Origin: Selenomonadales bacterium
GTDB lineage: Bacteria > Bacillota > Negativicutes > Sporomusales > UBA7701
NCBI GenBank assembly: GCA_029976065.1
Contig: JARKNV010000043.1
Location: 62,001-126,000 of the forward strand
Length of the DNA stretch: 64,000 nt
Direction: 5' to 3'
The notes beneath the pieces are model-generated. The model was not told where the DNA came from. It ran no database searches and saw only the letters and a list, made by a program, of their open reading frames with translations. The position numbers were made by a program, and so were the translations under genes. Below are positions 1-64,000 of the stretch, in pieces (position 1 is the stretch's first letter; each line of letters opens with the position of its first letter).

Positions 1-478
1 CGCGCATCTCCTCGTACGTGAACCCGTCGGCGGTCAGGGCGTAAATGCAGCCGTATACGTCGTCGAAACGATCGTTGAAGGCGGGCCCGACCACTCCCTG
101 CGGGAGCGTGCCCTTGATATCGTTGATCTGATTGCGGATTTCCAGCCATGTCGGCCGGATATCCTTTTCGTGCAGATTTTCCTTCAGCGTCACGTAGATG
201 ACCGCCTGCCCCGGCCGGGAATAGCTCTTGAGATAATCGAGGCCCGGCGTGTCTTGCAGCTTCTTCTCGAGCTTGTCGGTCACCTGCTCCTCCACCTCGC
301 GGGCGGTCGCGCCCGGCCAGGCGGCCGAAACCACCATCTGGCGGATGACGAAGTCGGGGTCTTCCATCCGTCCCAATTGCCGGTAGGAGAAAACGCCCAT
401 CACGAAAATCAGGATGATGAAATAATACACCAACCCCCTATGGTTGAGGGCCCATTCGGTCAGGTTGGCGTTTTTCAT
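1..478 (-). CDS. RND efflux permease, N-terminal part (runs off the window)
   Basis: This is the first 159 residues of an AcrB/CusA-type RND pump, a proton-driven inner-membrane exporter that works with a periplasmic adaptor and an outer-membrane channel. Visible are an N-terminal membrane segment at about residues 15-32 (FIILIFVMGVFSY), the RMEDPDF motif at about 37-43, a PGATAREVEEQVT stretch at about 55-67 and the start of the porter domain. The start codon shares an ATGA overlap with the stop of the adaptor gene, so the two are translationally coupled. The rest lies before base 1 and substrate specificity cannot be read. A pump of this kind implies an outer membrane. Confidence 0.9.
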   Translation of the reverse strand, partial: MKNANLTEWALNHRGLVYYFIILIFVMGVFSYRQLGRMEDPDFVIRQMVVSAAWPGATAREVEEQVTDKLEKKLQDTPGLDYLKSYSRPGQAVIYVTLKENLHEKDIRPTWLEIRNQINDIKGTLPQGVVGPAFNDRFDDVYGCIYALTADGFTYEEMR

Positions 479-1551
479 AACCCGTCACCCGTCCGCACCT
501 TCTGCCCCTCCCGGAGCTTGTGCACCCCGGCCGTGACGATAACCTCGCCGTCCCGCAGGCCAGAAAGCAGTTCGACCTTGCCGTCCCCGAAAGCGCCGGG
601 CTTCACCGCCCGCAAACTGACGGCGCCGTTCTCCACCACCCACACGCCGGGGGCGTCGCCGGTCTGGTATATCGCCGCCAGAGGAATATAGGCGGCTTTT
701 TCTTTAGCTGCAGCCGCAACCGCCACATTGGCGGTCATGCCGAGTCTCACCTCCGGCGGGCAATCAGGCAGGCTCACCCGCACCTTGTACGTACGGGAAA
801 CCTTATCCGCCATCGGGGCTACCTCGCGCACCTTGCCGGCAACCGTCACCCCCGGCAAGGCCCAAAAGGTCACGCTGATCTGCCCCGCCTTGCGCAGTTC
901 CTCGCCGCGGTTCTCGGGAACATCGATCTCCACCTCCCGCTCGCCGTCGCGGACAAGCGTCACCACCGGCTGCCCGGCGCTCACCACCTGGCCCACTTCG
1001 ACGTTCACGGCCGATATCACTCCCGTCCCGTCGGCCTGCAGCGCGCTGTATCCCAGCTGGTTCGAACTCTGGGCATACTGGGCCGACGCCTGGCGCGCGG
1101 CAGCCAGGGCGGCGTCATAGGCGCTCTGGTACTGTTCGTACTGCGCACGGCTCACCGCCTGCTGCTCATACAGCTGCCGGTAGCGGCGCAGGTTGCTCTC
1201 CGCCAGCTTCAGTTGCGACTCGGCCGAATAAACCTGGGCCGAGCTCACCGCCACCGCCTGACTGATATCCTTCGGATCGATCTCCAGCAGGATATCCCCG
1301 GCTTTCACCGTGCTGCCCAAGTCGACCGCCCTTCGCACGATCTTTCCGCCGACCTGGAACGCGAGCTGGCTTTCGTACCGGCCCCGGACTTCCCCGGCGT
1401 AGCTGGCCGGCCGCCCGGCCCCGTCCGTCCTCACCACCTGGGTGCGAACCAGCGGCGCCTCCTCCTTGACTTGGGCCGTATTTCCACACCCCGCCAGCAG
1501 CAGCCCGGCGGCCAAAATCAGCACCGTCCAGCCCAACATCCGTTTCTGCAT
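475..1551 (-). CDS. RND efflux periplasmic adaptor (HlyD/AcrA family lipoprotein)
   Basis: This is the membrane fusion protein of a tripartite RND pump; it links the permease encoded next to it to an outer-membrane channel. The start is set by a GGAGG box 8 bases before the ATG at 1551; an ATG 15 bases further upstream has that box just inside its own codons, so it is unlikely. The 358-residue product has a lipoprotein signal ending in LLLAGCGN (lipid-attached Cys near residue 22), then the lipoyl half (AFQVGGKIV), a coiled hairpin at about 95-160 and beta-barrel/membrane-proximal domains. It overlaps the permease start (ATGA). A TetR gene just upstream on the same strand is the likely regulator (inference). 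Confidence 0.9.
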   Translation of the reverse strand: MQKRMLGWTVLILAAGLLLAGCGNTAQVKEEAPLVRTQVVRTDGAGRPASYAGEVRGRYESQLAFQVGGKIVRRAVDLGSTVKAGDILLEIDPKDISQAVAVSSAQVYSAESQLKLAESNLRRYRQLYEQQAVSRAQYEQYQSAYDAALAAARQASAQYAQSSNQLGYSALQADGTGVISAVNVEVGQVVSAGQPVVTLVRDGEREVEIDVPENRGEELRKAGQISVTFWALPGVTVAGKVREVAPMADKVSRTYKVRVSLPDCPPEVRLGMTANVAVAAAAKEKAAYIPLAAIYQTGDAPGVWVVENGAVSLRAVKPGAFGDGKVELLSGLRDGEVIVTAGVHKLREGQKVRTGDGL

Positions 1552-1594
1552 CACGCCAACCTCCATAATCCGAATCCTTGCCCGTTAACCGGTT

Positions 1595-2185
1595 CTAACC
1601 GGCCTTCCTGCTGGTCACGGCGTTGACGATGAAATCGACCAACACCCCGGTGTAATAATCCTGATCCTCTTTCCCGTCCGGAAAACGGGCCGTGCGCATG
1701 TAGCTGAACGCCTGGAACAGCTTCAGCCCCGCGTACGCCACAATTTCCTCGTCCACATCGCGGATCGCCCCCCGCTCCTTGCCCTCATTGATCATCCCGG
1801 CGATGATTGCGATCAACTCGTTGTCGATCAACCGTTGATGCTCGGAAGTGAAGCAGGCCGTAAATAGGGCGTAATCGTCCCGCAGCAGCCGCGTCAGGAA
1901 ATTGTCCTCGTTGAAATAGCCGATCGCCGTCCGCAGCAGCATAACGAGGCGGTCGAGCGGGTCGCCCGCCTCGCCCATGCGGGCGAAAATTGCCTCCCTG
2001 GCCATCCGGCACTCGCGCACATACAGGCTGTTGAACAGGTTCTCCTTATCCTGGAATTGCTCGTACAGCGTTTTTTTCGAAATACGACAGTCGCGGCTGA
2101 TCTCGTCCATCGTCGTCTTCTTGTAGCCGAAGCGGTCGAACCGCTCCCGCGCCTTGTCGAGGATAAGCTCCCTTAAATCGTCCAT
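1595..2185 (-). CDS. TetR/AcrR family transcriptional regulator (efflux-linked)
   Basis: A 196-residue TetR-type repressor. The N-terminal helix-turn-helix spans about residues 8-55 (RFGYKKTTMDEISRDCRISKKTLYEQF) followed by a ligand-binding helical domain. The ATG at 2185 is preceded by AAGGTGG with a 5-base gap; a longer reading frame upstream would run through the promoter at 2246-2274 and is rejected. It lies 43 bases upstream of the RND adaptor in the same direction, so it probably heads that operon and represses it together with itself, as many AcrR-like regulators do (family knowledge plus inference). The effector is unknown. Confidence 0.85.
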   Translation of the reverse strand: MDDLRELILDKARERFDRFGYKKTTMDEISRDCRISKKTLYEQFQDKENLFNSLYVRECRMAREAIFARMGEAGDPLDRLVMLLRTAIGYFNEDNFLTRLLRDDYALFTACFTSEHQRLIDNELIAIIAGMINEGKERGAIRDVDEEIVAYAGLKLFQAFSYMRTARFPDGKEDQDYYTGVLVDFIVNAVTSRKAG

Positions 2186-2245
2186 ATATACCACCTTGAG
2201 AATTTTCCGGGAGCGGCACCATAAGCCGTCGCCCCCCCATAAACT

Positions 2246-2274
2246 ATTATAGTGTTTTAGTTTCCGAATTTCAA
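2246..2274 (-). promoter_or_regulatory. Sigma-A-type promoter for the TetR-RND operon
   Basis: On the minus strand TTGAAA (2274-2269) is separated by 17 bases from a perfect TATAAT (2251-2246), about 60 bases upstream of the TetR start codon at 2185. Spacing and hexamers fit the housekeeping consensus. Confidence 0.7.
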
Positions 2275-2302
2275 CATCCTTCCTCGCTCCACGCTTGGCC
2301 AA

Positions 2303-2344
2303 AAATGAAAAACCTCCCTCAACCCCACGGGGTTGAAAGAGGTT
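2303..2344 (-). terminator. Rho-independent terminator after the second TetR gene
   Basis: On the minus strand a two-part stem (outer AACCTC/GAGGTT, inner TCAACCC/GGGTTGA) between 2344 and 2311 is followed by a T-rich run at 2310-2301. It lies 44 bases after the stop of the gene at 2388 and insulates it from the downstream RND operon. Confidence 0.75.
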
Positions 2345-2387
2345 TCCGGCATGACCGGCCGGTCAGCAGCCGGCACTAAAAAAGCCG

Positions 2388-3008
2388 TTATTTCAAGGCA
2401 AGGCCGTTGATAAAAATATCCGTCACCTCGCGGGCCGAGGCGTCTACATCCTTGATGAACTGCTGGAAAGTCAGCGCGACGATGACGCTGAAGAACGCAT
2501 ACGACGCATGGGTGACGTTGACTTCCTTCAGCAGCCTCTGATCGATGCCCTCTTGCAGCACCTTCGCCAGCAGCCCGATCGTACGGTTGAATCCCTCGCG
2601 GTACCTTTCGCGTGTCTCCGTCTTCACGTACGACAGGCCTTCGCTGCCGAAGCCGCGAATCTCGTGCATCATCACCCGCCAGAGGGAGGCATTGTCTTTA
2701 TAGAACTTCAGAAACAGCCTGACCATCGCCTCGAGCTTCTCTAATGTCGGCATATCGGCGTCCGACGCCTGCTGCAGCGCCGTCTCGAACGGCTGGCTGC
2801 GCTCGCGGATAAGGGTGTAAAAAAGCTGTTCTTTGTTGTTGAAATAATTGTACACCGTGCCCTTGCCGGTGTCCGCGAGGGCGATGATCTCATCCACCGT
2901 CGCCCGGTGGTAGCCTTTCTGCGAAAAAATGGTGTAGGCGGCTTCGAGAATCTGCTGGCGTTTGGAACGTGAATCGTCGCCCGGCTGCTCTTCACGATAG
3001 TAGGCCAT
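2388..3008 (-). CDS. TetR/AcrR family transcriptional regulator
   Basis: A complete 206-residue TetR regulator. The N-terminal DNA-binding domain is at about residues 16-62 (FSQKGYHRATVDEIIALADTG then KGTVYNYFNNKEQLFY), followed by a helical sensor domain. The ATG follows GGGAGG with a 5-base gap. It is a single gene: a textbook promoter lies upstream, a strong inverted repeat touches that promoter on its upstream side, and a terminator lies downstream. Autoregulation through that repeat is the simplest reading (inference). What it senses cannot be told, and its neighbours do not point to one pathway. Confidence 0.87.
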   Translation of the reverse strand: MAYYREEQPGDDSRSKRQQILEAAYTIFSQKGYHRATVDEIIALADTGKGTVYNYFNNKEQLFYTLIRERSQPFETALQQASDADMPTLEKLEAMVRLFLKFYKDNASLWRVMMHEIRGFGSEGLSYVKTETRERYREGFNRTIGLLAKVLQEGIDQRLLKEVNVTHASYAFFSVIVALTFQQFIKDVDASAREVTDIFINGLALK

Positions 3009-3035
3009 GATAACCTCCCTACTGCTTATAATTTA

Positions 3036-3064
3036 ATTATAGGAGGCCCGCCGGAACCTGTCAA
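3036..3064 (-). promoter_or_regulatory. Perfect-consensus promoter for the TetR gene at 2388
   Basis: Minus strand TTGACA (3064-3059), a 17-base spacer and TATAAT (3041-3036), all exactly consensus, 28 bases before the start codon. An unattenuated promoter this strong in front of a repressor gene suggests it is kept in check by the adjacent operator. Confidence 0.85.
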
Positions 3065-3066
3065 AC

Positions 3067-3092
3067 AAAAGTTGACCAGCCGGTCAACTTTT
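3067..3092. promoter_or_regulatory. Candidate TetR operator (11-bp inverted repeat)
   Basis: The arm AAAAGTTGACC (3067-3077) and its exact reverse complement (3082-3092) flank a 4-base spacer. The site abuts the -35 box of the TetR promoter and overlaps the stop codon of the DUF456 gene. It could alternatively be a weak terminator for that gene, since the RNA would fold and end in a short T-rich stretch; the two roles are compatible. Confidence 0.55.
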
Positions 3093-3603
3093 ACCACGCC
3101 AGCCGCATAACGATTGCCGCCGCCATGCCGACCGCCACGGCCAGTTTGAACAGCGTCCCGACAAGCAGGCCCACGGCCGCTCCTCGCGCCACCCGCGCCG
3201 CCTTATCGCTGTCCCCCGACTTGCTGTACTCGGCCGCATAGCTCAAAGCGAACGCCCCCGCCACCGCCCCGGCCAGCGTCCCCAGCACCGGCACCACCGC
3301 CGAACCGAAGACCGCGCCGGCCAGTCCGCCGACCAGCGCGGCCGCGATTGCCCGCCACGAAGCGTTCTGGCGTTTCGCCCCCAGCATGCCGGCGATGAAC
3401 TCCACCGCCTCGCCGAACAGAAACAGCCCGCCGAGCATGAGCAGAAAATAGCCGTCGAAGCGGCCGAGGCCCTCGAAAAACCCATAACCGACGGCAGCCA
3501 GCAGGATGAGGAAATTGCCGGGCAGGGTGAAAAGAGTCATCCCCATCCCCAGCAGCAAAAAGACAAGCAGGATCACATTGGCGGCGACCAAAGAAAGCTC
3601 CAT
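3091..3603 (-). CDS. DUF456 family membrane protein
   Basis: A 170-residue, very hydrophobic protein with glycine- and alanine-rich membrane segments (for example LLLGMGMTLFTLPGNFLILL at about 17-36 and a C-terminal LLVGTLFKLAVAVGMAAAIV). The pattern FTLPGNF followed by EAVEFIAGMLGAKR is typical of DUF456. The family has no established function. The gene follows purD on the same strand after 82 bases that contain a hairpin, so it may be co-transcribed at the tail of the purine operon, but nothing links it to purine synthesis. Confidence 0.8.
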   Translation of the reverse strand: MELSLVAANVILLVFLLLGMGMTLFTLPGNFLILLAAVGYGFFEGLGRFDGYFLLMLGGLFLFGEAVEFIAGMLGAKRQNASWRAIAAALVGGLAGAVFGSAVVPVLGTLAGAVAGAFALSYAAEYSKSGDSDKAARVARGAAVGLLVGTLFKLAVAVGMAAAIVMRLAW

Positions 3604-3644
3604 CGTTTCGTTTCACCTACCGTACTTGTTCAACCTAATTGCCG

Positions 3645-3676
3645 AAGGCTGTTCAATGTTTTCCATGAACAGCCTT
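3645..3676 (-). other. Intercistronic hairpin between purD and the DUF456 gene
   Basis: A 10-bp perfect inverted repeat (AAGGCTGTTC and GAACAGCCTT) with a 12-base loop starts 10 bases after the purD stop. No T-run follows on the minus strand, so it looks more like an RNA-stabilising or processing hairpin than an intrinsic terminator. Confidence 0.45.
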
Positions 3677-3685
3677 CCCAATTAA

Positions 3686-4963
3686 TTATTTCCTTAGCCT
3701 GTCGATCACCCGGTGAGCGATATCCCGGCGGCAATGGGCCCCCGTAAAGCTGATTTTGTCCACAGCCGCGTACGCCTTCTCGATCGCCCGCAGCACGTCC
3801 CGGTCCATGGCCGTCACGCCCAACACCCGACCGCCGTTCGTTACTACCCGGCCGTCCTTCAGGGCCGTGCCGGCGTGGAAAACCACCGCTCCCTGGGCCG
3901 CGGCCGCCTCCAGGCCGTCGATGGCGTCGCCTTTGCCGTAGTCCCCCGGGTAACCGCCGGCAGCCATCACCACACAGACCGCCGCTTCGTCCTTCCAGGC
4001 CACCGCCGCCTTGTCCAGCGCGCCGTCGATGCACGCCTCCATGATTGTCGGCAGATCGCCGTCCAGGAGCGGCAGCACCACCTGGGTCTCGGGGTCGCCG
4101 AAACGGGCGTTGAATTCCACCACCTTCGGCCCGGCATCGGTTATCATCAGGCCGGCGTACAGGCAGCCGCAGTATGGGCAGCCCTCGGCGCGCATCGCGT
4201 CGACCGCCGGCTGGAGAATCTCCCTCATCACCCGCGCCAGCACCGCCGGCGTCACCACCGGCGCCGGCGCGTAGGCGCCCATGCCGCCGGTGTTCGGCCC
4301 CCGGTCGTCGTCATAGACCCGCTTGTGGTCCTGGGCCGACACCATCGGCACCACCGTGCGGCCATCGGTAAACGCCAGCAGCGAGGCCTCCTCGCCCTGC
4401 ATGAACTCCTCCACAACCACCTGCGCCCCGGCCGTCCCGAAAACGGCGTCCGTCATAATCATATCGACCGCCGCCAGCGCGTCGGCCTCGGTCATGGCCA
4501 CAACCACACCCTTGCCGGCCGCCAGGCCGTCCGCTTTGACGACGATCGGCGCGCCCTGCTCCTTTATGTACGCCTTGGCGGCCGCGGCGTCGGTGAAAAC
4601 GCCGTAGCCGGCCGTCGGTATGCCGTCCTTGCGCATCAGGTCCTGGGCGAACGCCTTCGAGCCCTCGATCCGGGCCGCCGCCTGGCTGGGCCCGAAGCTC
4701 TTCAGCCCATGGGCGGCGAAAACGTCGACCACGCCGTTGGCCAGCGGCGCCTCCGGCCCCACCACCGTCAGGTCGATCTTATTCTCCCACGCGAAGGTGA
4801 CCAGCGCGGTATTGTCCTTCACGTCGATATTCACGCACTCGGCCAGGTCGGCGATACCCGGATTGCCGGGCGCGCAGTAAAGCTTCTCCACCCGCGGGCT
4901 GGCCGCCAGCTTCCACACCAGGGCGTGCTCCCTGCCTCCCCCGCCGATCACCAAAACACGCAT
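3686..4963 (-). CDS. purD: Phosphoribosylamine-glycine ligase (GAR synthetase)
   Basis: This enzyme joins phosphoribosylamine and glycine using ATP, step 2 of de novo purine synthesis, in the cytosol. The start ATG at 4963 follows AAGGAGG by 7 bases; an in-frame upstream extension reads into the palindromic repeat and is rejected. The 425-residue product shows the N-terminal GGGGREHALVWKL, NPGI, the ATP-grasp signature KADGLAAGKGVVV at about 145-157, the GPNTGGMGAYAP loop and EFNARFGDPETQ metal-binding residues. It is the last purine gene of the operon, separated from purH by 169 bases carrying the repeat element. Confidence 0.96.
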   Translation of the reverse strand: MRVLVIGGGGREHALVWKLAASPRVEKLYCAPGNPGIADLAECVNIDVKDNTALVTFAWENKIDLTVVGPEAPLANGVVDVFAAHGLKSFGPSQAAARIEGSKAFAQDLMRKDGIPTAGYGVFTDAAAAKAYIKEQGAPIVVKADGLAAGKGVVVAMTEADALAAVDMIMTDAVFGTAGAQVVVEEFMQGEEASLLAFTDGRTVVPMVSAQDHKRVYDDDRGPNTGGMGAYAPAPVVTPAVLARVMREILQPAVDAMRAEGCPYCGCLYAGLMITDAGPKVVEFNARFGDPETQVVLPLLDGDLPTIMEACIDGALDKAAVAWKDEAAVCVVMAAGGYPGDYGKGDAIDGLEAAAAQGAVVFHAGTALKDGRVVTNGGRVLGVTAMDRDVLRAIEKAYAAVDKISFTGAHCRRDIAHRVIDRLRK

Positions 4964-5005
4964 TAGGAGTCCTCCTTTTACAAGTTCAAGATTCCGTATA
5001 TGCCT

Positions 5006-5131
5006 TAGGCCATTCAGAAAGCCCCAGATGCAAGGCGCACCGGAAGAGCGCGCCGCGCCGCGTACTTGAAACGTACGCAAGCAAGCGCTCTGAGGAGCAA
5101 CGAAGCAGATGGGGCTTTATCAATGGCCGTA
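5006..5131. repeat. Palindromic intercistronic element, copy A
   Basis: A GC-rich, hairpin-forming element between purH and purD, ending 1 base from the purH stop codon. The outer arms (5008-5026 and 5110-5128) are complementary except for about three positions. Inside are a second stem (AGAGCGC with GCGCTCT) and an apical hairpin (GCGTAC with GTACGC). An approximately 80-base core is nearly identical to copy B at 29729-29852, with about nine substitutions, whereas the distal arms of the two copies differ in sequence but each remains self-complementary. Nothing known to me matches it. Confidence 0.75.
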
Positions 5132-5132
5132 A

Positions 5133-6668
5133 CTAATGCTTGAAGTGTCTTACGCCCGTGAACACCATCGCCATCCCATACTCATCCGCCGCCTTGATCG
5201 ACTCCTCGTCGCGGACCGAGCCGCCCGGCTGGATGATGGCGGTCACGCCCGCCTTCGCGGCGGCGTCCACCGTGTCCCGGAAGGGGAAGAAGGCGTCCGA
5301 GGCCAGCACCGCCCCTTTGGCGGCATCGCCGGCCTGGGTCAGGGCGATATTGGCCGCCCCCACCCGGTTCATCTGCCCGGCGCCCACGCCGAGGGTGCGG
5401 TTGTCGGCCGCCACCACGATCGCGTTCGACTTGACATGCTTGACCACCTTCCAGGCGAAATCAAGCTGGGCCAGCTCCGCCGCCGTCGGCGGCCGCTTGC
5501 TCACGATCGTGAGCTTGGCTTCCGGGTCGCCGGCGTCCTTGTCCTGCACGAGGATGCCGCCCGACACCCGCTTGATGTCCATCGCGTCCGCGCTCGCGCC
5601 GAACTCGGCCGTCAGCAGGCGGACGTTCTTTTTCTCGCTCAGCATCGCCAGCGCCTCGGCGCTGAATCCCGGCGCGATCACCGCCTCGGCGAACAGCTGG
5701 CCGATCTGCTCGGCCGTGGCCTTGTCCACCTCGCGGTTCAGGCCGATGATGCCGCCGAACGCCGAAACCGGGTCGGCCTCGTACGCCTTGGCGTATGCCG
5801 CCGCCAGGCTGTCGCCCGTGCCAGTGCCGCAGGGGTTGGTATGCTTGATGATCGTCGCCGCCGGCGCCGTGAACTCGTTGACGATGTTATAGGCGGCTTC
5901 GAGGTCGACGATATTGTTGAACGACAGCTCCTTGCCATGGAGTTGCTTCGCGCCCGCCACCCCCGGCCCGGCGAAGCCCTGCTCACGGTAAAAAGCCGCC
6001 TGCTGGTGGGGGTTCTCCCCGTAGCGCAGGTCCTGCACCTTATCGAACACCAGTTGCAGCCGCCCGGGGAACCGCCCCTGGCCAAGCTGCCCGGCGAGAT
6101 AGCGGGAAATGCAGGCATCGTACTCGGCGGTGTGGCCGTAAGCCTCCATCGCCAGCTCCATCCGTATTTCCGGGGAAATTTCGCCCTTGTTCGTCAGCTC
6201 CGCGGCCACCTGCGCGTACTTGTCCGGATTGACCACCACCGCCACATAGGCGAAATTCTTGGCCGCCGCCCGGATCATCGCCGGCCCGCCGATATCGATG
6301 TTTTCCACCGCGTCGTCCAGCGTCACGTCCGGCTTGGCGATCGTCTGGCGGAAGGGATACAGGTTGACCACCACAAGGTCGATCGGTTTGATCTTGTGGT
6401 GGCGCATCGCCTGGACATGGTCGGCATTGTCGCGGATGGCGAGAATACCGCCGTGAATGTAGGGGTTGAGTGTCTTCACCCTCCCGTCCATTATTTCCGG
6501 AAAGCCGGTGATCTCGCTGACGTAGATGACGGGTATGCCCGCCTCCTTCAACGTCTTCATCGTGCCGCCGGTCGAAATGATCTCCACCCCCAGGCTGTGG
6601 AGGGTACGGGCGAATTCCACCACCCCGGTCTTATCGGATACGCTTATAAGTGCTCTTTCAATCTTCAT
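5133..6668 (-). CDS. purH: Bifunctional AICAR transformylase / IMP cyclohydrolase
   Basis: Catalyses the last two steps to IMP: formyl transfer from 10-formyl-THF to AICAR, then ring closure. The 511-residue product has the N-terminal MGS-like cyclohydrolase domain (SVSDKTGVVEFARTL, STGGT) and the C-terminal transformylase with KHTNPCGTGTG and the terminal signature GGSVRDEES...FTGVRHFKH. The ATG at 6668 has AGGTGG 5 bases upstream; a GTG three codons earlier (6677) directly abuts the purN stop and is a less likely start. It sits between purN and purD in the operon. Confidence 0.95.
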   Translation of the reverse strand: MKIERALISVSDKTGVVEFARTLHSLGVEIISTGGTMKTLKEAGIPVIYVSEITGFPEIMDGRVKTLNPYIHGGILAIRDNADHVQAMRHHKIKPIDLVVVNLYPFRQTIAKPDVTLDDAVENIDIGGPAMIRAAAKNFAYVAVVVNPDKYAQVAAELTNKGEISPEIRMELAMEAYGHTAEYDACISRYLAGQLGQGRFPGRLQLVFDKVQDLRYGENPHQQAAFYREQGFAGPGVAGAKQLHGKELSFNNIVDLEAAYNIVNEFTAPAATIIKHTNPCGTGTGDSLAAAYAKAYEADPVSAFGGIIGLNREVDKATAEQIGQLFAEAVIAPGFSAEALAMLSEKKNVRLLTAEFGASADAMDIKRVSGGILVQDKDAGDPEAKLTIVSKRPPTAAELAQLDFAWKVVKHVKSNAIVVAADNRTLGVGAGQMNRVGAANIALTQAGDAAKGAVLASDAFFPFRDTVDAAAKAGVTAIIQPGGSVRDEESIKAADEYGMAMVFTGVRHFKH

Positions 6669-6677
6669 CGCATCCAC

Positions 6678-7295
6678 CTACCGTTTCTCGCTGATGATGA
6701 CTTTGCGGCCTTCGATGCGGAGCCGCCCCTCGCAGAACAGGCCGACCGCCCGGGGATACAGCTTGTGCTCCACGTGGAGGATGCGCTCGGCCAGGGCATG
6801 CTCGTCGTCGCCGTCCAGCACGGGCACCGCCTCCTGAAGAATAATCGGGCCGGTGTCCACACCCTCGTCGACGAAGTGGATCGTGCAGCCCGATACCTTT
6901 ACCCCGTACTTCACCGCCTGGGCCTGGGCATCCAGGCCGGGAAAGGCCGGCAGCAGGGCGGGGTGAATATTCATGATCCGGCCGGGGAACTGGCTGATGA
7001 ACTCGCCGCCGAGAATACGCATAAATCCGGCCAGCAGCACCAGTTCCACGTGATGCAGTTGAAGCTCGGCGGCGATGGCCTTCTCGAAGGAGCGTTTGTC
7101 GGCGAACTTCCGGCGTTCGATGACGGTCGTGGTGATGTCGAAGCCGGCCACCCGTTTCAGGGCAGGGGCGTCGGGGTTGTCGCTGATCACCACGCCGATC
7201 TTCGCCTTGAGCCGTTCGGCCAGGATGGCGTCCAGGATGGCCTGCAGATTGCTGCCACGTCCCGACACCAGTATCCCCAGCACCGTCCTATTCAT
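6678..7295 (-). CDS. purN: Phosphoribosylglycinamide formyltransferase (GART 1)
   Basis: Transfers a formyl group from 10-formyl-THF to GAR, step 3 of purine synthesis. The 205-residue protein carries the phosphate-binding [14 protein letters not shown] near the N-terminus, the catalytic [12 protein letters not shown] segment (Asn and His) at about 105-117 and [10 protein letters not shown] with the catalytic Asp at about 140-150. It overlaps the end of purM by 8 bases and ends in TAG 9 bases before the purH ATG, so all three are tightly coupled. RBS GGGAGG lies upstream of the ATG. Confidence 0.95.
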
Positions 7296-8340
7296 CGAAC
7301 ACGCCTCCCTTGATCGTCACGGTCCGCTCGCCGGCCGTCACCTCGCCGATGATATAAGAGCGCTCGCCGCGGCCGGCCAGGTCTTTGCGCACCGCCTCCG
7401 CCTCATTCGCCGGCACCGCCAGGATCATGCCGATACCCATGTTGAAGGTGCGGAACATCTCCGGCCAGGCTACCTGCCCCCACTCCTGCAGCAGGTGGAA
7501 AATCGGCGGCATCGGCCAAGCCGAGGCATCGATCGTCACGCCGCAGCCGGCGGGCAGCACGCGGGGAATATTGTCGTAGAAACCGCCGCCGGTGATATGC
7601 ACGAGGCCGCGTAGGGCGAAGCGCCCGAACAGCGGCAGGCACACCCGCGGATAAAGGCGCGTCGGCATCAGCAGTTCCTCGCCCAGCGTCCGGCCGAGCG
7701 CGGGAACGGCCAAATCCGGGCCGAACCCTTTCACATCGAAACAAATCTTGCGCACCAGCGAAAAGCCGTTCGAATGCAGGCCGCTCGACGGCAGGCCGAT
7801 AAGCACGTCGCCCGGCCTGATGTTCTCGCCGGTGATCAGGCGGGACTTGTCGGCGATGCCCACCGCGAAGCCGGCGATATCGTACTCCCCGTCAGGGTAA
7901 AAGCCGGCCATCTCGGCCGTCTCGCCGCCGATCAGCGCGCAGCCCGACTCGCGGCAGGCGATGGCCACGCCGCTGACGATCGCCGCCACCTTCTCCGGCT
8001 CCAGGCGGCCCACCGCCAAGTAATCGAGGAAAAACAGCGGCTCGGCTCCCTGTACCAGGATATCGTTGACGCACATCGCCACCGCATCCTGGCCGATCGT
8101 GTCGTGCTTGTCCATCATGAAAGCCAGCTTCAGCTTCGTGCCGACCCCGTCCGTGCCGCTCACCAGCACGGGCTCGCGGTACTTGCCCGCGTTCAGGGCG
8201 AACAGGCCGCCGAAGCCGCCGATATCGCCCAGCACCTCGGGGCGGTAAGTCGCCCGCACATGCTTTTTCATCAGCTCCACCGCCTTGTTGCCGGCGTCGA
8301 TATCCACCCCGGCCTGGCGGTACGTCAATCCTTCGTTCAT
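7288..8340 (-). CDS. purM: Phosphoribosylformylglycinamidine cyclo-ligase (AIR synthetase)
   Basis: Closes the imidazole ring (FGAM to AIR, ATP-dependent). The 350-residue product contains [14 protein letters not shown] near the N-terminus, [28 protein letters not shown] and [20 protein letters not shown], the standard AIR synthetase motifs, at the usual family length. Its ATG overlaps the purF stop by an ATGA. No purL, purQ or purS gene is in this operon, so the FGAM synthetase that supplies its substrate must be encoded elsewhere. Confidence 0.96.
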
Positions 8341-9794
8341 CCTTCTCCCCCGCGCTTCTTGCGGCTCGCAGCCGCCTCAAATACGAATTTGCTGCTCACC
8401 GCGTCGTCCCCGCCGGGAATGCTGCAGGGGTAATCGCAGTTGAAGCAGGCGTAGCACATCTTGTCGTAGTTAATGTTTGCCACCGAGCCGTACAATCCTT
8501 CCAGCGACAGGTAATAAAGCGCGTCGGCGCCGATGAAATCCCTGATCTCCTCCACCCGCTTGCTGGCGGCGATCAGCTCCTTGCGGGCCGAAGTATCGAT
8601 GCCGTAATAGCACGGGTAACCGATCGGCGGCGAGCTCACGCACATCTGGACCGATTTCGCCCCCGCTTCCTTCAGCATCTTCACGATCTTGCCGCTCGTC
8701 GTCCCGCGGACGATCGAATCGTCCACCATGATGACCGACTTGCCCTCCACCACCGCCTTGTTGGCGTTGAGCTTGATCCGCACTCCCGTATCCCGTTTTT
8801 GCTGCTCGGGCTGGATAAAGGTGCGGCCGATGTAGCGGTTCTTTATCAGCCCTTCGGCGAAGGGTACCCCCGACTCGTAACTGAAACCAAGGGCGGCCGT
8901 CGTCCCCGAGTCGGGCACGGCAATGACCAGATCGGCCTTGAAGCCGCTCTCGCGGGCCAGCTGCCGCCCCATGGCGAAACGGGCCGCGTACACGCTCTGC
9001 CCGTCGATGACGCTGTCCGGGCGGGCGAAATAGATATACTCGAAAATACACAGCGCCTTTCGGTCGGTATCCCCGAAGCGGTAATAACGGGGACCGTCGT
9101 CGTTGATAACCACCATCTCGCCCGGCAGCAGGTCGCGGATCATCTCCGCCCCCACCGAATCGAGCGCGCACGATTCCGACGCCAGCACCCAGCCGCCGTT
9201 CAGCTTGCCGATGCACAGCGGCCGGAAACCGTGGGGGTCGCGGACGCCGATCAGCTTGTCGTCGGTCATGATCACCAGCGAATAGGCGCCCTCGATGCGG
9301 GCCACGCTCTCCAGCACCCGCTCCTCGATCGTCGCCTTGCCCGAACGGGCGATGATGTTGACGATCACCTCGCTGTCGATCGACGTCTGGAAGACGCTGC
9401 CCTTCTGTTCGAGGTCGACCCTGAGCTCGCGGGCGTTGGTCAGGTTGCCGTTGTGGGCCAGGCTGATATGGCCGCCCGAATACGTTACCATCAGCGGCTG
9501 GGTATTGATCAGCAGGCTGGAGCCGGTGGTCGAGTAGCGCACATGGCCGATGGCGATGTACGCTCCCTCCATCTCCGGCAGTCCCTTGCGGAACACTTCG
9601 CCCACCAGGCCCATGCCGCGCTGGATATCCATTTCGCAACCGTCGGTCAGCGTTATCCCCGCGCTCTCCTGGCCCCGGTGCTGGAGGGCATAAAGCCCCC
9701 AGTACGTGTTCAGGGCCACGTCGTCATGGCGGGAAAAGATCCCGAATACGCCGCACTCCTCGCGCGGTTTGGCAAAGATTAATTCTGACTTCAC
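8337..9794 (-). CDS. purF: Amidophosphoribosyltransferase
   Basis: Commits PRPP to purine synthesis by making phosphoribosylamine from glutamine. It starts at a GTG preceded by GGGAGG. The 485-residue product has a 13-residue propeptide ahead of Cys14 (E-CGVFGIF), the N-terminal nucleophile of the glutaminase domain. The PRPP-binding loop [15 protein letters not shown] lies at about 365-379. A cysteine-rich C-terminal region ([11 protein letters not shown]) marks the Bacillus-type enzyme with an oxygen-sensitive 4Fe-4S cluster. Control of the operon by a PRPP riboswitch fits its substrate. Confidence 0.96.
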
Positions 9795-9835
9795 CAGTTT
9801 TCTCCTCCCGGGGTTTTGCTTGGCGCGCAGCCGCT

Positions 9836-9893
9836 TTACAGCTTCTCGCCCGTAAGGCGGAACAGCACCTCTTTATACGCGGTAGCGTATACC
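9836..9893 (-). pseudogene. Residual 3-prime end of a displaced native purC
   Basis: Between the stop of the present purC and purF, the minus strand reads 18 sense codons ending in TAA (9838-9836) that translate as VYATAYKEVLFRLTGEKL. An ending of the form AYxEVxxRLTG is what I expect at the C-terminus of an ordinary bacterial PurC of about 235 residues. It has no start codon and is not needed by its neighbours. I read it as the scar of the original operon copy, replaced in place by the foreign-type gene upstream (inference). Confidence 0.6.
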
Positions 9894-9899
9894 GAAAAT

Positions 9900-10802
9900 C
9901 TACGGTTTCACGCCCAGGTCCTTTCCCGTGATCAGCCGGTACGCTTCGAGGTAGCGCTCGGCGGTTCCGCGGACCACATCGTCCGGCAGGGCCGGGGGCG
10001 GCGGCGTCTTATCCCAGGGCTGTTTAAGCAGCCAGTTGCGCAGGAACTGCTTGTCGAAGCTCGGCGGGGTCCTGCCGGGCTCGTATCCTTCCAGTGGCCA
10101 GAAGCGGGAGGAGTCCGGGGTCAGGGATTCGTCAATCCAGATCAGGTTTCCGTCAAGAAGGCCGAACTCGAACTTGGTGTCGGCGATGATGATGCCCCGA
10201 GTCTCAGCATAGGCGCGCGCCTGGCTGAAGATATCGACGGAAACGTCGCGGACCTTCGCATACAGTTCATTGCCGATGAGTTTCGCGCCCTCTTCCTCGG
10301 TGATGTTTTCGTCGTGGGTACCCAGTTCCGCCTTGGTGGAGGGGGTGAAGAGAACCTTCTCCAGCTTGGCGGATTCCAGGAGGTCCCGGGGCAGCACGTG
10401 GCCGCAGACCATGCCCGTGGCGAGATAGTCCTACCAGCCGGACCCGGTGATGTGCCCGCGCACGATGCATTCCAGGGGCAGGGGCCTGGCTTTTCTGGCC
10501 AGCACGAACCGCCCTTCCAACTCATTGGCGTAAGGCGCGAGATTGGCGGGCAGGTCCTTGGCGTCGGCAGAAATGAGATGGTTGGGAACCACATCCCGGA
10601 ACTTGTCCATCCAGAACAGGGTTAACTGGTTGAGCACCACGCCTTTGTATGGGATGGGCCTGCCCATGATCACGTCAAAGGCTGACATGCGGTCCGTGGT
10701 CACCAGCAGCAGCGTTTCCGCGTCGATTTCATAAATGTCCCGCACCTTGCCCTTGGCAACCAGGGGATATTCCCGTATGTCCATCGAATCGATTACTTTC
10801 AT
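9900..10802 (-). pseudogene. purC: SAICAR synthetase with in-frame amber codon
   Basis: SAICAR synthetase condenses CAIR with aspartate. The 300-codon frame is the long type with MKVIDSMDIREYPLVAKGK, VTTDRMSAFDVIMG, ECIVRGHITGSGW and DTKFEFG, and is longer than the roughly 235-residue enzyme usual in Firmicutes. Codon 124 (10433-10431) is TAG, just after GSGW, where relatives carry Lys (AAG); the frame then continues unbroken as DYLATGMVCGHVLP to the end. A single A-to-T change explains it. Either the gene is dead, the stop is suppressed, or the base is a sequence error. The ATG is preceded by AGGGATAACG. It lies between purE and purF. Confidence 0.85.
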
Positions 10803-10853
10803 CGTTATCCCTCACTCCAACTTAGTGTTGTTATTGCCGGCTGGCAACCCCTG

Positions 10854-11345
10854 CTACTGGCCCAGCGTCGCCGCCACCTTGGCGGCTTTCGCTTCGACCT
10901 CGGCGGCCATCGTCTGGCGGTAGGCGGCAAGCTTCTCCCTCAGGGCGGGGTCGGCGGTCGCCAGCACCTGCACGGCGAACAGCGCCGCGTTTTTCGCCCC
11001 GTTGATCGCCATCGTCGCCACCGGGATGCCTGCCGGCATCTGCACAATGCTCAGCAGGGCGTCCATCCCTCCTAGCGGCGTACTGTTGACCGGCACGCCG
11101 ATAACCGGCAGGGTTGTGAAACTGGCTACGACCCCCGGCAGGTGGGCGGCGGCCCCCGCGGCGGCGATGAATACGCCCACGCCGCGGTCGGCGGCGTTCG
11201 CCACAAAATCGTGCACCTTCTGCGGCGTGCGGTGGGCGGACGCCACCACAACCTCGACGGCCACCCCGAAGTCCGCCAGCGTCTTGAGCGCCGGCTCCAG
11301 CACCGGCAGATCCGAGTCGCTGCCCATGATTATCGCTGCTTTCAT
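10854..11345 (-). CDS. purE: N5-carboxyaminoimidazole ribonucleotide mutase, class I
   Basis: Interconverts N5-CAIR and CAIR in purine synthesis. The 163-residue product shows the class I PurE motifs MGSDSDLPVLEPAL at residues 8-21, SAHRTPQKV at about 36-44, AAAGAAAHLPGVVASFT and GMDALLSIVQMPAGIPVAT. Class I enzymes work with PurK, which is not in this window. The RBS GGGGGAG lies ahead of the ATG. purE follows the permease gene by 36 bases in the operon. Confidence 0.95.
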   Translation of the reverse strand: MKAAIIMGSDSDLPVLEPALKTLADFGVAVEVVVASAHRTPQKVHDFVANAADRGVGVFIAAAGAAAHLPGVVASFTTLPVIGVPVNSTPLGGMDALLSIVQMPAGIPVATMAINGAKNAALFAVQVLATADPALREKLAAYRQTMAAEVEAKAAKVAATLGQ

Positions 11346-11381
11346 CTTACTCCCCCTTATAATCTATAACCCAATGCCGGC

Positions 11382-12752
11382 CTAGCCGGCCAGGAAAATG
11401 AAGCGGGCAACCACCAGCACCGCCATAACGTAGACGATCCAGTGGACCTCGCGGCCGCGCCCGGTCGCCAGCTTGAGCAGCGGATAAAACACCAGGCCTG
11501 CGGAAACGCCGTTGGCGATGCTGTATGTAAAGGGCATCAGCGTGATCGTCAAAAACGCCGGCAGACCCTCGCTGAAATCGGTGAAATCGATATGGCGGAC
11601 GCCTTCCATCATCATCGCGCCTACGATGATCAGCGCCGGAGCCGTAGCAGCGTCGGGAATCAGCCCGGCCAGCGGCGTAAAGAACAGCGCCAGCATGAAC
11701 AGCACCCCGCACACCACGGCCGTCAGGCCGGTGCGCCCGCCGACGCCGATGCCGGCGGCGCTCTCGATGTACGAAGTGATCGTGCTCGTGCCGAGCAGCG
11801 CGCCGAGGCTGACGCCGATGGCGTCGACCGTCATTGCCTTGCCTATCCCCGGGAAATGGCCGTCCTTGTCCATCAGTCCTGCCTTGGTCGCCGTCCCCAC
11901 CAGGGTGCCCATCGTGTCGAACAGCTCCACGAACGTGAAGGTGAAAATAATCGTCAGCAGCCCCATATGGAGAGCCCCCCAGATATCGAGGGCCAGAAAG
12001 GCGTTGCGGCTGAAATCGGGCACCGCCACCGGGTTGAACCCCGCGGGAATCTTCACCACCCCGACCAGCATGGCCAGTACGGTGCTCGTCACGATGCCGG
12101 CGAGGATGGCGCCCCTTATCTTAAGGGCCATGAGCACGCTGATCAGCAGAATGCCGAATAGTGACAGCAGCACCTGCGGCTCGGCCAGCCGGCCCATCTC
12201 GATGATCGTTTCGAAGCTGGCGGGAGTAACGTTGCCCTTCGCGGCAACCAGCTTCTCCACTGTGGGCGGGATGAGCGACAGCCTGATCGACATCAGGCCG
12301 GCCAGTTTCAAGCCGATGATCGTTATAAACAGGCCGATGCCGACGGTAATCGCGTGTTTCAGCGAGGGCGGTATACCCTCCACCAGTATCTGGCGAACCC
12401 GGGTCACGGTCAGGACGACGAAAATAAGGCCGGAAATGAACACCGCCCCCAGTGCCGTCTGCCATGGTACCCCCATGCCGACTACGACCGTGAAAGCGTA
12501 GAAAGCGCTGAGCCCCATCCCGGGAGCCAGCACGATCGGATAATTGACGAACACCCCCATCATAATCGAAACAAGGCCGGCGCCGATGGCGGTCGCCAGT
12601 AGCACCGCGTTCTTGTCCATCCCCGCCGACCCGAGCACGCTGGGGTTGACGAACAAAATGTACGCCATCGTCATAAAAGTCGTAACGCCCGCCAGCACCT
12701 CGGTCCGCACGTCGGTCCGGCGCTCGCGCAGGGCAAACAGTCTCTCGAGCAT
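11382..12752 (-). CDS. NCS2/AzgA-type purine base permease
   Basis: A 456-residue membrane transporter of the AzgA/PbuG (guanine, hypoxanthine or adenine) branch of NCS2. Characteristic stretches are NPSVLGSAGMDKNAVLLATA near residue 40, NYPIVLAPGMGLSAFYAF, TFVELFDTMGTLVGTATKAG and GALLGTSTITSYIESAAGIG. It is the first gene after the tandem purine riboswitch and is followed by purE, so salvage import and de novo synthesis share one transcript. The RBS AAGGAAAG precedes the ATG. Substrate choice within the group is inferred from its guanine-class riboswitch and is not proven. Confidence 0.9.
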   Translation of the reverse strand: MLERLFALRERRTDVRTEVLAGVTTFMTMAYILFVNPSVLGSAGMDKNAVLLATAIGAGLVSIMMGVFVNYPIVLAPGMGLSAFYAFTVVVGMGVPWQTALGAVFISGLIFVVLTVTRVRQILVEGIPPSLKHAITVGIGLFITIIGLKLAGLMSIRLSLIPPTVEKLVAAKGNVTPASFETIIEMGRLAEPQVLLSLFGILLISVLMALKIRGAILAGIVTSTVLAMLVGVVKIPAGFNPVAVPDFSRNAFLALDIWGALHMGLLTIIFTFTFVELFDTMGTLVGTATKAGLMDKDGHFPGIGKAMTVDAIGVSLGALLGTSTITSYIESAAGIGVGGRTGLTAVVCGVLFMLALFFTPLAGLIPDAATAPALIIVGAMMMEGVRHIDFTDFSEGLPAFLTITLMPFTYSIANGVSAGLVFYPLLKLATGRGREVHWIVYVMAVLVVARFIFLAG

Positions 12753-12848
12753 TGCTTCACTTTCCTTTCGCGGCTGTCTCCCAGTATGCCCCCCGGGCCG
12801 TTTTTTACTCCCCGGGCCGAGAGACGCGGCCCGCGCACGCCGTTCCGG

Positions 12849-12913
12849 AAAAACAAATAAACCCGTCGGGGGAATTCCATCTCGTAATGAGCGAAACCTC
12901 CCCGCCCGGGTTT
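12849..12913 (-). terminator. Single expression-platform terminator of the tandem riboswitch
   Basis: On the minus strand the AAACCCG...CGGGGA segment at the end of the PRPP aptamer (12913-12899) can pair with TCCCCCGACGGGTTT (12873-12859), followed by a T-rich tail at 12859-12849. Forming this hairpin uses bases that belong to the folded PRPP aptamer, so ligand binding should prevent termination. It is the only obvious terminator between the aptamers and the permease gene. Confidence 0.65.
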
Positions 12914-13014
12914 TTATCCCTCCGGTGTAGCGTCACCGAGTGGCGCCTGTACCACTCGGTCCAGGCCAAGCCGAAGCGCACGAGCGGCATCGGTCATGCG
13001 GAACCCTAGGTACA
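12896..13014 (-). ncRNA. PRPP riboswitch aptamer (ykkC subtype 2b)
   Basis: The minus strand carries the ykkC-class landmarks in order: GTGTACCTAGGGTTCC (13017-13002), GGACCGAG then GGTACAGG (about 12961-12945), and AGGGATAAAAACCCGGG near the 3-prime end. The GTGTACC...GGTACAGG combination and its position before purine genes match the PRPP subtype rather than guanidine-I or ppGpp aptamers. An extra strong hairpin (ACCGAGTGG/CCACTCGGT) occupies the middle. Confidence 0.85.
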
Positions 13015-13018
13015 CTTT

Positions 13019-13090
13019 CACTCGTAGTCAGGCGATTTACGGTCGCCCAGTAGAAACTTTTGGGCCATATTCCCAAAATTATACGAGCTA
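13019..13090 (-). ncRNA. Purine riboswitch aptamer, guanine class
   Basis: The minus strand shows the whole aptamer: P1 CTCGTA (13087-13082) pairing with TACGAG (13026-13021), TATAAT, the P2 arms around AATATGG, then GTTTCTACTGGGCGACCGTAAA and CCTGACTACGAG. The specificity base (position 74 in the xpt numbering, the C of GACTAC) is C, which selects guanine or hypoxanthine over adenine. Only a few bases separate it from the PRPP aptamer downstream. Confidence 0.93.
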
Positions 13091-13107
13091 TTCACTTGTC
13101 CATATCC

Positions 13108-13137
13108 ATTTTACTGCCGACGGTCAGGCAGTGTCAA
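13108..13137 (-). promoter_or_regulatory. Promoter of the purine operon
   Basis: Minus strand TTGACA (13137-13132), an 18-base spacer and TAAAAT (13113-13108) place the start of transcription about 10-15 bases before the guanine aptamer. The spacer and flanking bases contain an inverted repeat (ACTGCC and GGCAGT, 8 bases apart), so a DNA-binding regulator could also act here (inference). Confidence 0.75.
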
Positions 13138-13194
13138 CGAAAAAGTGAACCTTTTCGGCACTTTTCGCAAAAACGTTCGCCTGCCCGCTCAGTC

Positions 13195-14016
13195 CTACCT
13201 CAGTACCATATCGGCCACCGACAGCACGATCTCGATGGCGATCAGGATGATCACCGCCCACTCCAGCCTGTTGCCGCGCTTGGCGTGCGACAGTCCGGCG
13301 AACACCGTCGTTATGTCCATCAGCGCCTCCGTCTTGTGGCGGATGCTCTCGTAACGGTCCGCCAGTTCGAACAGCGCTCCCAGCTCGTTGTAAAGCTCCG
13401 CCGCCCCCTCGTTTACCCAGGTGATATCCGGTTTGTCCAGCAGCATAATGTACGACAGCGTACTCAAGCGAAAACCGAGGATGCGCGCCGACATCCGGGC
13501 TAGCTGCTCGTCCGACATCGTCAGCCGGCCTTGTCCCAGCAGCGCGACGACATCCTCGATCTCGTCCAGCAAGGCGTTCGTGCCGAGCTCCGTCCGTTCC
13601 AGCGCCACCGACTTCGCCAATACCGTCGCCACCATCTCCCGCTGGTAGCCCTCCTCGCGGGAAACAGCCAGGCAGCCGTTATTGACCGACGGCTCCTCCT
13701 CAGCCGATACCTCGATACGGTAGTCGTCGGTGTACGTCAACCCGCCCACGCCAGCCAGGCCACTGTCCACCTGCCCGAGGTAGCGGATCACGTCCATGAT
13801 TTCATGGTGCTGGCAGTTCACGAACACTACCGAGCCGAACGAAAAAAGGCGCACCGATTTGCCGGCCGGTTCGAGCACCACGCCCTGAAGCGCGCTCTCG
13901 CCCAGCGCCAGCGAATCCTCCCACCGGTACTTGCGGCGAATTCCGAAATGGGCGGCGATGGCATTGAGGTCGATCTCGCTCGTCAGCGCCGCCGCCTTGA
14001 ACCGGGCGGTTGCCAT
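13195..14016 (-). CDS. RMD1/YagE (DUF155) family protein
   Basis: A 273-residue protein of the RMD1/YagE family. It has an N-terminal beta-rich half (LFSFGSVVFVNCQHHEIMDVIRY at about 74-96, given here only as a pattern of FSFGSVVFVN then HEIMDVI), a helical middle and one C-terminal membrane segment (WAVIILIAIEIVLSVADMVL at about 253-272). The family is widespread and poorly understood; mitochondrial members help hold translation machinery at the membrane, and no bacterial role is settled. It lies 12 bases after speD on the same strand, so the two are probably co-transcribed. Confidence 0.8.
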   Translation of the reverse strand: MATARFKAAALTSEIDLNAIAAHFGIRRKYRWEDSLALGESALQGVVLEPAGKSVRLFSFGSVVFVNCQHHEIMDVIRYLGQVDSGLAGVGGLTYTDDYRIEVSAEEEPSVNNGCLAVSREEGYQREMVATVLAKSVALERTELGTNALLDEIEDVVALLGQGRLTMSDEQLARMSARILGFRLSTLSYIMLLDKPDITWVNEGAAELYNELGALFELADRYESIRHKTEALMDITTVFAGLSHAKRGNRLEWAVIILIAIEIVLSVADMVLR

Positions 14017-14028
14017 AATACCCTCCCG

Positions 14029-14847
14029 CTACACCTTGGGAATATTCCGGCCGTAAAAAATCTCCGCCATCTCCCGCTTCAACCGCTGCTTGATCTTTTT
14101 CTTCTCGCCCGGCGGCAGCTCTTTCTTCGCCGTGCCGAACAGGTAATTGTCGAGATCGAACTCCTTGAGAATCATCTTGGTATGGAAAGTGTTCTCCTGG
14201 TAAACATTCACGTCGATCATGTTATAACGTTCGCGGCTTTCTTTGCCGATGTAATTCTGGATCGAATTGATCTTGTGGTCGATGAAATACTTCTTGCCGG
14301 TTACATCGCGTGTAAAGCCCCGCACCCGGTAGTCAAGAATCGCGATATCGGAATTGAAGCTGCCCAGCAGGAAATTGAGCGCCTTCAAGGGCGAAATCTC
14401 GCCGCATGTCGAAACGTCGATATCGGCCCGGAAAGTACTGATTCCTTTGTCGGGATGACTCTCTGGATAAGTATGTACCGTGATATGGCTCTTGTCCAGG
14501 TGGGCGACCACCGCCTCGGCGGCCTTCACTTCCGGGGCGGCCGCGTTCACCTCCGCCTTGTGCGCCCCGCCCTCCTTGCCCTCGGAAATCAGCATCGTCA
14601 CGCTCGCCCCCTGCGGCTCGTAATCCTGTTGGGCGATGTTGAGGATATGCGCGCCGATGATGCCGGCCACCGCCGTCAGAATGGCCGTCAGCCTGGCGGC
14701 ATTGTACTCCTCGTCGATATAGTCGATATACTCCCGCCGGTGCTGGGGGCTGGTCGCGTAGCAAATATCGTACATATTGAAACTCAGCGTCTTCGTCAGG
14801 TTATTGAATCCGTAAAGCTGCAGCTTCTTCAACGTCCTCACATCCAT
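14029..14847 (-). CDS. speD: S-adenosylmethionine decarboxylase proenzyme, E. coli type
   Basis: Makes decarboxylated SAM, the aminopropyl donor for spermidine. The 272-residue proenzyme has [18 protein letters not shown] at the N-terminus, [13 protein letters not shown], and the self-cleavage region [15 protein letters not shown] with a Ser that becomes the pyruvoyl group. The start was chosen by family alignment; no RBS precedes it and a terminator-like hairpin ends 6 bases upstream. A TTG at 14898, overlapping the stop of the preceding small gene (TTGA), is an alternative start that adds 17 residues and would run through the hairpin. No speE is visible here. Confidence 0.9.
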
Positions 14848-14852
14848 ATCGC

Positions 14853-14883
14853 AAAAACCAGGCCCCGGCGCACGGCCGGGGCC
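14853..14883 (-). terminator. Terminator-like hairpin abutting the speD start
   Basis: On the minus strand GGCCCCGG (14883-14876), a 7-base loop, CCGGGGCC (14868-14861) and then TGGTTTTT. It comes directly after the small gene ending at 14895 and immediately before the speD ATG at 14847. No room remains for a new promoter or RBS after it, so it may attenuate speD rather than simply end the upstream transcript. Confidence 0.65.
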
Positions 14884-14894
14884 CCCGTCCCCCG

Positions 14895-15038
14895 TCAATC
14901 CTCGTAATTCTCGTAATTCTCGTTCCCGGCCGGGCTGTCGTCCCGGACCTCGTCCTCGGGTGCGATATCGGCGGTAGCGGTGAGCAGTTGGGCCAGAGGC
15001 ACGCTGGAAAAGTATCCTCCTACAAGCCTCTTCTTCAC
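14895..15038 (-). CDS. Small hypothetical protein (47 residues) upstream of speD
   Basis: The GTG start at 15038 shares a GTGA overlap with the stop of the preceding small gene and is preceded by a GGAGGGGG stretch. The product begins with a basic, mildly hydrophobic part ([20 protein letters not shown]) and ends in a strongly acidic tail ([10 protein letters not shown], then NENYENYED). I do not recognise it. Its stop (TGA) overlaps a possible TTG start of speD, so three genes may be translationally coupled. It could be a leader-type peptide for speD or a small protein in its own right. Confidence 0.5.
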
Positions 15039-15241
15039 TCCGAACCCCCTCCTCGCCTTGCTTCTTTCCGGCCGCGGGCGATGCCGTCCAGGCCTTTCAT
15101 GCAGGCAGCGCGGAAAGAGTGCTCGTTGGCGACGTCCTCGGAAACGATTGACGCGTCGATCCGTTCGCGGGTCACCGCGTTATCGCCGGCGCTCATCGCG
15201 TACTCCGACCCGAACGCCTCGCTGTCCGTCCTTTTCGGCAT
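15035..15241 (-). CDS. Small hypothetical protein (68 residues)
   Basis: The ATG at 15241 follows GGAGG by 8 bases. The product is hydrophilic with no membrane segment, rich in Arg, Glu and Ser ([16 protein letters not shown] at the start, [12 protein letters not shown] at the end). No family is recognised. It is coupled to the next small gene by a GTGA overlap and lies in the speD transcription unit. A longer frame from 15319 would begin inside the terminator of the neighbouring gene and is rejected. Confidence 0.55.
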
Positions 15242-15280
15242 CTTTCCCACCTCCTGACGATAGTTTGCCCCGCGAAAAAG

Positions 15281-15313
15281 AAAAAAAACATCCCCCGGCC
15301 TAAACCAGGGGAT
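15281..15313 (-). terminator. Rho-independent terminator of the CorC/HlyC-like gene
   Basis: Minus strand ATCCCC (15313-15308), a 12-base loop, GGGGAT (15295-15290) and an 8-T run (15288-15281). The stem overlaps the stop codon of the gene ending at 15300. Confidence 0.75.
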
Positions 15314-16643
15314 AGTCATTCGCGTCTTTGTCAGTTTCCGGCGGCATACTTACCACCAGAACCTTGTCCACCCGCGTGCGGTCCATGTCCACAACCTCGA
15401 ACCGGTATCCGCCCCAGGCGAAACCGTCTCCCGTCCGGGGGATATCGCCGAAATACGAAATCACGAACCCTCCCAGCGTCTGGTAACCGGCCCGTTCCTC
15501 CTCCGGCAGTTCGCCGAAAGAAAACAATTCCTTGAAATCCTCGATGTCCATCATCCCGTCCAGCAGCCACGAGCCGTCCTCCCGCCGCACCGCCTCCTCG
15601 CCGTTCGCCTCCTCGCCGAGCGCGATTTCGCCGACGATATGCTGCATGATATCGTTCAGCGTCACCAAGCCGTCGATGCCACCGAACTCGTCGATTACGA
15701 GCGCGATCGTCATCTTCTCCTCCTTGAAGGCCTCCAGCACTTTCAGCGCCGGCATGCTGCGCGGCACATAAATCGGCTCGCGGGCCGAATGTTCGAGATC
15801 CAGTTCCTTGCCGGCCACGTGGTCGGCGAGCAGATCCTTCGTGAACACCACACCGACGATCTCGTCCAGGCTGCCCCGGGCCACCGGGAAGCACGAATGG
15901 CGGCCCTCGGCGATAATATTCAGATTCTGGTGCGCCGAATCCTCCAGATCGAGCCACTCGATCTGCACCCGCGGCGTCATTAGTGCTCCGGCCCGCATAT
16001 CGCTAAGCTGGAAGATGTTCTCCACCATCTCCCGCTCGCTCTCCTCGAACACCCCGAGCTGCGCGCCCTGGCCGATCATCACCTTCACATCCTCCTCCGT
16101 CACCGGCGGCTCGTCAGGTGGCTTGGCCCGCAGAAAAGTCAGCACCAGGCTCGTCGAAAAACTCAACAGCCGCACCAGCGGCCGGTTAATCAGCACGAAA
16201 ACGCTGATCGGCTGCGCCAGGAAAGCTGCGATCGGCTCGGGATTGTTGAGCGCGATGCGCTTCGGCACAAGCTCGCCGGCCACCAGCGAAACATAAGTTA
16301 TCGCCGCGACCACCAGCCCCAGGCTCACTGAATCCGCGAAGCGAGCTATCCATGGTACCTCTTTCAGCCAGGCCGCCAGATAACCAGACAGCGTCGCGCC
16401 ACCGAAAGCGCCGGTCATGATGCCGATCAGCGTAATGCCAATCTGCACCGCCGATAGCATATCCGCCGGCTCCTGGGCCAGCTTCAGCGCCTGGCCGGCC
16501 CCGCGGTTCCCCTGCGAAGCCATGGACTCCAGCCGGCTCGCCCGCGAAGAAACAATCGCCATCTCCGCCAGCGCAAAGCAACCGTTGGCCACGATCAGCA
16601 AAAAAATAATCACAAGCTGCGCACCTAATGAAGGCGTCTCCAA
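15300..16643 (-). CDS. CNNM/CorC-HlyC family membrane protein with CBS pair
   Basis: A 447-residue protein with three parts: an N-terminal CNNM (DUF21) membrane domain at about 1-190 (LVIIFLLIVANGCFALAEMA, GELVPKRIALNNPE), a CBS-domain pair at about 200-330 (MTPRVQIEWLDL, VVFTKDLL, LVIDEFGGIDGLVT) and a C-terminal CorC_HlyC domain. Relatives are proposed magnesium or cobalt transporters, and the hemolysin label is historical. An extended -10 box (TGC plus TATAAT, 16697-16689) lies about 45 bases upstream and a terminator overlaps the stop, so it is probably monocistronic. Confidence 0.88.
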   Translation of the reverse strand: METPSLGAQLVIIFLLIVANGCFALAEMAIVSSRASRLESMASQGNRGAGQALKLAQEPADMLSAVQIGITLIGIMTGAFGGATLSGYLAAWLKEVPWIARFADSVSLGLVVAAITYVSLVAGELVPKRIALNNPEPIAAFLAQPISVFVLINRPLVRLLSFSTSLVLTFLRAKPPDEPPVTEEDVKVMIGQGAQLGVFEESEREMVENIFQLSDMRAGALMTPRVQIEWLDLEDSAHQNLNIIAEGRHSCFPVARGSLDEIVGVVFTKDLLADHVAGKELDLEHSAREPIYVPRSMPALKVLEAFKEEKMTIALVIDEFGGIDGLVTLNDIMQHIVGEIALGEEANGEEAVRREDGSWLLDGMMDIEDFKELFSFGELPEEERAGYQTLGGFVISYFGDIPRTGDGFAWGGYRFEVVDMDRTRVDKVLVVSMPPETDKDANDYPLV

Positions 16644-16699
16644 ACTCTGATAACACTCTCCTCTGAGACAAACGACTTTTTAGCTAATATTATAGCATG

Positions 16700-16949
16700 T
16701 CCTGCCAGTAAAGAGGAAACGCGCCACAAGCGCACCATCCCCCCGCCGCGGCTCCCTGCCCGCAAAAACACCCCGCCCCCCCGCAGGCCGGGTCCTAGCG
16801 CTGCTTTTTGCCTGTTCTCGCCGTCATTCGTCCCCGCGCACCTCGGCAGGCACACAAAGGCGCAACCCCGCCCTGCCCGCGGGATTGCGCCTCTATGCTC
16901 TCGTTTCCCTTCGCACGCTCGTTTTACCGGAAAACTCTCTCACCTTCAT
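16700..16949. other. Gene-free stretch with one strong hairpin
   Basis: No convincing coding frame lies between the CorC-like gene and the PilZ gene. A long stem at 16858-16892 (AGGCGCAA and TTGCGCCT plus CCCGC/GCGGG, one mismatch) has no T-run on the plus strand and only a short TTTG on the minus strand. No adjacent gene ends here, so it is an orphan hairpin, possibly part of a small RNA. Confidence 0.35.
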
Positions 16950-16975
16950 TAAACCACAAACCCGTGCGCCGTTAA
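16950..16975 (+). promoter_or_regulatory. Sigma-D (flagellar sigma-28) type promoter before the PilZ gene
   Basis: TAAA (16950-16953), a 14-base spacer and GCCGTTAA (16968-16975), against the consensus TAAA-N15-GCCGATAA. It lies about 135 bases upstream of a c-di-GMP receptor gene. Motility-regulon control would make sense for a flagellar brake protein. Confidence 0.45.
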
Positions 16976-17111
16976 ATCAGACCGCAGCCTTAATTTAGCA
17001 GGTGTCCGGTCCTATTCCCCTCGCCCGTTCGTCCCAGGCCGGCAGGAAAACCGCCCCGTCCTGTCGAATCCCGGTATCTATCGCTCTATCCCGCTACATG
17101 GAGAATGCGCA

Positions 17112-17768
17112 ATGAAAATCTTCCACGTCACCCAAAAAATCAACATCATCGTCGAAGAGCCCGATACAAAGCGCCAGGTTTACACCAGCCGTATCGAAGA
17201 CATCAGCGCCGACACCGTCACCATCGCCGCCCCCTACCGGAAAGGTCATTTCCTTCCCCCCTGGACGGGCCGGAAGTTCAGCGTCCGCATCCCCGCCGAC
17301 GGTTGCGCTTACCTCTTCGACTCCACTCTCCTCCGCACCGTGTCCGACCCCATCGCCCTATGGGTCATCGCCCCGCCCGTCAACCTCAAAAAAATCCAGG
17401 TGCGCGCCTACGTACGCCTCGCCGATGTCCTCGACGTCACCCTTGAGCTTACCGGCGAAGAGGAAAGCGACAGCAGCGTCATAACCACCCTCACCAAAGA
17501 CATCAGCGCCGGCGGCATCAGAGTCGTCCTCAACAAGCCGCTGCCAGCCGGAACGAAACTGCGCGTCACCCTGCCCCTTCCCGGCGTCGGCACCCTCGTA
17601 ACCATGGGCGAGGTCATCCGCAACATCCCTCCCGAGCTGCCCGGCGACAGGCACTCTGCCGCCATCGAATTCCGCGACATTCGGGAACGGGACCGCGGCG
17701 AAATCGTCAAATACATCTTCAAAAAACAAGTCGAACGACGTAAAAAAGAACACGACCTCTTCAAATAA
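17112..17768 (+). CDS. PilZ domain protein, YcgR-like c-di-GMP receptor
   Basis: A 218-residue cytosolic protein. Residues 1-90 resemble the YcgR N-terminal domain (flagellar brake), and residues 93-210 form a PilZ domain with both c-di-GMP motifs: RAYVR (RxxxR, at about 98-102) and DISAGG (D/NxSxxG, at about 132-137). In related bacteria such proteins slow the flagellar motor when c-di-GMP is high. The ATG follows GGAGA by 7 bases. It stands alone, with a sigma-D-like promoter upstream and a terminator right after the stop. Confidence 0.88.
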   Translation: MKIFHVTQKINIIVEEPDTKRQVYTSRIEDISADTVTIAAPYRKGHFLPPWTGRKFSVRIPADGCAYLFDSTLLRTVSDPIALWVIAPPVNLKKIQVRAYVRLADVLDVTLELTGEEESDSSVITTLTKDISAGGIRVVLNKPLPAGTKLRVTLPLPGVGTLVTMGEVIRNIPPELPGDRHSAAIEFRDIRERDRGEIVKYIFKKQVERRKKEHDLFK

Positions 17769-17806
17769 GGGAAGCCCCGGCGCATGTCGGGGCTTCCCTT
17801 ATTTCG
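17769..17806 (+). terminator. Terminator of the PilZ gene
   Basis: GGGAAGCCCC (17769-17778), a 10-base loop, GGGGCTTCCC (17789-17798) and then TTATTTC. It begins at the stop codon. Confidence 0.8.
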
Positions 17807-17916
17807 CCGGTTTTTCAGCCGGATAACGGCAAGGACCATGCTCTCGCATGGCCCTTGTCTCCCCGCGGGATGCTTACTCCCGGGCGATACCAGCGGATGA
17901 AAATCATCCGTCCGAA

Positions 17917-18000
17917 CTAACTCTTGTTCTTCCTGTTCATGCATAACCAGAGAGTATGGAGAAGAAGCAGCAGCAAGGCTGTCATATCAATAGCCGTCAT
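17917..18000 (-). CDS. Tiny single-span membrane peptide (27 residues), toxin-like
   Basis: The minus-strand ATG at 18000 follows a run of six G (RBS AGAGGGGGG) by about 7 bases. The 27-residue product begins MTAIDMTALLLLLLHTL, a hydrophobic helix, and ends in a basic tail (MNRKNKS). That layout resembles the small membrane toxins of type I systems (TxpA and holin-like peptides), though no sequence match is claimed. Its mRNA would have a long leader of about 95 bases from the -10 box at 18106-18101, and hairpins follow the stop (for example CGGATGA/TCATCCG at 17894-17910). Alternatively it is a small regulatory membrane protein. Confidence 0.45.
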   Translation of the reverse strand: MTAIDMTALLLLLLHTLWLCMNRKNKS

Positions 18001-18100
18001 CTGGCATCCCCCCTCTGTCATCCGGTGGCTTGCTCACCCGAGTCGCGCCTCCCGCGCAGAGAAATGGACCCACCCCCGACTGGCCTTTTCTTGTAAGTAC

Positions 18101-18125
18101 ATTATACCATATATTGTAAAATATA
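18101..18125 (-). promoter_or_regulatory. Putative promoter and inverted repeat for the tiny membrane peptide
   Basis: A perfect TATAAT on the minus strand (18106-18101) lies next to an AT-rich inverted repeat (TATATT, 4 bases, AATATA, 18110-18125) that sits where the promoter spacer would be. No clear -35 box is seen. Confidence 0.4.
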
Positions 18126-18263
18126 GCTTAATCTGGGCGCATGAATACCCGTATACTTGCCTCACTCCGGTCTGTCTCGCAAAAATAGGACCGCAGTCGG
18201 CAGGAAAGCCTTCCGTAGGATGCAGAATTAATAAAGTAAGCAATAATCAGCGGGAGATGCCAG

Positions 18264-18452
18264 ATGAACATCCAGTCAATAAATCCGTCCGTCACCCTGT
18301 CGGCCAAATCCGACGGCGCCGGCCTCCTCGTAATGAAAAAAGCCCTCGATACCTTCAGCCGCGACGGCCAAAACCTCGTCGACCTGCTCAAACAGTCGGC
18401 GCCGGCGCCCTCGCCGCCCAACCTCGGCAACAACATCGATATCAAAGCCTGA
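18264..18452 (+). CDS. YjfB-like putative motility protein
   Basis: A 62-residue protein with the family pattern of a short N-terminal stretch (MNIQSINPSVTLSAKS) followed by LLVMKKALDTFSRDGQNLVD and a Pro-rich tail. YjfB proteins are small, of unknown biochemical role, and tend to lie in motility regulons. The ATG follows GGGAGA. It is a monocistron with its own terminator, near the PilZ gene, which supports a motility connection. Confidence 0.7.
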   Translation: MNIQSINPSVTLSAKSDGAGLLVMKKALDTFSRDGQNLVDLLKQSAPAPSPPNLGNNIDIKA

Positions 18453-18460
18453 TCTTACGC

Positions 18461-18496
18461 CCCCCCGGCCGCAACGCCGGGGGCTTCGTTTTGTTT
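18461..18496 (+). terminator. Terminator of the YjfB-like gene
   Basis: CCCCCGG and CCGGGGG form a 7-bp stem with an 8-10 base loop, followed by CTTCGTTTTGTTT, 8 bases after the stop codon. Confidence 0.75.
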
Positions 18497-18532
18497 CACG
18501 CGTCGCACCTTTCATATTTTGGTTAAACGATG

Positions 18533-18814
18533 TTATTCCCGTCCCTTTCTCCGCCCCGACTTATCTTTCAGCAGCCTCCGCAGATAAAGGGCGATGCCGA
18601 GCGAATTGCCATTGCCCTCCCGCCGGTAGACTTCCATGAATGTCCGTTCAATCGCTCGCAACTCTACGACGCTCTGGCCGCGCCAAAGTTCGCCGTGCTT
18701 GCGCGCGTACTCGTATCCCGACCGGCAGCCCCGCTCCTCCGGCAGCCGTTCCCGTTCCCCCGGTGCCTCTCCCCCATCCCCCGTCAATTCCCCTCTATCC
18801 CTCCCAACAGGCAT
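18533..18814 (-). CDS. Small hypothetical protein divergent from an XRE regulator
   Basis: A 93-residue, highly charged soluble protein (Arg, Glu, Gly rich; core EYARKHGELWRGQSVVELRAI then EVYRREGNG). No family is recognised. The ATG at 18814 has GGGGGAGGGAAC directly upstream; an ATG nine codons earlier lacks a good RBS. A strong promoter lies at 18886-18914, and GTGAAC/GTTCAC half-sites lie between it and the start. The adjacent XRE gene is read the other way, so this gene is its likely target (inference). Confidence 0.55.
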   Translation of the reverse strand: MPVGRDRGELTGDGGEAPGERERLPEERGCRSGYEYARKHGELWRGQSVVELRAIERTFMEVYRREGNGNSLGIALYLRRLLKDKSGRRKGRE

Positions 18815-18844
18815 GTTCCCTCCCCCAATCCTTGTATTCATTAC

Positions 18845-18871
18845 GTGAACATTGACCCCGCTTTAGTTCAC
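18845..18871. promoter_or_regulatory. Candidate XRE operator (GTGAAC...GTTCAC)
   Basis: GTGAAC (18845-18850) and its exact complement GTTCAC (18866-18871) lie just downstream of the minus-strand promoter, ideal for a roadblock repressor. A third GTTCAC (18961-18966) lies inside the putative promoter of the XRE gene, next to a TCACA-AAA-TGTGA palindrome (18963-18975). Confidence 0.45.
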
Positions 18872-18885
18872 CATTTGTTAACTTT

Positions 18886-18914
18886 ATTTTATCCTGCCCT
18901 TTACTATTTGTCAA
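18886..18914 (-). promoter_or_regulatory. Promoter of the small gene at 18533
   Basis: Minus strand TTGACA (18914-18909), a 17-base spacer and TAAAAT (18891-18886). Confidence 0.7.
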
Positions 18915-19000
18915 TATTTTCCTGAGAAACAGTCGCCATCGCGTGAATTTCCGTTGCTAAGTTCACAAAATGTGATACCATGGTAGCAGGAGGCGATATT

Positions 19001-19348
19001 GTGGACGAAAAAGCTCTCGCCGCCCGTTTCGGCGAAAAGCTCCGTGCCCTGCGGCTGGCGCGCGGCCTTGTTCAAGAGGACGTCGGCGCCTGGTTCAATA
19101 TGCGCAAATCGACCGTCTCGCAATGGGAGAGCGGTCGTCTGCCGCATCCGGCGGTAATCGCCGAACTCGCCCGCCGTTTCGGCGTATCCACCGATTATCT
19201 GCTGGAGCTGTCCGATGTCGCCGCACCGGCCGGTGCCCCCGCCAGTCGCGTTGCCGAAGAGCCCGCCGACTATCTGCCCCGCGAAGCCCGGGAACGCATC
19301 GAGGAATTTACCGAGCTCATGCGCCTCAAATACGGCAAGAAACAATAA
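19001..19348 (+). CDS. XRE family transcriptional regulator
   Basis: A 115-residue phage-repressor-like regulator. The N-terminal HTH_3 domain (about residues 5-62) reads FGEKLRALRLARGLVQEDVGA, then RKSTVSQWESGRLPHPAVIAELARRFGVSTDYLLEL. A short tail ends in a Lys-rich helix. The GTG at 19001 is 7 bases after AGGAGG, which decides the start over an upstream ATG at 18980. It is divergent from the small gene at 18533, with GTTCAC motifs between the two. It probably controls itself and that gene (inference). The terminator downstream is shared with guaA. Confidence 0.85.
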   Translation: MDEKALAARFGEKLRALRLARGLVQEDVGAWFNMRKSTVSQWESGRLPHPAVIAELARRFGVSTDYLLELSDVAAPAGAPASRVAEEPADYLPREARERIEEFTELMRLKYGKKQ

Positions 19349-19379
19349 CCCCGGCTCAAATGAGCCGAGGTTCCTTTTT
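19347..19379. terminator. Bidirectional terminator between the XRE gene and guaA
   Basis: A stem of AACC and CGGCTCA against TGAGCCG and GGTT ends in TTCCTTTTT on the plus strand, with TTATTG on the minus strand, between two convergent genes. Confidence 0.7.
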
Positions 19380-20921
19380 CTATTCCCACTCGATCGTGCT
19401 CGGCGGCTTCGACGTAATGTCGTATACCACCCTGTTGACCCCTTTCACCTCATTGACGATCCGCCGCGAGATAACATCGAGCACTTCGTACGGCAGCCGC
19501 ACCCAGTCGGCGGTCATGCCGTCCTCGCTCGCCACCATCCTGAGGCCGATAGTGTAGGCGTACGTCCGCTCATCGCCCATCACGCCGACGCTCTTCATAG
19601 CCGGCAGCACCGCGAACGACTGCCATATCTTGCGGTACAGCCCGGCGATCTTGATCTCCTGGAAGACGATCGCGTCCGCCTCACGCAGGATTTCGAGCCT
19701 TTCCTCCGTCACCTCGCCGATGATGCGGATGGCTAGGCCGGGGCCGGGAAAGGGCTGGCGCCAGACGATGTCCTCCGGCAGGTTGATCTCCCGCCCGAGG
19801 GCGCGGACCTCGTCTTTGAACAGGTCGCGGAGCGGCTCCACCAGTTGAAACTTCATATCCTCGGGCAGGCCGCCGACGTTATGGTGACTCTTGATGACCG
19901 CCGCCGTCGCCGTGCCGCTCTCGATCACGTCAGGGTAAAGGGTTCCCTGGACCAGAAACTCGATATCGCCGAGCTTGGCCGCTTCGGCCTCGAAGACGCG
20001 GATGAACTCCTCGCCGATAATCTTCCTCTTCTGCTCGGGTTCGAGCACGTCCCGCATGCGGTTCATGAACCGCTCGGTCGCGTCCGCGTACACAAGGTTC
20101 ATATGGAAGCCGTCGCGGAAGGTCTTGACGACCTGCTCCGGCTCGCCCTTGCGCAGGAAGCCGTGGTTGACGAACACGCACGTCAGCTGATCGCCCACCG
20201 CCCGGTGGACAAGCACTGCCGCCACCGAAGAATCGACGCCCCCCGACAAAGCGCACAACACCCGTTTGTCGCCCACCTTAGCGCGGATGGCCGCCACCGC
20301 TTGGTCGACGAACGAGCCCATGTCCCAGTCGCCCTTGCAGCCACAGACATTGAAAAGGAAATTGCGCAGCATCTTCATCCCTTCCGGCGTATGGACGACC
20401 TCGGGATGGAACTGCACGCCGAACAGCCGCTTGACTGGGTCTGCCATCGCCGCCACCGGCGAGCTGTTGGTGTGGGCGGTAATAGCGAACCCTGCCGGCA
20501 GCTCGGTGATATAGTCGCCGTGGCTCATCCAAACCTGCGTTTCGGCCGCAATTTCGGCGAAGATATCCTCCCGCTTATCGATAAATAGACGGGTGCTGCC
20601 GTACTCACGCGAATCGGCGTGAGTCACCTTGCCGCCCAACTGATACGTCGTCAGCTGCATGCCGTAGCAGATGCCCAGCACCGGCACGCCCAGCGAGAAA
20701 ACACCAGGGTCGCAATGCGGCGCGCCGTCAGCGTAAACGCTGTTCGGTCCGCCGGAAAAGACGATCCCCTTCGGCTGCAACGCCCGCAACTTGTCCAGGG
20801 GGGTGTTGAAGGGCACGATTTCGCAGTATACGCCGCATTCGCGAATGCGCCGGGCGATCAGCTGGCTATACTGCCCGCCGAAGTCCATTACCAGCACTGT
20901 TTCATGATTAGCTGCCGTCAT
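19380..20921 (-). CDS. guaA: GMP synthase (glutamine-hydrolysing)
   Basis: Converts XMP to GMP using glutamine and ATP. The 513-residue protein has an N-terminal class I glutamine amidotransferase ([20 protein letters not shown], catalytic Cys in GICYGMQLT at about 80-90, FHPEV with the catalytic His), an ATP pyrophosphatase domain with the [13 protein letters not shown]-loop at about 227-238, and the C-terminal dimerisation domain ending STIEWE. It stands alone behind a structured leader of about 130 bases, away from the purine operon. Confidence 0.97.
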
Positions 20922-21053
20922 TCGATACCAAGCCTCCCTTTATCTTCGCACAGCCTGTACTTCCCTGCGGGAGCATAGTCTGTAGGCTCGAACTAAGTTC
21001 GCTCTAAGGTCCGACAGGTAACTCCCCTTCCGAACCTATAGCTCACTTATATA
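20922..21053 (-). other. Long structured leader of guaA, class unknown
   Basis: About 130 transcribed bases precede guaA. The minus-strand RNA can form a hairpin near its 5-prime end (CTATAGGTTCGG with CGGACCTTAG), a small stem (CGAAC/GTTCG) and a longer one (AGCCT...AGGCT with CTCCC/GGGAAG). It lacks the purine aptamer signature, the ZTP signature and a clear terminator. The RBS AGGGAGG stands free near the 3-prime end. It could be an unassigned cis-regulatory RNA. Confidence 0.35.
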
Positions 21054-21268
21054 GCCCCCACTATACCATAATTTGGCGTCACTTGTAAACGTCTTTCAAT
21101 GAGCGTTTCTTCCACGGAGCGAGGCGCACCTTTAGGCACGCACAGCGCCCTGATCTCCGGGCAATACGAATCCCGCATCACCAGCAGGTATTTTCCCTCC
21201 AAACCGACATCTTTACGCAGCAACTGGACGATTTTTCTATTTCGCTTTCCTTTAATCATTTCCTGCAA
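21047..21268 (-). CDS. Small hypothetical protein between pdaB-like gene and guaA
   Basis: A 73-residue frame (start TTG at 21268, or ATG at 21259) beginning just after the terminator of the deacetylase gene. Composition and codon choice look coding, and the product is basic with a mixed core (KYLLVMRDSYCPEIRALCVP). However, no good RBS precedes either start and its end overlaps the guaA promoter. No family is recognised. It may be a real small gene, a decayed one, or chance. Confidence 0.35.
   Translation of the reverse strand: MQEMIKGKRNRKIVQLLRKDVGLEGKYLLVMRDSYCPEIRALCVPKGAPRSVEETLIERRLQVTPNYGIVGAI
21060..21089 (-). promoter_or_regulatory. Promoter of guaA
   Basis: Minus strand TTTACA (21089-21084), an 18-base spacer and TATAGT (21065-21060). 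It lies within the last codons of the small reading frame at 21047-21268. Confidence 0.6.
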
Positions 21269-21272
21269 CGCG

Positions 21273-21310
21273 GAAAACGAAACAGGCAGGCCGCTCGGTC
21301 TGCCTGTTTC
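21273..21310 (-). terminator. Terminator of the PdaB-like gene
   Basis: Minus strand GAAACAGGCAG (21310-21300), a 10-base loop, CTGCCTGTTTC (21289-21279) and then GTTTT, starting 4 bases after the stop. Confidence 0.8.
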
Positions 21311-21313
21311 ACG

Positions 21314-22054
21314 TCAATGGCGCTGTATGCCCTTTTCGCAGTACTTGCTCAGCAAATCCCCTACGGTTACGATCTGATAGCCTTCGGCCTTGATTTTATC
21401 GAGGAGGATGGGCAGAGCGTCGGCGGTCTGCACCGGTGTGTCGGAGGCATGCATCAGGATAATGGCGCCAGGTTTGATGCGCTTCATCACCCGGTCGACG
21501 ATGACGTCGCGGCCGGGGTTCTTCCAGTCTAGGGAGTCGACGCTCCAGATAATGGTGCGGTAGCCGAGTTCGTCGGCGGCTTTGAGCGACCGGGCGCTGT
21601 AATGCCCGTTGGGGGGACGGATGAGGCAGGCTTCGCGGCCGGTGACCTCCTTGATGAGGGTGTGCGCTTTCTGGATGTCGTCTTTCACCCATTCGGGCGG
21701 CATGTCGCCGTAGTTTTCGTGCCGGTAGCCGTGGCTGGCGATTTCGTGCCCGTCGGCCACCATCCGTTTGGCGACGTCGGGATATTTGGCCGCCCAAGGA
21801 CCCATGATGAAGAAGGTGACTTTGAGGTTGTGCCGCTGAAGGGTATCAAGGATGGAGGGCGTGAACTTATTGCCCCAGGAGTGGTCGAAGGTCAGCGCCA
21901 CCACCTTCTGATCGGTACGGGCGCCGGCGATGGCGATCGGCCCGCCGGCGGCGAAGTCGGCCACCTGGACATAGACGGTGCCGATGGCGAGCAGCCCGAT
22001 GATGCTGTAGAAAAGATGCCGGTGGTAGATGAGGCTCCGCAGGTTTATTATCAT
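21314..22054 (-). CDS. Polysaccharide deacetylase, PdaB-like sporulation type
   Basis: A 246-residue NodB-fold deacetylase anchored by an N-terminal membrane segment (YSIIGLLAIGTVYVQVADFA at about 16-35). The catalytic motifs are TFDHSWG (motif 1, DH in place of the usual DD), SHGYRH (the H-x3-H metal ligands), RPPNG, DSLDW and ILMHAS. PdaB-type enzymes act on peptidoglycan during spore formation. A sigma-E-like promoter upstream supports mother-cell expression. The RBS GAGGAGG precedes the ATG, and a terminator follows the stop. Confidence 0.85.
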   Translation of the reverse strand: MIINLRSLIYHRHLFYSIIGLLAIGTVYVQVADFAAGGPIAIAGARTDQKVVALTFDHSWGNKFTPSILDTLQRHNLKVTFFIMGPWAAKYPDVAKRMVADGHEIASHGYRHENYGDMPPEWVKDDIQKAHTLIKEVTGREACLIRPPNGHYSARSLKAADELGYRTIIWSVDSLDWKNPGRDVIVDRVMKRIKPGAIILMHASDTPVQTADALPILLDKIKAEGYQIVTVGDLLSKYCEKGIQRH

Positions 22055-22082
22055 AAAAGACCCCTCCTCGCAACATCATTAG

Positions 22083-22111
22083 TATGTATGCGGGAGAGGC
22101 CTATTTTATGA
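22083..22111 (-). promoter_or_regulatory. Sigma-E-like sporulation promoter of the PdaB-like gene
   Basis: Minus strand TCATAAAA (22111-22104), a 13-base spacer and CATACATA (22090-22083), close to the sigma-E pattern GTCATATT-N13-CATACAnT. It overlaps the last codons of the upstream gene. Confidence 0.5.
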
Positions 22112-22744
22112 AAGCCAGCGGAGATAGGGGCGGGTTTGCAGGCAGCGGGCGATTAGCAGGTTGGAGATCTTCGCCGCCAGCCACAGGGTGATAACCACCG
22201 TGCCGGCGGTCACCCACCAGAGGAATTCACTCTGGCGTATCCAGGCAGGGACAATGAGGACAGTGGCGGCGACGGCGGCCAGCGAAGCCACGGCCAGCGG
22301 CACCACGGAATTTATCAGGAGAAACATCCACTTGCCGTACAGCCGGTCGGTCCGTTCGTCACGCCGCGACGCGAACAAGGTTTCGAGCCTGGCGAACCGG
22401 GTGGCTGTCCAGGCGGCGTCCTGAGAGGCGACGACGAGGGCGCCGGCCGGAGGATTGTAGTTGCAGAGGGTGAAGGAGACCGCCCCTTTGCCGGTAATCT
22501 CGGCGGTGAATTGCAGGCTGTCGATGCGAGGCAGGGCGGCGAGGATTTCTTTCAGCCGCCCGAGGTCGGTGACGATTTCCTGCGGGCGCTCTTTGCGGAG
22601 GCCGAGAAGATCGCCGTCGGTGCCGACAACGGCTTGCCAGAGGAAGTCGCCGTCTTCGCCAAGGATGGACCATATCTGGGCGAAGAAGGCATCGTTGAGG
22701 GCGCAGGCCGGCAGGCGGCCTTTTTCCGCGTATGTTTCCGCCAT
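22106..22744 (-). CDS. Hypothetical membrane protein with two C-terminal spans
   Basis: A 212-residue protein. The ATG at 22744 follows GGGAGG by 5 bases. Residues 1-140 are soluble (LNDAFFAQIWSILGEDGDFL near the start). Residues about 145-200 contain two membrane segments (MFLLINSVVPLAVASLAAVA and FLWWVTAGTVVITLWLAAKI). No family is recognised. It has its own promoter (22809-22837), and the PdaB-like gene follows 51 bases downstream with a separate sporulation promoter. Confidence 0.6.
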   Translation of the reverse strand: MAETYAEKGRLPACALNDAFFAQIWSILGEDGDFLWQAVVGTDGDLLGLRKERPQEIVTDLGRLKEILAALPRIDSLQFTAEITGKGAVSFTLCNYNPPAGALVVASQDAAWTATRFARLETLFASRRDERTDRLYGKWMFLLINSVVPLAVASLAAVAATVLIVPAWIRQSEFLWWVTAGTVVITLWLAAKISNLLIARCLQTRPYLRWLS

Positions 22745-22808
22745 ATTTACCTCCCGGCAGCGCGTAAGACGCTCAAGCCGCATGATAACTGGTTTCCCGG
22801 CAGTTCAT

Positions 22809-22837
22809 ATTGTAGCATCTCCCTCGCGAAAAGACAA
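22809..22837 (-). promoter_or_regulatory. Promoter of the membrane protein gene at 22106
   Basis: Minus strand TTGTCT (22837-22832), 17 bases and TACAAT (22814-22809), with TG one base before the -10 box (extended -10). Confidence 0.55.
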
Positions 22838-23251
22838 GTTCTCCCTGGCCTGCCAAAACAAGTTATTCAATATCTTACTATTTGGGGTTAATTATTTGGA
22901 AGCCCCGCTTCGTTCTTGATAAGAGGAGGCCTCCCGCAAGTTCGTGCGAACTTTTGGGAAGCCTCCCAGTCAATCACTTACTCATTTTATGGGCTTGGGG
23001 CTCCTTACATCATGCCGCCCCTTCTGGCGCCATCGCAGAATACGGGAATGGTGTTACTTAAGGGCGGATTAAAGGATTTGTAAGATGCGTTTTTTGAAAT
23101 ACGTGCACTATTTTTTCCCGGTGCCTTAATGGCGTTAACATCTCGTTAACATCGCACTTTCTGTACACTTGACGTGTATGGAGCGGTCAATAAAGGTGGG
23201 GGGAAAAACAGCCGATAAAATACTTTCACTTACCAAAACGGCTGGCCGGAA
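22838..23251. other. Gene-free region with a long hairpin and a sigma-D-like site
   Basis: No credible coding frame. A long imperfect stem at 22926-22965 (GAGGC, CTCCC, AAGTTCG and their complements) has no T-run on either side. A direct repeat GTTAACATC occurs twice around 23134-23153. At 23191-23218 on the plus strand TAAA-N16-GCCGATAA matches the flagellar sigma consensus and points into the 3-prime end of the sensor kinase gene, antisense to it. Confidence 0.4.
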
Positions 23252-25732
23252 TTATCCTCCGGCGGCGCTGTTTTGCTGTTTTAATGAGGTATTTTTGAAA
23301 TATACACTGAATGTCGTTCCTTGCGATGAGGTCTTGACATCAATCTTCGCGCCGTGCCGCTCGGCGATTCGGTAGCAGACCGCCAATCCAAGCCCGGTGC
23401 CATTCTCCTTGGTGGTCAGGAAAGGCGTGCCCAGCTTATTGAGTACTTCCCGCGATATGCCCTTGCCAGTATCGCGAACGCTCAGGACTACTTCGTCCTC
23501 CGTGGCGCGGGTGGCTACTGTTACCTTGCCGCCGGGCTCCATAGCCTGGAAGGCATTGTTGGTCAGGTTTAGGATCAACTGACGGATTTCCTTTTCATCC
23601 ATGAGGAAATCAGGAATTTCCCCCATATCGGTCTTCAAATCGTGGCCGGTGCGGAGGGCTTCGGCCTGCAGCAGCGGCACCAGCGCGCCCACCACGTCGT
23701 TGACGTTGCCTCTACGCATATCGGTCGCTTTGTTTTTGGCCAGCGACAAGAAATCGCTGATGATGGCGTTGGCCCGGTCGAGTTCCTCGATCATGGTATT
23801 GAAGTGTTCGCGATAGGAGACGCTCTCGTCCTTACGCTGGAACAGTTGCAGGTAGCCGCGTACAGTAGTCAGAGGATTTCGTACCTCGTGCCCGATGGCG
23901 GCGGCCATCTCGCCGACAGTATTCAGCCGGTCGAGTCGCAGCAGTTCCGCCTCCTTCGCTTGTATTGCCTGATATGCCTCGATGATATCCGCCGCCTGGA
24001 CGGCCAATAAGTCAATGTAGCTCAGTTCCAGTTCGTTTTTCTGGATGGTTTTACGGAAGTGGGTATTCAGCATGCCAACCAGGTGTCCATTTCTGGTAAC
24101 AAGCGGGGTGGACTGACACGCCCTCGCCCCTGCGGCAAGCATAACATCGAGGGAAGATGTGTCGACGAAAATCGGGCTTTCGGTGACGTCTTCGACGATT
24201 GTCCGCTGCCGAAGGGTTAATGCCTCGCCGCACGACGCTCCACGCCCGTCATGTACGTTGCTGAAGAATTCGAGGAAGTCTCCTCCGAAGCCCCGATGAA
24301 CTGTTATCTTCAGCGAATTGTCTTTGCGGTCTAACAATTGGATATTGCCCATGTCGGCACCTGACAGACTTATAGCCATACCAAGTACTTCTTCCAATAC
24401 TTCGTTCAGGTTGTTTTGGCTGACCTGGCGCATACTGAGTTCGTAAAGGCCCCTTGTGGCAATCAGGTCGCCCTGCCTGTGTCGCTCCAGCTCGCTGGTA
24501 CGCTCCTTGATGGTGTTTTCCTGTGCGGCGATGATTTCCTCTCTCAATTCAGCAGTTTGTTCAGAATCGCGAAGTCTTCGCCGATGAACCATAAGAAGCA
24601 TAGTCAGCACCGCCATAAGCGCAACTGTCAGCGAGCCTACCACAACAATCTCCCATTTATACAGTTGCCATAGCGAAGGCGGTTTGTTTAAAATGACGCT
24701 TCCCGGGGGCAGCTTGGCCTCGGCTATGCGCCAGCGCTGCAGTTCGTTCCAGTCGAATTGGTACTCTGCTATGTTCAGTGTCTCGATTTTGCCCGGCACC
24801 GCCTCCCCCTTGATGATGACCGCGGCCCTGGCGCCGGTCTCGCGGCCCAGGTAGTTCATGTTCAGAACCCAGCCGCCCACCGCGCCATGTTCGTCAACGT
24901 AGGTGGAGTGGCTGGCAAAGACCGGCACGGGCGCTTCGGCAGCGATGGTACGGACGACCCGGGCTGGGCTATAGGGCACATCCGCGGCGTCGCGCACAAA
25001 ATCCACGAACAGAATTGCCGCCGGTCCTTCGATGGACCGGACGCGCTCCCGCAATTGCGCCAGAGTCAGGTCGTTGAGGTAGGTTATATCGAGCCGGCCG
25101 GCGTACGGCGCGAGCTGGTGCGGCAGTTCCTCGCGAATCCTCCGCGCGAGTATTGAGGCCCCGACCACCACGTATAGCTGCCGGACTGACGGCTGTAGGG
25201 TCAGGATTAGCTCGGCGTTCTTCGCCGTGTCCATTGACGGATAACAAGCCGTGAAGTTGGCCGGCAACGAGGCGACGTCGATGTACATCGGCCTGGTATA
25301 GCAGACGAGAACCGGCACCTCGGCGAAGATGCCGCCGCAGTATCTGTGCAGGAAGTCGATAGCGGCGGGACGGGAGAAGGTCACAATGAGGTTTGGTCGG
25401 TTGCTGCCGTATTTTCGTTGAAAGATTTGTGCCAGGGCATTCATGACAACTTCATCGTCCGTGTAGTTCAACAGGTCGACGGACTCATAATAAAACTCGA
25501 CGTTGAGCGAGGTCTCGGCCCGTAGGCGTTCTTTGAAACTATTGGTAAAATCGGAATAGAAGGGGTGATTCATCAATGTTGGGTAGATGATTAGAACCTT
25601 TTTTGTCGGCACCGCCGGCGCGCTATGCCCGAGTCCCAATCCCGCTACGAATACGGCCAGGGCAACGGCGACGGCCAACGAACGCAAAATAGCCCGGTTC
25701 CCGCCATATTTATTGCTATAGGCATCTTGCAC
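23252..25732 (-). CDS. Membrane sensor histidine kinase with periplasmic-binding-like sensor and GAF domain
   Basis: An 826-residue kinase. Order: a signal or anchor segment (about 14-35), an extracytoplasmic domain resembling ABC sugar/tryptophan-type binding proteins (KKVLIIYPTLMNHPFYSDF at about 44-62), a membrane span at about 365-385, a coiled coil (about 390-425), a GAF domain (about 440-580), HisKA with the phosphorylated His in AIGHEVRNPLTT at about 618, and a HATPase domain (NLTNNAFQAM, DTGKGIS, GTGLGLA). It starts at GTG after GGAG. No response regulator gene is adjacent, so it is an orphan sensor; the ligand is unknown. Confidence 0.88.
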   Translation of the reverse strand: MQDAYSNKYGGNRAILRSLAVAVALAVFVAGLGLGHSAPAVPTKKVLIIYPTLMNHPFYSDFTNSFKERLRAETSLNVEFYYESVDLLNYTDDEVVMNALAQIFQRKYGSNRPNLIVTFSRPAAIDFLHRYCGGIFAEVPVLVCYTRPMYIDVASLPANFTACYPSMDTAKNAELILTLQPSVRQLYVVVGASILARRIREELPHQLAPYAGRLDITYLNDLTLAQLRERVRSIEGPAAILFVDFVRDAADVPYSPARVVRTIAAEAPVPVFASHSTYVDEHGAVGGWVLNMNYLGRETGARAAVIIKGEAVPGKIETLNIAEYQFDWNELQRWRIAEAKLPPGSVILNKPPSLWQLYKWEIVVVGSLTVALMAVLTMLLMVHRRRLRDSEQTAELREEIIAAQENTIKERTSELERHRQGDLIATRGLYELSMRQVSQNNLNEVLEEVLGMAISLSGADMGNIQLLDRKDNSLKITVHRGFGGDFLEFFSNVHDGRGASCGEALTLRQRTIVEDVTESPIFVDTSSLDVMLAAGARACQSTPLVTRNGHLVGMLNTHFRKTIQKNELELSYIDLLAVQAADIIEAYQAIQAKEAELLRLDRLNTVGEMAAAIGHEVRNPLTTVRGYLQLFQRKDESVSYREHFNTMIEELDRANAIISDFLSLAKNKATDMRRGNVNDVVGALVPLLQAEALRTGHDLKTDMGEIPDFLMDEKEIRQLILNLTNNAFQAMEPGGKVTVATRATEDEVVLSVRDTGKGISREVLNKLGTPFLTTKENGTGLGLAVCYRIAERHGAKIDVKTSSQGTTFSVYFKNTSLKQQNSAAGG

Positions 25733-26030
25733 CAGTTATCACTCCAATAAATACGCTCCAGGGTATATTAAGACCACCTTCGACAGTTTCCACACTTTCC
25801 CTGCGCAAAGTAATTGCCGTTAAACAATAAACGCCATTGCTGGCGTCGATTATACCTTTTGCTATGACATTCCGAAAAGTATTGCCTACATGATTCCACT
25901 TGGCCGAAAGTGTTATCTTCCTTTTTCGCAAGTGACAGCGTCTTATCTATTTTCGCACTTCGAGCGTTTCCCCGCCGGGCGATCTCAGCCCGTGTTACGA
26001 CCGGCCGCTTATCCTAAAGGTCCTCCATCT

Positions 26031-26360
26031 CGCCATTTACCGCTTATATTCCACGGCATATATCTCGGCATTAACGCCCCGCTTGATAAGTATCCCGGCT
26101 ATCCGATTTATATCAAGCGAATTGAGGATCGCATGGCGCGGCTACTCCGCGTGTCAGACCTCCCGGAAGGACTGACCCCGCACTCCCTGCGACACACCCA
26201 CACCTCTCTGCTGGCCGAAGCTGGAGTCGGTCTTGAGGAAAATTATGAAACGGCTCGGGCACATCGACGACGACACTACCCGCAGGGTATACCTGACGTT
26301 ACCAAGCAAATGAAAAAAGAGGCCGCCAAGAAGTTTGACAACCTCATGGACAACCTCTAA
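26031..26360 (+). pseudogene. Tyrosine recombinase (phage/ICE integrase) C-terminal relic
   Basis: The frame encodes an integrase-like end: YIKRIEDRMARLLR, then LPEGLTPHSLRHTHTSLLAE with the catalytic HxLRHT box. After GVGLEE the sequence slips out of frame. In another frame it reads IMKRLGHIDDDTTRRVYL, then returns to the first frame as VTKQMKKEAAKKFDNLMDNL. Two frameshifts and the missing N-terminal two thirds show decay. A GGCAACAAAATGGCAACA stretch just after it (about 26380-26397) resembles the repeats often found next to such integrases and may be an old attachment site. Confidence 0.75.
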
Positions 26361-26449
26361 TTTTTTATACGATTTTGGGCAACAAAATGGCAACAATTCA
26401 ATTTTGCCAACGGCCGCGCCCGCTTATTACGTGGGACTGTCGGACTTGA

Positions 26450-28099
<1,650 letters not shown>

Positions 28100-28104
28100 T
28101 TATA

Positions 28105-28389
28105 TTACTCAACAATTGCCAGAACGTCGCGCTCACTGAGGATGAGATAATCCTGGCCGTCGATTTTGACTTCGGTGCCAGCGTATTTGGAGAAGATTAC
28201 TTTGTCGCCTTCCTTGACGTCGAGTGCTACGCGCTGGCCGTTGTCAAGCACTTTGCCGGTGCCGACAGCCACGATTTTGCCTTCCTGGGGCTTTTCCTTG
28301 GCGGTGTCGGGAAGAACGATGCCGCTTTTGGTCCTCTCTTCCTTCTCGAGGACTTTGATGACTACCCTGTCGCCTAACGGCTTGATCAT
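28105..28389 (-). CDS. groES: Co-chaperonin GroES
   Basis: A 94-residue lid protein of the GroEL system: [20 protein letters not shown] at the start, the mobile loop ([20 protein letters not shown]) and [20 protein letters not shown]. The ATG at 28389 follows GGAGG by 10 bases; a longer frame upstream runs into the CIRCE element and is rejected. It is the first gene of the groESL operon. Confidence 0.97.
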
Positions 28390-28436
28390 GTGGTAATACC
28401 CTCCTTCTGTATTTGTAGCTGTATGTATTCTTGTTG

Positions 28437-28463
28437 TTAGCACTCACCACCGGCGAGTGCTAA
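28437..28463. promoter_or_regulatory. CIRCE element (HrcA operator)
   Basis: TTAGCACTC (28437-28445), 9 bases, GAGTGCTAA (28455-28463): an exact match to the CIRCE inverted repeat bound by the heat-shock repressor HrcA, 48 bases upstream of groES. hrcA itself is not in the window. The -10/-35 boxes nearby are not clear. Confidence 0.95.
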
Positions 28464-28600
28464 TTCCATAAATTATGATATATAATTCGCCGCGGAAAAT
28501 CAAGAGCAGAAGCGGCTAAAATCGGCACTTTTTACAACATTTTTTGGCCTGTCCGGGGATATCTCTGGTATTTTCTTCGCCCGACGGCAAATTTATGCGC

Positions 28601-28635
28601 GAAAAAACCGGCCGGGTTATTGAACCCTGCCGGTT
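28601..28635 (-). terminator. Terminator of the DUF1405 gene
   Basis: Minus strand AACCGGCAGGGTT and AACCCGGCCGGTT form an imperfect stem overlapping the stop codon, followed by TTTT. On the plus strand the same stem is followed by CTTTTTG. Confidence 0.6.
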
Positions 28636-29213
28636 CTTTTTGTGTTTAGGAGCCAGTATGCCAGCGCGGCAACCGTGGCGGTGAGGACGATGTTTGTCCA
28701 GGCGGCGGCGGCGAATTGGTCGGGCAGCGGTAGCCGGGGATGGGTGAAAAGGATGTAGTCGAAGAAGTCGTTGACGGACAGCCACAGGACGGTGAGGGCC
28801 GCCGGCAGCGCCGCCCGGGGCAATCGCTTCATGTAAACGAGGCCCTGCACGGCCATGCCGCCGTGGCTGAGGTAGAGCATCCAATCCTCAATGCCGGGCT
28901 GACTGCCCTGGGCGAGGAGGTACTGGCTGATGATCACGGTTGTCCAGAGGCCGTATTTGATTACGCCGAGGACGCCCGCCCAGGCGATAACCCGCTGCCA
29001 CGGCCCGAGGCTGTCGAGGCGGCCGACGGCCAGCCACCATATGTATATGGCGAAGAGAGCGGCATGTCCGGGCGAGTCGGGAACGAACAGGAGGAAGTAC
29101 CACGGCGTGGCCAGGAGTTGCTCCCAATACCAGACTACCCCCCAAACGGTGCCGGCGGCGTTGACGGCAACAAGGGCAAGCAGGAACCAGCGCTGGTAGA
29201 AGAGGGCGGTCAT
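28617..29213 (-). CDS. DUF1405 family membrane protein (YpjA-like)
   Basis: A 198-residue integral membrane protein of about six hydrophobic segments, with FLLALVAVNAAGTVWGVVWY at about 10-29, WYFLLFVPDSPGHAALFAIY at about 37-56 and LYLSHGGMAVQGLVYM. The conserved FVPDSP and SHGGM stretches are typical of DUF1405, whose function is not known. The ATG at 29213 overlaps the stop of the acyltransferase gene (ATGA) and follows GAGGG, so the pair is translationally coupled. Confidence 0.8.
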   Translation of the reverse strand: MTALFYQRWFLLALVAVNAAGTVWGVVWYWEQLLATPWYFLLFVPDSPGHAALFAIYIWWLAVGRLDSLGPWQRVIAWAGVLGVIKYGLWTTVIISQYLLAQGSQPGIEDWMLYLSHGGMAVQGLVYMKRLPRAALPAALTVLWLSVNDFFDYILFTHPRLPLPDQFAAAAWTNIVLTATVAALAYWLLNTKRTGRVQ

Positions 29214-29698
29214 TTGGCAGCCCTCAGGTCGCGCGCGGGTACGCCGCCGTAGAAGGAGCGGGGCGGGATGTCCCGGTTGACGAGGGTCATGGCGGAGACG
29301 ACGGCGCCTTCGCCGATGACGACGCCGGGCAATACGGTGCAGTTGGCGCCGATGACAACGTCTTTTTCGATGACGATTTTGCCTTTGCGCCATTCGTCTT
29401 TGAGAAATTCGTGGCCTAGGAGGGTGGTGTTGTAGCCGATAATTACATTTTCGCCGATGTCGATCATTTCGGGGAAAAATACGTCAAGCATGACCATAAG
29501 GCCGACGGAGGCGTTTTTGCCGATTTTGACGCCGAGCAGGCGGTAGAGAAAGTTCTTTACATGGAAGGAGGGGGATATGCGGCCGAGGGAGATAACGGTA
29601 AAGTTCCAGATTACACGGAGAGGGTTAACGGCCTCGGGCCAGAAGCGCAGCGAGTTTTTTCCGGCGACGGGGTGCACTTCATAACGACGTTTCACCAT
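29210..29698 (-). CDS. Left-handed beta-helix (hexapeptide) acyltransferase
   Basis: A 162-residue transferase of the LbH superfamily (maltose/galactoside acetyltransferase-like). The repeats are visible at about residues 55-155 as a hexad pattern of I/V-G spacing (IGKNASVG, IGENVIIG, IEKDVVIGANCTVLPGVVIG, IGEGAVVSA) ending with PARDLRAAK. The catalytic-type His lies in LLGHEFL. The acceptor is unknown. It is coupled to the DUF1405 membrane protein and preceded by the palindromic element. Confidence 0.8.
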   Translation of the reverse strand: MVKRRYEVHPVAGKNSLRFWPEAVNPLRVIWNFTVISLGRISPSFHVKNFLYRLLGVKIGKNASVGLMVMLDVFFPEMIDIGENVIIGYNTTLLGHEFLKDEWRKGKIVIEKDVVIGANCTVLPGVVIGEGAVVSAMTLVNRDIPPRSFYGGVPARDLRAAK

Positions 29699-29728
29699 AA
29701 CAATAACCTCTTTAGGTTTTTAATTGCC

Positions 29729-29852
29729 GATGCCGCTTCAAAAGCCTCAGCTGCAAGGCGCACCGGAAGAGCGCGCCGCGACGCGTACTCGGGACGCACG
29801 CTAGCAAGCGCTCTGAGGAGCAACACAGCAGATGAGCTTTTGAAGCGGCATC
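29729..29852. repeat. Palindromic intercistronic element, copy B
   Basis: The second copy of the element at 5006-5131, between the ANTAR regulator gene and the acyltransferase gene, both on the minus strand. The outer arms (29729-29753 and 29829-29852) are almost perfectly complementary (GATGCCGCTTCAAAAGCCTC with its complement). Inside are AGAGCGC/GCGCTCT and GCGTAC/GCACGC stems. The core from GCAAGGCGCACCGGAAG onward matches copy A base for base except for scattered changes mostly in loops; the distal arm sequence is different from copy A. Confidence 0.75.
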
Positions 29853-29866
29853 CCGGTTTTTACCTC

Positions 29867-30445
29867 TTACTTTTTGGTGGCGGCTTCGACGATCGCTTCC
29901 GCCACCTCTCTGATCGATTTGCGTTTGGACATGCTGTATTGCTGGATGCGGCGGTAGGCTTCGCTTTCGCTTAGATTGTAGGCGTCCATGAGGATGCCCT
30001 TGGCCCGGTCGAGGATTTTGCGCGTTTCAAGCGAGGTCTTGACTTCCTCGAGTTCCCGTTCGAGTTCGGCGAATTCCTGGAACCGGGAGAGAGCGATTTC
30101 GATGGCCGGAAAAAGGTTGGCTTCTTTGACGGGTTTGACGAGGTAGGCCAGGACGCCCGAGTCTTTCGCTTTTTCGACGATTTCCTTCTGGCTGAAGGCG
30201 GTGAGGAGCAGCACGGGAGCGATTTTTTCGTTGGAAATGATTTTGGCGGCCGTGATGCCGTCCATTTCGGGCATTTTAATGTCCATGACGACGAGGTCGG
30301 GTTTGTGCCGGCGGGTGAGTTCGATGGCTTTTACGCCGTCGGCCGCTTCGCCGACGACGGTGTGGCCCGCTTCTTCGAGCAGTTCCTTCAGGTCCATGCG
30401 GATTATCGACTCATTGTCGGCGATCACTATTCTCAGGGGTTGCAT
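29867..30445 (-). CDS. Response regulator with ANTAR RNA-binding domain (PdtaR-like)
   Basis: A 192-residue regulator. An N-terminal receiver domain (IVIADNESIIRMDLKELLEE, phosphoacceptor Asp in LVVMDIKMPEMDG at about 55, Lys in YLVKPVKE) is joined by a helical linker to a C-terminal ANTAR domain (ETRKILDRAKGILMDAYNLS, then EAYRRIQQYSMSKRKSI). ANTAR proteins bind twin RNA hairpins and block terminators. The ATG at 30445 follows GGGAGG, and the gene begins 1 base after the stop of its kinase. Confidence 0.92.
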   Translation of the reverse strand: MQPLRIVIADNESIIRMDLKELLEEAGHTVVGEAADGVKAIELTRRHKPDLVVMDIKMPEMDGITAAKIISNEKIAPVLLLTAFSQKEIVEKAKDSGVLAYLVKPVKEANLFPAIEIALSRFQEFAELERELEEVKTSLETRKILDRAKGILMDAYNLSESEAYRRIQQYSMSKRKSIREVAEAIVEAATKK

Positions 30446-30446
30446 G

Positions 30447-31865
30447 TTATCCTCCCTCCGTACTGGACGGTACGATGATGGTGGCCCTGGTCCCGTTTTT
30501 GGAGTAAAGCCGGAATGTGCCGCCAAGATCATTTTCGACGAGTGTTTTGATGATCTGCAGGCCAAGGCTGTTGGTTTCCTTCTGGCCGAAATCGGGCGGC
30601 AGGCCGATGCCGTTGTCCCAAATGTCGATCTGGTATGCGTTTTTCATGGCGGCGATTTCCACGCCGATTACTCCCTCCCGCCGGCCGACGAAACCGTGCT
30701 CAATGGAGTTTTGAATGAGTTCGTTGATTGCCAGGGCGAGGCTTATCGCCTGGTCGGACGGCAGCACCGTCCGCTGGCCGTTGAAGACCGTCTGGACGTT
30801 GAAGTCGGGCTCGAGCATGTTTTCGATGACGAGGTCGAGAATGTTTTTGGCGACCTCGGAGACGTCGATGAATTCGGCGTCCTGCTGGGAGAGGAACTCA
30901 TGCACGACGGAGATGCTGAGGATGCGATTGACGCTTTCGCGTAGAGCCGCCTTGACTTCGGCGGAGGGGGTGCGGCGCGCCTGCAGTCTGAGAAGGCTGG
31001 CGATGGTCTGGAGGTTGTTTTTCACGCGGTGGTGGATTTCCTGGATGACGGCGGATTTGATGAGCAGTTCTTTTTCTTTTTTCTTGACTTCGGTGACGTC
31101 GGCGACAATGAGTATGGTGCGCACCGTCTGGCCGCCTTGGACGACGGGGATGGCGCGCTGGGCGAGAATGACGCCGCCGATTTCGAGCTCGCTTTCCTGA
31201 GGCTGTCGGGTGCTGGCGGCCTTTACGGCCAAACGGATGTTGACCTGCCGGTCGTAGACGCGACGACCGACGATGCGCCCGACGCCGAAGAGTTTGTAGA
31301 TGCTGGCGGCGGCGGTGTTGGCGTAAACCACCCGCCCGCGGTCATCGAGGATGATGATGCCTTCGCGGACGGAGAGTGGTCGGTAGACGGTGCCGGCGGC
31401 GACGCGGGCCGAGGTGAGGAATTGGTAGGCGGTCTCGATAAGGATGTCGTGGTCGCCGGAAGCTTCGTCGTCGATGCCGTATTCGAAGCTGACGGCGGCG
31501 ACGGTTCGGCCGTCGGCGTCAGCCACGGGAAAGGTCTGCATGGCGAGGACTTCCATGTCCAGGGCCCATTCCCGCTCGCCGCTGATATGCTCCCCGGTGG
31601 TCATGGTGCGCCAGATGAGTGGTTCTTCGGCGGCGCTGACTGTGGTGCCGAGAAGGTTGGGCCGGTATTGGATAAAGCTCGTATGGGGCTTGGCCTGGGC
31701 TATAATGACCAGGAAGCCGGCTTCGCGGGCGCGGGCGTAGACGGTTACCTGGGCATGGGCGACATCAGCGGCGATTTGCAAAGCGTCGGCGATGTTTTCC
31801 AGGGCTTCGATCTGTTCCGCGTCCAAGGCGGCGGTTTTCCGGCAGACGTCGCCGACGATACCCAT
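30447..31865 (-). CDS. Sensor histidine kinase, PdtaS-like (HisKA_2)
   Basis: A 472-residue soluble kinase. The N-terminal part (about 1-150) is the GAF-like H_kinase_N sensor of the PdtaS family (PHTSFIQYRPNLLG, VSFEYGID). A PAS domain (about 165-265) follows. HisKA_2 has the phosphorylated His in IQEIHHRVKNNLQTIASLL at about 285, and a HATPase_c domain follows (NELIQNSIEHGF, DNGIGLPPDFG, LGLQI). No membrane segment is seen, so the signal is intracellular. It forms a two-gene operon with the ANTAR regulator. Confidence 0.9.
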   Translation of the reverse strand: MGIVGDVCRKTAALDAEQIEALENIADALQIAADVAHAQVTVYARAREAGFLVIIAQAKPHTSFIQYRPNLLGTTVSAAEEPLIWRTMTTGEHISGEREWALDMEVLAMQTFPVADADGRTVAAVSFEYGIDDEASGDHDILIETAYQFLTSARVAAGTVYRPLSVREGIIILDDRGRVVYANTAAASIYKLFGVGRIVGRRVYDRQVNIRLAVKAASTRQPQESELEIGGVILAQRAIPVVQGGQTVRTILIVADVTEVKKKEKELLIKSAVIQEIHHRVKNNLQTIASLLRLQARRTPSAEVKAALRESVNRILSISVVHEFLSQQDAEFIDVSEVAKNILDLVIENMLEPDFNVQTVFNGQRTVLPSDQAISLALAINELIQNSIEHGFVGRREGVIGVEIAAMKNAYQIDIWDNGIGLPPDFGQKETNSLGLQIIKTLVENDLGGTFRLYSKNGTRATIIVPSSTEGG

Positions 31866-32140
31866 AGAAACCTCCAGGGGTGTGTATAAGTTTGATAATA
31901 TTCAACCTTAGACGGTAAAATTCCTGTTTTGGCCACTATTTATCGGCAGACGTTTTTCGCCGGCGGCAAGTGACCGGACAGTGGCGGCACGACAAAGCCG
32001 GCCGCGCGGTATGCAGAGCAGCCGGCGAAATTCGTCACCGATGGCGAAATGGGACAGGTCGTTCGACATTTTGAAACATTTCGGTCCGCAATTCGTCATT
32101 TTATTTGTCCGAAAGTTGCGACCGCAGAGTCATCCCGGAG

Positions 32141-32239
32141 TTATCAACATAATTCACAGGGTTATCCACAGAAAACCATGTTGAATTTCGTCATTTTCCT
32201 GCAAAACAGCCACTTTATCCACAATTGTCGGACAATTGT
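32141..32239 (+). promoter_or_regulatory. Cluster of DnaA boxes with adjacent palindrome
   Basis: In the 383-base gap between the kinase gene and tsaD there are two perfect DnaA boxes TTATCCACA (32162-32170 and 32215-32223) and one single-mismatch box TTATCAACA (32141-32149), all in the same orientation. They run into a 9-bp perfect inverted repeat (ACAATTGTC, 1 base, GACAATTGT; 32221-32239). No dnaA, dnaN or other origin gene is nearby. The rest of the gap shows no gene. Confidence 0.6.
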
Positions 32240-32248
32240 TTTTCCACA

Positions 32249-33262
32249 TCAGTAGCGTTTTTTCCCAAGCCTGAGCGAGGGTACGGCATTGAGACCGAGG
32301 CCGGCCCAGTCGCCGGCGAGGTGTTGGTAGTGGGCGCGGCAGGCGATCATGGCGGCGTTGTCGGTGCAGTAGACGAGCGGCGGATAATGGAGGGTCATGC
32401 CGAGCGCGGCGCAACGGCCGGCCAGTTCGACGCGCAGCCTGGAATTGGCGGCGACGCCGCCGGCGAGGACGATGCTGCCGATGCCGGCGGCCTGGGCGGC
32501 ATGCACGGTCTTGTCGACAAGCACGTCAACGACGGCCGCCTGGAAGCTGGCGGCGACGTCGGCCTCATTGACCGCTTCGCCCTTCTGGCGGGCGGCGTTG
32601 AGATAGTTGAGCACCGCGGATTTCAGGCCGCTAAAGCTGAATTCAGGCCCCTGGCCGAGGGCCCGCGGAAAGGCAATGGCGGACGGATCGCCGCCCTGCG
32701 CGAGTTTTTCGATTTCCGGACCGCCGGGGTATGGCAGCCCGAGAACGCGGGCAACCTTGTCGAAGGCTTCGCCGGCGGCGTCGTCGCGGGTCTGGCCGAG
32801 CAGGCGGAAGCTATTGTAGCCGGCGAGCTCGACAAGCGAGGTGTGGCCGCCGGACACGACGAGGGCGATAAGCGGAGGCGCGAGCCGCTCTTCGGCAAGG
32901 AAGTTGGCGAAAACGTGGCCTTCGAGGTGATTGACGCCGATCAGCGGTTTGCCGGCGGCGAATGCCAGGGCCTTGGCGGTCGCGACGCCGACGAGTAGAG
33001 CGCCCACCAGCCCGGGACCATAGGTGACGCCGATGGCGTCGATGTCGGCCAGAACGACGCCGGCGTCGGCAAGCGCCTGGTCGACGACCGGCATGACGTT
33101 TTCGATGTGCTTGCGGGAGGCGATCTCCGGCACGACACCGCCGTAACGCTGGTGCAGATCCACCTGGGAGGATATGATGTTCGACAGGACTGTCCGCCCG
33201 TCGGCGACAACTGCGGCCGATGTTTCGTCGCAGCTTGTCTCCAGGCCGAGTATAAGGGTCAA
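32249..33262 (-). CDS. tsaD: tRNA threonylcarbamoyladenosine biosynthesis protein TsaD
   Basis: Transfers the threonylcarbamoyl group to A37 of ANN-decoding tRNAs (t6A), together with TsaB and TsaE. The 337-residue protein has [16 protein letters not shown] at the N-terminus, the iron-binding HIENVMP and [11 protein letters not shown] (second His motif), VSGGHTSLV and [10 protein letters not shown]. It starts at TTG, with GGAG about 10 bases upstream. Its partners lie just upstream at 33.7-35.3 kb, separated only by a SASP gene on the other strand. Confidence 0.96.
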
Positions 33263-33299
33263 AGGCCGACCGCTCCTTTTTTGTAGTAATATTTACAAT

Positions 33300-33328
33300 G
33301 TATCCGTGTCGATTAAAAGCGCACAATA
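33300..33328 (+). promoter_or_regulatory. Sigma-G/F-like promoter of the SASP gene
   Basis: GTATC (33300-33304), 17 bases and CACAATA (33322-33328), near the forespore pattern GnATR-N17/18-CATnnTA, 46 bases upstream of the SASP start codon. Confidence 0.45.
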
Positions 33329-33373
33329 GTATTGGGCATGAAAATAAGATTGCCCGGGAAAGGGGGGAATCAA

Positions 33374-33577
33374 ATGGCACGCTCGAACAGACCCGTTAAT
33401 CCTGCCGCCGAAAACGCTCTCGACCAGATGAAATTCGAAATCGCTTCCGAGCTGGGTATTGCCGAGCGCGTTCGTTCCCAGGGCTGGAACACTATGACCT
33501 CGGCCGACTGCGGCCGCGTTGGCGGTCATATGGTCCGCAAAATGATTGAGCAGTATGAATCGAATAACCTCACCTAA
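33374..33577 (+). CDS. Small acid-soluble spore protein, alpha/beta type
   Basis: A 67-residue DNA-coating protein of the dormant spore that protects against UV and heat. It shows the family features: NPAAENALDQMKFEIASELG with the GPR protease cleavage site FEIASE at about residues 21-26, and the second helix CGRVGGHMVRKMIEQYE (GG-x-MV-KMI). The ATG at 33374 follows GGGGG by about 6 bases. It is a single gene with its own forespore-type promoter and terminator, inserted between tsaD and rimI on the opposite strand. Confidence 0.93.
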   Translation: MARSNRPVNPAAENALDQMKFEIASELGIAERVRSQGWNTMTSADCGRVGGHMVRKMIEQYESNNLT

Positions 33578-33583
33578 GGTTCC

Positions 33584-33610
33584 GGGGGCGGCTACGGCCG
33601 CCCTTTTATA
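33584..33610 (+). terminator. Terminator of the SASP gene
   Basis: GGGCGGC (33586-33592), a 4-base loop, GCCGCCC (33597-33603) and TTTTA, directly after the stop codon. Confidence 0.75.
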
Positions 33611-33673
33611 TTACGGCTCCTGCGCTGTCACATGCGGCAGGGCCGCTTCATATAATATTCAGCAATCACCCTC

Positions 33674-33699
33674 AGCCACGCCGAGTGGCTTTCTTTTTG
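33674..33699 (+). terminator. Second plus-strand terminator before the rimI end
   Basis: AGCCAC, a 5-base loop and GTGGCT, then TTCTTTTT. It ends right at the 3-prime end of the convergent rimI gene and probably backs up the SASP terminator. Confidence 0.55.
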
Positions 33700-33700
33700 C

Positions 33701-34171
33701 CTACAGCCTGTCCCGCCACATTATGACCGCGTCTTCTTTGGTGTCGGTATAGTAGCCCGGCCGGACGCCGCACGCCACAAATCCCAGCTTGCCGTAAAGC
33801 CGCTGGGCGGCGCGGTTGGATGGCCTGACCTCAAGGGTCATACGGGCGGCTCCCAGAGCCTTGGCAAGCGCGCACAGCGAGTCCATGAGCATCGTCCCCA
33901 AACCGCGGCCGCGGAAGGCCGGCAAGAGGGCGACGTTGGTGACGTGGGCCTCGTCGAAGATTATCCACATGCCGCCGTAGCCTACGACCTGGCCGTCAGC
34001 CTCGACCACGAGGTAGCAGGCCAGGTCGTTGTCGTCGATCTCGGCAACGAACGCCGCCCGCGACCAGGGGGTGACGAAGGACACCTGCTCGACCGCCAGC
34101 ACGGCGTCGATATCGGACAGTTCCATAGCGCGGATGTTTACCGCCGGCGGCAACCCTGGCGCTTCTCCCAT
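33701..34171 (-). CDS. rimI: Ribosomal-protein alanine acetyltransferase RimI (GNAT)
   Basis: A 156-residue GNAT enzyme, annotated RimI for its position in the tsa cluster; such enzymes acetylate protein N-termini (S18 in E. coli). Visible are SDIDAVLAVEQVSFVTPWSR at the N-terminus, the beta4 strand with VGYGGMWIIFDEAHVTNVAL, the acetyl-CoA motif A (PAFRGRGLGTMLM) and NRAAQRLYGKLGF. The start codon lies within tsaB (34-base overlap), with GGAGGAATT ahead of it. Specificity is inferred from context. Confidence 0.88.
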   Translation of the reverse strand: MGEAPGLPPAVNIRAMELSDIDAVLAVEQVSFVTPWSRAAFVAEIDDNDLACYLVVEADGQVVGYGGMWIIFDEAHVTNVALLPAFRGRGLGTMLMDSLCALAKALGAARMTLEVRPSNRAAQRLYGKLGFVACGVRPGYYTDTKEDAVIMWRDRL

Positions 34172-34842
34172 AATTCCTCCGCTTCGGATCGTCTTATATA
34201 CAGGGGTTCGAGGGTCATGGCGTCGTGGCTGACCCCGGCGGCGTGCAGCCTGGCACCGAGCAGGGCGACGCTGCCGGCCCGCGGCATGGCGACATGGGGT
34301 TCGGCGACGGCGATGCCGGCCTTACGGAAGGCGTCGGCATACAATTCGGCCGCCTCGCCGAGGACGAGCACCGGCTCGGGCCGTGCGGCCAATTTCGCGG
34401 CGGCGGCTGCATGGTCCATGACGGACGGTGGCAGGACTTCGGCGAGTTCGCCGGCCTGCCAACTGTAGAGGGCAATATAGATGTTGCCCTTCTGGGCATC
34501 CATGGTCGGCGCGAGGAGCGCTCCCGGCACGGGGCAGCCGTAGGCGAGCGCGGCCAGGGTGGGTACGCCTATCAGCGGTATGCCGAGGGCATAAGCCAGC
34601 GCTTTGGCGGTGGCCAGGCCGATCCTGAGGCCGGTGAACGATCCCGGCCCGATGCTGACCGCGATGGCGCCGACGGCTGACTTATCGGCGTCGGCGAGGG
34701 TCAGCAATTGTTCGATGTGCGGCATCAGCCGCTCGGAGTGGGTTTTCCTTGTCTGGAGGGTAAGCTCGGCCAGCAGTCGGCCGGGTGCGGCGAGGGCGAC
34801 GCTGGATACGAGGGTGGCGGTGTCCAGGGCCAGGATCAGCAT
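34138..34842 (-). CDS. tsaB: tRNA threonylcarbamoyladenosine biosynthesis protein TsaB
   Basis: A partner of TsaD in t6A formation; an ASKHA-fold protein without catalysis of its own. The 234-residue product shows ILALDTATLVSSVAL at the N-terminus, the HSERLMPHIEQLL helix at about 39-51 and VSIGPGSFTGLRIGLATAKA at about 68-87, the TsaB signature. The ATG at 34842 lies inside the end of tsaE (7-base overlap); a longer frame upstream is a shadow of tsaE. The gene overlaps rimI downstream. Confidence 0.95.
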   Translation of the reverse strand: MLILALDTATLVSSVALAAPGRLLAELTLQTRKTHSERLMPHIEQLLTLADADKSAVGAIAVSIGPGSFTGLRIGLATAKALAYALGIPLIGVPTLAALAYGCPVPGALLAPTMDAQKGNIYIALYSWQAGELAEVLPPSVMDHAAAAAKLAARPEPVLVLGEAAELYADAFRKAGIAVAEPHVAMPRAGSVALLGARLHAAGVSHDAMTLEPLYIRRSEAEELWEKRQGCRRR

Positions 34843-35303
34843 TTTTCTCTCAGCTCCTCGCACAGCCGGCGATAGCGTTCGCCCGCGGGCGTCAGGCCGA
34901 TGACGCGGTCGGCTTCGCCGGCCCCTGCCGTAAACTCGATGCGGAGATGCTCTTCCGGCATGGCGGCGGGGAATTTGTCGGCCCATTCGACGACCGCGAC
35001 GCCGTCGCCGCCGGCGTAGTCGGCAAAGCCTATGCCGTCGAGCTCCTCCGGTCTGTCCAGCCGGTAGAGGTCGAAATGGTAGAGCGGCAGACGGCCGGTG
35101 TCGTAGATTTGCAGGATCGTGAAGGTGGGGCTGGTGACGTCGTCGGCCGCGCCGAGACCGGCGGCAATGCCCTGGACGAGCAGGGTCTTGCCGGCTCCGA
35201 GGTCGCCGGCCAGACAGAGGACGTCGCCCGCCGCGAGCAATCCCCCGAGGGTGCGTCCAACGGCGAAGGTGGCGGCCGGTTCATGGGTCGTTATTGTCAG
35301 CAT
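34836..35303 (-). CDS. tsaE: tRNA threonylcarbamoyladenosine biosynthesis ATPase TsaE
   Basis: The P-loop ATPase of the t6A complex. The 155-residue protein has the Walker A sequence GDLGAGKTLLVQGIA at about 34-48, SPTFTILQIYD (the switch-like motif) and YHFDLYRLDRPEELDGIGF, followed by VVEWADKFP. It sits between thiL (13 bases away) and tsaB (overlapping) in one transcription unit. Confidence 0.95.
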   Translation of the reverse strand: MLTITTHEPAATFAVGRTLGGLLAAGDVLCLAGDLGAGKTLLVQGIAAGLGAADDVTSPTFTILQIYDTGRLPLYHFDLYRLDRPEELDGIGFADYAGGDGVAVVEWADKFPAAMPEEHLRIEFTAGAGEADRVIGLTPAGERYRRLCEELREKC

Positions 35304-35315
35304 GATATGCTCCCT

Positions 35316-36299
35316 TTAGCGAAAGTGGTTGTAGCCGCGAGGCTCCAGGGGAGTAGCGGCACCGCGGGCGACGAGCATAACCCCGTCCTCGCGGGCGGTC
35401 ACCTCGCCGACGACCGTCAGGCCGCCCTTGAAGGCGATGCGCGCGAATTTATCCGCCGGGATGGTGAAAACGAGTTCGAAATCCTCGCCGCCGTACAGGG
35501 CGTAGTCGATCGGCCGCCGCTTGAGCAGAGCCGAAGCTTTGAGCAGTTGGGGCGAGAGAGGGATGCGGTCGGCGTATATCCTGATACCGACTCCACCGGC
35601 TTTAGCGAGTTCGTGGGCCTCGCTGGCCAGTCCGTCGCTGATGTCGTCGGCGCTGCTGGCACCCCAGCCGGCGAGCCGAAGGCCGGTGTCGACCTCGGGG
35701 CGCGGCGTAAGATGGGCGGTAACAAGCGGCCAGGCGAATTCGTGCTCTTCCCAGCCTGGCGTTTGCAGCAGGTCGAGGCCGCAGGCCGAGTCGCCGAGGG
35801 TGCCGGTGACAACCACGAGGTCCCCCGGGTTGGACCCGGAGCGTGTGAGCAGGCCGGCCGGAGATACTTCACCGGTGACCGCGACGTTGATGACAAGGCC
35901 GGAAGGGCTGGAAACAGTGTCGCCGCCGACGATGTTGACGGCGTATTCGCGGCAGATTTCTTTCATACCGGCGTAAAGGTCGATGACGAATTCGACCGGC
36001 AGGCGCTCCGGCAGGCCGACCGAGACGACGGCGTGGCGGGGCCGGCCGCCCATGGCGGCAATGTCGCTGAGGTTGACGGCGATCGCCTTATAGCCGAGCT
36101 GCCACGGGGTGGTCTTGTCAAGCAGAAAATGAACGCTCTCCACAAGCATATCGGTCGTCAAAAGCTGATACAACCCCGCCTCCGGACGATAGACGGCGGC
36201 GTCGTCGCCGATGCCGACGATTACCCCGTCAGGGTTGGCGAGGGCGCCGTCCTTGATGCGGTCGATGAGGCCGAATTCGCCGAGTTCTCTGAGATGCAT
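35316..36299 (-). CDS. thiL: Thiamine-monophosphate kinase
   Basis: Phosphorylates TMP to TPP, the last step of thiamine pyrophosphate synthesis. The 327-residue product belongs to the PurM/SelD/ThiL ATP-binding fold: GEFGLIDRIKDG at the N-terminus, VGIGDDAAVYRP, TTDMLVESVHFLLD, VNLSDIAAMGGRPRHAVVS, VGGDTVSSPSG and the C-terminal YGGEDFELVF. It starts the thiL-tsaE-tsaB-rimI unit. thiC is on the same strand 3.3 kb away, with its own TPP riboswitch. Confidence 0.95.
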   Translation of the reverse strand: MHLRELGEFGLIDRIKDGALANPDGVIVGIGDDAAVYRPEAGLYQLLTTDMLVESVHFLLDKTTPWQLGYKAIAVNLSDIAAMGGRPRHAVVSVGLPERLPVEFVIDLYAGMKEICREYAVNIVGGDTVSSPSGLVINVAVTGEVSPAGLLTRSGSNPGDLVVVTGTLGDSACGLDLLQTPGWEEHEFAWPLVTAHLTPRPEVDTGLRLAGWGASSADDISDGLASEAHELAKAGGVGIRIYADRIPLSPQLLKASALLKRRPIDYALYGGEDFELVFTIPADKFARIAFKGGLTVVGEVTAREDGVMLVARGAATPLEPRGYNHFR

Positions 36300-36452
36300 G
36301 CAATCACCGTCTCATATTTATCCGCGTTTGGTGCATAATACCATTTCTCCCGTCTAGTATACCACGCCGGCAAAAAAAGTTGTACCAGGCGGAGGATTAT
36401 GCCGGCCCGCTGTTTAACACTTGTTATAATATTGCATTGGAGGGGGCCGACG

Positions 36453-38012
36453 ATGCAGCTGCTCCGCCTGCGCATCCCCAACATCGACCGGGTCGGACTG
36501 GTGCTGGATATTTCCCAGGTGCTCGCCGCCCGCCGCTTCAATATCCTGACGATGGAAGTGGAGCCCAACACCGTATACCTGGAAACCGAAACGACCGTGC
36601 CGGCTGATAAGGATTCCATCCTCGCCGCCCTGCGGTCGATTCCCCAGGTAATCGACGCCGTCGAGATCGATCTGATGCCCCACCAGGAAAAGGCTGAGCA
36701 GATCAAGGCAGTGCTTGCCTCGGTGGGCGAGGGCATCGTCGCCATCAACCACCGCGGCGAGGTCACCCATTATAACCCGGCGGCGGAAAAGATCGTTCGC
36801 CTCCCCTATCAGGAGGTCATCGGCCGCCCCCTGGCGGAGATTTCTCCCGCTCTGCCCTTGCTCGACACGCTGCGGACGGGCGCTGTCTACAACAACCGCG
36901 AGATCGTCCTGGAGAGAACCCGAAGCCACTATCTCGCCAGCGGCCGGCCCATTCTGGGGGCGCGGGGGCGAATAATCGGCGCGGTGGCCGTGCTCAAGGA
37001 TATCAGCGATGTTCGGGAGCTCGTTTATACCGTCACCGGACAGATGACTTTCACCTTTGATGAGATACTATATACCAGCGCGGCAATGCGCCAGGTGGTG
37101 GCGATGGCCAAAACGATCGCCCGCGGCGATTCGACCGTGCTTATCCGCGGTGAAACGGGCACCGGCAAGGAACTGTTCGCCCGCGCCATCCACGCCGCAT
37201 CCCCGCGGGCCGACAAGGTGTTCGTCCCCCTCAACTGCGCCGCCGTCCCCGACACGCTGCTGGAAAGCGAGCTGTTCGGCTACGAGGAGGGATCCTTCAC
37301 CGGCGCCGTCAAGGGCGGCAAGCAGGGCCTGTTCGAGTTCGCCAACACCGGCACCCTCTTCCTCGACGAGATCGGCGAACTGTCCTCCCACCTCCAGGCC
37401 AAGCTGCTCAGGGTGCTGCAGGACGGCAAGGTGCGCCGCCTCGGCGGCACGCGGGAAAATACCGTGAATGTGAGGATACTGGCGGCGACAAACCGCCATC
37501 TCGAGGATATGATCGCCAAGGGCGCCTTCCGCGAGGACCTTTATTACCGGCTCAACGTCATCCCCCTCTTCCTGCCGCCCCTGCGGGAAAGGAGCGAAGA
37601 TATCCCCCTGCTTGTCGATTATTTCCTGAAAAGGTTCGCCGCCAAGTTGCAAAAGCCGGTCGACGCCATCAGCGAGACGGCTCTCGCCAAGCTGACCGCC
37701 TACCACTGGCCCGGTAACATCCGGGAGCTGGAAAATGTGATCGAACGGGCGGTCAATATCGTCGGCGATAAGATTATCCTCACCGGCCATATCGTCCTTG
37801 ACCACGGGCAGACGCCCCTGCCGCGGGGCGTCGCCGCGCCCGAACGGGCGTTGGCGGAAACGTTGAACGAGGTGGAGCGGGATGTGCTGCTGCAGGCGAT
37901 GAAACGCCACCGGACCTCCCGGCAGATCGGCGCCGCCCTCGGCCTCTCCCACACCGCCGTTCTCAAAAAACTGCGCAAGCACGGCCTGACGATAGCGAAT
38001 AAAGAACGATAG
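36453..38012 (+). CDS. TyrR-like sigma-54 enhancer-binding regulator (ACT-PAS-AAA-HTH)
   Basis: A 519-residue regulator. The N-terminal ACT domain (about 1-75; [19 protein letters not shown]) is an amino-acid sensor. A PAS domain follows (about 80-190; [20 protein letters not shown]). The AAA domain has Walker [16 protein letters not shown], the sigma-54 contact loop as GSFTGA (GAFTGA family), and Walker [14 protein letters not shown]-terminal Fis-type HTH follows ([21 protein letters not shown]). The ATG at 36453 follows GGAGG by 9 bases, with an extended -10 box (TGtTATAAT) upstream. It probably responds to an aromatic or other amino acid; alr follows by 11 bases. Confidence 0.9.
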
Positions 38013-38023
38013 AAGGGGTTTGC

Positions 38024-39136
38024 ATGCGACCAACCTACGCTGAGATCGATTTGGCGGCCATCCGCCACAACATCCGCCAGATCCGCGACATGGTCGGCCC
38101 GGCGGTCAAGCTGATAGCCGTCGTGAAGGCCAACGCGTACGGCCACGGCGCCGTCAAGGTGAGCCGGGCGGCCCTGGAAGCGGGCGCCGACTGCCTGGCG
38201 GTGGCCATCCCGGAGGAAGGCGCCGAACTGAGGGGCGCCGGCCTGGCGGTGCCGATCTTTATCCTCGGCCTCACCCCCCCGGATCAGGCGAAACTGGTCG
38301 TCGATTACCACCTGACCGCGACGGTCGCCACCATGGACTGCATCAGGGCCCTTTCCCACGCGGCCCGCGACAGCGGCCGCCGCTGCCGCATCATGCTGAA
38401 GGCGGATACCGGCATGGGTCGCATCGGCATTGCTCCGGTGCAGCTCGAGGAATTTCGCCAGTACATCCAGGCCAGCCCCGGCGTGGAGCTTGTCGGCCTT
38501 TTCACTCACCTGGCGACCGCCGACGCCGCCGACAAGGCTTACGCCGACAAACAGCTCGCCGTCTTCCGGACCGCGGTCGACCGTCTGGCCGCCAAGACCA
38601 ATCTGACTTATATTTCGGCCGCCAACAGCGCGACAACCATCGATCTGCCGCACGGCCGCTTCAACACCGTCCGGCCCGGCATCATCATCTACGGTCTGCC
38701 GCCTTCGCACGAAATGCACAAAAGCCTCGATCTTCGCCCTGCTATGCAGCTCAAGACCCGCATAGCTTATATCAAGGAGGTTTCCGCCGGTACCCCGGTG
38801 AGCTACGGCTGCACGTACACGACTCCCGGCCCGACTTTTCTCGCCACCCTGCCGGTCGGCTACGCCGACGGCTACAGCCGCCACCTGTCGAACAGGGCGG
38901 CGGTGCTGATCGGCGAAAAACGCCGCCCTGTAGTCGGCCGGGTGTGCATGGACCAGATCGTCGTGGACCTGGGCGCAGATGCCGATGCGGCCATCGGCGA
39001 CGAGGCGGTGCTCGTCGGCCGCCAGGGCAAGGAGGAAATCACCCTGACCGAGTTGGCCGACCTCGCCGGTACGATCAATTACGAGCTGGCCTGCGCGGTC
39101 AGTCCCCGCGTCCCCAGGTTATACTTCAACGAATGA
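38024..39136 (+). CDS. alr: Alanine racemase
   Basis: PLP enzyme that interconverts L- and D-alanine for peptidoglycan. The 370-residue product has the cofactor Lys35 in VVKANAYGHGAVKV, the GMGRIGI turn, the catalytic Tyr in VSYGCTYTT at about 262 and VCMDQIVVDLG. It follows the TyrR-like regulator by 11 bases, so both are on one transcript. In spore formers alr can also influence germination by alanine, but this cannot be read here. Confidence 0.95.
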   Translation: MRPTYAEIDLAAIRHNIRQIRDMVGPAVKLIAVVKANAYGHGAVKVSRAALEAGADCLAVAIPEEGAELRGAGLAVPIFILGLTPPDQAKLVVDYHLTATVATMDCIRALSHAARDSGRRCRIMLKADTGMGRIGIAPVQLEEFRQYIQASPGVELVGLFTHLATADAADKAYADKQLAVFRTAVDRLAAKTNLTYISAANSATTIDLPHGRFNTVRPGIIIYGLPPSHEMHKSLDLRPAMQLKTRIAYIKEVSAGTPVSYGCTYTTPGPTFLATLPVGYADGYSRHLSNRAAVLIGEKRRPVVGRVCMDQIVVDLGADADAAIGDEAVLVGRQGKEEITLTELADLAGTINYELACAVSPRVPRLYFNE

Positions 39137-39155
39137 GCGATCTGAGGAGGATGGC

Positions 39156-39535
39156 ATGAACTGGTATCTCAGCTATAACGGCGAACGCCTCGGTCCGCTG
39201 AGCGACGCCCAGGCGCGGGAACACGCCCGGGCCAACCCCGCCGGCCTGGCCTGGCGGGAAGGCTTCACGGAATGGGTGCCGATCGCCAGGCTGGCGGAGC
39301 TGACCGATGCCGGGCGGGAGACGAGCATCCCCGTGCCGCCGCCGGCCTTGCCTGGCAGTGCGGATGAGATCGACTACAAGATTTCGGCACCGAAATGCAG
39401 TTCGTCGAACTCGAGCTCGATCCCGGCGAAAGTGCGGTGGCGGAGGGCAGCATGCTCGGCCGGGCAGTGCTCGGCGGAACGCTGCTGGGCGGCCTGGGGT
39501 CCATTCTCGGCGACAGCAACGAGGACGACGGCTGA
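39156..39535 (+). pseudogene. Decayed GYF_2 / AIM24 (TIGR00266-like) gene
   Basis: Residues 1-70 form a GYF_2 domain (WYLSYNGERLGPLSDAQARE, WREGFTEWVPIARL). At about 39382 the frame slips: with one extra base after AAGATTT the sequence continues as KIFGTEMQFVELELDPGESA, the start of an AIM24/TIGR00266 domain. Within a few residues it then jumps to a Gly-rich ending (VLGGTLLGGLGSILGDSNED) and stops at 39535. A one-base deletion plus loss of most of the AIM24 domain makes it a pseudogene. An RBS GAGGAGG precedes the ATG. Confidence 0.65.
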
Positions 39536-39556
39536 TTATCTGTTTTTGATAAGAAA

Positions 39557-39582
39557 GATCGCCCCGCAATTGCGGGGCGATC
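39557..39582. terminator. Bidirectional terminator between the GYF relic and thiC
   Basis: A perfect inverted repeat (GATCGCCCCGC and its complement, 39557-39582) is followed by TTATTATTT on the plus strand and by TTTCTTATC on the minus strand, between convergent genes. Confidence 0.8.
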
Positions 39583-39589
39583 TTATTAT

Positions 39590-40891
39590 TTAGCACTTTT
39601 CCACTGGTTTGCCGAGATACTCGCTGACGATTTTCATCGCGCAGTAGTTGCCGCACATGGAGCAGGCTTCGGCGCCGCCAGGGTTGCGCTCCTTGCGGTA
39701 GCGGCCGGCTTTGACGGGGTCGATGGCGAGTTCGATCTGTTTTTCCCAGTCGAGGGCCTTGCGGGCCTTGGCCATGGACAAGTCCCAGTCCCACGCGCCG
39801 CGGACGCCTTTGACGAGGTCGGCGGCGTGACCGGCGATGCGGGAGGCGATGACGCCCTCGCGCACGTCGTCGATGGTGGGCAGACCGAGATGCTCGGCCG
39901 GAGTAACGTAGCAGAGGAAGTCGGCACCGGCGGCGGCGGCCAGTGTCCCGCCGATGGCGGCGGTGATGTGGTCGTAGCCCGGAGCCACGTCGGTGACGAG
40001 CGGACCGAGAACATAGAAGGGCGCGCCTTTGCAGATCTGTTTCTGGAGTTTTACGTTGGCTTCGATCTGGTTGTAGGGGACGTGGCCGGGGCCTTCGACC
40101 AAAACCTGTACGCCTTTGGCCCACGCCCGGTCGACGAGTTCGCCGAGGGTAAGCAGTTCCTCGACCTGGGCCCGGTCGGTGGCATCGGCGAGACAACCAG
40201 GCCGGAGGCCGTCGCCGAGGCTGATGGTGACATCGTAGGCGGCGCAAATATCCATGAGTTCGTCGTAACGCTCGTAGAGAGGGTTCTCTTTGTCGTTGTG
40301 GAGCATCCAGCCGGTGATGAAGGACCCGCCGCGGCTGACGATGTCGGTGACCCGGCCCTGCTGGCGGAGCTTGGCGATGCTGGCCTGGGTTATGCCGCAG
40401 TGGATAGTCATGAAGTCGGCGCCGTCTTTGGCGTGTTTTTCGATGGTGCGGAAGATGTCGTCGCCGGTCATGGCGACAATGGCACCCTTGTTCTTGATGG
40501 CTTCGACGGTGGCCTGGTAGATAGGCACGGTGCCGACCGGGATGGTGGAGTGCTTGATGATTTCGCGGCGGGAGTAGTCGATATTGTCGCCGGTGCTGAG
40601 GTCCATTACGGCGTCGGCGCCAGCGTCGATGGCGGCCTGGAGCTTGGCGAGCTCGGGCTTGACGTCGGGAAAGGCGCTCGAAGTGCCGATGTTGGCGTTG
40701 ACCTTGGTTTTGAGGCCGAGGCCGAAGCCGCGGGGCTTGAGGCTGGTGTGGTTGATGTTGGCGCAGATGGTGACCGTGCCGGTAGCGACCCGTTCACGGA
40801 TCGTTTCCGGCGCGAGGCCCTCTTCGGCGGCCACCGCGGCCATGGCCGGGGTAATCTGCCCGCTGCGGGCGAGTTTCAACTGGGTTGTCAT
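39590..40891 (-). CDS. thiC: Phosphomethylpyrimidine synthase
   Basis: Radical-SAM rearrangement of AIR to HMP phosphate, the pyrimidine half of thiamine; it draws its substrate from the purine pathway. The 433-residue form (short, clostridial/archaeal type) has [54 protein letters not shown] and the C-terminal cluster-binding [12 protein letters not shown] (C-x2-C-x3-C). It is preceded by a TPP riboswitch with terminator, so it is shut off by its end product. Confidence 0.96.
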
Positions 40892-40908
40892 TGGCAGTCC
40901 TCCTCATG

Positions 40909-40947
40909 AAAAATCAAACAGCCATCCAACGAACGGTTAGATGGCTG
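40909..40947 (-). terminator. TPP riboswitch terminator
   Basis: Minus strand CAGCCATCTAAC (40947-40936), a 5-base loop and GTTGGATGGCTG (40930-40919), followed by TTTGATTTTT. It ends just before the thiC RBS and is the off-state platform of the riboswitch. Confidence 0.85.
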
Positions 40948-40968
40948 CCAGTTGCCTGGTAAAACCCA

Positions 40969-41046
40969 CTTCCCTACGCTGGTATTAACCAGAAATCAGG
41001 TTCCAAGGGTCGGCTTGCGCCTCTCAGCATTACGCTCCCCTAGTGG
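40969..41046 (-). ncRNA. TPP riboswitch (THI element) aptamer
   Basis: The minus strand has the conserved blocks in order: CTAGGGGAGC, CTGAGAGG, GACCCTTGGAACCTGAT, CTGGTTAATACCAGCGTAGGGAAG. The terminator hairpin follows at once. It controls thiC. Confidence 0.96.
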
Positions 41047-41068
41047 TTCGGTATTCGGTTGCAGTCTT

Positions 41069-41097
41069 ATTTTACCAGATTGCTCCGGAGCTCACAA
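41069..41097 (-). promoter_or_regulatory. Promoter of the TPP riboswitch-thiC unit
   Basis: Minus strand TTGTGA (41097-41092), 17 bases and TAAAAT (41074-41069). The -35 box overlaps the end of the GerMN gene. Confidence 0.6.
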
Positions 41098-41658
41098 GGA
41101 TTTTTTTATGATATTTTCCGACCTGCTCAGCGGTTCGCTGGTGTCGAGGTGCCCGTAAAGGGTGCCGATCTTTTTGCCTTCGACCGTGATCTGGACTTTG
41201 TAAATGTCGGCAAATTCGGTAACTGTGTTTACGATGGCGCCTACGACGAGGATCTCGCCGGTTGAACCGCCGCGCCCGTTTTTGATGAGCTTGTCGTTGA
41301 AATCGACATAGGCGATATGGTCTTTGACGGTTATTCCTTTGAGCTTGGTGCCTTCAGGCAGGGTCCGCACGAGGTCGGCGTTCTTTGGGGCAAGCAGCAA
41401 CTGCTCGACGGCCGCCTGGGCGGGGTGGTCGGTTTTTGGAACGGTGCGGATTTCGGGCACCAGGAAAGAAGCGTCTTTGGTAGCGTAGTAAACGGTGACG
41501 ACCATCGTTTCGGTTGATGCTTGGGACGACTGCTTATCCTGCTGCTGGGCAGGGGTGGCGGGCGGACCGGTCACGGTCTGGCCGGGTTCGCAACCTGCCG
41601 CTAACAGCGCGATCAGCAGTACGACTAAGAAGGCGAGATATTTGCTGCGTACGGGCAT
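41092..41658 (-). CDS. GerMN domain lipoprotein (GerM-like)
   Basis: A 188-residue lipoprotein with a signal ending in LLAAGCEP (lipidated Cys near 23), a Gln/Ser-rich linker and one GerMN domain at about 55-170 (VTVYYATKDASFLVPEIRTV, LPEGTKLKGITVKDHIAYVD). In Bacillus GerM works at the spore envelope during sporulation and germination. The start overlaps the amidase stop (GTGATG); the ATG at 41658 lies 7 bases after GGGGGGTG. Pairing with a cell-wall amidase suggests a role in envelope remodelling. Confidence 0.85.
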   Translation of the reverse strand: MPVRSKYLAFLVVLLIALLAAGCEPGQTVTGPPATPAQQQDKQSSQASTETMVVTVYYATKDASFLVPEIRTVPKTDHPAQAAVEQLLLAPKNADLVRTLPEGTKLKGITVKDHIAYVDFNDKLIKNGRGGSTGEILVVGAIVNTVTEFADIYKVQITVEGKKIGTLYGHLDTSEPLSRSENIIKKSL

Positions 41659-42806
41659 CACTGTTCACCCCCCTTGCCGGAAGCCTGGGCAAAAAAGCGC
41701 TGCATTCCCTGAACAATGCCTTCGGCCATTTTTTGCTGGAACTGGGGATTGGCCAGCAACTTTTCCTCGGCCGGATTGGAAAGGAAGGCGAGCTCGACGA
41801 GCGCCGCGGGCATGATGGCGCGTTTGATGACATAGAAGTTCGCCGGCAGGGAGCCTTTGTCCTTCAGGCCGGCGGCCTGGACCATGCCTGCCTGGAGATT
41901 CCGGGCGAGCATCGAATCGTAGCGGGTCTTCTGATAGTAGTATGTAGTGGTGCCGTCCGCGTCGCGGTTCTGGGCGGCATTGGAGTGGATGCTTACGAAT
42001 ATGTCGGCTTTTTTGACGTTGGCGATGGTGGCCCGCGCCTTGAGTTCGTCGACAGCCGAGGAATTGGGTCCGAAAACGTCGCGGTCATCCTGGCGGGTCA
42101 TGATGACTTTTGCGCCGGCTTTTTCCAGAACTGCTTTCACCCGGAGAGAAACGGCGAGGTTGACGCTTTTCTCCTGCAAGCCCGACAGGCCGATAGCACC
42201 GGGATCGGTGCCGCCGTGGCCGGGGTCGATGGCAATAAGCTTGTCCTTTAGGCCTGGGGTGAAGTTGAAATTAGCCAGAGGCAGGGGCTGGTTGATATCG
42301 ATAACTACGCGGAACGGTTTCTTGTTGGGGGGATCCTGCGGCAGGGTGAATACCCGGTATTCGCCTTCGTCGGGCAACAGCGGCAGTTCGACGTTGATGA
42401 CGGTGTTGAGGCCGTCTTCGGATTTCATGCTGATGCTATCGGCGATCCGACCGTCGAGATCAATGTCGGTCTCGGTGGTACCGGGAACGGCACCTTTGAC
42501 GTTAACGACGAGACGCGGCGTCGAAGTGGCGGACGGTGTGCCGCTGACGGTGACCGGCCCGGTGGTGTCGATGACAAGGCGAAGCCTCCCGGCGCCGGTG
42601 ACGGCGTCGATGTGGTTGGCCCAACGAATCTTGGTAAGCTGTTCACCGCCCGGCCGGATCGAGGCTCCCGCGGTTTTGCCGACGACGGCCAGCAGCCTGC
42701 TGCCAGGCTGGTTAGCCTGGGGAGACGGAGCCTTGGCCGCGTAAGCGACCGAGGAAATGGCCAGAATGGCGATAACTAACGCGAAACTAAGGACGCGGCG
42801 CAACAC
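41658..42806 (-). CDS. N-acetylmuramoyl-L-alanine amidase with AMIN domain
   Basis: A 382-residue exported hydrolase. It has a signal peptide (about 1-23), an AMIN domain for wall localisation (about 60-165; LRLVIDTTGPVTV) and a zinc-dependent Amidase_3 domain from about 190. The metal ligands are IAIDPGHGGTDPGAIG (His), EKSVNLAVSLRVK (Glu) and FVSIHSNAA (His), and the catalytic Glu lies in VELAFLSNPAEEKLL. It starts at GTG (or the adjacent TTG) after GGGAGG and is coupled to the GerMN gene. Confidence 0.92.
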   Translation of the reverse strand: MLRRVLSFALVIAILAISSVAYAAKAPSPQANQPGSRLLAVVGKTAGASIRPGGEQLTKIRWANHIDAVTGAGRLRLVIDTTGPVTVSGTPSATSTPRLVVNVKGAVPGTTETDIDLDGRIADSISMKSEDGLNTVINVELPLLPDEGEYRVFTLPQDPPNKKPFRVVIDINQPLPLANFNFTPGLKDKLIAIDPGHGGTDPGAIGLSGLQEKSVNLAVSLRVKAVLEKAGAKVIMTRQDDRDVFGPNSSAVDELKARATIANVKKADIFVSIHSNAAQNRDADGTTTYYYQKTRYDSMLARNLQAGMVQAAGLKDKGSLPANFYVIKRAIMPAALVELAFLSNPAEEKLLANPQFQQKMAEGIVQGMQRFFAQASGKGGEQ

Positions 42807-42936
42807 AACACCTCCCTATTGCGACGTGTTATGTTACAATTCGACTTCTGTAACCAAATTCCTGCCAGTTTCGGTCTCTATTTTTTATGTTACGCTAACA
42901 GTACCTGTGCAAACACGTTATTTAAATTAAAACAGG

Positions 42937-42968
42937 AAAAAACAAGGAGGAATCGCTCCTTGTTTTTT
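42937..42968. terminator. Terminator after the DUF3006 gene
   Basis: AAAACAAGGAG and CTCCTTGTTTT with a 6-base loop, flanked by A-rich and T-rich runs. It serves the minus-strand unit ending at 42992. Confidence 0.75.
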
Positions 42969-42991
42969 ATATGTGACTGTAGCAACGGCCG

Positions 42992-43219
42992 CTATTTGTT
43001 GCGGTCGGCGTTCAGAAGCTGGCGCAGCAGCTCCTCTGCCTCCGCCCTGGCGGCGCGGGTCGCCTCGGCGTCGATGCTGAAACCCAGCCACAGGATATCG
43101 CCCTCACCGGCTTCCGCCGGCAGGAAGGCCCGCGGCCAGGCAACGCTGCGTTCGGCGTCGCCCACGAGTAGGACGGCTTTGTCGCCTTCGAATCTGTCGA
43201 GCACTGCCCGGACGCGCAT
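42992..43219 (-). CDS. DUF3006 family protein
   Basis: A 75-residue protein with an N-terminal beta-rich part (VRAVLDRFEGDKAVLLVGD, then WPRAFLPAEAGEGDILWLGF) typical of DUF3006 and a charged C-terminal helix. The function is not known. It starts 1 base after the stop of the metallo-beta-lactamase gene with RBS AAGGAGAG, a pairing often seen in Firmicutes, so the two probably work together. Confidence 0.8.
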   Translation of the reverse strand: MRVRAVLDRFEGDKAVLLVGDAERSVAWPRAFLPAEAGEGDILWLGFSIDAEATRAARAEAEELLRQLLNADRNK

Positions 43220-43220
43220 G

Positions 43221-44087
43221 TTATCTCTCCTTGGCGATGGTGTAGGTTTTGCCGTCGCTGGTGACGGTGACGGTGCCGTCGGTGTCGGTGCGGTAAATTT
43301 TGTATTTGTTGTCGCCGTAACGTTTGAGGACCGAGGGATGGGGATGGTGATATTCGTTGCCGGCGCCGACGGAGATTATGGCCGCTTCGGGGGCGACAGC
43401 CTTGAGGAAGGCGGGCGAGGAAGAGGTGCGGCTGCCGTGATGGCCGCTTTTGAGAACCTGGCTTTTGAGATTGGCGCCGTATTTTTTGACCATGGCCGCC
43501 TCGGCGTCCTGTTCGGCGTCGCCGGCCAGCAGCATGGCGAAGTTGCCGTAGACGAGGCGGGCGACGATGGAGTTGTTGTTGACGCCGGCTTCGCCACCGA
43601 AGGGAGTGGGGGGCGGATTGAGGATTTTCAGGGTGCCGCCGCCGATGTCGACCTCCTGACCGCCAGCGAGCAACGCGAAGGGGATGTTCTTTTTCTTGGC
43701 GGCCGCCAGGTACTGGCGGTAAAGGGCGCTGGTGGTGACTTGGCCGCTGTCGTAGATGCGGCGGACGGTGAAATTGTCGAGGATGGTTACGGCGCCGCCA
43801 AGGTGATCGGCGTGGGGGTGGGTGATAACTAAGGTATCAATGGCGGTAATGCCCTGTTTTCTTATGTAGGCTACGAGCTTGTCCCTGGCAGGGACGTCGC
43901 CGCTATCGATGAGGGTGACTTGTCCGGGGGTGCGGATGAGGATGGCATCTCCCTGGCCAACGTCGATGACGCTGACAACCAGGTTGTCCACTTTGGCGCG
44001 GTCGGCAGGCGCCCCGCACCCGGCGGCGATGGCCAGCACGAGGGCCAGTGCCGCAAGGGCGGACACCCATTTGCGTCTGAGCTGCAT
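43221..44087 (-). CDS. ComEC/Rec2-like metallo-beta-lactamase-fold lipoprotein
   Basis: A 288-residue protein with a lipoprotein signal (VLAIAAGCGAP, Cys near 24). The beta-lactamase fold carries the metal motif THPHADHLGG at about 91-100 and DAILIRTPGQVTLIDSGD before it; a later LLAGDAE and SGHHGSRTSS supply the other ligands. It resembles the catalytic domain of the competence protein ComEC but is a free extracytoplasmic protein. The substrate is unknown; a nuclease or phosphodiesterase is possible. It is in an operon with DUF3006. Confidence 0.85.
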   Translation of the reverse strand: MQLRRKWVSALAALALVLAIAAGCGAPADRAKVDNLVVSVIDVGQGDAILIRTPGQVTLIDSGDVPARDKLVAYIRKQGITAIDTLVITHPHADHLGGAVTILDNFTVRRIYDSGQVTTSALYRQYLAAAKKKNIPFALLAGGQEVDIGGGTLKILNPPPTPFGGEAGVNNNSIVARLVYGNFAMLLAGDAEQDAEAAMVKKYGANLKSQVLKSGHHGSRTSSSPAFLKAVAPEAAIISVGAGNEYHHPHPSVLKRYGDNKYKIYRTDTDGTVTVTSDGKTYTIAKER

Positions 44088-44167
44088 AGTTTTCCTCCTC
44101 GGTTATTGTGTCGTAGACTGCTTTGCTTGGTGCGTTTAATATAGTATATACGCAGACGGCGAAATTA

Positions 44168-44193
44168 AAAAAATAGGCACATGAGCGCCTATC
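44168..44193 (-). terminator. Terminator of mazEF
   Basis: Minus strand ATAGGCGC, TCAT and GTGCCTAT, then TTTTTTTAA, a few bases after the mazF stop. Confidence 0.8.
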
Positions 44194-44199
44194 CTAGAA

Positions 44200-44550
44200 T
44201 CAAAGCAGAATGAGCCCCAGGCTTATCCTGATGGCCTCGTCCACTTTCGTCATGACTTCCTCGCTCAAATGAGTGATTTTCTCTTTCAAGCGGCGTTTGT
44301 CGATCGTTCTGAGTTGTTCGAGCAGTATGACCGAATCTTTGTCGAGGTTGAACTGTTTGGCGCTGATCTCAACGTGGGTTGGCAATTTGGCTTTGGATAT
44401 CTGGGATGTAATGGCGGCGACGATAACGGTTGGACTGTATTTATTGCCAACATCGTTCTGAATGACCAGCACGGGCCGGTGCCCCCCCTGTTCCGATCCG
44501 ACCACCGGGCTCAGGTTTGCGTAATAAATGTCCCCGCGCTTTACGATCAT
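44200..44550 (-). CDS. mazF: mRNA interferase MazF (EndoA)
   Basis: A toxin that cuts RNA at short sequences. The 116-residue product is a close match to the Bacillus EndoA type: [45 protein letters not shown] and [13 protein letters not shown]. The ATG at 44550 follows the antitoxin stop (TAG) by 1 base, with GGAG 10 bases upstream; a GTG three codons earlier is less likely. It is coupled to mazE and followed by a terminator. Confidence 0.95.
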
Positions 44551-44551
44551 C

Positions 44552-44827
44552 CTATTCACGCTCCACTAGCAAGGTGGGCATCATCTCGTACACTTCCACG
44601 TCGGCGGTCAGTCCTTCTTCAGCCAAGGCCAGGTTGATGACGGCCATTTCCTGATAGCCTTTGCGCATCGAATCTCTAACAGCTTTGCGTTTGCGTTCCT
44701 CGATATAAAGGCGCATGGCTTCCCGCACGAATTGGCTGCGGCTCAGTTTCTCCATGGCGATAAAGCCGTCGACTTCTTGGAGCAAGCTGTTCGGGATGCT
44801 TATCATGATACGCTTCAACTCGGCCAC
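44552..44827 (-). CDS. mazE: MazE-type ribbon-helix-helix antitoxin (EndoAI)
   Basis: A 91-residue antitoxin. The N-terminal ribbon-helix-helix domain ([20 protein letters not shown], then [14 protein letters not shown]) binds DNA. The C-terminal tail wraps around MazF. The GTG at 44827 follows a GGGGGTGAT box; upstream extension of the frame is AT-rich promoter DNA. It is probably autoregulated through the inverted repeat over the -10 box. Confidence 0.9.
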
Positions 44828-44870
44828 ACCATCACCCCCGCCTTCGGTTATGCACGAGACACTACATAAT

Positions 44871-44908
44871 ATATAATCATTATATGAGCTCTGATATACG
44901 AATGTCAA
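44871..44908 (-). promoter_or_regulatory. mazEF promoter with operator palindrome
   Basis: Minus strand TTGACA (44908-44903), 18 bases and TATAAT (44884-44879). A perfect palindrome ATATAAT-C-ATTATAT (44871-44885) covers the -10 box and is the likely MazE/MazEF site. Confidence 0.7.
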
Positions 44909-45038
44909 TGCAATTGATATACTCAAAGGCTGATTTCAGCCTGCCAATCGTTGGAGTTCCGCTTGTACTGTATCATGGTTAAGTATGCATTGGCAAGACG
45001 CAAATTATGCCGCCAAACGCAAATATTGCCAGTCGAGG

Positions 45039-46589
45039 TCAACCGTTTTGCAGGGCGGCGATGGCTTCGGGCAGCGCGGACAGGAGATCGCCGGCAGCCA
45101 TGCCGACAAGGCCCCTGCCGGCGGCTATCCCGCTTGCGAGGCCGTGGAGATGGACGCCGGCGACGGCGGCGTCGTGGCTGGTGAGGCCCTGGGCGATGAG
45201 GGCGGCGATGACGCCGGTGAGGACGTCGCCGGTGCCGCCGGTGGCGAGTGCGGCCGTACCGCTGGTATTGATGAAAGTCTCGCCGTCGGGGTAGGCAATA
45301 ACGGTACCCGGCCCTTTGAGGACGACGATGGCGCCCATGCTCGCGGCCGCTTCGCGGGCCGCCGCCAACCGGTCGGCTTCGATGGCTGCCGGAGAACGGC
45401 CGAACAGGCGGGCGAGTTCGCCCGGATGGGGCGTAAGGATGGCGAGGGCCTCGGTTTCCGGCAGGATGTCGGTGTGGCCCGCGAGGGCGTTGAGACCGTC
45501 GGCGTCGATAACCAGCGGACAGCGGGCGAGGCGCACGATGTCGCGCACGGCGGCGAAGGTTTCCTCGGCGCGGCCGAGGCCAGGGCCGACGGCGAGCACG
45601 TCGGCGGTTTCGGCAAGAGCGGCGATGTCGTCGATCGCCGCCGGCCCGATGATGCCGCTTGCTTCGTCCGGCAGCGGCTTGGTCATTACTTCGGTGAGTT
45701 TGACTTCCATGACGGCGTTGATGCTTGCGGCGACGCCGAGGGTGACGAGGCCGGCCCCGGCGCGCACGGCGGCCATCGAGGCGAGGGCGGCGGCGCCGGT
45801 GAGGCCCGGCGATCCGGCGACGAGGGCGACCCGGCCGTTCGAGCCTTTGTGGGCCCAGGGCGGGCGCGGCGGCAGCAAGCGGCGGACGTGCCGGGCGGTG
45901 ACGGCGTTCTGCTTGATGGCCGCGGCGGCGAGGAGCGCAGCCGGCAGGCCGATATCGGCGACAGTAACGGCGCCGGCGTGGGCCGCGCCGGGCTGGAAAA
46001 GAAGGCCGGGCTTGGGCAGGCCGAAGGTGACGGTGTGGGTGGCGAAGACGGCTGTACCCCGCACCCGGCCGGTGTCGGCGTCGATACCGGTGGGGATGTC
46101 GACGGCGACGACAGGTTTGCCGGCGGCGTTGATGGTTTTCACCAGCGAGGCCAGGTCGCCGCTCACCTCGCCGCTGAAGCCGGTGCCGAGCAGGGCGTCG
46201 ACGAGGCAGTCGGCGAAGGCGGCCGCAAGCGCGGCTTTGTCGCCGTCGCGCTCGCCGGCGATTTCGATGACATCGGTGTCCATATTAATAAGGATGTCGA
46301 GGTTTACGCGGGCATCGCCGCCGACGGCGCTTTTCGCCCCGAGGAGGAACACCTTGACCTTGGCGCCGCGCGCTATAAGGTGGCGGGCGGCTACGAAGCC
46401 GTCGCCGCCGTTGTTGCCTTTGCCGGAAAAAATGCAGACTTTTTTATCCTCCGCGCCGCCAAGGAGGTCGGCGACCTTGCGGGCCACCTCCGCGCCGGCG
46501 TTTTCCATCAGGGCGAGGCCGGACAAGCCGTAGCCGTCCAAGGCCTGCATATCTATCAGGCGCATTTCCTGCGCCGTCGCCACTTTCAT
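45039..46589 (-). CDS. nnrD: Bifunctional NAD(P)H-hydrate epimerase / ADP-dependent dehydratase
   Basis: A metabolite-repair enzyme that restores damaged NADH and NADPH. The 516-residue protein fuses NnrE (YjeF_N, about 1-210; SGKGNNGGDGFVAARHLIA) to NnrD, a ribokinase-like domain (about 225-515; AGSPGLTGAAALASMAAVRA, LTPHPGELARLFG, GTGDVLTGVIAALIAQGL). The ATG at 46589 follows GGGGAGG and overlaps the acpS stop (ATGA). Confidence 0.95.
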   Translation of the reverse strand: MKVATAQEMRLIDMQALDGYGLSGLALMENAGAEVARKVADLLGGAEDKKVCIFSGKGNNGGDGFVAARHLIARGAKVKVFLLGAKSAVGGDARVNLDILINMDTDVIEIAGERDGDKAALAAAFADCLVDALLGTGFSGEVSGDLASLVKTINAAGKPVVAVDIPTGIDADTGRVRGTAVFATHTVTFGLPKPGLLFQPGAAHAGAVTVADIGLPAALLAAAAIKQNAVTARHVRRLLPPRPPWAHKGSNGRVALVAGSPGLTGAAALASMAAVRAGAGLVTLGVAASINAVMEVKLTEVMTKPLPDEASGIIGPAAIDDIAALAETADVLAVGPGLGRAEETFAAVRDIVRLARCPLVIDADGLNALAGHTDILPETEALAILTPHPGELARLFGRSPAAIEADRLAAAREAAASMGAIVVLKGPGTVIAYPDGETFINTSGTAALATGGTGDVLTGVIAALIAQGLTSHDAAVAGVHLHGLASGIAAGRGLVGMAAGDLLSALPEAIAALQNG

Positions 46590-46969
46590 CGTCCGTCGCC
46601 TCCCCACAGTATAGCCTGGGCCGCAGCGTAGTCGCGGGCGTGGCTCAGGGAGATGTGGATGGCGGTCACGCCCAGGTCAGCGGCCAACTGGCCGAAGCGG
46701 CCGCCAAGGCGCACCACGGGCCGTCCCGAGTCGTCCGGCAATATTTCCACCTCCTGCCAACTGCCGGCCGCGAGGCCGGTGCCGAAGGCTTTCATTACTG
46801 CTTCCTTGCCGGCGAACCGGGCTGCGTAAGAGGCGGGCCGCTGCACGCCCCGCCCGTCGCAATATTCGCGCTCGGCGGCAGTGAAGACGCGGCGGACGAA
46901 TTCACCCCGCTCCACGGCCGAGCCGATACGGCCGATTTCGATGATGTCGATGCCGATCCCCAGTATCAC
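46586..46969 (-). CDS. acpS: Holo-[acyl-carrier-protein] synthase
   Basis: Attaches phosphopantetheine from CoA to ACP. The 127-residue product has ILGIGIDIIEIGRIGSAVE at the N-terminus with the Mg-binding Asp, and FAGKEAVMKAFGTG, the conserved helix. The GTG at 46969 lies 8 bases after GAGG; an upstream GTG three codons earlier is part of that RBS. It is coupled to nnrD. The gene set acpS, nnrD, mazE, mazF resembles the acpS-alr-mazEF neighbourhood of Bacillus. Confidence 0.94.
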   Translation of the reverse strand: MILGIGIDIIEIGRIGSAVERGEFVRRVFTAAEREYCDGRGVQRPASYAARFAGKEAVMKAFGTGLAAGSWQEVEILPDDSGRPVVRLGGRFGQLAADLGVTAIHISLSHARDYAAAQAILWGGDGR

Positions 46970-47157
46970 CCGGGCCACCTCTTTTCTGTGCGGTATGGCT
47001 CTATTATTCCTTTTCCGGCGGAATATTCCCTGCCGGCTGGGGTATTTTTCCCTTCCCGCAGTCTGGCAGGTTTCACATTTTTGTCACAAGTGCGCCATAT
47101 TTTTGCCAAATTGGTTTTTTATAATAAAAGCAAATAAACCTCAAGGAGGAACAAAGC

Positions 47158-47568
47158 ATGAAAAAGACTGTCGCCATCGCCACCCTCGTCGCCATGGCTC
47201 TCGTGATCGCCGCCTCGCTGGTAGTATACGCCGCCCCCGGACCGCAGAATCCGCCCCCCGGCCCGCGTCAGGCCATCACCCTTACCGACGACCAGAAGAA
47301 GGAACTTGCCCCGCTCTATGAGCAGATGTTTGAAGTCCGCAAGCAGATTATGCAGAAGTACGTGGACTTCGGCTACCTGACCCAGGAACAGGCCGATCAG
47401 CGCGCCGCCTGGATGAAGGAGCGGATGAGCCAGGGTTACGGCCCCGGAATGATGGGCAGAGGCCATCACGGCTTTGGACGCGGTCCCGGCATGATGGGCA
47501 AAGGCTTCGGCCCCGGCAACGGCCCCTGCTTCCAGCAGCAGACGCAGCAGCAGCCTGCCAATCAGTAA
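47158..47568 (+). CDS. DUF2680 family secreted protein (YckD-like)
   Basis: A 136-residue exported protein. It has a signal peptide (about 1-26, AALVIAASLVVYAA-type), then the short DUF2680 helical motif (TLTDDQKKELAPLYEQMFEV and KQIMQKYVDFGYLTQEQADQ) and a Gly/Met/His-rich tail (GPGMMGRGHHGFGRGPGMMG). The Met/His-rich tail suggests metal binding, perhaps copper (inference); the family is uncharacterised. RBS AAGGAGG; own terminator. Confidence 0.78.
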   Translation: MKKTVAIATLVAMALVIAASLVVYAAPGPQNPPPGPRQAITLTDDQKKELAPLYEQMFEVRKQIMQKYVDFGYLTQEQADQRAAWMKERMSQGYGPGMMGRGHHGFGRGPGMMGKGFGPGNGPCFQQQTQQQPANQ

Positions 47569-47574
47569 CCGATA

Positions 47575-47614
47575 AAGAAGAAGCTCCTGCATCGGCAGGA
47601 GCTTCTTCTTTATA
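47575..47614. terminator. Bidirectional terminator between the DUF2680 gene and splB
   Basis: AAGAAGAAGCTCCTGC and its complement (47575-47590, 47595-47610) form a 16-bp stem with a 4-base loop, flanked by an A/T-rich run, between convergent genes. Confidence 0.8.
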
Positions 47615-48635
47615 CGAAATACTCGATCTTGGCCGCCGGGAAATGAGCGGCTACCTGTTCCTGCATGAATTCTTTGAGCTCCCGCACGGCCTCGGCCTCG
47701 TAAACGTATTTGCCGTAGCCGAACTGGCCAAACTTGTATTTGCGCTCTTCTTCATCCAGGGGCAGGCCGGTTTCGGGGAAAACGGCAAGGATGTTGGCCT
47801 TGGCCCGTTTCGTGAACCGGTGGGTGATAAACTCGAAGGTCAGGTCGCTCCCGGCGGCTTCCGGCAGAGCGGCGGCCAGGCTGCGGAACAGGCCGTCGTA
47901 GTCTTCCCGCCACCCGGGGTAATGGAAGACGGGGGCAATGATAAAACCGAGCGGGTAGCCGGCCCCGGCGGCTTTGGCGGCCGCCGCGAGGCGTTCGTCC
48001 AGGCCGGGAGTGCGGTGTTCGTAGCGGTCGATGACGGCGGTGGCGTTGAGGCTGAAGCGGAAGCGAGTGTGGCCGTTGTGGTCGGCGGCGAGCAGCGGGG
48101 TGATGTCGTCGTGCTTGGTGACAAAGCGGAAACGTCCCAGGGGCTGGCGGCCGAAAAACTCGATCGTTTCCTTCAGCAGGCCGGTGAGATATTCGGTGGG
48201 AATGGGGTCGGAGGTGGCCGCGCCCTCGAACACGGTTATCTGCGGGGCCCGTTCTTCGATGTACGTGCGGGCTTTGGCCAGCACATCGCCGATGTTGACG
48301 TATACCCTTAGGTACGGCCGCCGCCCCAGGGTGGTGGCTAGGTAGCAGTATTCGCACATCCCCGGGCAACTGGTGTTGAGCGGCAGCTGGTAATGGGCCG
48401 ACGGCTTGCAGGTGGCGAAAGCGGCGCTTTTTCGCAGTCCGACCACCAGTGTCCGCTTGGCCTCGCGGTACGCCTCCCCGGCGGTTTTCCCCGGCAGCCC
48501 TGTCACCCGGTTATGCGAGCCGGTCAGTTCGACCGGCACTTTCATCGCCTTGAGACGGTCGTACAGTTTGCGCCCGAGCGGATAATCGAAGGCAGCCGGC
48601 TCGAAGAAGGCCCTGGCGGGCACGAAACGTTGCAT
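47610..48635 (-). CDS. splB: Spore photoproduct lyase
   Basis: A radical-SAM enzyme that reverses the spore photoproduct (5-thyminyl-dihydrothymine) during germination. The 341-residue protein has the cluster motif NTSCPGMCEYCYL (C-x3-C-x2-C at about 89-96), RFRFSLNATAVIDRYEHRTP and a C-terminal KYKFGQFGYGKYVY segment. The ATG follows GGAGG. A forespore-type promoter lies upstream. It pairs logically with the SASPs, which create the DNA form that gives this lesion. Confidence 0.93.
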   Translation of the reverse strand: MQRFVPARAFFEPAAFDYPLGRKLYDRLKAMKVPVELTGSHNRVTGLPGKTAGEAYREAKRTLVVGLRKSAAFATCKPSAHYQLPLNTSCPGMCEYCYLATTLGRRPYLRVYVNIGDVLAKARTYIEERAPQITVFEGAATSDPIPTEYLTGLLKETIEFFGRQPLGRFRFVTKHDDITPLLAADHNGHTRFRFSLNATAVIDRYEHRTPGLDERLAAAAKAAGAGYPLGFIIAPVFHYPGWREDYDGLFRSLAAALPEAAGSDLTFEFITHRFTKRAKANILAVFPETGLPLDEEERKYKFGQFGYGKYVYEAEAVRELKEFMQEQVAAHFPAAKIEYFV

Positions 48636-48663
48636 GCATCCACCTCCAGCGGTTATTCGCTGC

Positions 48664-48691
48664 TAGTATCCCCCGCGGGAAATTTTCCATC
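48664..48691 (-). promoter_or_regulatory. Sigma-G-like promoter of splB
   Basis: Minus strand GATG (48691-48688), 17 bases and GATACTA (48670-48664), near the forespore pattern GnATR-N17/18-CATnnTA. Confidence 0.45.
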
Positions 48692-48758
48692 AGACCATTG
48701 GCAAAAGCCGCTGATGCGCATTAGAATAATATTACAATGCTCCGAGAGGAGGTCCGCC

Positions 48759-49418
48759 GTGTTTCCGCTTCGCGACAACGTCCCGTCCCGCTCCTGGCCG
48801 CTGGTCACCGTGCTGCTGATCGCCGCCAATTTCTATGTTTTTTACCAGGAGCTCATTCTCAGCGACGCGGCCCTGGGCAGGATGATCCACGCCTTGGGGC
48901 TCGTACCGGCTGATTTCCTCGCCCGGCTGGCCCGCGAGCCGTTTGCGTTCACGACTTATCTACCGTTCGTCACCAATCTCTTCCTCCACGGCGGCTGGAT
49001 GCATATTCTCGGCAATATGTGGTATCTGTGGATTTTCGGCGATAACATCGAAGACCGCCTGGGCAAGTTCCGCTTCCTTTTTTTCTATATCCTGTGCGGG
49101 GTGCTCGCCAACGCGGCCCAGGTCATCGTCGATCCCCTCTCCCCCGTGCCCACCGTCGGCGCTAGCGGAGCCATCTCCGGCGTCCTGGGGGCTTATCTGA
49201 TGCTTTTCCCGAAAGCCCGCATCGCCACCCTCATTCCCCTCTTCCCCATTTTCCCCATCATCCAGATTCCCGCCCTGCTCTTCCTGCCGCTATGGTTCCT
49301 GCTCCAGCTCCAGCAGGGAGCGCTCGCCCTGTTCACGGCCGGCGCCGGAATCGCCTGGTGGGCCCACATCGGCGGTTTTGCCGCGGGCTTCGTACTGGTA
49401 AGAATCGTCAAAACGTAG
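48759..49418 (+). CDS. Rhomboid family intramembrane serine protease
   Basis: A 219-residue membrane protein with six or so spans. The catalytic Ser lies in GASGAISGVLGAY at about 137-149, and the catalytic His in WWAHIGGFAAGFVLV near the C-terminus. HGGWMHILGNMWYLWIFGD is the conserved loop and second-span region. It starts at GTG 6 bases after AGAGGAGG; the longer frame upstream is a shadow. Substrates cannot be inferred. It is followed by a helical protein gene after 56 bases. Confidence 0.93.
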   Translation: MFPLRDNVPSRSWPLVTVLLIAANFYVFYQELILSDAALGRMIHALGLVPADFLARLAREPFAFTTYLPFVTNLFLHGGWMHILGNMWYLWIFGDNIEDRLGKFRFLFFYILCGVLANAAQVIVDPLSPVPTVGASGAISGVLGAYLMLFPKARIATLIPLFPIFPIIQIPALLFLPLWFLLQLQQGALALFTAGAGIAWWAHIGGFAAGFVLVRIVKT

Positions 49419-49474
49419 TATAAGTGGACCGCTTCCCGGCCAACCTATCTGCAAACGGCAAAGGAGTTGGCGCA

Positions 49475-49942
49475 GTGTTGCAGAAACTTTCCCCCTGGCT
49501 GGCGGCCGGATTCACCACCGGACTGGTCGTCACGCTGGGGCTATGGCTTACGGCGGGAATCTTTTTCAATACCTTCATCATCGGTCAGCGCGCATCCCCC
49601 GACCAGAAGATGGTCACAGCGCTGATCGAGACGAGCCTGAACAACCCCGAAGTCCAAGCCGCGGTCAAACAGCAAGTGATGCTCTACCTGCGCTCGCCCG
49701 AGGGCAAGGCCCGTATGGCGGAGATGATAAAATCGCCGGAAATGGTGAAGGCGATGGCGGAGAATATCAACTCGCCCGAGATGCGAACCGCGGTCCTTAA
49801 GCTGATGGAAGTGCCGGAATTCCGCGCGGCCGTCCTCGATATCGTCAAGGATACGCCGGAGATGAAGACGCTGACCATCCTGTCGTCGGCGATCGTGTGG
49901 GAGCCGCAACCGGCCTCGCCCGCTGCGGACCCGTATTTCTGA
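49475..49942 (+). CDS. Membrane-anchored helical-repeat protein (GerD-like pattern)
   Basis: A 155-residue protein. One N-terminal span (AAGFTTGLVVTLGLWLTAGI at about 10-29) is followed by short amphipathic repeats built around SPEM/NPEV turns (LNNPEVQAAVKQQV, SPEGKARMAEMI, SPEMVKAMAENI, SPEMRTAVLKLM, VPEFRAAVLDIV). The repeat style is like that of the germination protein GerD, but I do not claim homology. The GTG at 49475 follows AAAGGAG by 8 bases. It is downstream of the rhomboid gene and followed by a terminator. Confidence 0.6.
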   Translation: MLQKLSPWLAAGFTTGLVVTLGLWLTAGIFFNTFIIGQRASPDQKMVTALIETSLNNPEVQAAVKQQVMLYLRSPEGKARMAEMIKSPEMVKAMAENINSPEMRTAVLKLMEVPEFRAAVLDIVKDTPEMKTLTILSSAIVWEPQPASPAADPYF

Positions 49943-49969
49943 GCACCTAGCCGTCAGTGTTTCTTGCAA

Positions 49970-49999
49970 TAAAAAAAGAGCCTATGCGGCTCTTTTTTT
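49970..49999. terminator. Bidirectional terminator
   Basis: AAAAAAAGAGCC, a 5-base loop and GGCTCTTTTTTT, between the helical-protein gene and the convergent CoA-disulfide reductase gene. Confidence 0.85.
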
Positions 50000-50010
50000 A
50001 TCGGGGCGCC

Positions 50011-51690
50011 TTATTTCTTGCATTCGAAGGGCCAAGCGTTGATGCCCCCCTCCATCACCTGCACCTTTTTAAAATCCTCGCCTTCGAGGATGAGGGCCGC
50101 CTCGTAGCCCCGGAGACTGATCTTGCAGAAGGCGACGATCTCGTCGTCTTTGTTCATTTCGGCCAGGCGGCTGCGGAGCTGCCCCAGGGGGATGTATTTG
50201 ACGTTCGCGCTCGGCAGGCAGCCCTGCTGCTTGCATTCTTCGGGGGTGCGGACATCGAGGAACACCGTCTTGCCAGCCTCGATCTTTTCCTTGGCCGCAA
50301 GCGACGATATGCCTTTAAGCCTGCCGGCCAGCTTGTTGAGGACGGCCAGCGCGGCGACGGCCACATTGTCGATCGGCGAGTTGTAGGGCGGCGCGTAGGC
50401 GAGGTCGATATCGAACAGGTCGCTGCTCGTGCCGCCGAGAGTGATAGCGGTAGCGACGACGTCAATGCGCTTAGCCACCTCGCCTTCGCCGAACGCCTGC
50501 GCGCCCAGGATGCGGCCGGTGGCGGCCTCGGCGATGAGCTTGACGGTGATGAGCTTAGCGCCCGGCATGTAATGCGGCCGGTCGTGACCGCCGACCATGG
50601 CGGTGACATAGTCGTAACCGAGGCGTTTGGCGTCCCGCTCGGTCAGGCCGGTCTTGCCGACGTTCAGGTCGAGCACCTTGACGACGACGGTGCCGAGGAC
50701 GCCGCGAAATTTTTCGTCGCCGCCGGTCAGGTTATCGCCGATGACCCGCCCGTGCTTGTTGGCGGTCGAACCCATCGGAGTGAAGATCTTTTCCCCGGAG
50801 ATAATATTGGTATTTTCTGCGCAGTCGCCGCCGGCGAAAATGTCGGGGTCGCTTGTCTGCAGCCGCTCATTGACGGCAATCGCCCCCGACGGGCCGATCG
50901 CCAGACCGGCGCTTTTGGCGAGCGCGACGTTCGGACGGACGCCGATGGCGAGGATGACGAGGTCGGCCGGGATGGTCCGCTTGTCGGTGACCACGGCCGC
51001 TACCGCCCCATCGCCGGTGAATTTCTCGACCTTCTCGCCGGTCAGGACGGTAATGCCCTTTTCGCTGGCGTATTTGGCGACCGAGCCGGCGACTTCCTCG
51101 TCCAGGAAGGCAGGAAATACCTGATTCTGCATTTCGACGACGGTGACGTTTACTTCCCATATTTTCAGGGCTTCGGCCATTTCCAGTCCCACGAGGCCGG
51201 CGCCGATGATGACGGCGTCCGCGAATTTGCCGCGCTCCAGCCCCGACCTGATCGCCTTGGCGTCGTCGGGGTGCCAGAGCTGATAAACGTTGGCCAGCTC
51301 GATTCCCGGCAGCGGCGGCTTGACCGGCACCGCGCCGGTAGCGATGACGAGCTTGTCGTACGGCAGTTTCCTTTCCCCGCCGCCGGCGAGGTCTTTGACC
51401 GTTACCTCCTTGGCCGCCCGGTCGATCCCGGTGGCGAGCGTCTCGGTCAGTACCGTGATATCCTTGACATTCTTGAAAAAAGCCTGATTGCGCACCGCGC
51501 CGGCGGGCGTGGTCATCAGTTGGCTGATATCCTGCACATCTCCAGCCACATAATAAGGCAGCCCGCATGCCCCGTAGGAAATCAGCTTGCCCTTTTCGAC
51601 CACGGTAATCTCGGCGGCCGGGTCGGTCCGCCTGGCTTTGGCTGCGGCTTTCAGTCCGGCGGCCACGCCGCCGATAACGACAATTTTCAC
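50011..51690 (-). CDS. CoA-disulfide reductase with C-terminal rhodanese domain
   Basis: A 559-residue flavoprotein that reduces CoA disulfide or persulfides with NAD(P)H. The FAD-binding IVVIGGVAAGLKAAAKAR is at the N-terminus. The single redox Cys lies in SYGACGLPYYVAGD at about 42, as in CoADR. The NAD-binding part has VIIGAGLVGLEMAEALKIW, and GGDCAENTN precedes the dimer domain. The C-terminal rhodanese (about 465-559) has its Cys in CKISLRGYEAA. CoADR-rhodanese fusions handle polysulfide or persulfide sulfur and oxidative stress. It stands alone. Confidence 0.92.
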   Translation of the reverse strand: MKIVVIGGVAAGLKAAAKARRTDPAAEITVVEKGKLISYGACGLPYYVAGDVQDISQLMTTPAGAVRNQAFFKNVKDITVLTETLATGIDRAAKEVTVKDLAGGGERKLPYDKLVIATGAVPVKPPLPGIELANVYQLWHPDDAKAIRSGLERGKFADAVIIGAGLVGLEMAEALKIWEVNVTVVEMQNQVFPAFLDEEVAGSVAKYASEKGITVLTGEKVEKFTGDGAVAAVVTDKRTIPADLVILAIGVRPNVALAKSAGLAIGPSGAIAVNERLQTSDPDIFAGGDCAENTNIISGEKIFTPMGSTANKHGRVIGDNLTGGDEKFRGVLGTVVVKVLDLNVGKTGLTERDAKRLGYDYVTAMVGGHDRPHYMPGAKLITVKLIAEAATGRILGAQAFGEGEVAKRIDVVATAITLGGTSSDLFDIDLAYAPPYNSPIDNVAVAALAVLNKLAGRLKGISSLAAKEKIEAGKTVFLDVRTPEECKQQGCLPSANVKYIPLGQLRSRLAEMNKDDEIVAFCKISLRGYEAALILEGEDFKKVQVMEGGINAWPFECKK

Positions 51691-51812
51691 AACAGCGCCT
51701 CCCCATCCAGTATCCTGGTATCATTTCAATTGTAGCGTGAGCCTCAGGGGAAAGTCAACAAATCAGTCGGAATTACCCAAGCCGATCCTGTTATCCCCCT
51801 GCAAGTAAAAGC

Positions 51813-53027
51813 TTATAGGTCGGCAAGAAGGCATACCTCGACCATGCTGCCGGCCGCAAGCGGCGGACTGCCTGCAGGGATAACGATCATAGCGTTGGCC
51901 GCAACCGCCGATTTGAGCATCCCGTTGCCCTGCAGCGGCAGCGGCTCGACGGTCAGGCTCCCATTCACGGGCTGGCAGCGAGCCCAGACGAACCTTACCG
52001 CCCCGGAGGTTTTGACGAAGGGAGCGATAAGCAGCGCTTCGGTCCGCGGCCGCCAGATGTCCCGCCGGCCGCCCATTTTCAGCAGTGCCGGGCGGACAAT
52101 CTGCTCGAATGCTACGCTGGCGGCAGCCGGGTTGCCGGATAGGCCGACATACGGCTTGCCATCCCTGAAGCCGGCTAGGACCGGCATTCCCGGCTTTATG
52201 CCCACCCGGTCGAATAACACCTCGATACCCATTTCGCGGTAAACGTCGGTGAGGAGATCGTAGTCGCCGGCTGATACCCCGCCGGTGGTGACGATCATGT
52301 CACAGTCGCCGGCGGTTGCAAGGCGGCCAATGATTACCGGCACTTCGTCGCGGGCGACGCCGAGCAGGACAGGCTCGGCCCCCGCGTCGAGGACTTGGGC
52401 GGTAAGCATGTAGCTGTTGGAGTTGCGGATGGCGCCCGGCGGCAGCGGCGCATCGACGTCGGCAACCTCGCTGCCGGTGGCCAGCAGGGCGACCCGCGGC
52501 CGTTTGTACACCCGCGGGCGGGCTTTGCCAAGCAAGGCGAGCAGGCCCATAGCCCCCACGTTCACGACAGTACCGGCGGCGACCACTTTTTCGCCGGCGG
52601 CGATTTCCTCGCCGCGCCGGCAGATATTGGCGGCCGCTCCGGCGCCGGCGAAGATCGCCACCCGGCCATCCGCCTCGCGGGTGTCCTCCCGCCGTACGAC
52701 GCCGGTAGCCCCGGCCGGCACGGGGGCGCCGGTCATTATCTTGGCGGCCGTGCCTGGCCGCACGTCAGCCCGCGGCACGCTGCCGGCCGGGATATCGTCG
52801 ACGACCTCGAGGGTGACGGGCCGCTGCGGGGCGGCGCCGGTTACTTCGGCGGCGACGAGCGCATAGCCGTCGAGCGGCGAGCGGTCGAACGGCGGAAAGT
52901 CGGCGGCGGCAACAATTTCCTCCGCCAGCACCCGCCGCCAGCAATCGGCCAGCGCCACCTCCTCGGCGGCCGCCACCGACACGGCTTTCAGCATTATATC
53001 CCGGGCTACTTCCAAAGGCACAGACAT
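51813..53027 (-). CDS. moeA: Molybdopterin molybdenumtransferase MoeA
   Basis: Inserts molybdenum into adenylated molybdopterin. The 404-residue product shows the MoeA order: FPPFDRSPLDGYAL at about 57-70, AAKIMTGAPVPAGATGVVRRED, the MoCF-fold LATGSEVADVDAPLPPGAIRNSN (only LATGSEV and GAIRNSN are quoted as motifs) and TTGGVSAGDYDLLTDVYRE, then GLSGNPAAASV. The ATG at 53027 follows GGAGG by 8 bases; the upstream GTG is part of that box. It lies next to a TorD-like chaperone, so both serve a molybdoenzyme encoded elsewhere. Confidence 0.95.
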   Translation of the reverse strand: MSVPLEVARDIMLKAVSVAAAEEVALADCWRRVLAEEIVAAADFPPFDRSPLDGYALVAAEVTGAAPQRPVTLEVVDDIPAGSVPRADVRPGTAAKIMTGAPVPAGATGVVRREDTREADGRVAIFAGAGAAANICRRGEEIAAGEKVVAAGTVVNVGAMGLLALLGKARPRVYKRPRVALLATGSEVADVDAPLPPGAIRNSNSYMLTAQVLDAGAEPVLLGVARDEVPVIIGRLATAGDCDMIVTTGGVSAGDYDLLTDVYREMGIEVLFDRVGIKPGMPVLAGFRDGKPYVGLSGNPAAASVAFEQIVRPALLKMGGRRDIWRPRTEALLIAPFVKTSGAVRFVWARCQPVNGSLTVEPLPLQGNGMLKSAVAANAMIVIPAGSPPLAAGSMVEVCLLADL

Positions 53028-53051
53028 CAGGGTCACCTCCAGAATGAAAAA

Positions 53052-53663
53052 CTATTCGTAGCTTTGCAGGTCGGCGCGGAGGAAAGTGGCGGCCACCCCG
53101 AGCACCTGGCGGTAGAACAGAGGTATGCCGTTTTTTTCCGCATCGTCGGCAAGCTCGCCGACCCAGTCGAGATGTTCGCGCCAGAAGGTGGCCTGGCGCC
53201 CGGCCGTTTCCTTCTCCAGCAGGAAGCAGGCAAACTCCAGCTCGAGTCCGAGGTGGTCGGGCGTGGCAGCGAAAGCGGCGGGCAGCTCCAGGCCGTATCC
53301 TTCGTAGAGCGCCTTCATATGGAGGGCGGCGTCGCCCATCAGGTAGCCCTTTTCTTTGGCGAAGGGCACCTGGGCGCTGCTATCCGCGGTCCATTGGCGG
53401 TATATGGACTCCACCGGCACCACCCGGCTTTCCGGCGGAAAAACGAAGCTGCGGTTGAAAGCCCGCACGAGGGTATCCAGGTCCGCGGCGAGCGCCGGCC
53501 AATCGCTGTAAGCCGGCAGCGGGACGGGGTAACCGAGGGCGGAAAATGCTTCGTACAGGAACTTCACCGTTGCCGGCAGCCCGGCGACCGTTTCCTTGTC
53601 AGGCTCCTGCAGCAGGTCCGCCAATATCGCCAGTACGCCTTTGCGGTACGCTAATTTATCCAT
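53052..53663 (-). CDS. TorD/DmsD-like molybdoenzyme chaperone
   Basis: A 203-residue all-helical cytosolic protein of the TorD family, which holds molybdoenzyme subunits until the cofactor is inserted and export begins. Visible are YRKGVLAILADLLQEPDKET near the N-terminus, VVPVESIYRQW at about 95-105 (the conserved P-x-ES-Y), GYLMGDAALHMKALYEGYGL, DHLGLELEFACFLL and WREHLDWVGELAD. The ATG at 53663 follows GGGGAG by 7 bases. It lies 24 bases upstream of moeA in the same direction. Confidence 0.85.
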   Translation of the reverse strand: MDKLAYRKGVLAILADLLQEPDKETVAGLPATVKFLYEAFSALGYPVPLPAYSDWPALAADLDTLVRAFNRSFVFPPESRVVPVESIYRQWTADSSAQVPFAKEKGYLMGDAALHMKALYEGYGLELPAAFAATPDHLGLELEFACFLLEKETAGRQATFWREHLDWVGELADDAEKNGIPLFYRQVLGVAATFLRADLQSYE

Positions 53664-53863
53664 GCAGCCACTCCCCATGTCAAAGCATCTGTTTACATCT
53701 TTCGCCGCCGGCTGCCACGCATCCTGCCGCGCCGTCGAGCCCGGCGAAGCGCTTCGCGATACAGCCATAACCCGGATATTATGCCCCCAAATGGAACGGC
53801 TGACAAGCCGGCGTCCGGGAGATACTATCTTTTGTAGCGAACAATATTTCCGGAGGTGAAAAC

Positions 53864-54067
53864 ATGGGCGAAGGAGTAATGTCGGAAAAAACGAAGGTGC
53901 AGCTGGCCAACGACCTTGGGTTCGGCGACAAAGTCGCCGACGGCGACTGGTCCGACGTGACCACCGGCGAAGTCGGCTCAATGGTCAGGGAAGCCATCAA
54001 GCGCGGTGAACAGGCAATATCCGAGGAAGCCAAGGCCAACGGGAATGCGCATCAGAACGCGGAATAA
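53864..54067 (+). CDS. SASP-like small spore protein, intact copy
   Basis: A 67-residue protein with the general layout of alpha/beta-type SASPs: LANDLGFGDKVADGDWSDVT, then GEVGSMVREAIKRGEQAI, where GEVGSMV-x3-I corresponds to the GG-x-M/V-x3-I helix of classical SASPs. The GPR cleavage pattern is weak, so it is divergent. The ATG follows GGAGG by 7 bases. The gene has its own terminator. Two decayed 3-prime copies occur at 56346 and 60155. Confidence 0.7.
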   Translation: MGEGVMSEKTKVQLANDLGFGDKVADGDWSDVTTGEVGSMVREAIKRGEQAISEEAKANGNAHQNAE

Positions 54068-54070
54068 GTA

Positions 54071-54115
54071 GAGACCCCGAAAGTCTCACATGAGGCTTCG
54101 GGGTTGTCTTTTTTG
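54071..54115 (+). terminator. Terminator of the SASP-like gene
   Basis: An imperfect stem around ACCCCGAAAG and CTTCGGGGT, followed by TGTCTTTTTTG. Confidence 0.7.
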
Positions 54116-54259
54116 AGTTTCTTCGCAAAGTGCAAACTTCGTCCTTTACAGGAATTTTAATAATTTTCATAGAAATTTATATTGAAAGACAAAATCATCC
54201 AGTATTGGCAAATAAGGAAATGTCCCCAAGTGCCAGGAGCTATGTAAAGGAGCTATGAA

Positions 54260-55306
54260 ATGTTGTCCAAAAAAATGCCGTTAGTGGTTGTTGCCTTTTG
54301 TTTCATCTTGACTATGACAGGATATGCAAGCGAAAACCAAGCTATTGATTATTCGAAACCTGCGTATTGGTTGTCTTTGCCGAATGCGACTGATAAAGCG
54401 GTTGATGTGTTTTACCTCTATCCAACTGCATGGCATAAGATGGATGAAGAGGAACCGAATATTTGCAAAATAGACAATCCTGTAATGATGGAACAGTCAA
54501 AGATAATATTTTCCCAACAAGCCACTGCTTTTGAATCTGTAGGCAACATTTACGCACCGTTCTATCGTCAGGCCGATGCGGCGTATATATTGTCGCTGCC
54601 TTTTGCCGAACGCGATAAGTTTGTTGCCGGTATCCCGGCGGAAGATGCAATTGCGGCTTTCGATTATTTTATCAATCATCACAATAACGGCCGGCCGTTT
54701 ATTTTAGCCGGGCATTCACAGGGCTCCATGATTTTAAGAAATCTATTGGCCGAATATATGGCGAAAAAACCCGAGGTTTACAAAAGAATGATTGCTGCAT
54801 ACGTTATCGGCTATTCGGTAACAGCGGAATATCTTGCGGCCAACCCGCACTTGAAATTTGCGCGGGGTCCGGATGATACCGGCGTTATCATATCATACAA
54901 TACGCAAGCTCCGGTTATTATGGGGACTAATGGCGTTGTGCAACCTGGTGCCATAGCAATAAACCCTATTACCTGGACTCGTGAAGAAACACCAGCCTCG
55001 GCGGAACAAAACTTAGGGTCTATTCTACTCACTCCGTCAGGAGAAGTAGCGGCCAGAGACGTAAGAAATATCGCGGACGCACGAGTTTCCAAAGTAAAAG
55101 GGGTAGTTATTTGCAGTACTGCGAATGTGGAAATATTCGCTCCGGGGAATGCCTTGTTTGCTAAGGGCGTGTTTCATGGCATGGACTATCCATTTTATTA
55201 CAATAATATCAAAGAGAATGCTGCTAACAGGGCAAGGATTTTTTTGAGCAAAAACAAGCATCTGTTCACTGTAGGCGTCGTCCGTAACCCGGCGGCCGGA
55301 CGCTGA
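54260..55306 (+). CDS. DUF3089 family alpha/beta hydrolase-like exported protein
   Basis: A 348-residue protein with a signal peptide (about 1-23), then DUF3089: VDVFYLYPTAWHKMDEEEP near residue 49, YAPFYRQADAAYILSLPF, and a nucleophile elbow GHSQGSMILRNLL at about 153-165. Such proteins look like secreted lipases or esterases, but the family is uncharacterised. The base composition is visibly more AT-rich than flanking genes (many AAA, ATT, TTA codons), which suggests acquisition. The ATG follows AAGGAG by 7 bases. Confidence 0.75.
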   Translation: MLSKKMPLVVVAFCFILTMTGYASENQAIDYSKPAYWLSLPNATDKAVDVFYLYPTAWHKMDEEEPNICKIDNPVMMEQSKIIFSQQATAFESVGNIYAPFYRQADAAYILSLPFAERDKFVAGIPAEDAIAAFDYFINHHNNGRPFILAGHSQGSMILRNLLAEYMAKKPEVYKRMIAAYVIGYSVTAEYLAANPHLKFARGPDDTGVIISYNTQAPVIMGTNGVVQPGAIAINPITWTREETPASAEQNLGSILLTPSGEVAARDVRNIADARVSKVKGVVICSTANVEIFAPGNALFAKGVFHGMDYPFYYNNIKENAANRARIFLSKNKHLFTVGVVRNPAAGR

Positions 55307-55318
55307 CAGCGCGTTTTT

Positions 55319-56026
55319 TCATTTTTTTATTACAAGGATTATGGCATTACCATCATGATCGCCAGTTGTCAGTGCGTTTTCTGACGAAAACAAGTTTTTT
55401 AAGTCAATTTTGCCCATAATCTTATAATCGGAATATTCATTAAGACCCATTGCAAAATCATCGCGAGCAGTTATAAATGAACTATATGCATGCTTCACAG
55501 TTGCAAATAAATCAATCGTTTCCCTGCTTAGGGCACCCGTGAAGTAGTATTTTCCCTCATAATAATGCGGACCGAATATTCGGCCATGATTATTGGGGGA
55601 AATGTAAAACGTGTTGGAGAAAGCATGATTTGATTCCTCCGGGATTTGATTATATATTACATTGCCTATAAGGGATTTGTATCCTGCTGAATGGCCCATG
55701 CGGCGGTCATAGCCGGCAAGCGAGCAATTGTCAGAAAGGCGCTTTTTTGCTTCTTCCGGTGAAGAAGAGACCTCATCAATAAGAATAATATTGATGGGTT
55801 CCCTCATTTCCTTTCCTTGATATTTTTGTGAAAGCCAGTTTGATTCTTGTCCGGAAGGGTTGAGCATCCATAAACCAAAATGTGGAGCTTGGTTTAAAGT
55901 TATATTGTTAAACGCAGATAATTTTTTGGGCAGTGGAGTCAGCATATAAAATATGCCATAAATACAGATTGCAACGAATAATAGCGTTATTATCCCGATG
56001 CCACACTTTTGCCCAAGAGTTTTCAT
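55319..56026 (-). CDS. Hypothetical membrane-anchored protein, AT-rich
   Basis: A 235-residue protein with one N-terminal membrane segment (GIGIITLLFVAICIYGIFYM at about 9-28) and an extracytoplasmic remainder (HFGLWMLNPSGQESNWLSQK, NNHGRIFGPHYYEGKYYFTG). No family is recognised with confidence. The ATG at 56026 lies 9 bases after AAGGG. It is convergent with the DUF3089 gene, ends 12 bases from it and shares its AT-rich composition, so both may have arrived together. Confidence 0.6.
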   Translation of the reverse strand: MKTLGQKCGIGIITLLFVAICIYGIFYMLTPLPKKLSAFNNITLNQAPHFGLWMLNPSGQESNWLSQKYQGKEMREPINIILIDEVSSSPEEAKKRLSDNCSLAGYDRRMGHSAGYKSLIGNVIYNQIPEESNHAFSNTFYISPNNHGRIFGPHYYEGKYYFTGALSRETIDLFATVKHAYSSFITARDDFAMGLNEYSDYKIMGKIDLKNLFSSENALTTGDHDGNAIILVIKK

Positions 56027-56345
56027 GTGTTTCATCCCTTCCAGGTTATTAACGCTCACTTCTAAGTGTAAAAATGCTTTATAGTACGCGATAAAGATGT
56101 GGGATGTATCTTTAATTCAGATAGACGAAATGACTAATTTTTTAAGAAGATAATGGAACCAGGTCCAAATACTGCTTTTCCTAAGCTCTTTCTTTAATTT
56201 ATTTGTATAATTATACCATAATATAAAAAATATAGTGAAAACCGGACTATTTACTAACTGATTTTTAGCGGCCGCTTAGGGGAATCGGATCACGCCAAAA
56301 GCCATTTGGTATACAGGCCAAAAATGTTATTTAGATATATCTTAT
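56027..56345. other. AT-rich gap without a gene
   Basis: Runs of A and T dominate, and no frame with an RBS is seen. It ends where homology to the SASP-like gene begins abruptly at 56346. Confidence 0.5.
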
Positions 56346-56464
56346 TGGTCCGACGTGACCACCGGCGAAGTCGGGTCAATGGTAAGAGAGGCTATCAAGA
56401 AGGGCGAACAGGCAATATCCGAGGAAACAGGAAGAACGGCATGGCACATCAAAATGCGAAGTAA
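56346..56464 (+). pseudogene. SASP-like gene, decayed 3-prime copy 1
   Basis: From TGGTCCGACGTGACCACCGG onward the sequence closely follows the intact copy at 53945-54067 (WSDVTTGEVGSMVREAIKKG, then EQAISEE). The first third of the gene is missing and the tail is frame-shifted relative to the homologous stop TAA at 56462. No start codon or RBS remains, but its terminator is kept. Confidence 0.7.
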
Positions 56465-56470
56465 ATTAAT

Positions 56471-56510
56471 GAACACGGGGGCTAGTGTCGGCTTCCGTGT
56501 TCGTTTTTTG
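56471..56510 (+). terminator. Terminator of SASP-like copy 1
   Basis: GAACACGG (56471-56478) and CCGTGTTC (56495-56502), then GTTTTTTG. Confidence 0.75.
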
Positions 56511-56765
56511 TCAGCAAATCCACCATAGAACACTGGTGCCACTCGGCATGGGCGCGAGTTTGCTCAACAGCCCCCTTAGGGGGGTCATTTCACTTTTGGC
56601 GAAGTGGCTGGCGGGGCCTTTTGGTCTAAAGGCTCGACGTAACGTGTCACCTTTACCGGCTAGTGAATCTTATGTATAATGACGGTGTGGCAGTAATTTG
56701 CAAAATATGAAAAAATAATTTGCTTTTCGCCGGACTGCATAGTACATGAATAAAACGGGTGGAAT

Positions 56766-59700
56766 ATGATGTTTATCGCTGATTTTCATATACATTCAAA
56801 ATACTCAAGAGCTACCAGCCGGGAGTGCGTGCCGGAAACGCTGGCGTTTTGGGCGCGTCGCAAAGGACTCCACGTCATCGGCACGGGGGATTTCACCCAC
56901 CCGGCCTGGCGGGAGGAGCTGAAAGAAAAACTGGTTCCCGCGGGAGAAGGCCTCTATACCCTCAAAGAAGATTTCTGCCAGGCGGACAATGTTGCCGGCG
57001 CAGCGTCCAAGCCCCATTTTATCGTATCCGGTGAAATCAGCTCGATATACAAAAAGAACGGCCGGGTCCGCAAGGTCCATAACCTGATCCTGCTGCCCGG
57101 CCTTCAGCAGGCCGAACTCATCGCCCGCAGGCTGGAGGCCATCGGCAATCTGCGGTCGGACGGCAGGCCGATCCTGGGCCTTGACAGCAGGGATTTATTG
57201 GAGATCGTGCTTGACGCTTGCCCGGAGGCCATTTTTATTCCTGCCCACATCTGGACGCCGCATTTTTCCCTCTATGGCGCTTATTCTGGGTTTGACGACA
57301 TTGGAGAGTGCTTCGGCGACCTCACCGGCTATATCCATGCCCTCGAAACGGGCCTGTCTTCCGACCCGCCCATGAACTGGCGCCTTTCCGCGCTGGATAA
57401 CTTTACGCTGGTGTCCAACTCGGACGCCCATTCCCCGGCCAACCTGGCCCGGGAAGCCAATATTTTCGCTACCGGGCTGTCTTATCCGCATATCCTCCAG
57501 GCATTAAAAAACCGCGGCACGCAAGAGTTCAAGGGTACGATAGAATTTTTCCCCGAAGAAGGCAAGTATCATTATGACGGGCACCGGGACTGCAAGGTAT
57601 GTTGGTCGCCTGCGGCCACAAAAGCGGCTGGCGGCCTTTGCCCGGTATGCGGCGGCAAGCTTACCGTCGGCGTGCTGCATCGGGTAGAGGCTCTGGCCGA
57701 CCGGCCCGAAGGCTTCGTGCCGCCGGCGGCCAAGCATTTTGAAAGCCTTGTCCCGCTGGCGGAGATCATCGCTTCCTCGGTGGGGGCCGGCGTCGGCAGT
57801 ATGAAGGTAAGAAATAAATATGACAATCTGCTGCAGAACCTCGGACCGGAGCTGTTTATCCTCCGCGAGGCGCCGCTGGCGGATATCGAATCGGTGGCCG
57901 GTCCCTGTATTGCCGAAGGCGTCCGCAGGCTGAGAGGCGGCCAGGTCGACATCGAGCCCGGTTTTGACGGCGAATACGGCAAGGTCAAAGTCATGGACAA
58001 GAGCGAGATAGAACTATTTTCCGGCCAGTTATGCTTTATGAATGAACCGGCTTCCGGCGCGGCCAATCCTTGCCGCGAAGCACCGGCAATACGCGAAGAC
58101 ATCGCCGCGGCCGCCGGTCCGGCCGCTACGACGGAACCGGCGCGGATTTCAACCGCCGCCAGTGTGCCGGGGGATATGGGCGTTGTCGGCACAGGGCTCC
58201 CTTACGGCTTGAACCAAGAACAGTGGCAGGCTGTGTCCGCCGCCGCCCGGGCCGTGGCGGTGATCGCCGGCCCGGGAACCGGAAAAACCAAGACCTTGGT
58301 GGCCCGGATCGCCTACCTGGTGGAGGAGTGCGGCGTACCGCCTTCGCAAATCACCGCCGTTACGTTTACCAATAAAGCGGCCCGGGAAATGCGTCACCGC
58401 CTCGAGCAGCAATTCGGGAGCAAGCGGGCCGTCGCCGCCATGACCATCGGAACCTTTCACTCCATCTGTCTGAGGCTGTTGTCCCAGTGGCGGGGTCAGG
58501 ACAACCTCACGATTATCGACGAGTATAACGCGCTGGCTATCGTCGAGGAGATCGTGAAGAGCAGGAAGGCGGCGATGTCGCCCCGCGATGCCCTGAAAGC
58601 GATTTCGTTGCTGAAAAACACGGCATCGCCGGCAGGCGCCGGGGGAAAAGCGGCGCTTCTGGACGGTATATACGAGGCCTACCAGTCGCAGCTCCAGCTT
58701 TACGGCGTAATGGACTATGACGATATCCTCCTGGAAACGCTGCACCGGTTTGGGGAAGAAACCGCCGGAAACACGGCCGGCGGCAACCCGGAAAACCTTT
58801 GCGCCCACCTGCTGGTGGACGAGTTTCAGGATATAAACGAACTGCAGTACCGCCTGATCACCGAATGGGGCAGGAACAGCGCGAGCATTTTTATCATCGG
58901 TGATCCCGACCAGTCGATTTATGGGTTCCGCGGTTCGGATTTCCGCTATTTCGCCAAGTTCGCGGCGGAGTTTTCCGGCATCCGCCAGGTCCGGCTGACG
59001 CAGAATTACCGTTCAACCCCCGAGGTCATCGCTGCCTCGCAGGAGGTAATCGCCAAAAAAGCCGCGGGGGAGAATACCTGCTTATTGAGCGCAACAAGGG
59101 ATAGCGGCGCCAAAGTGCGGCTGGTCACAACCAACGATGAGTTTTCGGAGGCGATTTTCGTCGCCAAGGAAATCAACCGGCTGGTGGGCGGCATCGATAT
59201 GCTCGACGCCCAGACCAGGACGGCGGCGCGCAAGGCAAAGCCTGCGGCCGGCCCGCCCAGAGGCTTCGCCGATATCGCCGTGTTATACCGCACCAATCGC
59301 CAGGCGGAAGCGCTGGAGCAGTGCTGCGTAAAAGAAGGCATTCCCTATGTGGTGGTCGGGCGGGACGATTTTTTGGCCGAAAAACCGGTTCGCGAAGCGC
59401 TGGCGTTTTTCAAGTTTTTGCTCAACCCCGGGGATATTGCCTCGTTATTGCTATGCCTCAAAGCCCAAAGCCTCTATTCGTCGGCCCTCAACCTGGCGGT
59501 CCTGAACCGTTACGGCGCCGGCAAGAAAGATATCCCAGCCCTGGAGAAGCTTTTGACCGATACGCAGGGGCTGCGCAATCCAGCGGGCGATCTCCAGGGT
59601 TTCCTGGCAATGTTGCGGAAATATGAACCGGTCATCCTGGTGGAAAAGCCGTGGCGGATTATCGATTGGTGGATCGGCGACAATAATCTGTCCGGCATCC

Positions 59701-60122
59701 GGTGTATGGAACAGCTTTTACATACCTCAGTCACCCACAACGAGATGGCCGCCTTTATCCAGAACCTGGCGCTGGGCCGCGAAAGCGATATCGTCCGCAG
59801 CGGCAGCAAGGTTTATTCGCCGGATGCGGTTACGTTGATGACGATGCATGCGGCCAAAGGCCTGGAATTTCCGGTAACCTTCCTTTGCGGCGTGAACGAC
59901 GGCTTCATTCCTTTGCGCAGCGGCAGCGACGGCTGTGACATGGATGAAGAGCGACGGCTGTTCTATGTCGGGATGACCCGGGCCCGCGACGAGCTTATTC
60001 TGTTGACATCCCGCAGTCCGTCGCCGTTTTTGGCTGATATAGCCGCCGAGCGCCTTGTCCGCGAGGATGCTGTAAGGCAAAGGCCGGAATTGCCATACAA
60101 ACAGGCCGGTCTTTTTGACTAA
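56766..60122 (+). CDS. EndoQ-like PHP nuclease fused to UvrD-type helicase
   Basis: An 1118-residue fusion. Residues 1-420 match the endonuclease Q type: PHP metal motifs ADFHIHSKYSRATS at the start, GTGDFTHPAW, and VSNSDAHSPANLAREAN, with a four-Cys zinc finger (CKVC...CPVCGGK) at about 277-300. EndoQ nicks DNA 5-prime of deaminated bases such as U and hypoxanthine. After a linker, residues about 475-1118 are a UvrD/PcrA SF1 helicase: VIAGPGTGKTKTLVARIAYL, LLVDEFQDINELQYR, GDPDQSIYGFRGSD, TLMTMHAAKGLEFPVTFLCG, LFYVGMTRARDEL. All key residues seem present, so it should be active. The ATG follows GGTGG. Confidence 0.9.
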   Translation: MMFIADFHIHSKYSRATSRECVPETLAFWARRKGLHVIGTGDFTHPAWREELKEKLVPAGEGLYTLKEDFCQADNVAGAASKPHFIVSGEISSIYKKNGRVRKVHNLILLPGLQQAELIARRLEAIGNLRSDGRPILGLDSRDLLEIVLDACPEAIFIPAHIWTPHFSLYGAYSGFDDIGECFGDLTGYIHALETGLSSDPPMNWRLSALDNFTLVSNSDAHSPANLAREANIFATGLSYPHILQALKNRGTQEFKGTIEFFPEEGKYHYDGHRDCKVCWSPAATKAAGGLCPVCGGKLTVGVLHRVEALADRPEGFVPPAAKHFESLVPLAEIIASSVGAGVGSMKVRNKYDNLLQNLGPELFILREAPLADIESVAGPCIAEGVRRLRGGQVDIEPGFDGEYGKVKVMDKSEIELFSGQLCFMNEPASGAANPCREAPAIREDIAAAAGPAATTEPARISTAASVPGDMGVVGTGLPYGLNQEQWQAVSAAARAVAVIAGPGTGKTKTLVARIAYLVEECGVPPSQITAVTFTNKAAREMRHRLEQQFGSKRAVAAMTIGTFHSICLRLLSQWRGQDNLTIIDEYNALAIVEEIVKSRKAAMSPRDALKAISLLKNTASPAGAGGKAALLDGIYEAYQSQLQLYGVMDYDDILLETLHRFGEETAGNTAGGNPENLCAHLLVDEFQDINELQYRLITEWGRNSASIFIIGDPDQSIYGFRGSDFRYFAKFAAEFSGIRQVRLTQNYRSTPEVIAASQEVIAKKAAGENTCLLSATRDSGAKVRLVTTNDEFSEAIFVAKEINRLVGGIDMLDAQTRTAARKAKPAAGPPRGFADIAVLYRTNRQAEALEQCCVKEGIPYVVVGRDDFLAEKPVREALAFFKFLLNPGDIASLLLCLKAQSLYSSALNLAVLNRYGAGKKDIPALEKLLTDTQGLRNPAGDLQGFLAMLRKYEPVILVEKPWRIIDWWIGDNNLSGIRCMEQLLHTSVTHNEMAAFIQNLALGRESDIVRSGSKVYSPDAVTLMTMHAAKGLEFPVTFLCGVNDGFIPLRSGSDGCDMDEERRLFYVGMTRARDELILLTSRSPSPFLADIAAERLVREDAVRQRPELPYKQAGLFD

Positions 60123-60154
60123 GCGAAAAAGGTTATTGACGAACATCCCGGTGA

Positions 60155-60269
60155 GGCGACGTGACTACGGCGAGGTGGGCCCCATGGTCAGAGAAGCCAT
60201 CAGGCGCGGCGAGCAGGCTAGAGCTGAAGAGCAAGGACGAGCGGGCAAACGCATCAGAGCGCGAAGTAA
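60155..60269 (+). pseudogene. SASP-like gene, decayed 3-prime copy 2
   Basis: GGCGACGTGACTACGGCGAG onward aligns with the intact copy at 53954 (with one base missing), giving GEVGPMVREAIRRGEQA. A further slip near the end puts the homologous stop TAA (60267-60269) out of frame. The N-terminal third is absent. It lies directly after the EndoQ-UvrD gene and keeps a terminator. Confidence 0.65.
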
Positions 60270-60275
60270 GAATAA

Positions 60276-60310
60276 AGGCCCGGAACGATGCTGTTCCGGG
60301 CCTGTCTTTG
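60276..60310 (+). terminator. Terminator after the EndoQ-UvrD gene and SASP relic
   Basis: AGGCCCGGAAC (60276-60286), a 6-base loop, GTTCCGGGCCT (60293-60303) and then GTCTTTG. Confidence 0.75.
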
Positions 60311-60326
60311 TAAACAAGGATATTTA

Positions 60327-60482
60327 TCAAATACCGGCGAGAGCTTCTAAGCGAATCCCATAATTAATCTCTTCAACCACTTTATCAAATCCTGCCTGGG
60401 ATATCGTGAATGAAATAAAGACAGAACAACCATCTGCGGTGCGGTAGTTGGGTTGAGAGCTTAAAAAAGAAACCCGCAAGTC
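60327..60482 (-). other. Coding-looking stretch continuing in frame past the LysR stop
   Basis: Directly after the LysR stop codon the same frame stays open for 51 codons (to TGA at 60329-60327), with a protein-like ending (TADGCSVFISFTISQAGFDK, then VVEEINYGIRLEALAGI). There is no start codon with RBS. It could be the tail of a lost gene, or a chance frame. Confidence 0.3.
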
Positions 60483-61403
60483 TCAGTTTGAAACTTCCGG
60501 GCTCGCTGTTTCGAGGCTGCGCGGGATTTGTTCGAGGGTTACGCTGATGAAGGCTTTGAGGGCGGCGGACAACCATTTGTTTTTGTGGTAGATAAGCTGG
60601 GCGCTGATGCGGAAGGGCGGCCCTGCCCAGGCAAGGGCGGCAAGCTGGCCGGCCTTGAGTTCCTGCTCGACGACGACGAACGGCAGGAAACCGACGCCCC
60701 AGCCGTCGCCGACGAAGCGTTTGATGACTTCGTTGCTGCTGATGCCCAGGATGGAGGCCGGTTTGGCGCCCGCCTGGGTAAGGATGCTTTCGAAGATTCG
60801 CCGGTAGGTGCAACCTTCGGCGGTAAGTACGAGGGGTTCGCCGCCAAGGTCGCGGGGCAATACCTGCCGTTTGGCTGCCAGCGGGTGGTCGTAAGAGGCG
60901 ATCACGGCCATGGGTTCTTCGAAGAGCACGTGGGTGATGAGGTCGGTCTCACGACAGGGAACGTCGAGCAGGAAGGCGATATCGATGGCGTTTTTGCGCA
61001 GGAGAGTGCGATAGTCGTCGGCTACATCAAAACGGATGTCGATGCCGACCTGGGGATAGCGGGCGCGATAGGCGTTGAAAACCGGGGGCAGGCGGTGAAT
61101 ACAGAGCGATTCGGCGGTGCCGATGGTGAGCGTCCCCTGCGGAGCGAGAGAACTGGCGACAATGTCCTTGGCCTCGCTGGAAAGGGCGAGGATCTGCGCG
61201 GCGTAGGAGAAGAGGCGCTCCCCTTCGCGGGTGAGCTTGATCTGTTTGCCGAAGCGCTCGTAAAGGAGTATCCCGAGTTCTTTCTCGAGAGCCTGGATCT
61301 GACCGGTGACGGTGGACTGGGCGTAACCGAGCTCGTCGGCCGCTTTGGTAAAGCTGAGAAGCCTGGCGGTAGCCGCGAATGTTTTGAGTTGGCGAATTTC
61401 CAT
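60483..61403 (-). CDS. LysR family transcriptional regulator
   Basis: A 306-residue LTTR. The N-terminal winged HTH (about 1-60) reads EIRQLKTFAATARLLSFTKA, then ADELGYAQSTVTGQIQALEK. The C-terminal substrate-binding fold starts near residue 90 (GTLTIGTAESLCIHRLPPVF). The ATG at 61403 follows AAGGGTGAG; a GTG three codons earlier is within that box. It is divergent from the Fe-S/cupin pair and probably controls it from the T-N11-A-like site between them (inference). Confidence 0.9.
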   Translation of the reverse strand: MEIRQLKTFAATARLLSFTKAADELGYAQSTVTGQIQALEKELGILLYERFGKQIKLTREGERLFSYAAQILALSSEAKDIVASSLAPQGTLTIGTAESLCIHRLPPVFNAYRARYPQVGIDIRFDVADDYRTLLRKNAIDIAFLLDVPCRETDLITHVLFEEPMAVIASYDHPLAAKRQVLPRDLGGEPLVLTAEGCTYRRIFESILTQAGAKPASILGISSNEVIKRFVGDGWGVGFLPFVVVEQELKAGQLAALAWAGPPFRISAQLIYHKNKWLSAALKAFISVTLEQIPRSLETASPEVSN

Positions 61404-61458
61404 GCTGCTCACCCTTATCGTTTTTCCCGAATCACTTTATCGGCACAATCAATTTTAC

Positions 61459-61480
61459 CTATCGATAACTCTATGATAAT
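61459..61480. promoter_or_regulatory. Candidate LysR binding site
   Basis: ATCGATA-ACTC-TATGAT (61461-61477), an imperfect inverted repeat that fits the T-N11-A pattern of LysR-type operators, in the 131-base gap between the divergent genes. Confidence 0.35.
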
Positions 61481-61534
61481 ATGGTTTTCAAAAGAGGTCC
61501 AGGAAAATTTGGCCTCTGGGCGGGAGGAGAAATA

Positions 61535-62224
61535 ATGCTAAAGAAAATCGATGCTGAGGAGATAAAACTGCGGGCGACGGCGCTCGGGGCGGAACTGTGC
61601 GGGATTGCCCCGGTGGAGCGTTTCGCCGGTGCGCCGACGGGATTTCACCCGACGGATGTTATGGAAGGATGCCGCAGTGTAGTCATGGTGGCGACGAGAT
61701 TTCCATCTGGGGTTTTCAGTTCTCCGTCGTCAGCGGCGTACACTTTCGCCATTTTCAAGGCGGCCGAACAGGTGGACGCAATCACATTCCACCTGGCGGA
61801 CGAGCTTGACCGCCTGGGAGGCCTGAGCGTGGCGGTGCCTTCGCGGGACCCGTACGATTATTGGGACAATGAACGGCGGCATGGACAGGGGATATTGTCG
61901 CTGAAGCATGCCGCGGTGCAGGCGGGGCTTGGCCGGATGGGCAAGAACACGCTGCTGGTGAATGACCGGCTGGGCAATATGCTGTGCTTGGGCGCGGTGC
62001 TGGTCGACCGGGACTTGGCGGGCGACGCGCCGGCCGATTATGAGACCTGTGAGGCCAATTGCCGGGCGTGCCTGGATGTTTGCCCGGCGCAAGCCCTGGA
62101 CGGCACGACGATCAGTCAGCGAAAATGCCGCAGTGTTTGCGGGAAAAGCACCGACGGCGGGGGCTTTGTATATGCCTGCCACAAGTGCCGGCAAATCTGC
62201 CCGCACCGTCTCGGCATTATGTAA
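61535..62224 (+). CDS. 4Fe-4S protein, epoxyqueuosine reductase (QueG)-like
   Basis: A 229-residue iron-sulfur protein shorter than true QueG. The N-terminal part has LRATALGAELCGIAPVERF and RHGQGILSLKHAAVQAGLGR, then MGKNTLLVNDRLGNMLCLGA, all QueG-like. The C-terminal third has two Cys clusters (CEANCRACLDVCPAQAL, then CRSVCG and CHKCRQICPHR). B12-dependent queuosine chemistry is doubtful because part of the QueG fold is missing. An electron-transfer or stress role is possible. The ATG follows GGGAGG. It is in an operon with a cupin. Confidence 0.75.
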   Translation: MLKKIDAEEIKLRATALGAELCGIAPVERFAGAPTGFHPTDVMEGCRSVVMVATRFPSGVFSSPSSAAYTFAIFKAAEQVDAITFHLADELDRLGGLSVAVPSRDPYDYWDNERRHGQGILSLKHAAVQAGLGRMGKNTLLVNDRLGNMLCLGAVLVDRDLAGDAPADYETCEANCRACLDVCPAQALDGTTISQRKCRSVCGKSTDGGGFVYACHKCRQICPHRLGIM

Positions 62225-62242
62225 TCTTGGAGGAAACCTGAA

Positions 62243-62608
62243 ATGAGTGTAGCGGTGGTAAATTTTGCTGAGAAATTCGCCAAGATTGATAAGTTGCATG
62301 CTTACAAGCTGGTAGCGCGGATGAACGATTACGACTTCAAGCTCGTCAGGATGCGCCGCGAGTTCATCTGGCACAGCCACCCGGAAACGGACGAGGTGTT
62401 CATGGTTATCGACGGCGAACTGCAGATCGATTTGCCGGACGAGATGCTCTGCCTGCGCAAGGGTGAAATGGTCGTAATCCCCAAAGGCACCGACCATAAG
62501 CCGTCCTGCCGGGAAGAGTGCCGGATACTGCTGATCGAGCCTGCGGGCACGCTGAACACCGGTAACGTCGGCGGGGCTTTGACGGACACGGCGATAGAGT
62601 GGATTTAG
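62243..62608 (+). CDS. Cupin domain protein
   Basis: A 121-residue single-domain cupin. Motif 1 is WHSHPETDEVFMVIDGELQI at about 45-64 (His, His, Glu metal ligands) and motif 2 is VVIPKGTDHKPS at about 79-90 (His). The conserved PKGTDHKP resembles small metal-binding cupins of unknown activity. It starts 18 bases after the Fe-S protein gene, with RBS GGAGG. Confidence 0.85.
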   Translation: MSVAVVNFAEKFAKIDKLHAYKLVARMNDYDFKLVRMRREFIWHSHPETDEVFMVIDGELQIDLPDEMLCLRKGEMVVIPKGTDHKPSCREECRILLIEPAGTLNTGNVGGALTDTAIEWI

Positions 62609-62641
62609 CGGGGTTGTGCAGTAACCGCGCCTGAAAAAGCG

Positions 62642-62673
62642 AAAAGCACTGTTGCCGAAGCAGCAGTGCTTTT
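62642..62673. terminator. Bidirectional terminator after the cupin gene
   Basis: AAAAGCACTG (62642-62651) and CAGTGCTTTT (62664-62673), 12-base loop, between convergent genes. Confidence 0.75.
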
Positions 62674-62684
62674 GGTTGTACTTG

Positions 62685-63272
62685 TCACAACGACCGCCAG
62701 TCACCGTACTCCATGTATTTGATCGTTTTGTTGGCGATCTCCTGCCCATATAGTTTTGTCACGATATGGAGGGCCAGGTCTATTCCCGCCGATATCCCTC
62801 CGGATGTCATCACTTTGCCGTTGTCGGTGAACCGGGCCGTTTCGTCAACTACGGCGGCAGGTGCTATCTCTTTGAGGTTGCCGAGAACGCTGTGGTGGGT
62901 GACGGCAGCGCAACCGTCGAGAAGGCCGACCGCACCGAGAAACCGCGCTCCCGAGCAGACCGACATGACGATTCGGGCGCCAGCGGCGGTACGGCGCACC
63001 CAGTCGAGAACGGCGGCGTTCTTGTATGCCGTCCTGGTGCCGATGCCGCCGGGGAGGACGAGGATATCGACCGGCGGGTGGTCGTCGAGCCCGTAATCGG
63101 GTTCAGTCCTCAGGCCGTTCACCGATTTGACGGCCGAGCGGTTCTCCGCGACCGTGAATACCCGGAACAGCTTATGGTCGTTAAGCTCGGAGGTAACGGA
63201 AAAAACCTCGTAGGGACCGGCGAAATCGAGCAGTTCAACATCCTCGAACAGAAATATTCCTACGTTATACAT
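62685..63272 (-). CDS. DJ-1/PfpI family protein (isonitrile hydratase-like)
   Basis: A 195-residue class I glutamine amidotransferase-fold protein: VGIFLFEDVELLDFAGPYEV at the N-terminus, DILVLPGGIGTRTAY at about 67-81, and the nucleophile elbow MSVCSGARFLGAVGLLDG with Cys at about 100. ARFTDNGKVMTSGGISAGID is characteristic of the isonitrile hydratase/AraC-sensor subgroup. The actual substrate is unknown. The ATG at 63272 follows AAGGAG. Confidence 0.82.
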   Translation of the reverse strand: MYNVGIFLFEDVELLDFAGPYEVFSVTSELNDHKLFRVFTVAENRSAVKSVNGLRTEPDYGLDDHPPVDILVLPGGIGTRTAYKNAAVLDWVRRTAAGARIVMSVCSGARFLGAVGLLDGCAAVTHHSVLGNLKEIAPAAVVDETARFTDNGKVMTSGGISAGIDLALHIVTKLYGQEIANKTIKYMEYGDWRSL

Positions 63273-63361
63273 CAGCGTCTCCTTTTCGGCGGCCTTGCCC
63301 CCGCCGCATCGCAATATAAACATATAATATCTTCCACAACCGATACCCTTTTCCCTCTAGA

Positions 63362-63422
63362 AAAGAAGCTGGGGCTTGCACCACTGCCGTCAGGGCTATG
63401 GCTGCAAAACCCCAGCTTCTTT
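63362..63422 (-). terminator. Terminator of the ferritin gene
   Basis: AAAGAAGCTGGGG and CCCCAGCTTCTTT form a 13-bp stem around a 35-base loop that can itself fold (TTGCA/TGCAA). On the minus strand the stem is followed by TCTAGAGGG. Confidence 0.6.
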
Positions 63423-63438
63423 GGGCCGCATACCGCTG

Positions 63439-63924
63439 CTAACGCTTGCCCAGTTCCTTATCGAGCCACACAAGGGCGCTTCCCTTGTCGCCGGCCAGTT
63501 TCATCCTCTCAATGATTTCTGAAGCCGAAGCTTCCTCTTCCACCTGTTCGCTGATGAACCACTGCAGGAAGATCTGACTGGCATAGTCCTTTTCCGCAAC
63601 AGCCAACTCATAAAGGCTGGTGATACGGGCGGTTACATGCTGTTCATGGGCCAGCACCTTGGCGAAAACCTCTGCCGGCGATCCGAATTCGGCCGCGGGC
63701 GCTTCGATCGCCTTAAGAGCAACCTTGCCGCCGCGCTCAAGCACATAATCGAATATTTTCATGGCATGGCCCACTTCTTCATTATTCTGGGCCCGGAGCC
63801 AATGGCCGAACCCTTTGAGGTTATTGTCCTCACAGTGGGCCGCCATCGCCAGATAGAGGTACGCCGAAGCCATCTCGGCGTTAATCTGGTCGTTGAAAGC
63901 ATCCTCCATTTTTTTCGAAAGCAT
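63439..63924 (-). CDS. Ferritin (non-haem, Ftn type)
   Basis: A 161-residue iron-storage protein. The four-helix bundle shows the ferroxidase ligands: NDQINAEMASAYLYLAMAAH (Glu at about 17), NNEEVGHAMKIFDYVLERGG (Glu-Glu and His at about 49-53), AHEQHVTARI (Glu at about 94) and FISEQVEEEASASEI (Gln/Glu at about 127). The RBS AAGGAGG precedes the ATG. The gene is monocistronic with an operator-like repeat in its promoter. Confidence 0.94.
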   Translation of the reverse strand: MLSKKMEDAFNDQINAEMASAYLYLAMAAHCEDNNLKGFGHWLRAQNNEEVGHAMKIFDYVLERGGKVALKAIEAPAAEFGSPAEVFAKVLAHEQHVTARITSLYELAVAEKDYASQIFLQWFISEQVEEEASASEIIERMKLAGDKGSALVWLDKELGKR

Positions 63925-63957
63925 CTGTATCTACCTCCTTGTATGTTTTCAAGGATA

Positions 63958-63987
63958 ATTTTAGCATAATGCCCCGCAATTATGCAA
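63958..63987 (-). promoter_or_regulatory. Ferritin promoter with inverted repeat in the spacer
   Basis: Minus strand TTGCAT (63987-63982), an 18-base spacer and TAAAAT (63963-63958). The spacer and -35 box contain a perfect 7-bp inverted repeat, GCATAAT (63964-63970) and ATTATGC (63979-63985), 8 bases apart, a natural repressor site. Confidence 0.65.
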
Positions 63988-64000
63988 TGTTATTTATTAT

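Follow-up and report, generated by a model that had tools for sequence, protein, structure and literature searches.

A dispersed hairpin family in Bacillota with a maintained fold of one strand

The window, the whole 64,000-nt stretch of Selenomonadales contig JARKNV010000043.1 analysed here, contains two copies of a hairpin element, one between purH and purD and the other between an ANTAR-domain response regulator gene and a hexapeptide-repeat transferase-like gene. The features are summarized in Table 1; genes were called by a codon-usage script, not taken from annotation, and distances are measured from the ends of profile hits. Both copies were located on the + strand by sequence, at the places given in a preliminary description. 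A 21-base and a 17-base word from the core, with up to 3 mismatches allowed, each match the window twice, every match being exact; the mean number of matches in shuffled windows was 0.02 and 0.24, and two matches were reached in 0 of 100 and 1 of 100 shuffles, respectively. The 87-nt cores, which run from the CAGMTGC to the GCAGATG box, differ at nine positions, in agreement with the earlier estimate of about nine. It had also been proposed that the outer arms differ between copies yet pair with their own partners, and this is borne out by the predicted outermost pairs (5008-5128 and 29726-29857). On either strand, the RNA folding energy of both copies is 6.1 to 7.5 standard deviations below that of shuffled sequences, the - strand being the more stable by RNA energies in each.

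Table 1. Hairpin elements and neighbouring genes in the window
Feature	Position	Strand	Remarks
Core-less hairpin	3636..3684	+	After purD; stem AAGGCTGTTCA/TGAACAGCCTT, 10-nt loop
purD (phosphoribosylglycinamide synthetase)	3686..4966	-	
Copy 1 hairpin element	5006..5131	+	Between purH and purD; R1 score 150.3 bits
Copy 1 left arms (outer and inner, with AGAA box)	5008..5024	+	
Copy 1 core, 87 nt, CAGATGC to GCAGATG	5025..5111	+	
Copy 1 right arms	5112..5128	+	
purH (AICARFT/IMPCHase)	5133..6623	-	Stop codon (5133) faces copy 1
Hexapeptide-repeat transferase-like gene	29210..29698	-	Beyond copy 2
Copy 2 hairpin element	29726..29857	+	Limits of outermost predicted pair; preliminary limits 29729-29852
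Copy 2 left arms	29726..29747	+	
Copy 2 core, 87 nt	29748..29834	+	
Copy 2 right arms	29835..29857	+	
ANTAR-domain response regulator gene	29867..30427	-	Stop codon (29867) faces copy 2

Copy 1 is the top-scoring match to model R1 in its whole genome and has an ortholog at the equivalent position (L182:1296) of a nearly closed relative, G001; copy 2 scores 127.5 bits over 29728-29855. Where the window has only the core-less hairpin after purD, G001 carries a full element (L182:2741). The intercistronic, stop-codon-adjacent setting described earlier stands, with the strand corrected: the neighbouring genes are on the - strand, whereas over the family it is the + strand whose fold is better constrained, which makes the window elements antisense to their neighbours.

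Hairpins of this kind, mostly about 126 nt long, form a dispersed family in many Bacillota, to which both copies belong. The absence of further genomic copies had been named as grounds for doubt; in the genome of the window alone, 143 of 150 scored candidates match the model at an E-value of at most 0.01, some of them partially. G001 yields 110 of 150 scored, and two other genomes, G133 and G095, yield 42 and 17. Of 398 genomes sampled from the phylum Bacillota, 23 contain the family according to a broader model, R2, with rough E-values and just 8 candidates scored per genome. Four of the 23 had supplied training sequences and 19 had not; one locus was read in each of 8 of these 19.

The element is a long imperfect hairpin. 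Its paired stems change freely and alternate with parts that are conserved, namely unpaired boxes (AGAA/TTAT, AGATKC-NAGGCGC and GCAAC..GMAGATG) and a tip stem (GCGTAY...RTACGY). Length variants of about 79, 126, 184 and 240 nt occur, with or without extra hairpin modules, one of which carries a GAAA tip loop. Distant members are mostly 120-131 nt long although their inner stems are unrelated in sequence, and their arms follow a common consensus. The recurrence of related arm sequence in distant families shows that the arms were not copied from flanking genes, an origin that the preliminary description had considered. In an Rfam scan of the window, the sole hits were one purine riboswitch and one TPP riboswitch, both elsewhere, and in a scan of four loci (E up to 5) every match fell far below gathering scores. 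Copy 1 matched none of 72,556 plasmid and 50,697 phage records (E 1e-5), and one exact pattern of the element was not found in viral contigs. The family is not described in the literature searched, which covered a part of the field without most subscription journals.

Selection on structure rather than sequence, suggested earlier from the two copies, finds support in the family as a whole. In an alignment of 49 sequences (A1), 96.8% of pair cells are paired and 24 of 37 pairs show double changes; the covariation statistic, which ignores phylogeny, is 0.388, above both controls (0.154 when shuffled, with 0 of 500 shuffles reaching the observed level, and at most 0.093 when slid), in contrast to the lack of covariation that would have spoken against a structured element. 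In 22 sequences of family f72 (A2), 94.2% of pair cells are paired and 23 of 40 pairs show double changes. Two clades far apart therefore show strong covariation. Double changes might also come from template-switch repair of hairpins.

Pairing is kept on one strand in particular. Among 206 copies, G-U outnumbers A-C about five-fold in the two arm stems (315 to 65) and 401 to 118 across all pairs, with no such excess in the inner stem (25 to 32). A mutational strand bias is not supported as the source, given that C>T and G>A changes are symmetric in unpaired columns (0.059 and 0.062). The + strand is the better folder in 145 of the 206 copies by RNA energies and in 164 by DNA energies, as well as in all 22 f72 copies and all 8 distant copies read; a tandem UG/GU pair is retained in 16-17 of the 22 f72 copies. 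The covariation in two clades, the preference for G-U over A-C and the better + fold throughout f72 indicate that the fold of the + strand is maintained, as RNA or as single-stranded DNA.

Arms and cores vary differently between copies. Arm identity is 0.83 between orthologs and 0.69-0.70 between paralogs; core identity is 0.82 between orthologs and 0.79-0.87 between paralogs, the latter raised by the choice of own-genome paralogs for their similarity to copy 2 (pairs with flanks below 78% identity and two differently oriented pairs were omitted). In 158 copy pairs, flanks are unrelated although cores are at least 97.5% alike; the arms are less than 70% identical in 78 of these pairs and at least 85% identical in 55. 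Where flanks are unrelated and cores fully identical (19 pairs), the arms clearly differ in 12. Conversely, L019 and L106 have nearly equal arms and different core types. At orthologous sites (20 ortholog pairs), 60 of 71 changed arm pairs remain paired, a count that leans towards pairing because the register was picked by best pairing, and in which several pairs have one Sporomusa site in common; differently oriented ortholog pairs (two named) were dropped, as were 3 of 23 others whose outer register differed. Owing to the common arm consensus, only 68 of 155 copies find their best or tied-best partner in their own right arm.

Copies are frequently found after genes. In 124 of the 160 placed f1/f7 copies (207 unique hits in the context table, less 47 at locus edges) an antisense gene lies on the element's right, and 76 of the 160 are at most 25 nt from the stop codon of that gene; most placed copies are situated downstream of one or more genes. 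Flanking genes are co-directional with the element in 31 of the 160; among the distant copies, this is so for 2 of the 7 that could be placed. Of 35 f72 hits, 25 were placeable, on partly overlapping loci; 15 of them are within 25 nt of the stop codon, and the rest, many of which lie inside arrays, are farther away. Taking the terminus to be at half the contig, f72 elements are oriented against the replication fork in 38 of 42 and 15 of 17 cases; merging neighbours gives 23 of 27 and 10 of 11. In G001, 55 to 59 of 82 copies are oriented against the fork with the terminus set at 1.4-1.6 Mb, and orientation relative to genes is not strict outside f72. Neither these counts nor those of convergent pairs (10 against 6; at the loci, 15 against 12, a further 17 being undecided) separate replication from gene direction as what orients the copies. 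The flanks give no clear signal of a + strand promoter, and the T-run of an intrinsic terminator is not seen in f1/f7 copies (T at most 37% at every position after the right arm). The f1/f7 left flank is just moderately A/T rich, although single copies may deviate from these averages.

One clear filled/empty site was identified: L192 is filled where L106 and L019 are empty, with flanks 88-94% alike. No target duplication is visible there, and other empty sites are too diverged. The right arm is missing from the empty site compared with L192, and was therefore rejected as a pre-existing target sequence. In head-to-tail arrays (L230, L233 and L047) the leftmost unit lacks its 5' part and only the last unit has the right outer arm. 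The Y1_Tnp (PF01797) transposase is absent from G000 (88% complete), G002 and G005, merely fragmentary in G003 and G004, and present in G001 and f7. Of 48 Y1 matches, 12 loci were read with flanks and none had a copy inside; two of the 7 Y1 genes of G001, not among these loci, have a copy nearby, at distances of 225 and 1387 nt. Given this patchy occurrence in copy-rich genomes and the copy-free loci, RAYT or IS200 is not supported as the mover. The loci examined show no autonomous, longer relative sharing the ends of the element, and pairings over 300 nt in them resemble neighbouring copies. We also set aside the possibility that the arms are pre-existing terminators that received a core, on account of the arm consensus shared by distant families and of the best pairing on the strand opposite the adjacent gene's RNA.

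Several known systems can be set beside the family. By description, the bcr1 repeat of the Bacillus cereus group is similar: it is dispersed and mobile, measures about 155 nt and has a conserved fold. Integron attC sites, recombined by IntI, have conserved R/L boxes. In our best reading, BOX and ERIC are closest in kind. As described in PMC3049150, BOX of Streptococcus pneumoniae consists of modular dispersed hairpin repeats (boxA, a variable number of boxB, and boxC), for which an RNA structure has been predicted and past mobility proposed. By description, the present elements share with it dispersed modular hairpins and optional internal modules in a constant frame, but differ in their modules, their locus-specific compensated arms and their spread over distant families of a phylum. 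ERIC occurs in other taxa; the relevant passages of PMC2267715 report no copy-specific covarying arms, and its main text contains neither 'compensatory' nor 'covariation'. REP/BIME and REPINs with RAYT transposases are likewise palindromic, extragenic and high in copy number, according to PMC2817692 and PMC3116915. However, REPs are given as 20-40 bp in PMC3733652, as against about 126 nt here, and the Y1 family is missing from several copy-rich genomes.

The preliminary description had offered a mobile repeat or a structured RNA, and parts of both fit: the dispersed near-identical cores and the filled/empty site on the one hand, the one-strand fold on the other. We consider it probable that the element is a mobile or formerly mobile, structure-selected dispersed unit, non-autonomous and recognised by its fold, with local arms and exchanged cores. 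It would have spread, or still spread, as a non-autonomous mobile unit, the folded + strand being what the machinery recognises, more likely as RNA than as single-stranded DNA. The outer stem at each locus would keep changing by compensatory steps, often via G-U, and the core would be overwritten from other copies by gene conversion or re-insertion.

It is possible, though rather unlikely, that the family instead serves the cell as small structured RNAs or antisense 3' elements and was spread by ordinary duplication, the + strand forming an RNA rod read by a host protein and, for example, blocking antisense transcription that enters a gene's 3' end. The nearly constant length of most distant members despite unrelated inner stems, the use of G-U on one strand, the GAAA tip loop, the frequent stop-codon-adjacent sites and the compensated arm changes at orthologous sites would all suit such an RNA. 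However, 40 to more than 140 copies, a filled/empty site and tandem, partly truncated copies resemble a selfish repeat, and neither the flanks, which show no clear promoter or T-run, nor the loose orientation outside f72, nor lengths of about 79 to 240 nt are in its favour. A bacterial SINE-like retroelement, whose rod-shaped + strand RNA would be reverse-copied into DNA behind genes, could explain the G-U bias, the anti-fork orientation of f72 and the 5'-truncated head-to-tail arrays; we regard it as improbable.

The RNA processing or stability role raised earlier is weakened for mRNA, because most placed copies put the family's less-paired strand in the adjacent message. As an ERIC/BIME-like element, the transcribed - strand hairpin would attenuate, cut or protect a message such as that of a purH-purD operon, and BIME attenuation and ERIC destabilisation are on record in PMC3049150. 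The strong - strand fold of both window copies and the position of most copies downstream of a gene agree with this; nevertheless, the - strand is the less stable in 145/206, 22/22 (f72) and 8/8 (distant) copies and the wobble pairs are retained on the opposite strand, making such a role decidedly improbable. That the paired arms are made, not selected, by replication template switching that corrects one arm from the other is highly improbable: some arms are perfectly complementary (L125, L002) and coordinated patches have changed at orthologous sites (CAA/GGG), but conserved mismatches persist (AGAA vs TTAT, internal boxes) and the G-U excess on one strand is not obviously predicted.

There is thus good evidence for a widespread family in which a one-strand fold is kept at each locus while cores are exchanged and arms remain local. 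The family makes it testable, for dispersed bacterial palindromes, whether they act as RNA or DNA, whether they are selfish or useful, and how pairing outlasts sequence.

Both copies of the hairpin element that the preliminary description claimed for the window are present at the places it gave, and its count of about nine substitutions in their shared core is borne out: the 87-nt cores, bounded by the CAGMTGC and GCAGATG boxes, differ at nine positions. Core words of the two copies occur nowhere else in the window with three mismatches tolerated, and each copy folds far better than shuffled sequence on either strand. A core-less hairpin lies 3' of purD, at a site where the relative G001 has a full element. 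No Rfam family matches the element in a scan of the window or at the loci checked. The window also holds two riboswitch aptamers. Coordinates are collected in the table.

Coordinates of the element copies and other features
Feature	Location	Strand	Context
Copy 1	window 5006-5131	+	between purH and purD, both genes - (gene calls)
Copy 2	window 29726-29857	+	between ANTAR response-regulator gene and hexapeptide-transferase gene, both genes - (gene calls)
Purine riboswitch aptamer	window 13005-13106	-	89.1 bits
TPP riboswitch aptamer	window 40954-41051	-	66.1 bits
Large variant	L116:5400-5640		added hairpin modules in usual outer frame
Large variant	L084:7249-7438		added hairpin modules in usual outer frame
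Large variant	L071:6626-6809		added hairpin modules in usual outer frame
Y1 transposase gene	G001:C1:1958271-1958627		225 nt from element copy
Y1 transposase gene	G001:C1:3136204-3136560		1387 nt from element copy

Further copies, sought as a check on that description, are many in the own genome and its relatives. In the own genome, sequence search found 44 matching places (40 candidates scored), and R1, a covariance model built from 49 sequences, gave at least 143 (E up to 0.01; 150 candidates scored), partial matches included, with copy 1 on top. G001, of the same genus and in three contigs, has 110 matches at E up to 1e-4. The initial search of relatives found matches in 19 of 41 genomes, own counted; holders among the matches listed include Sporomusa acidovorans, S. 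malonica, S. silvacetica and several Selenomonadales MAGs. Across 199 sampled genomes of the phylum R1 was positive in four, own counted, among them G133 and G095 of genome family f72, with 42 and 17 matches at E up to 0.001. The broader model R2 was positive in 23 of 398 genomes, of which four (G000, G095, G133 and G149) supplied training sequences and 19 contributed none. In eight of these 19, read at one locus apiece (L255-L262), the elements are similar in total length and largely keep the boxes and tip stem, and their inner stems are unrelated. Plasmid and phage records searched with copy 1, and viral contigs searched with one exact pattern, gave zero matches. Members also occur in records assigned to other phyla: L103, L133 (Paludibaculum MAG) and L120 (Geobacteraceae MAG). 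The record with L133 appears misbinned, as the flanks there match the own genome.

The proposed covariation was likewise recovered. In A1, an alignment of 49 sequences, standard pairs fill 96.8% of pair cells and double changes occur at 24 of 37 pairs, values approached by none of 500 shuffles and by no slid register, although neither control fully corrects for relatedness. A separately built f72 alignment agrees (94.2% paired, double changes at 23 of 40 pairs), relatedness again being incompletely controlled. Over 180 copies, the pairing score averages 15.06 for a copy's own arms vs 11.21 with arms swapped among copies (highest of 50 shuffles, 11.47). Because the arms have a common consensus, the own right arm is the best or tied-best partner in only 68 of 155.

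Among 206 copies G-U outnumbers A-C by 401 to 118 when all pairs are counted and by 315 to 65 when only the two arm stems are; unlike these, the inner stem has no G-U excess (25 vs 32). No mutational bias able to match the excess is seen in unpaired columns. The + strand is the stabler in 145 of the 206 by RNA energies and in 164 by DNA energies, as well as in 22/22 f72 and 8/8 distant copies. Both window copies are exceptions on RNA energies (+ vs -: -63.6 vs -66.3 and -65.9 vs -70.9 kcal/mol). A tandem UG/GU pair is kept in 16-17 of the 22 f72 copies, and a G-U pair at the tip-stem base in 20. Together, the G-U bias and the strand energies favour a folded + strand, which by inference is likelier RNA than single-stranded DNA.

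Of 160 placed copies, 80 have both flanking genes running against the element and 31 have them running with it, while 44 lie between convergent and five between divergent genes. The median distance from the element's right end to the antisense gene's stop codon is 11.5 nt (25 nt or less in 76/124). In f72 the right-hand gene is antisense in all 25 placed matches, with its stop codon within 25 nt in 15. The eight distant loci comprise two antisense, two convergent, two sense, one divergent and one locus edge. Read on its antisense strand, the right arm contains a stop triplet in at least one frame in 158 of 180 copies, so the element could itself terminate a reading frame. With dnaA located and the terminus assumed, the element opposes the replication fork in 38/42 (G133) and 15/17 (G095) copies, and more weakly in G001 (55 to 59 of 82); the effect of gene direction could not be separated from that of fork direction. 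At the homologous sites L061/L018 and L014/L186, elements are inverted between two genomes.

An identity as REP with RAYT fails the transposase test, with the reservation that two of the seven Y1 transposase (PF01797) genes of G001 lie near a copy. The element works like dispersed hairpins of the BOX or ERIC type, a likeness of kind, but we do not file it under either. At L192 an element follows a stop codon and precedes the start signals of the next gene, a site that is empty in L106 and L019; comparison of the filled and empty sites shows no target duplication. Forms range from a short one of ~79 nt without the inner stem to large ones of ~184 and ~240 nt with extra hairpins, one type of which has a GAAA tip loop. 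Head-to-tail arrays occur in L230, L233, L235, L047 and L248. Only the last unit carries the right outer arm, and units abut almost directly, a unit lacking that arm being followed by the next left end (GACCC in f72, AAACCG in L047). In L230, L233 and L047 the array opens with a unit missing its 5' part.

Cores and arms have different histories. Core identity of 97.5% or more is combined with unrelated flanks in 158 pairs drawn from 65 copies (cores of 86-88 nt, except two copies with 143 nt). Arm identity in these pairs is below 70% in 78, 70-85% in 25 and at least 85% in 55; where cores are exactly identical (19 pairs), arms fall below 70% in 12. Some copies were thus moved or converted as a whole, and others have the core alone in common. 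Arm identity is 0.83 at orthologous sites vs 0.69-0.70 among paralogs; core identity is 0.82 vs 0.79-0.87. Arms are kept by site, cores are not. At L019/L106 the core types differ and the arms are nearly identical, and at one site common to genome family f1 and Sporomusa genomes both differ. Among 71 changed arm pairs in 20 ortholog pairs, 39 are double changes still paired, 21 are one-sided and still paired, and 11 are unpaired. The right arm at the orthologous sites L020/L113 and L025/L124 reads TTATCAACGG in one form and TTATGGGCGG (or TTCTGGGCGG) in the other; either form can pair with one and the same left arm, the second by way of two G-U pairs. The family therefore looks like a core in concerted evolution, over arms evolving locally under structural constraint.
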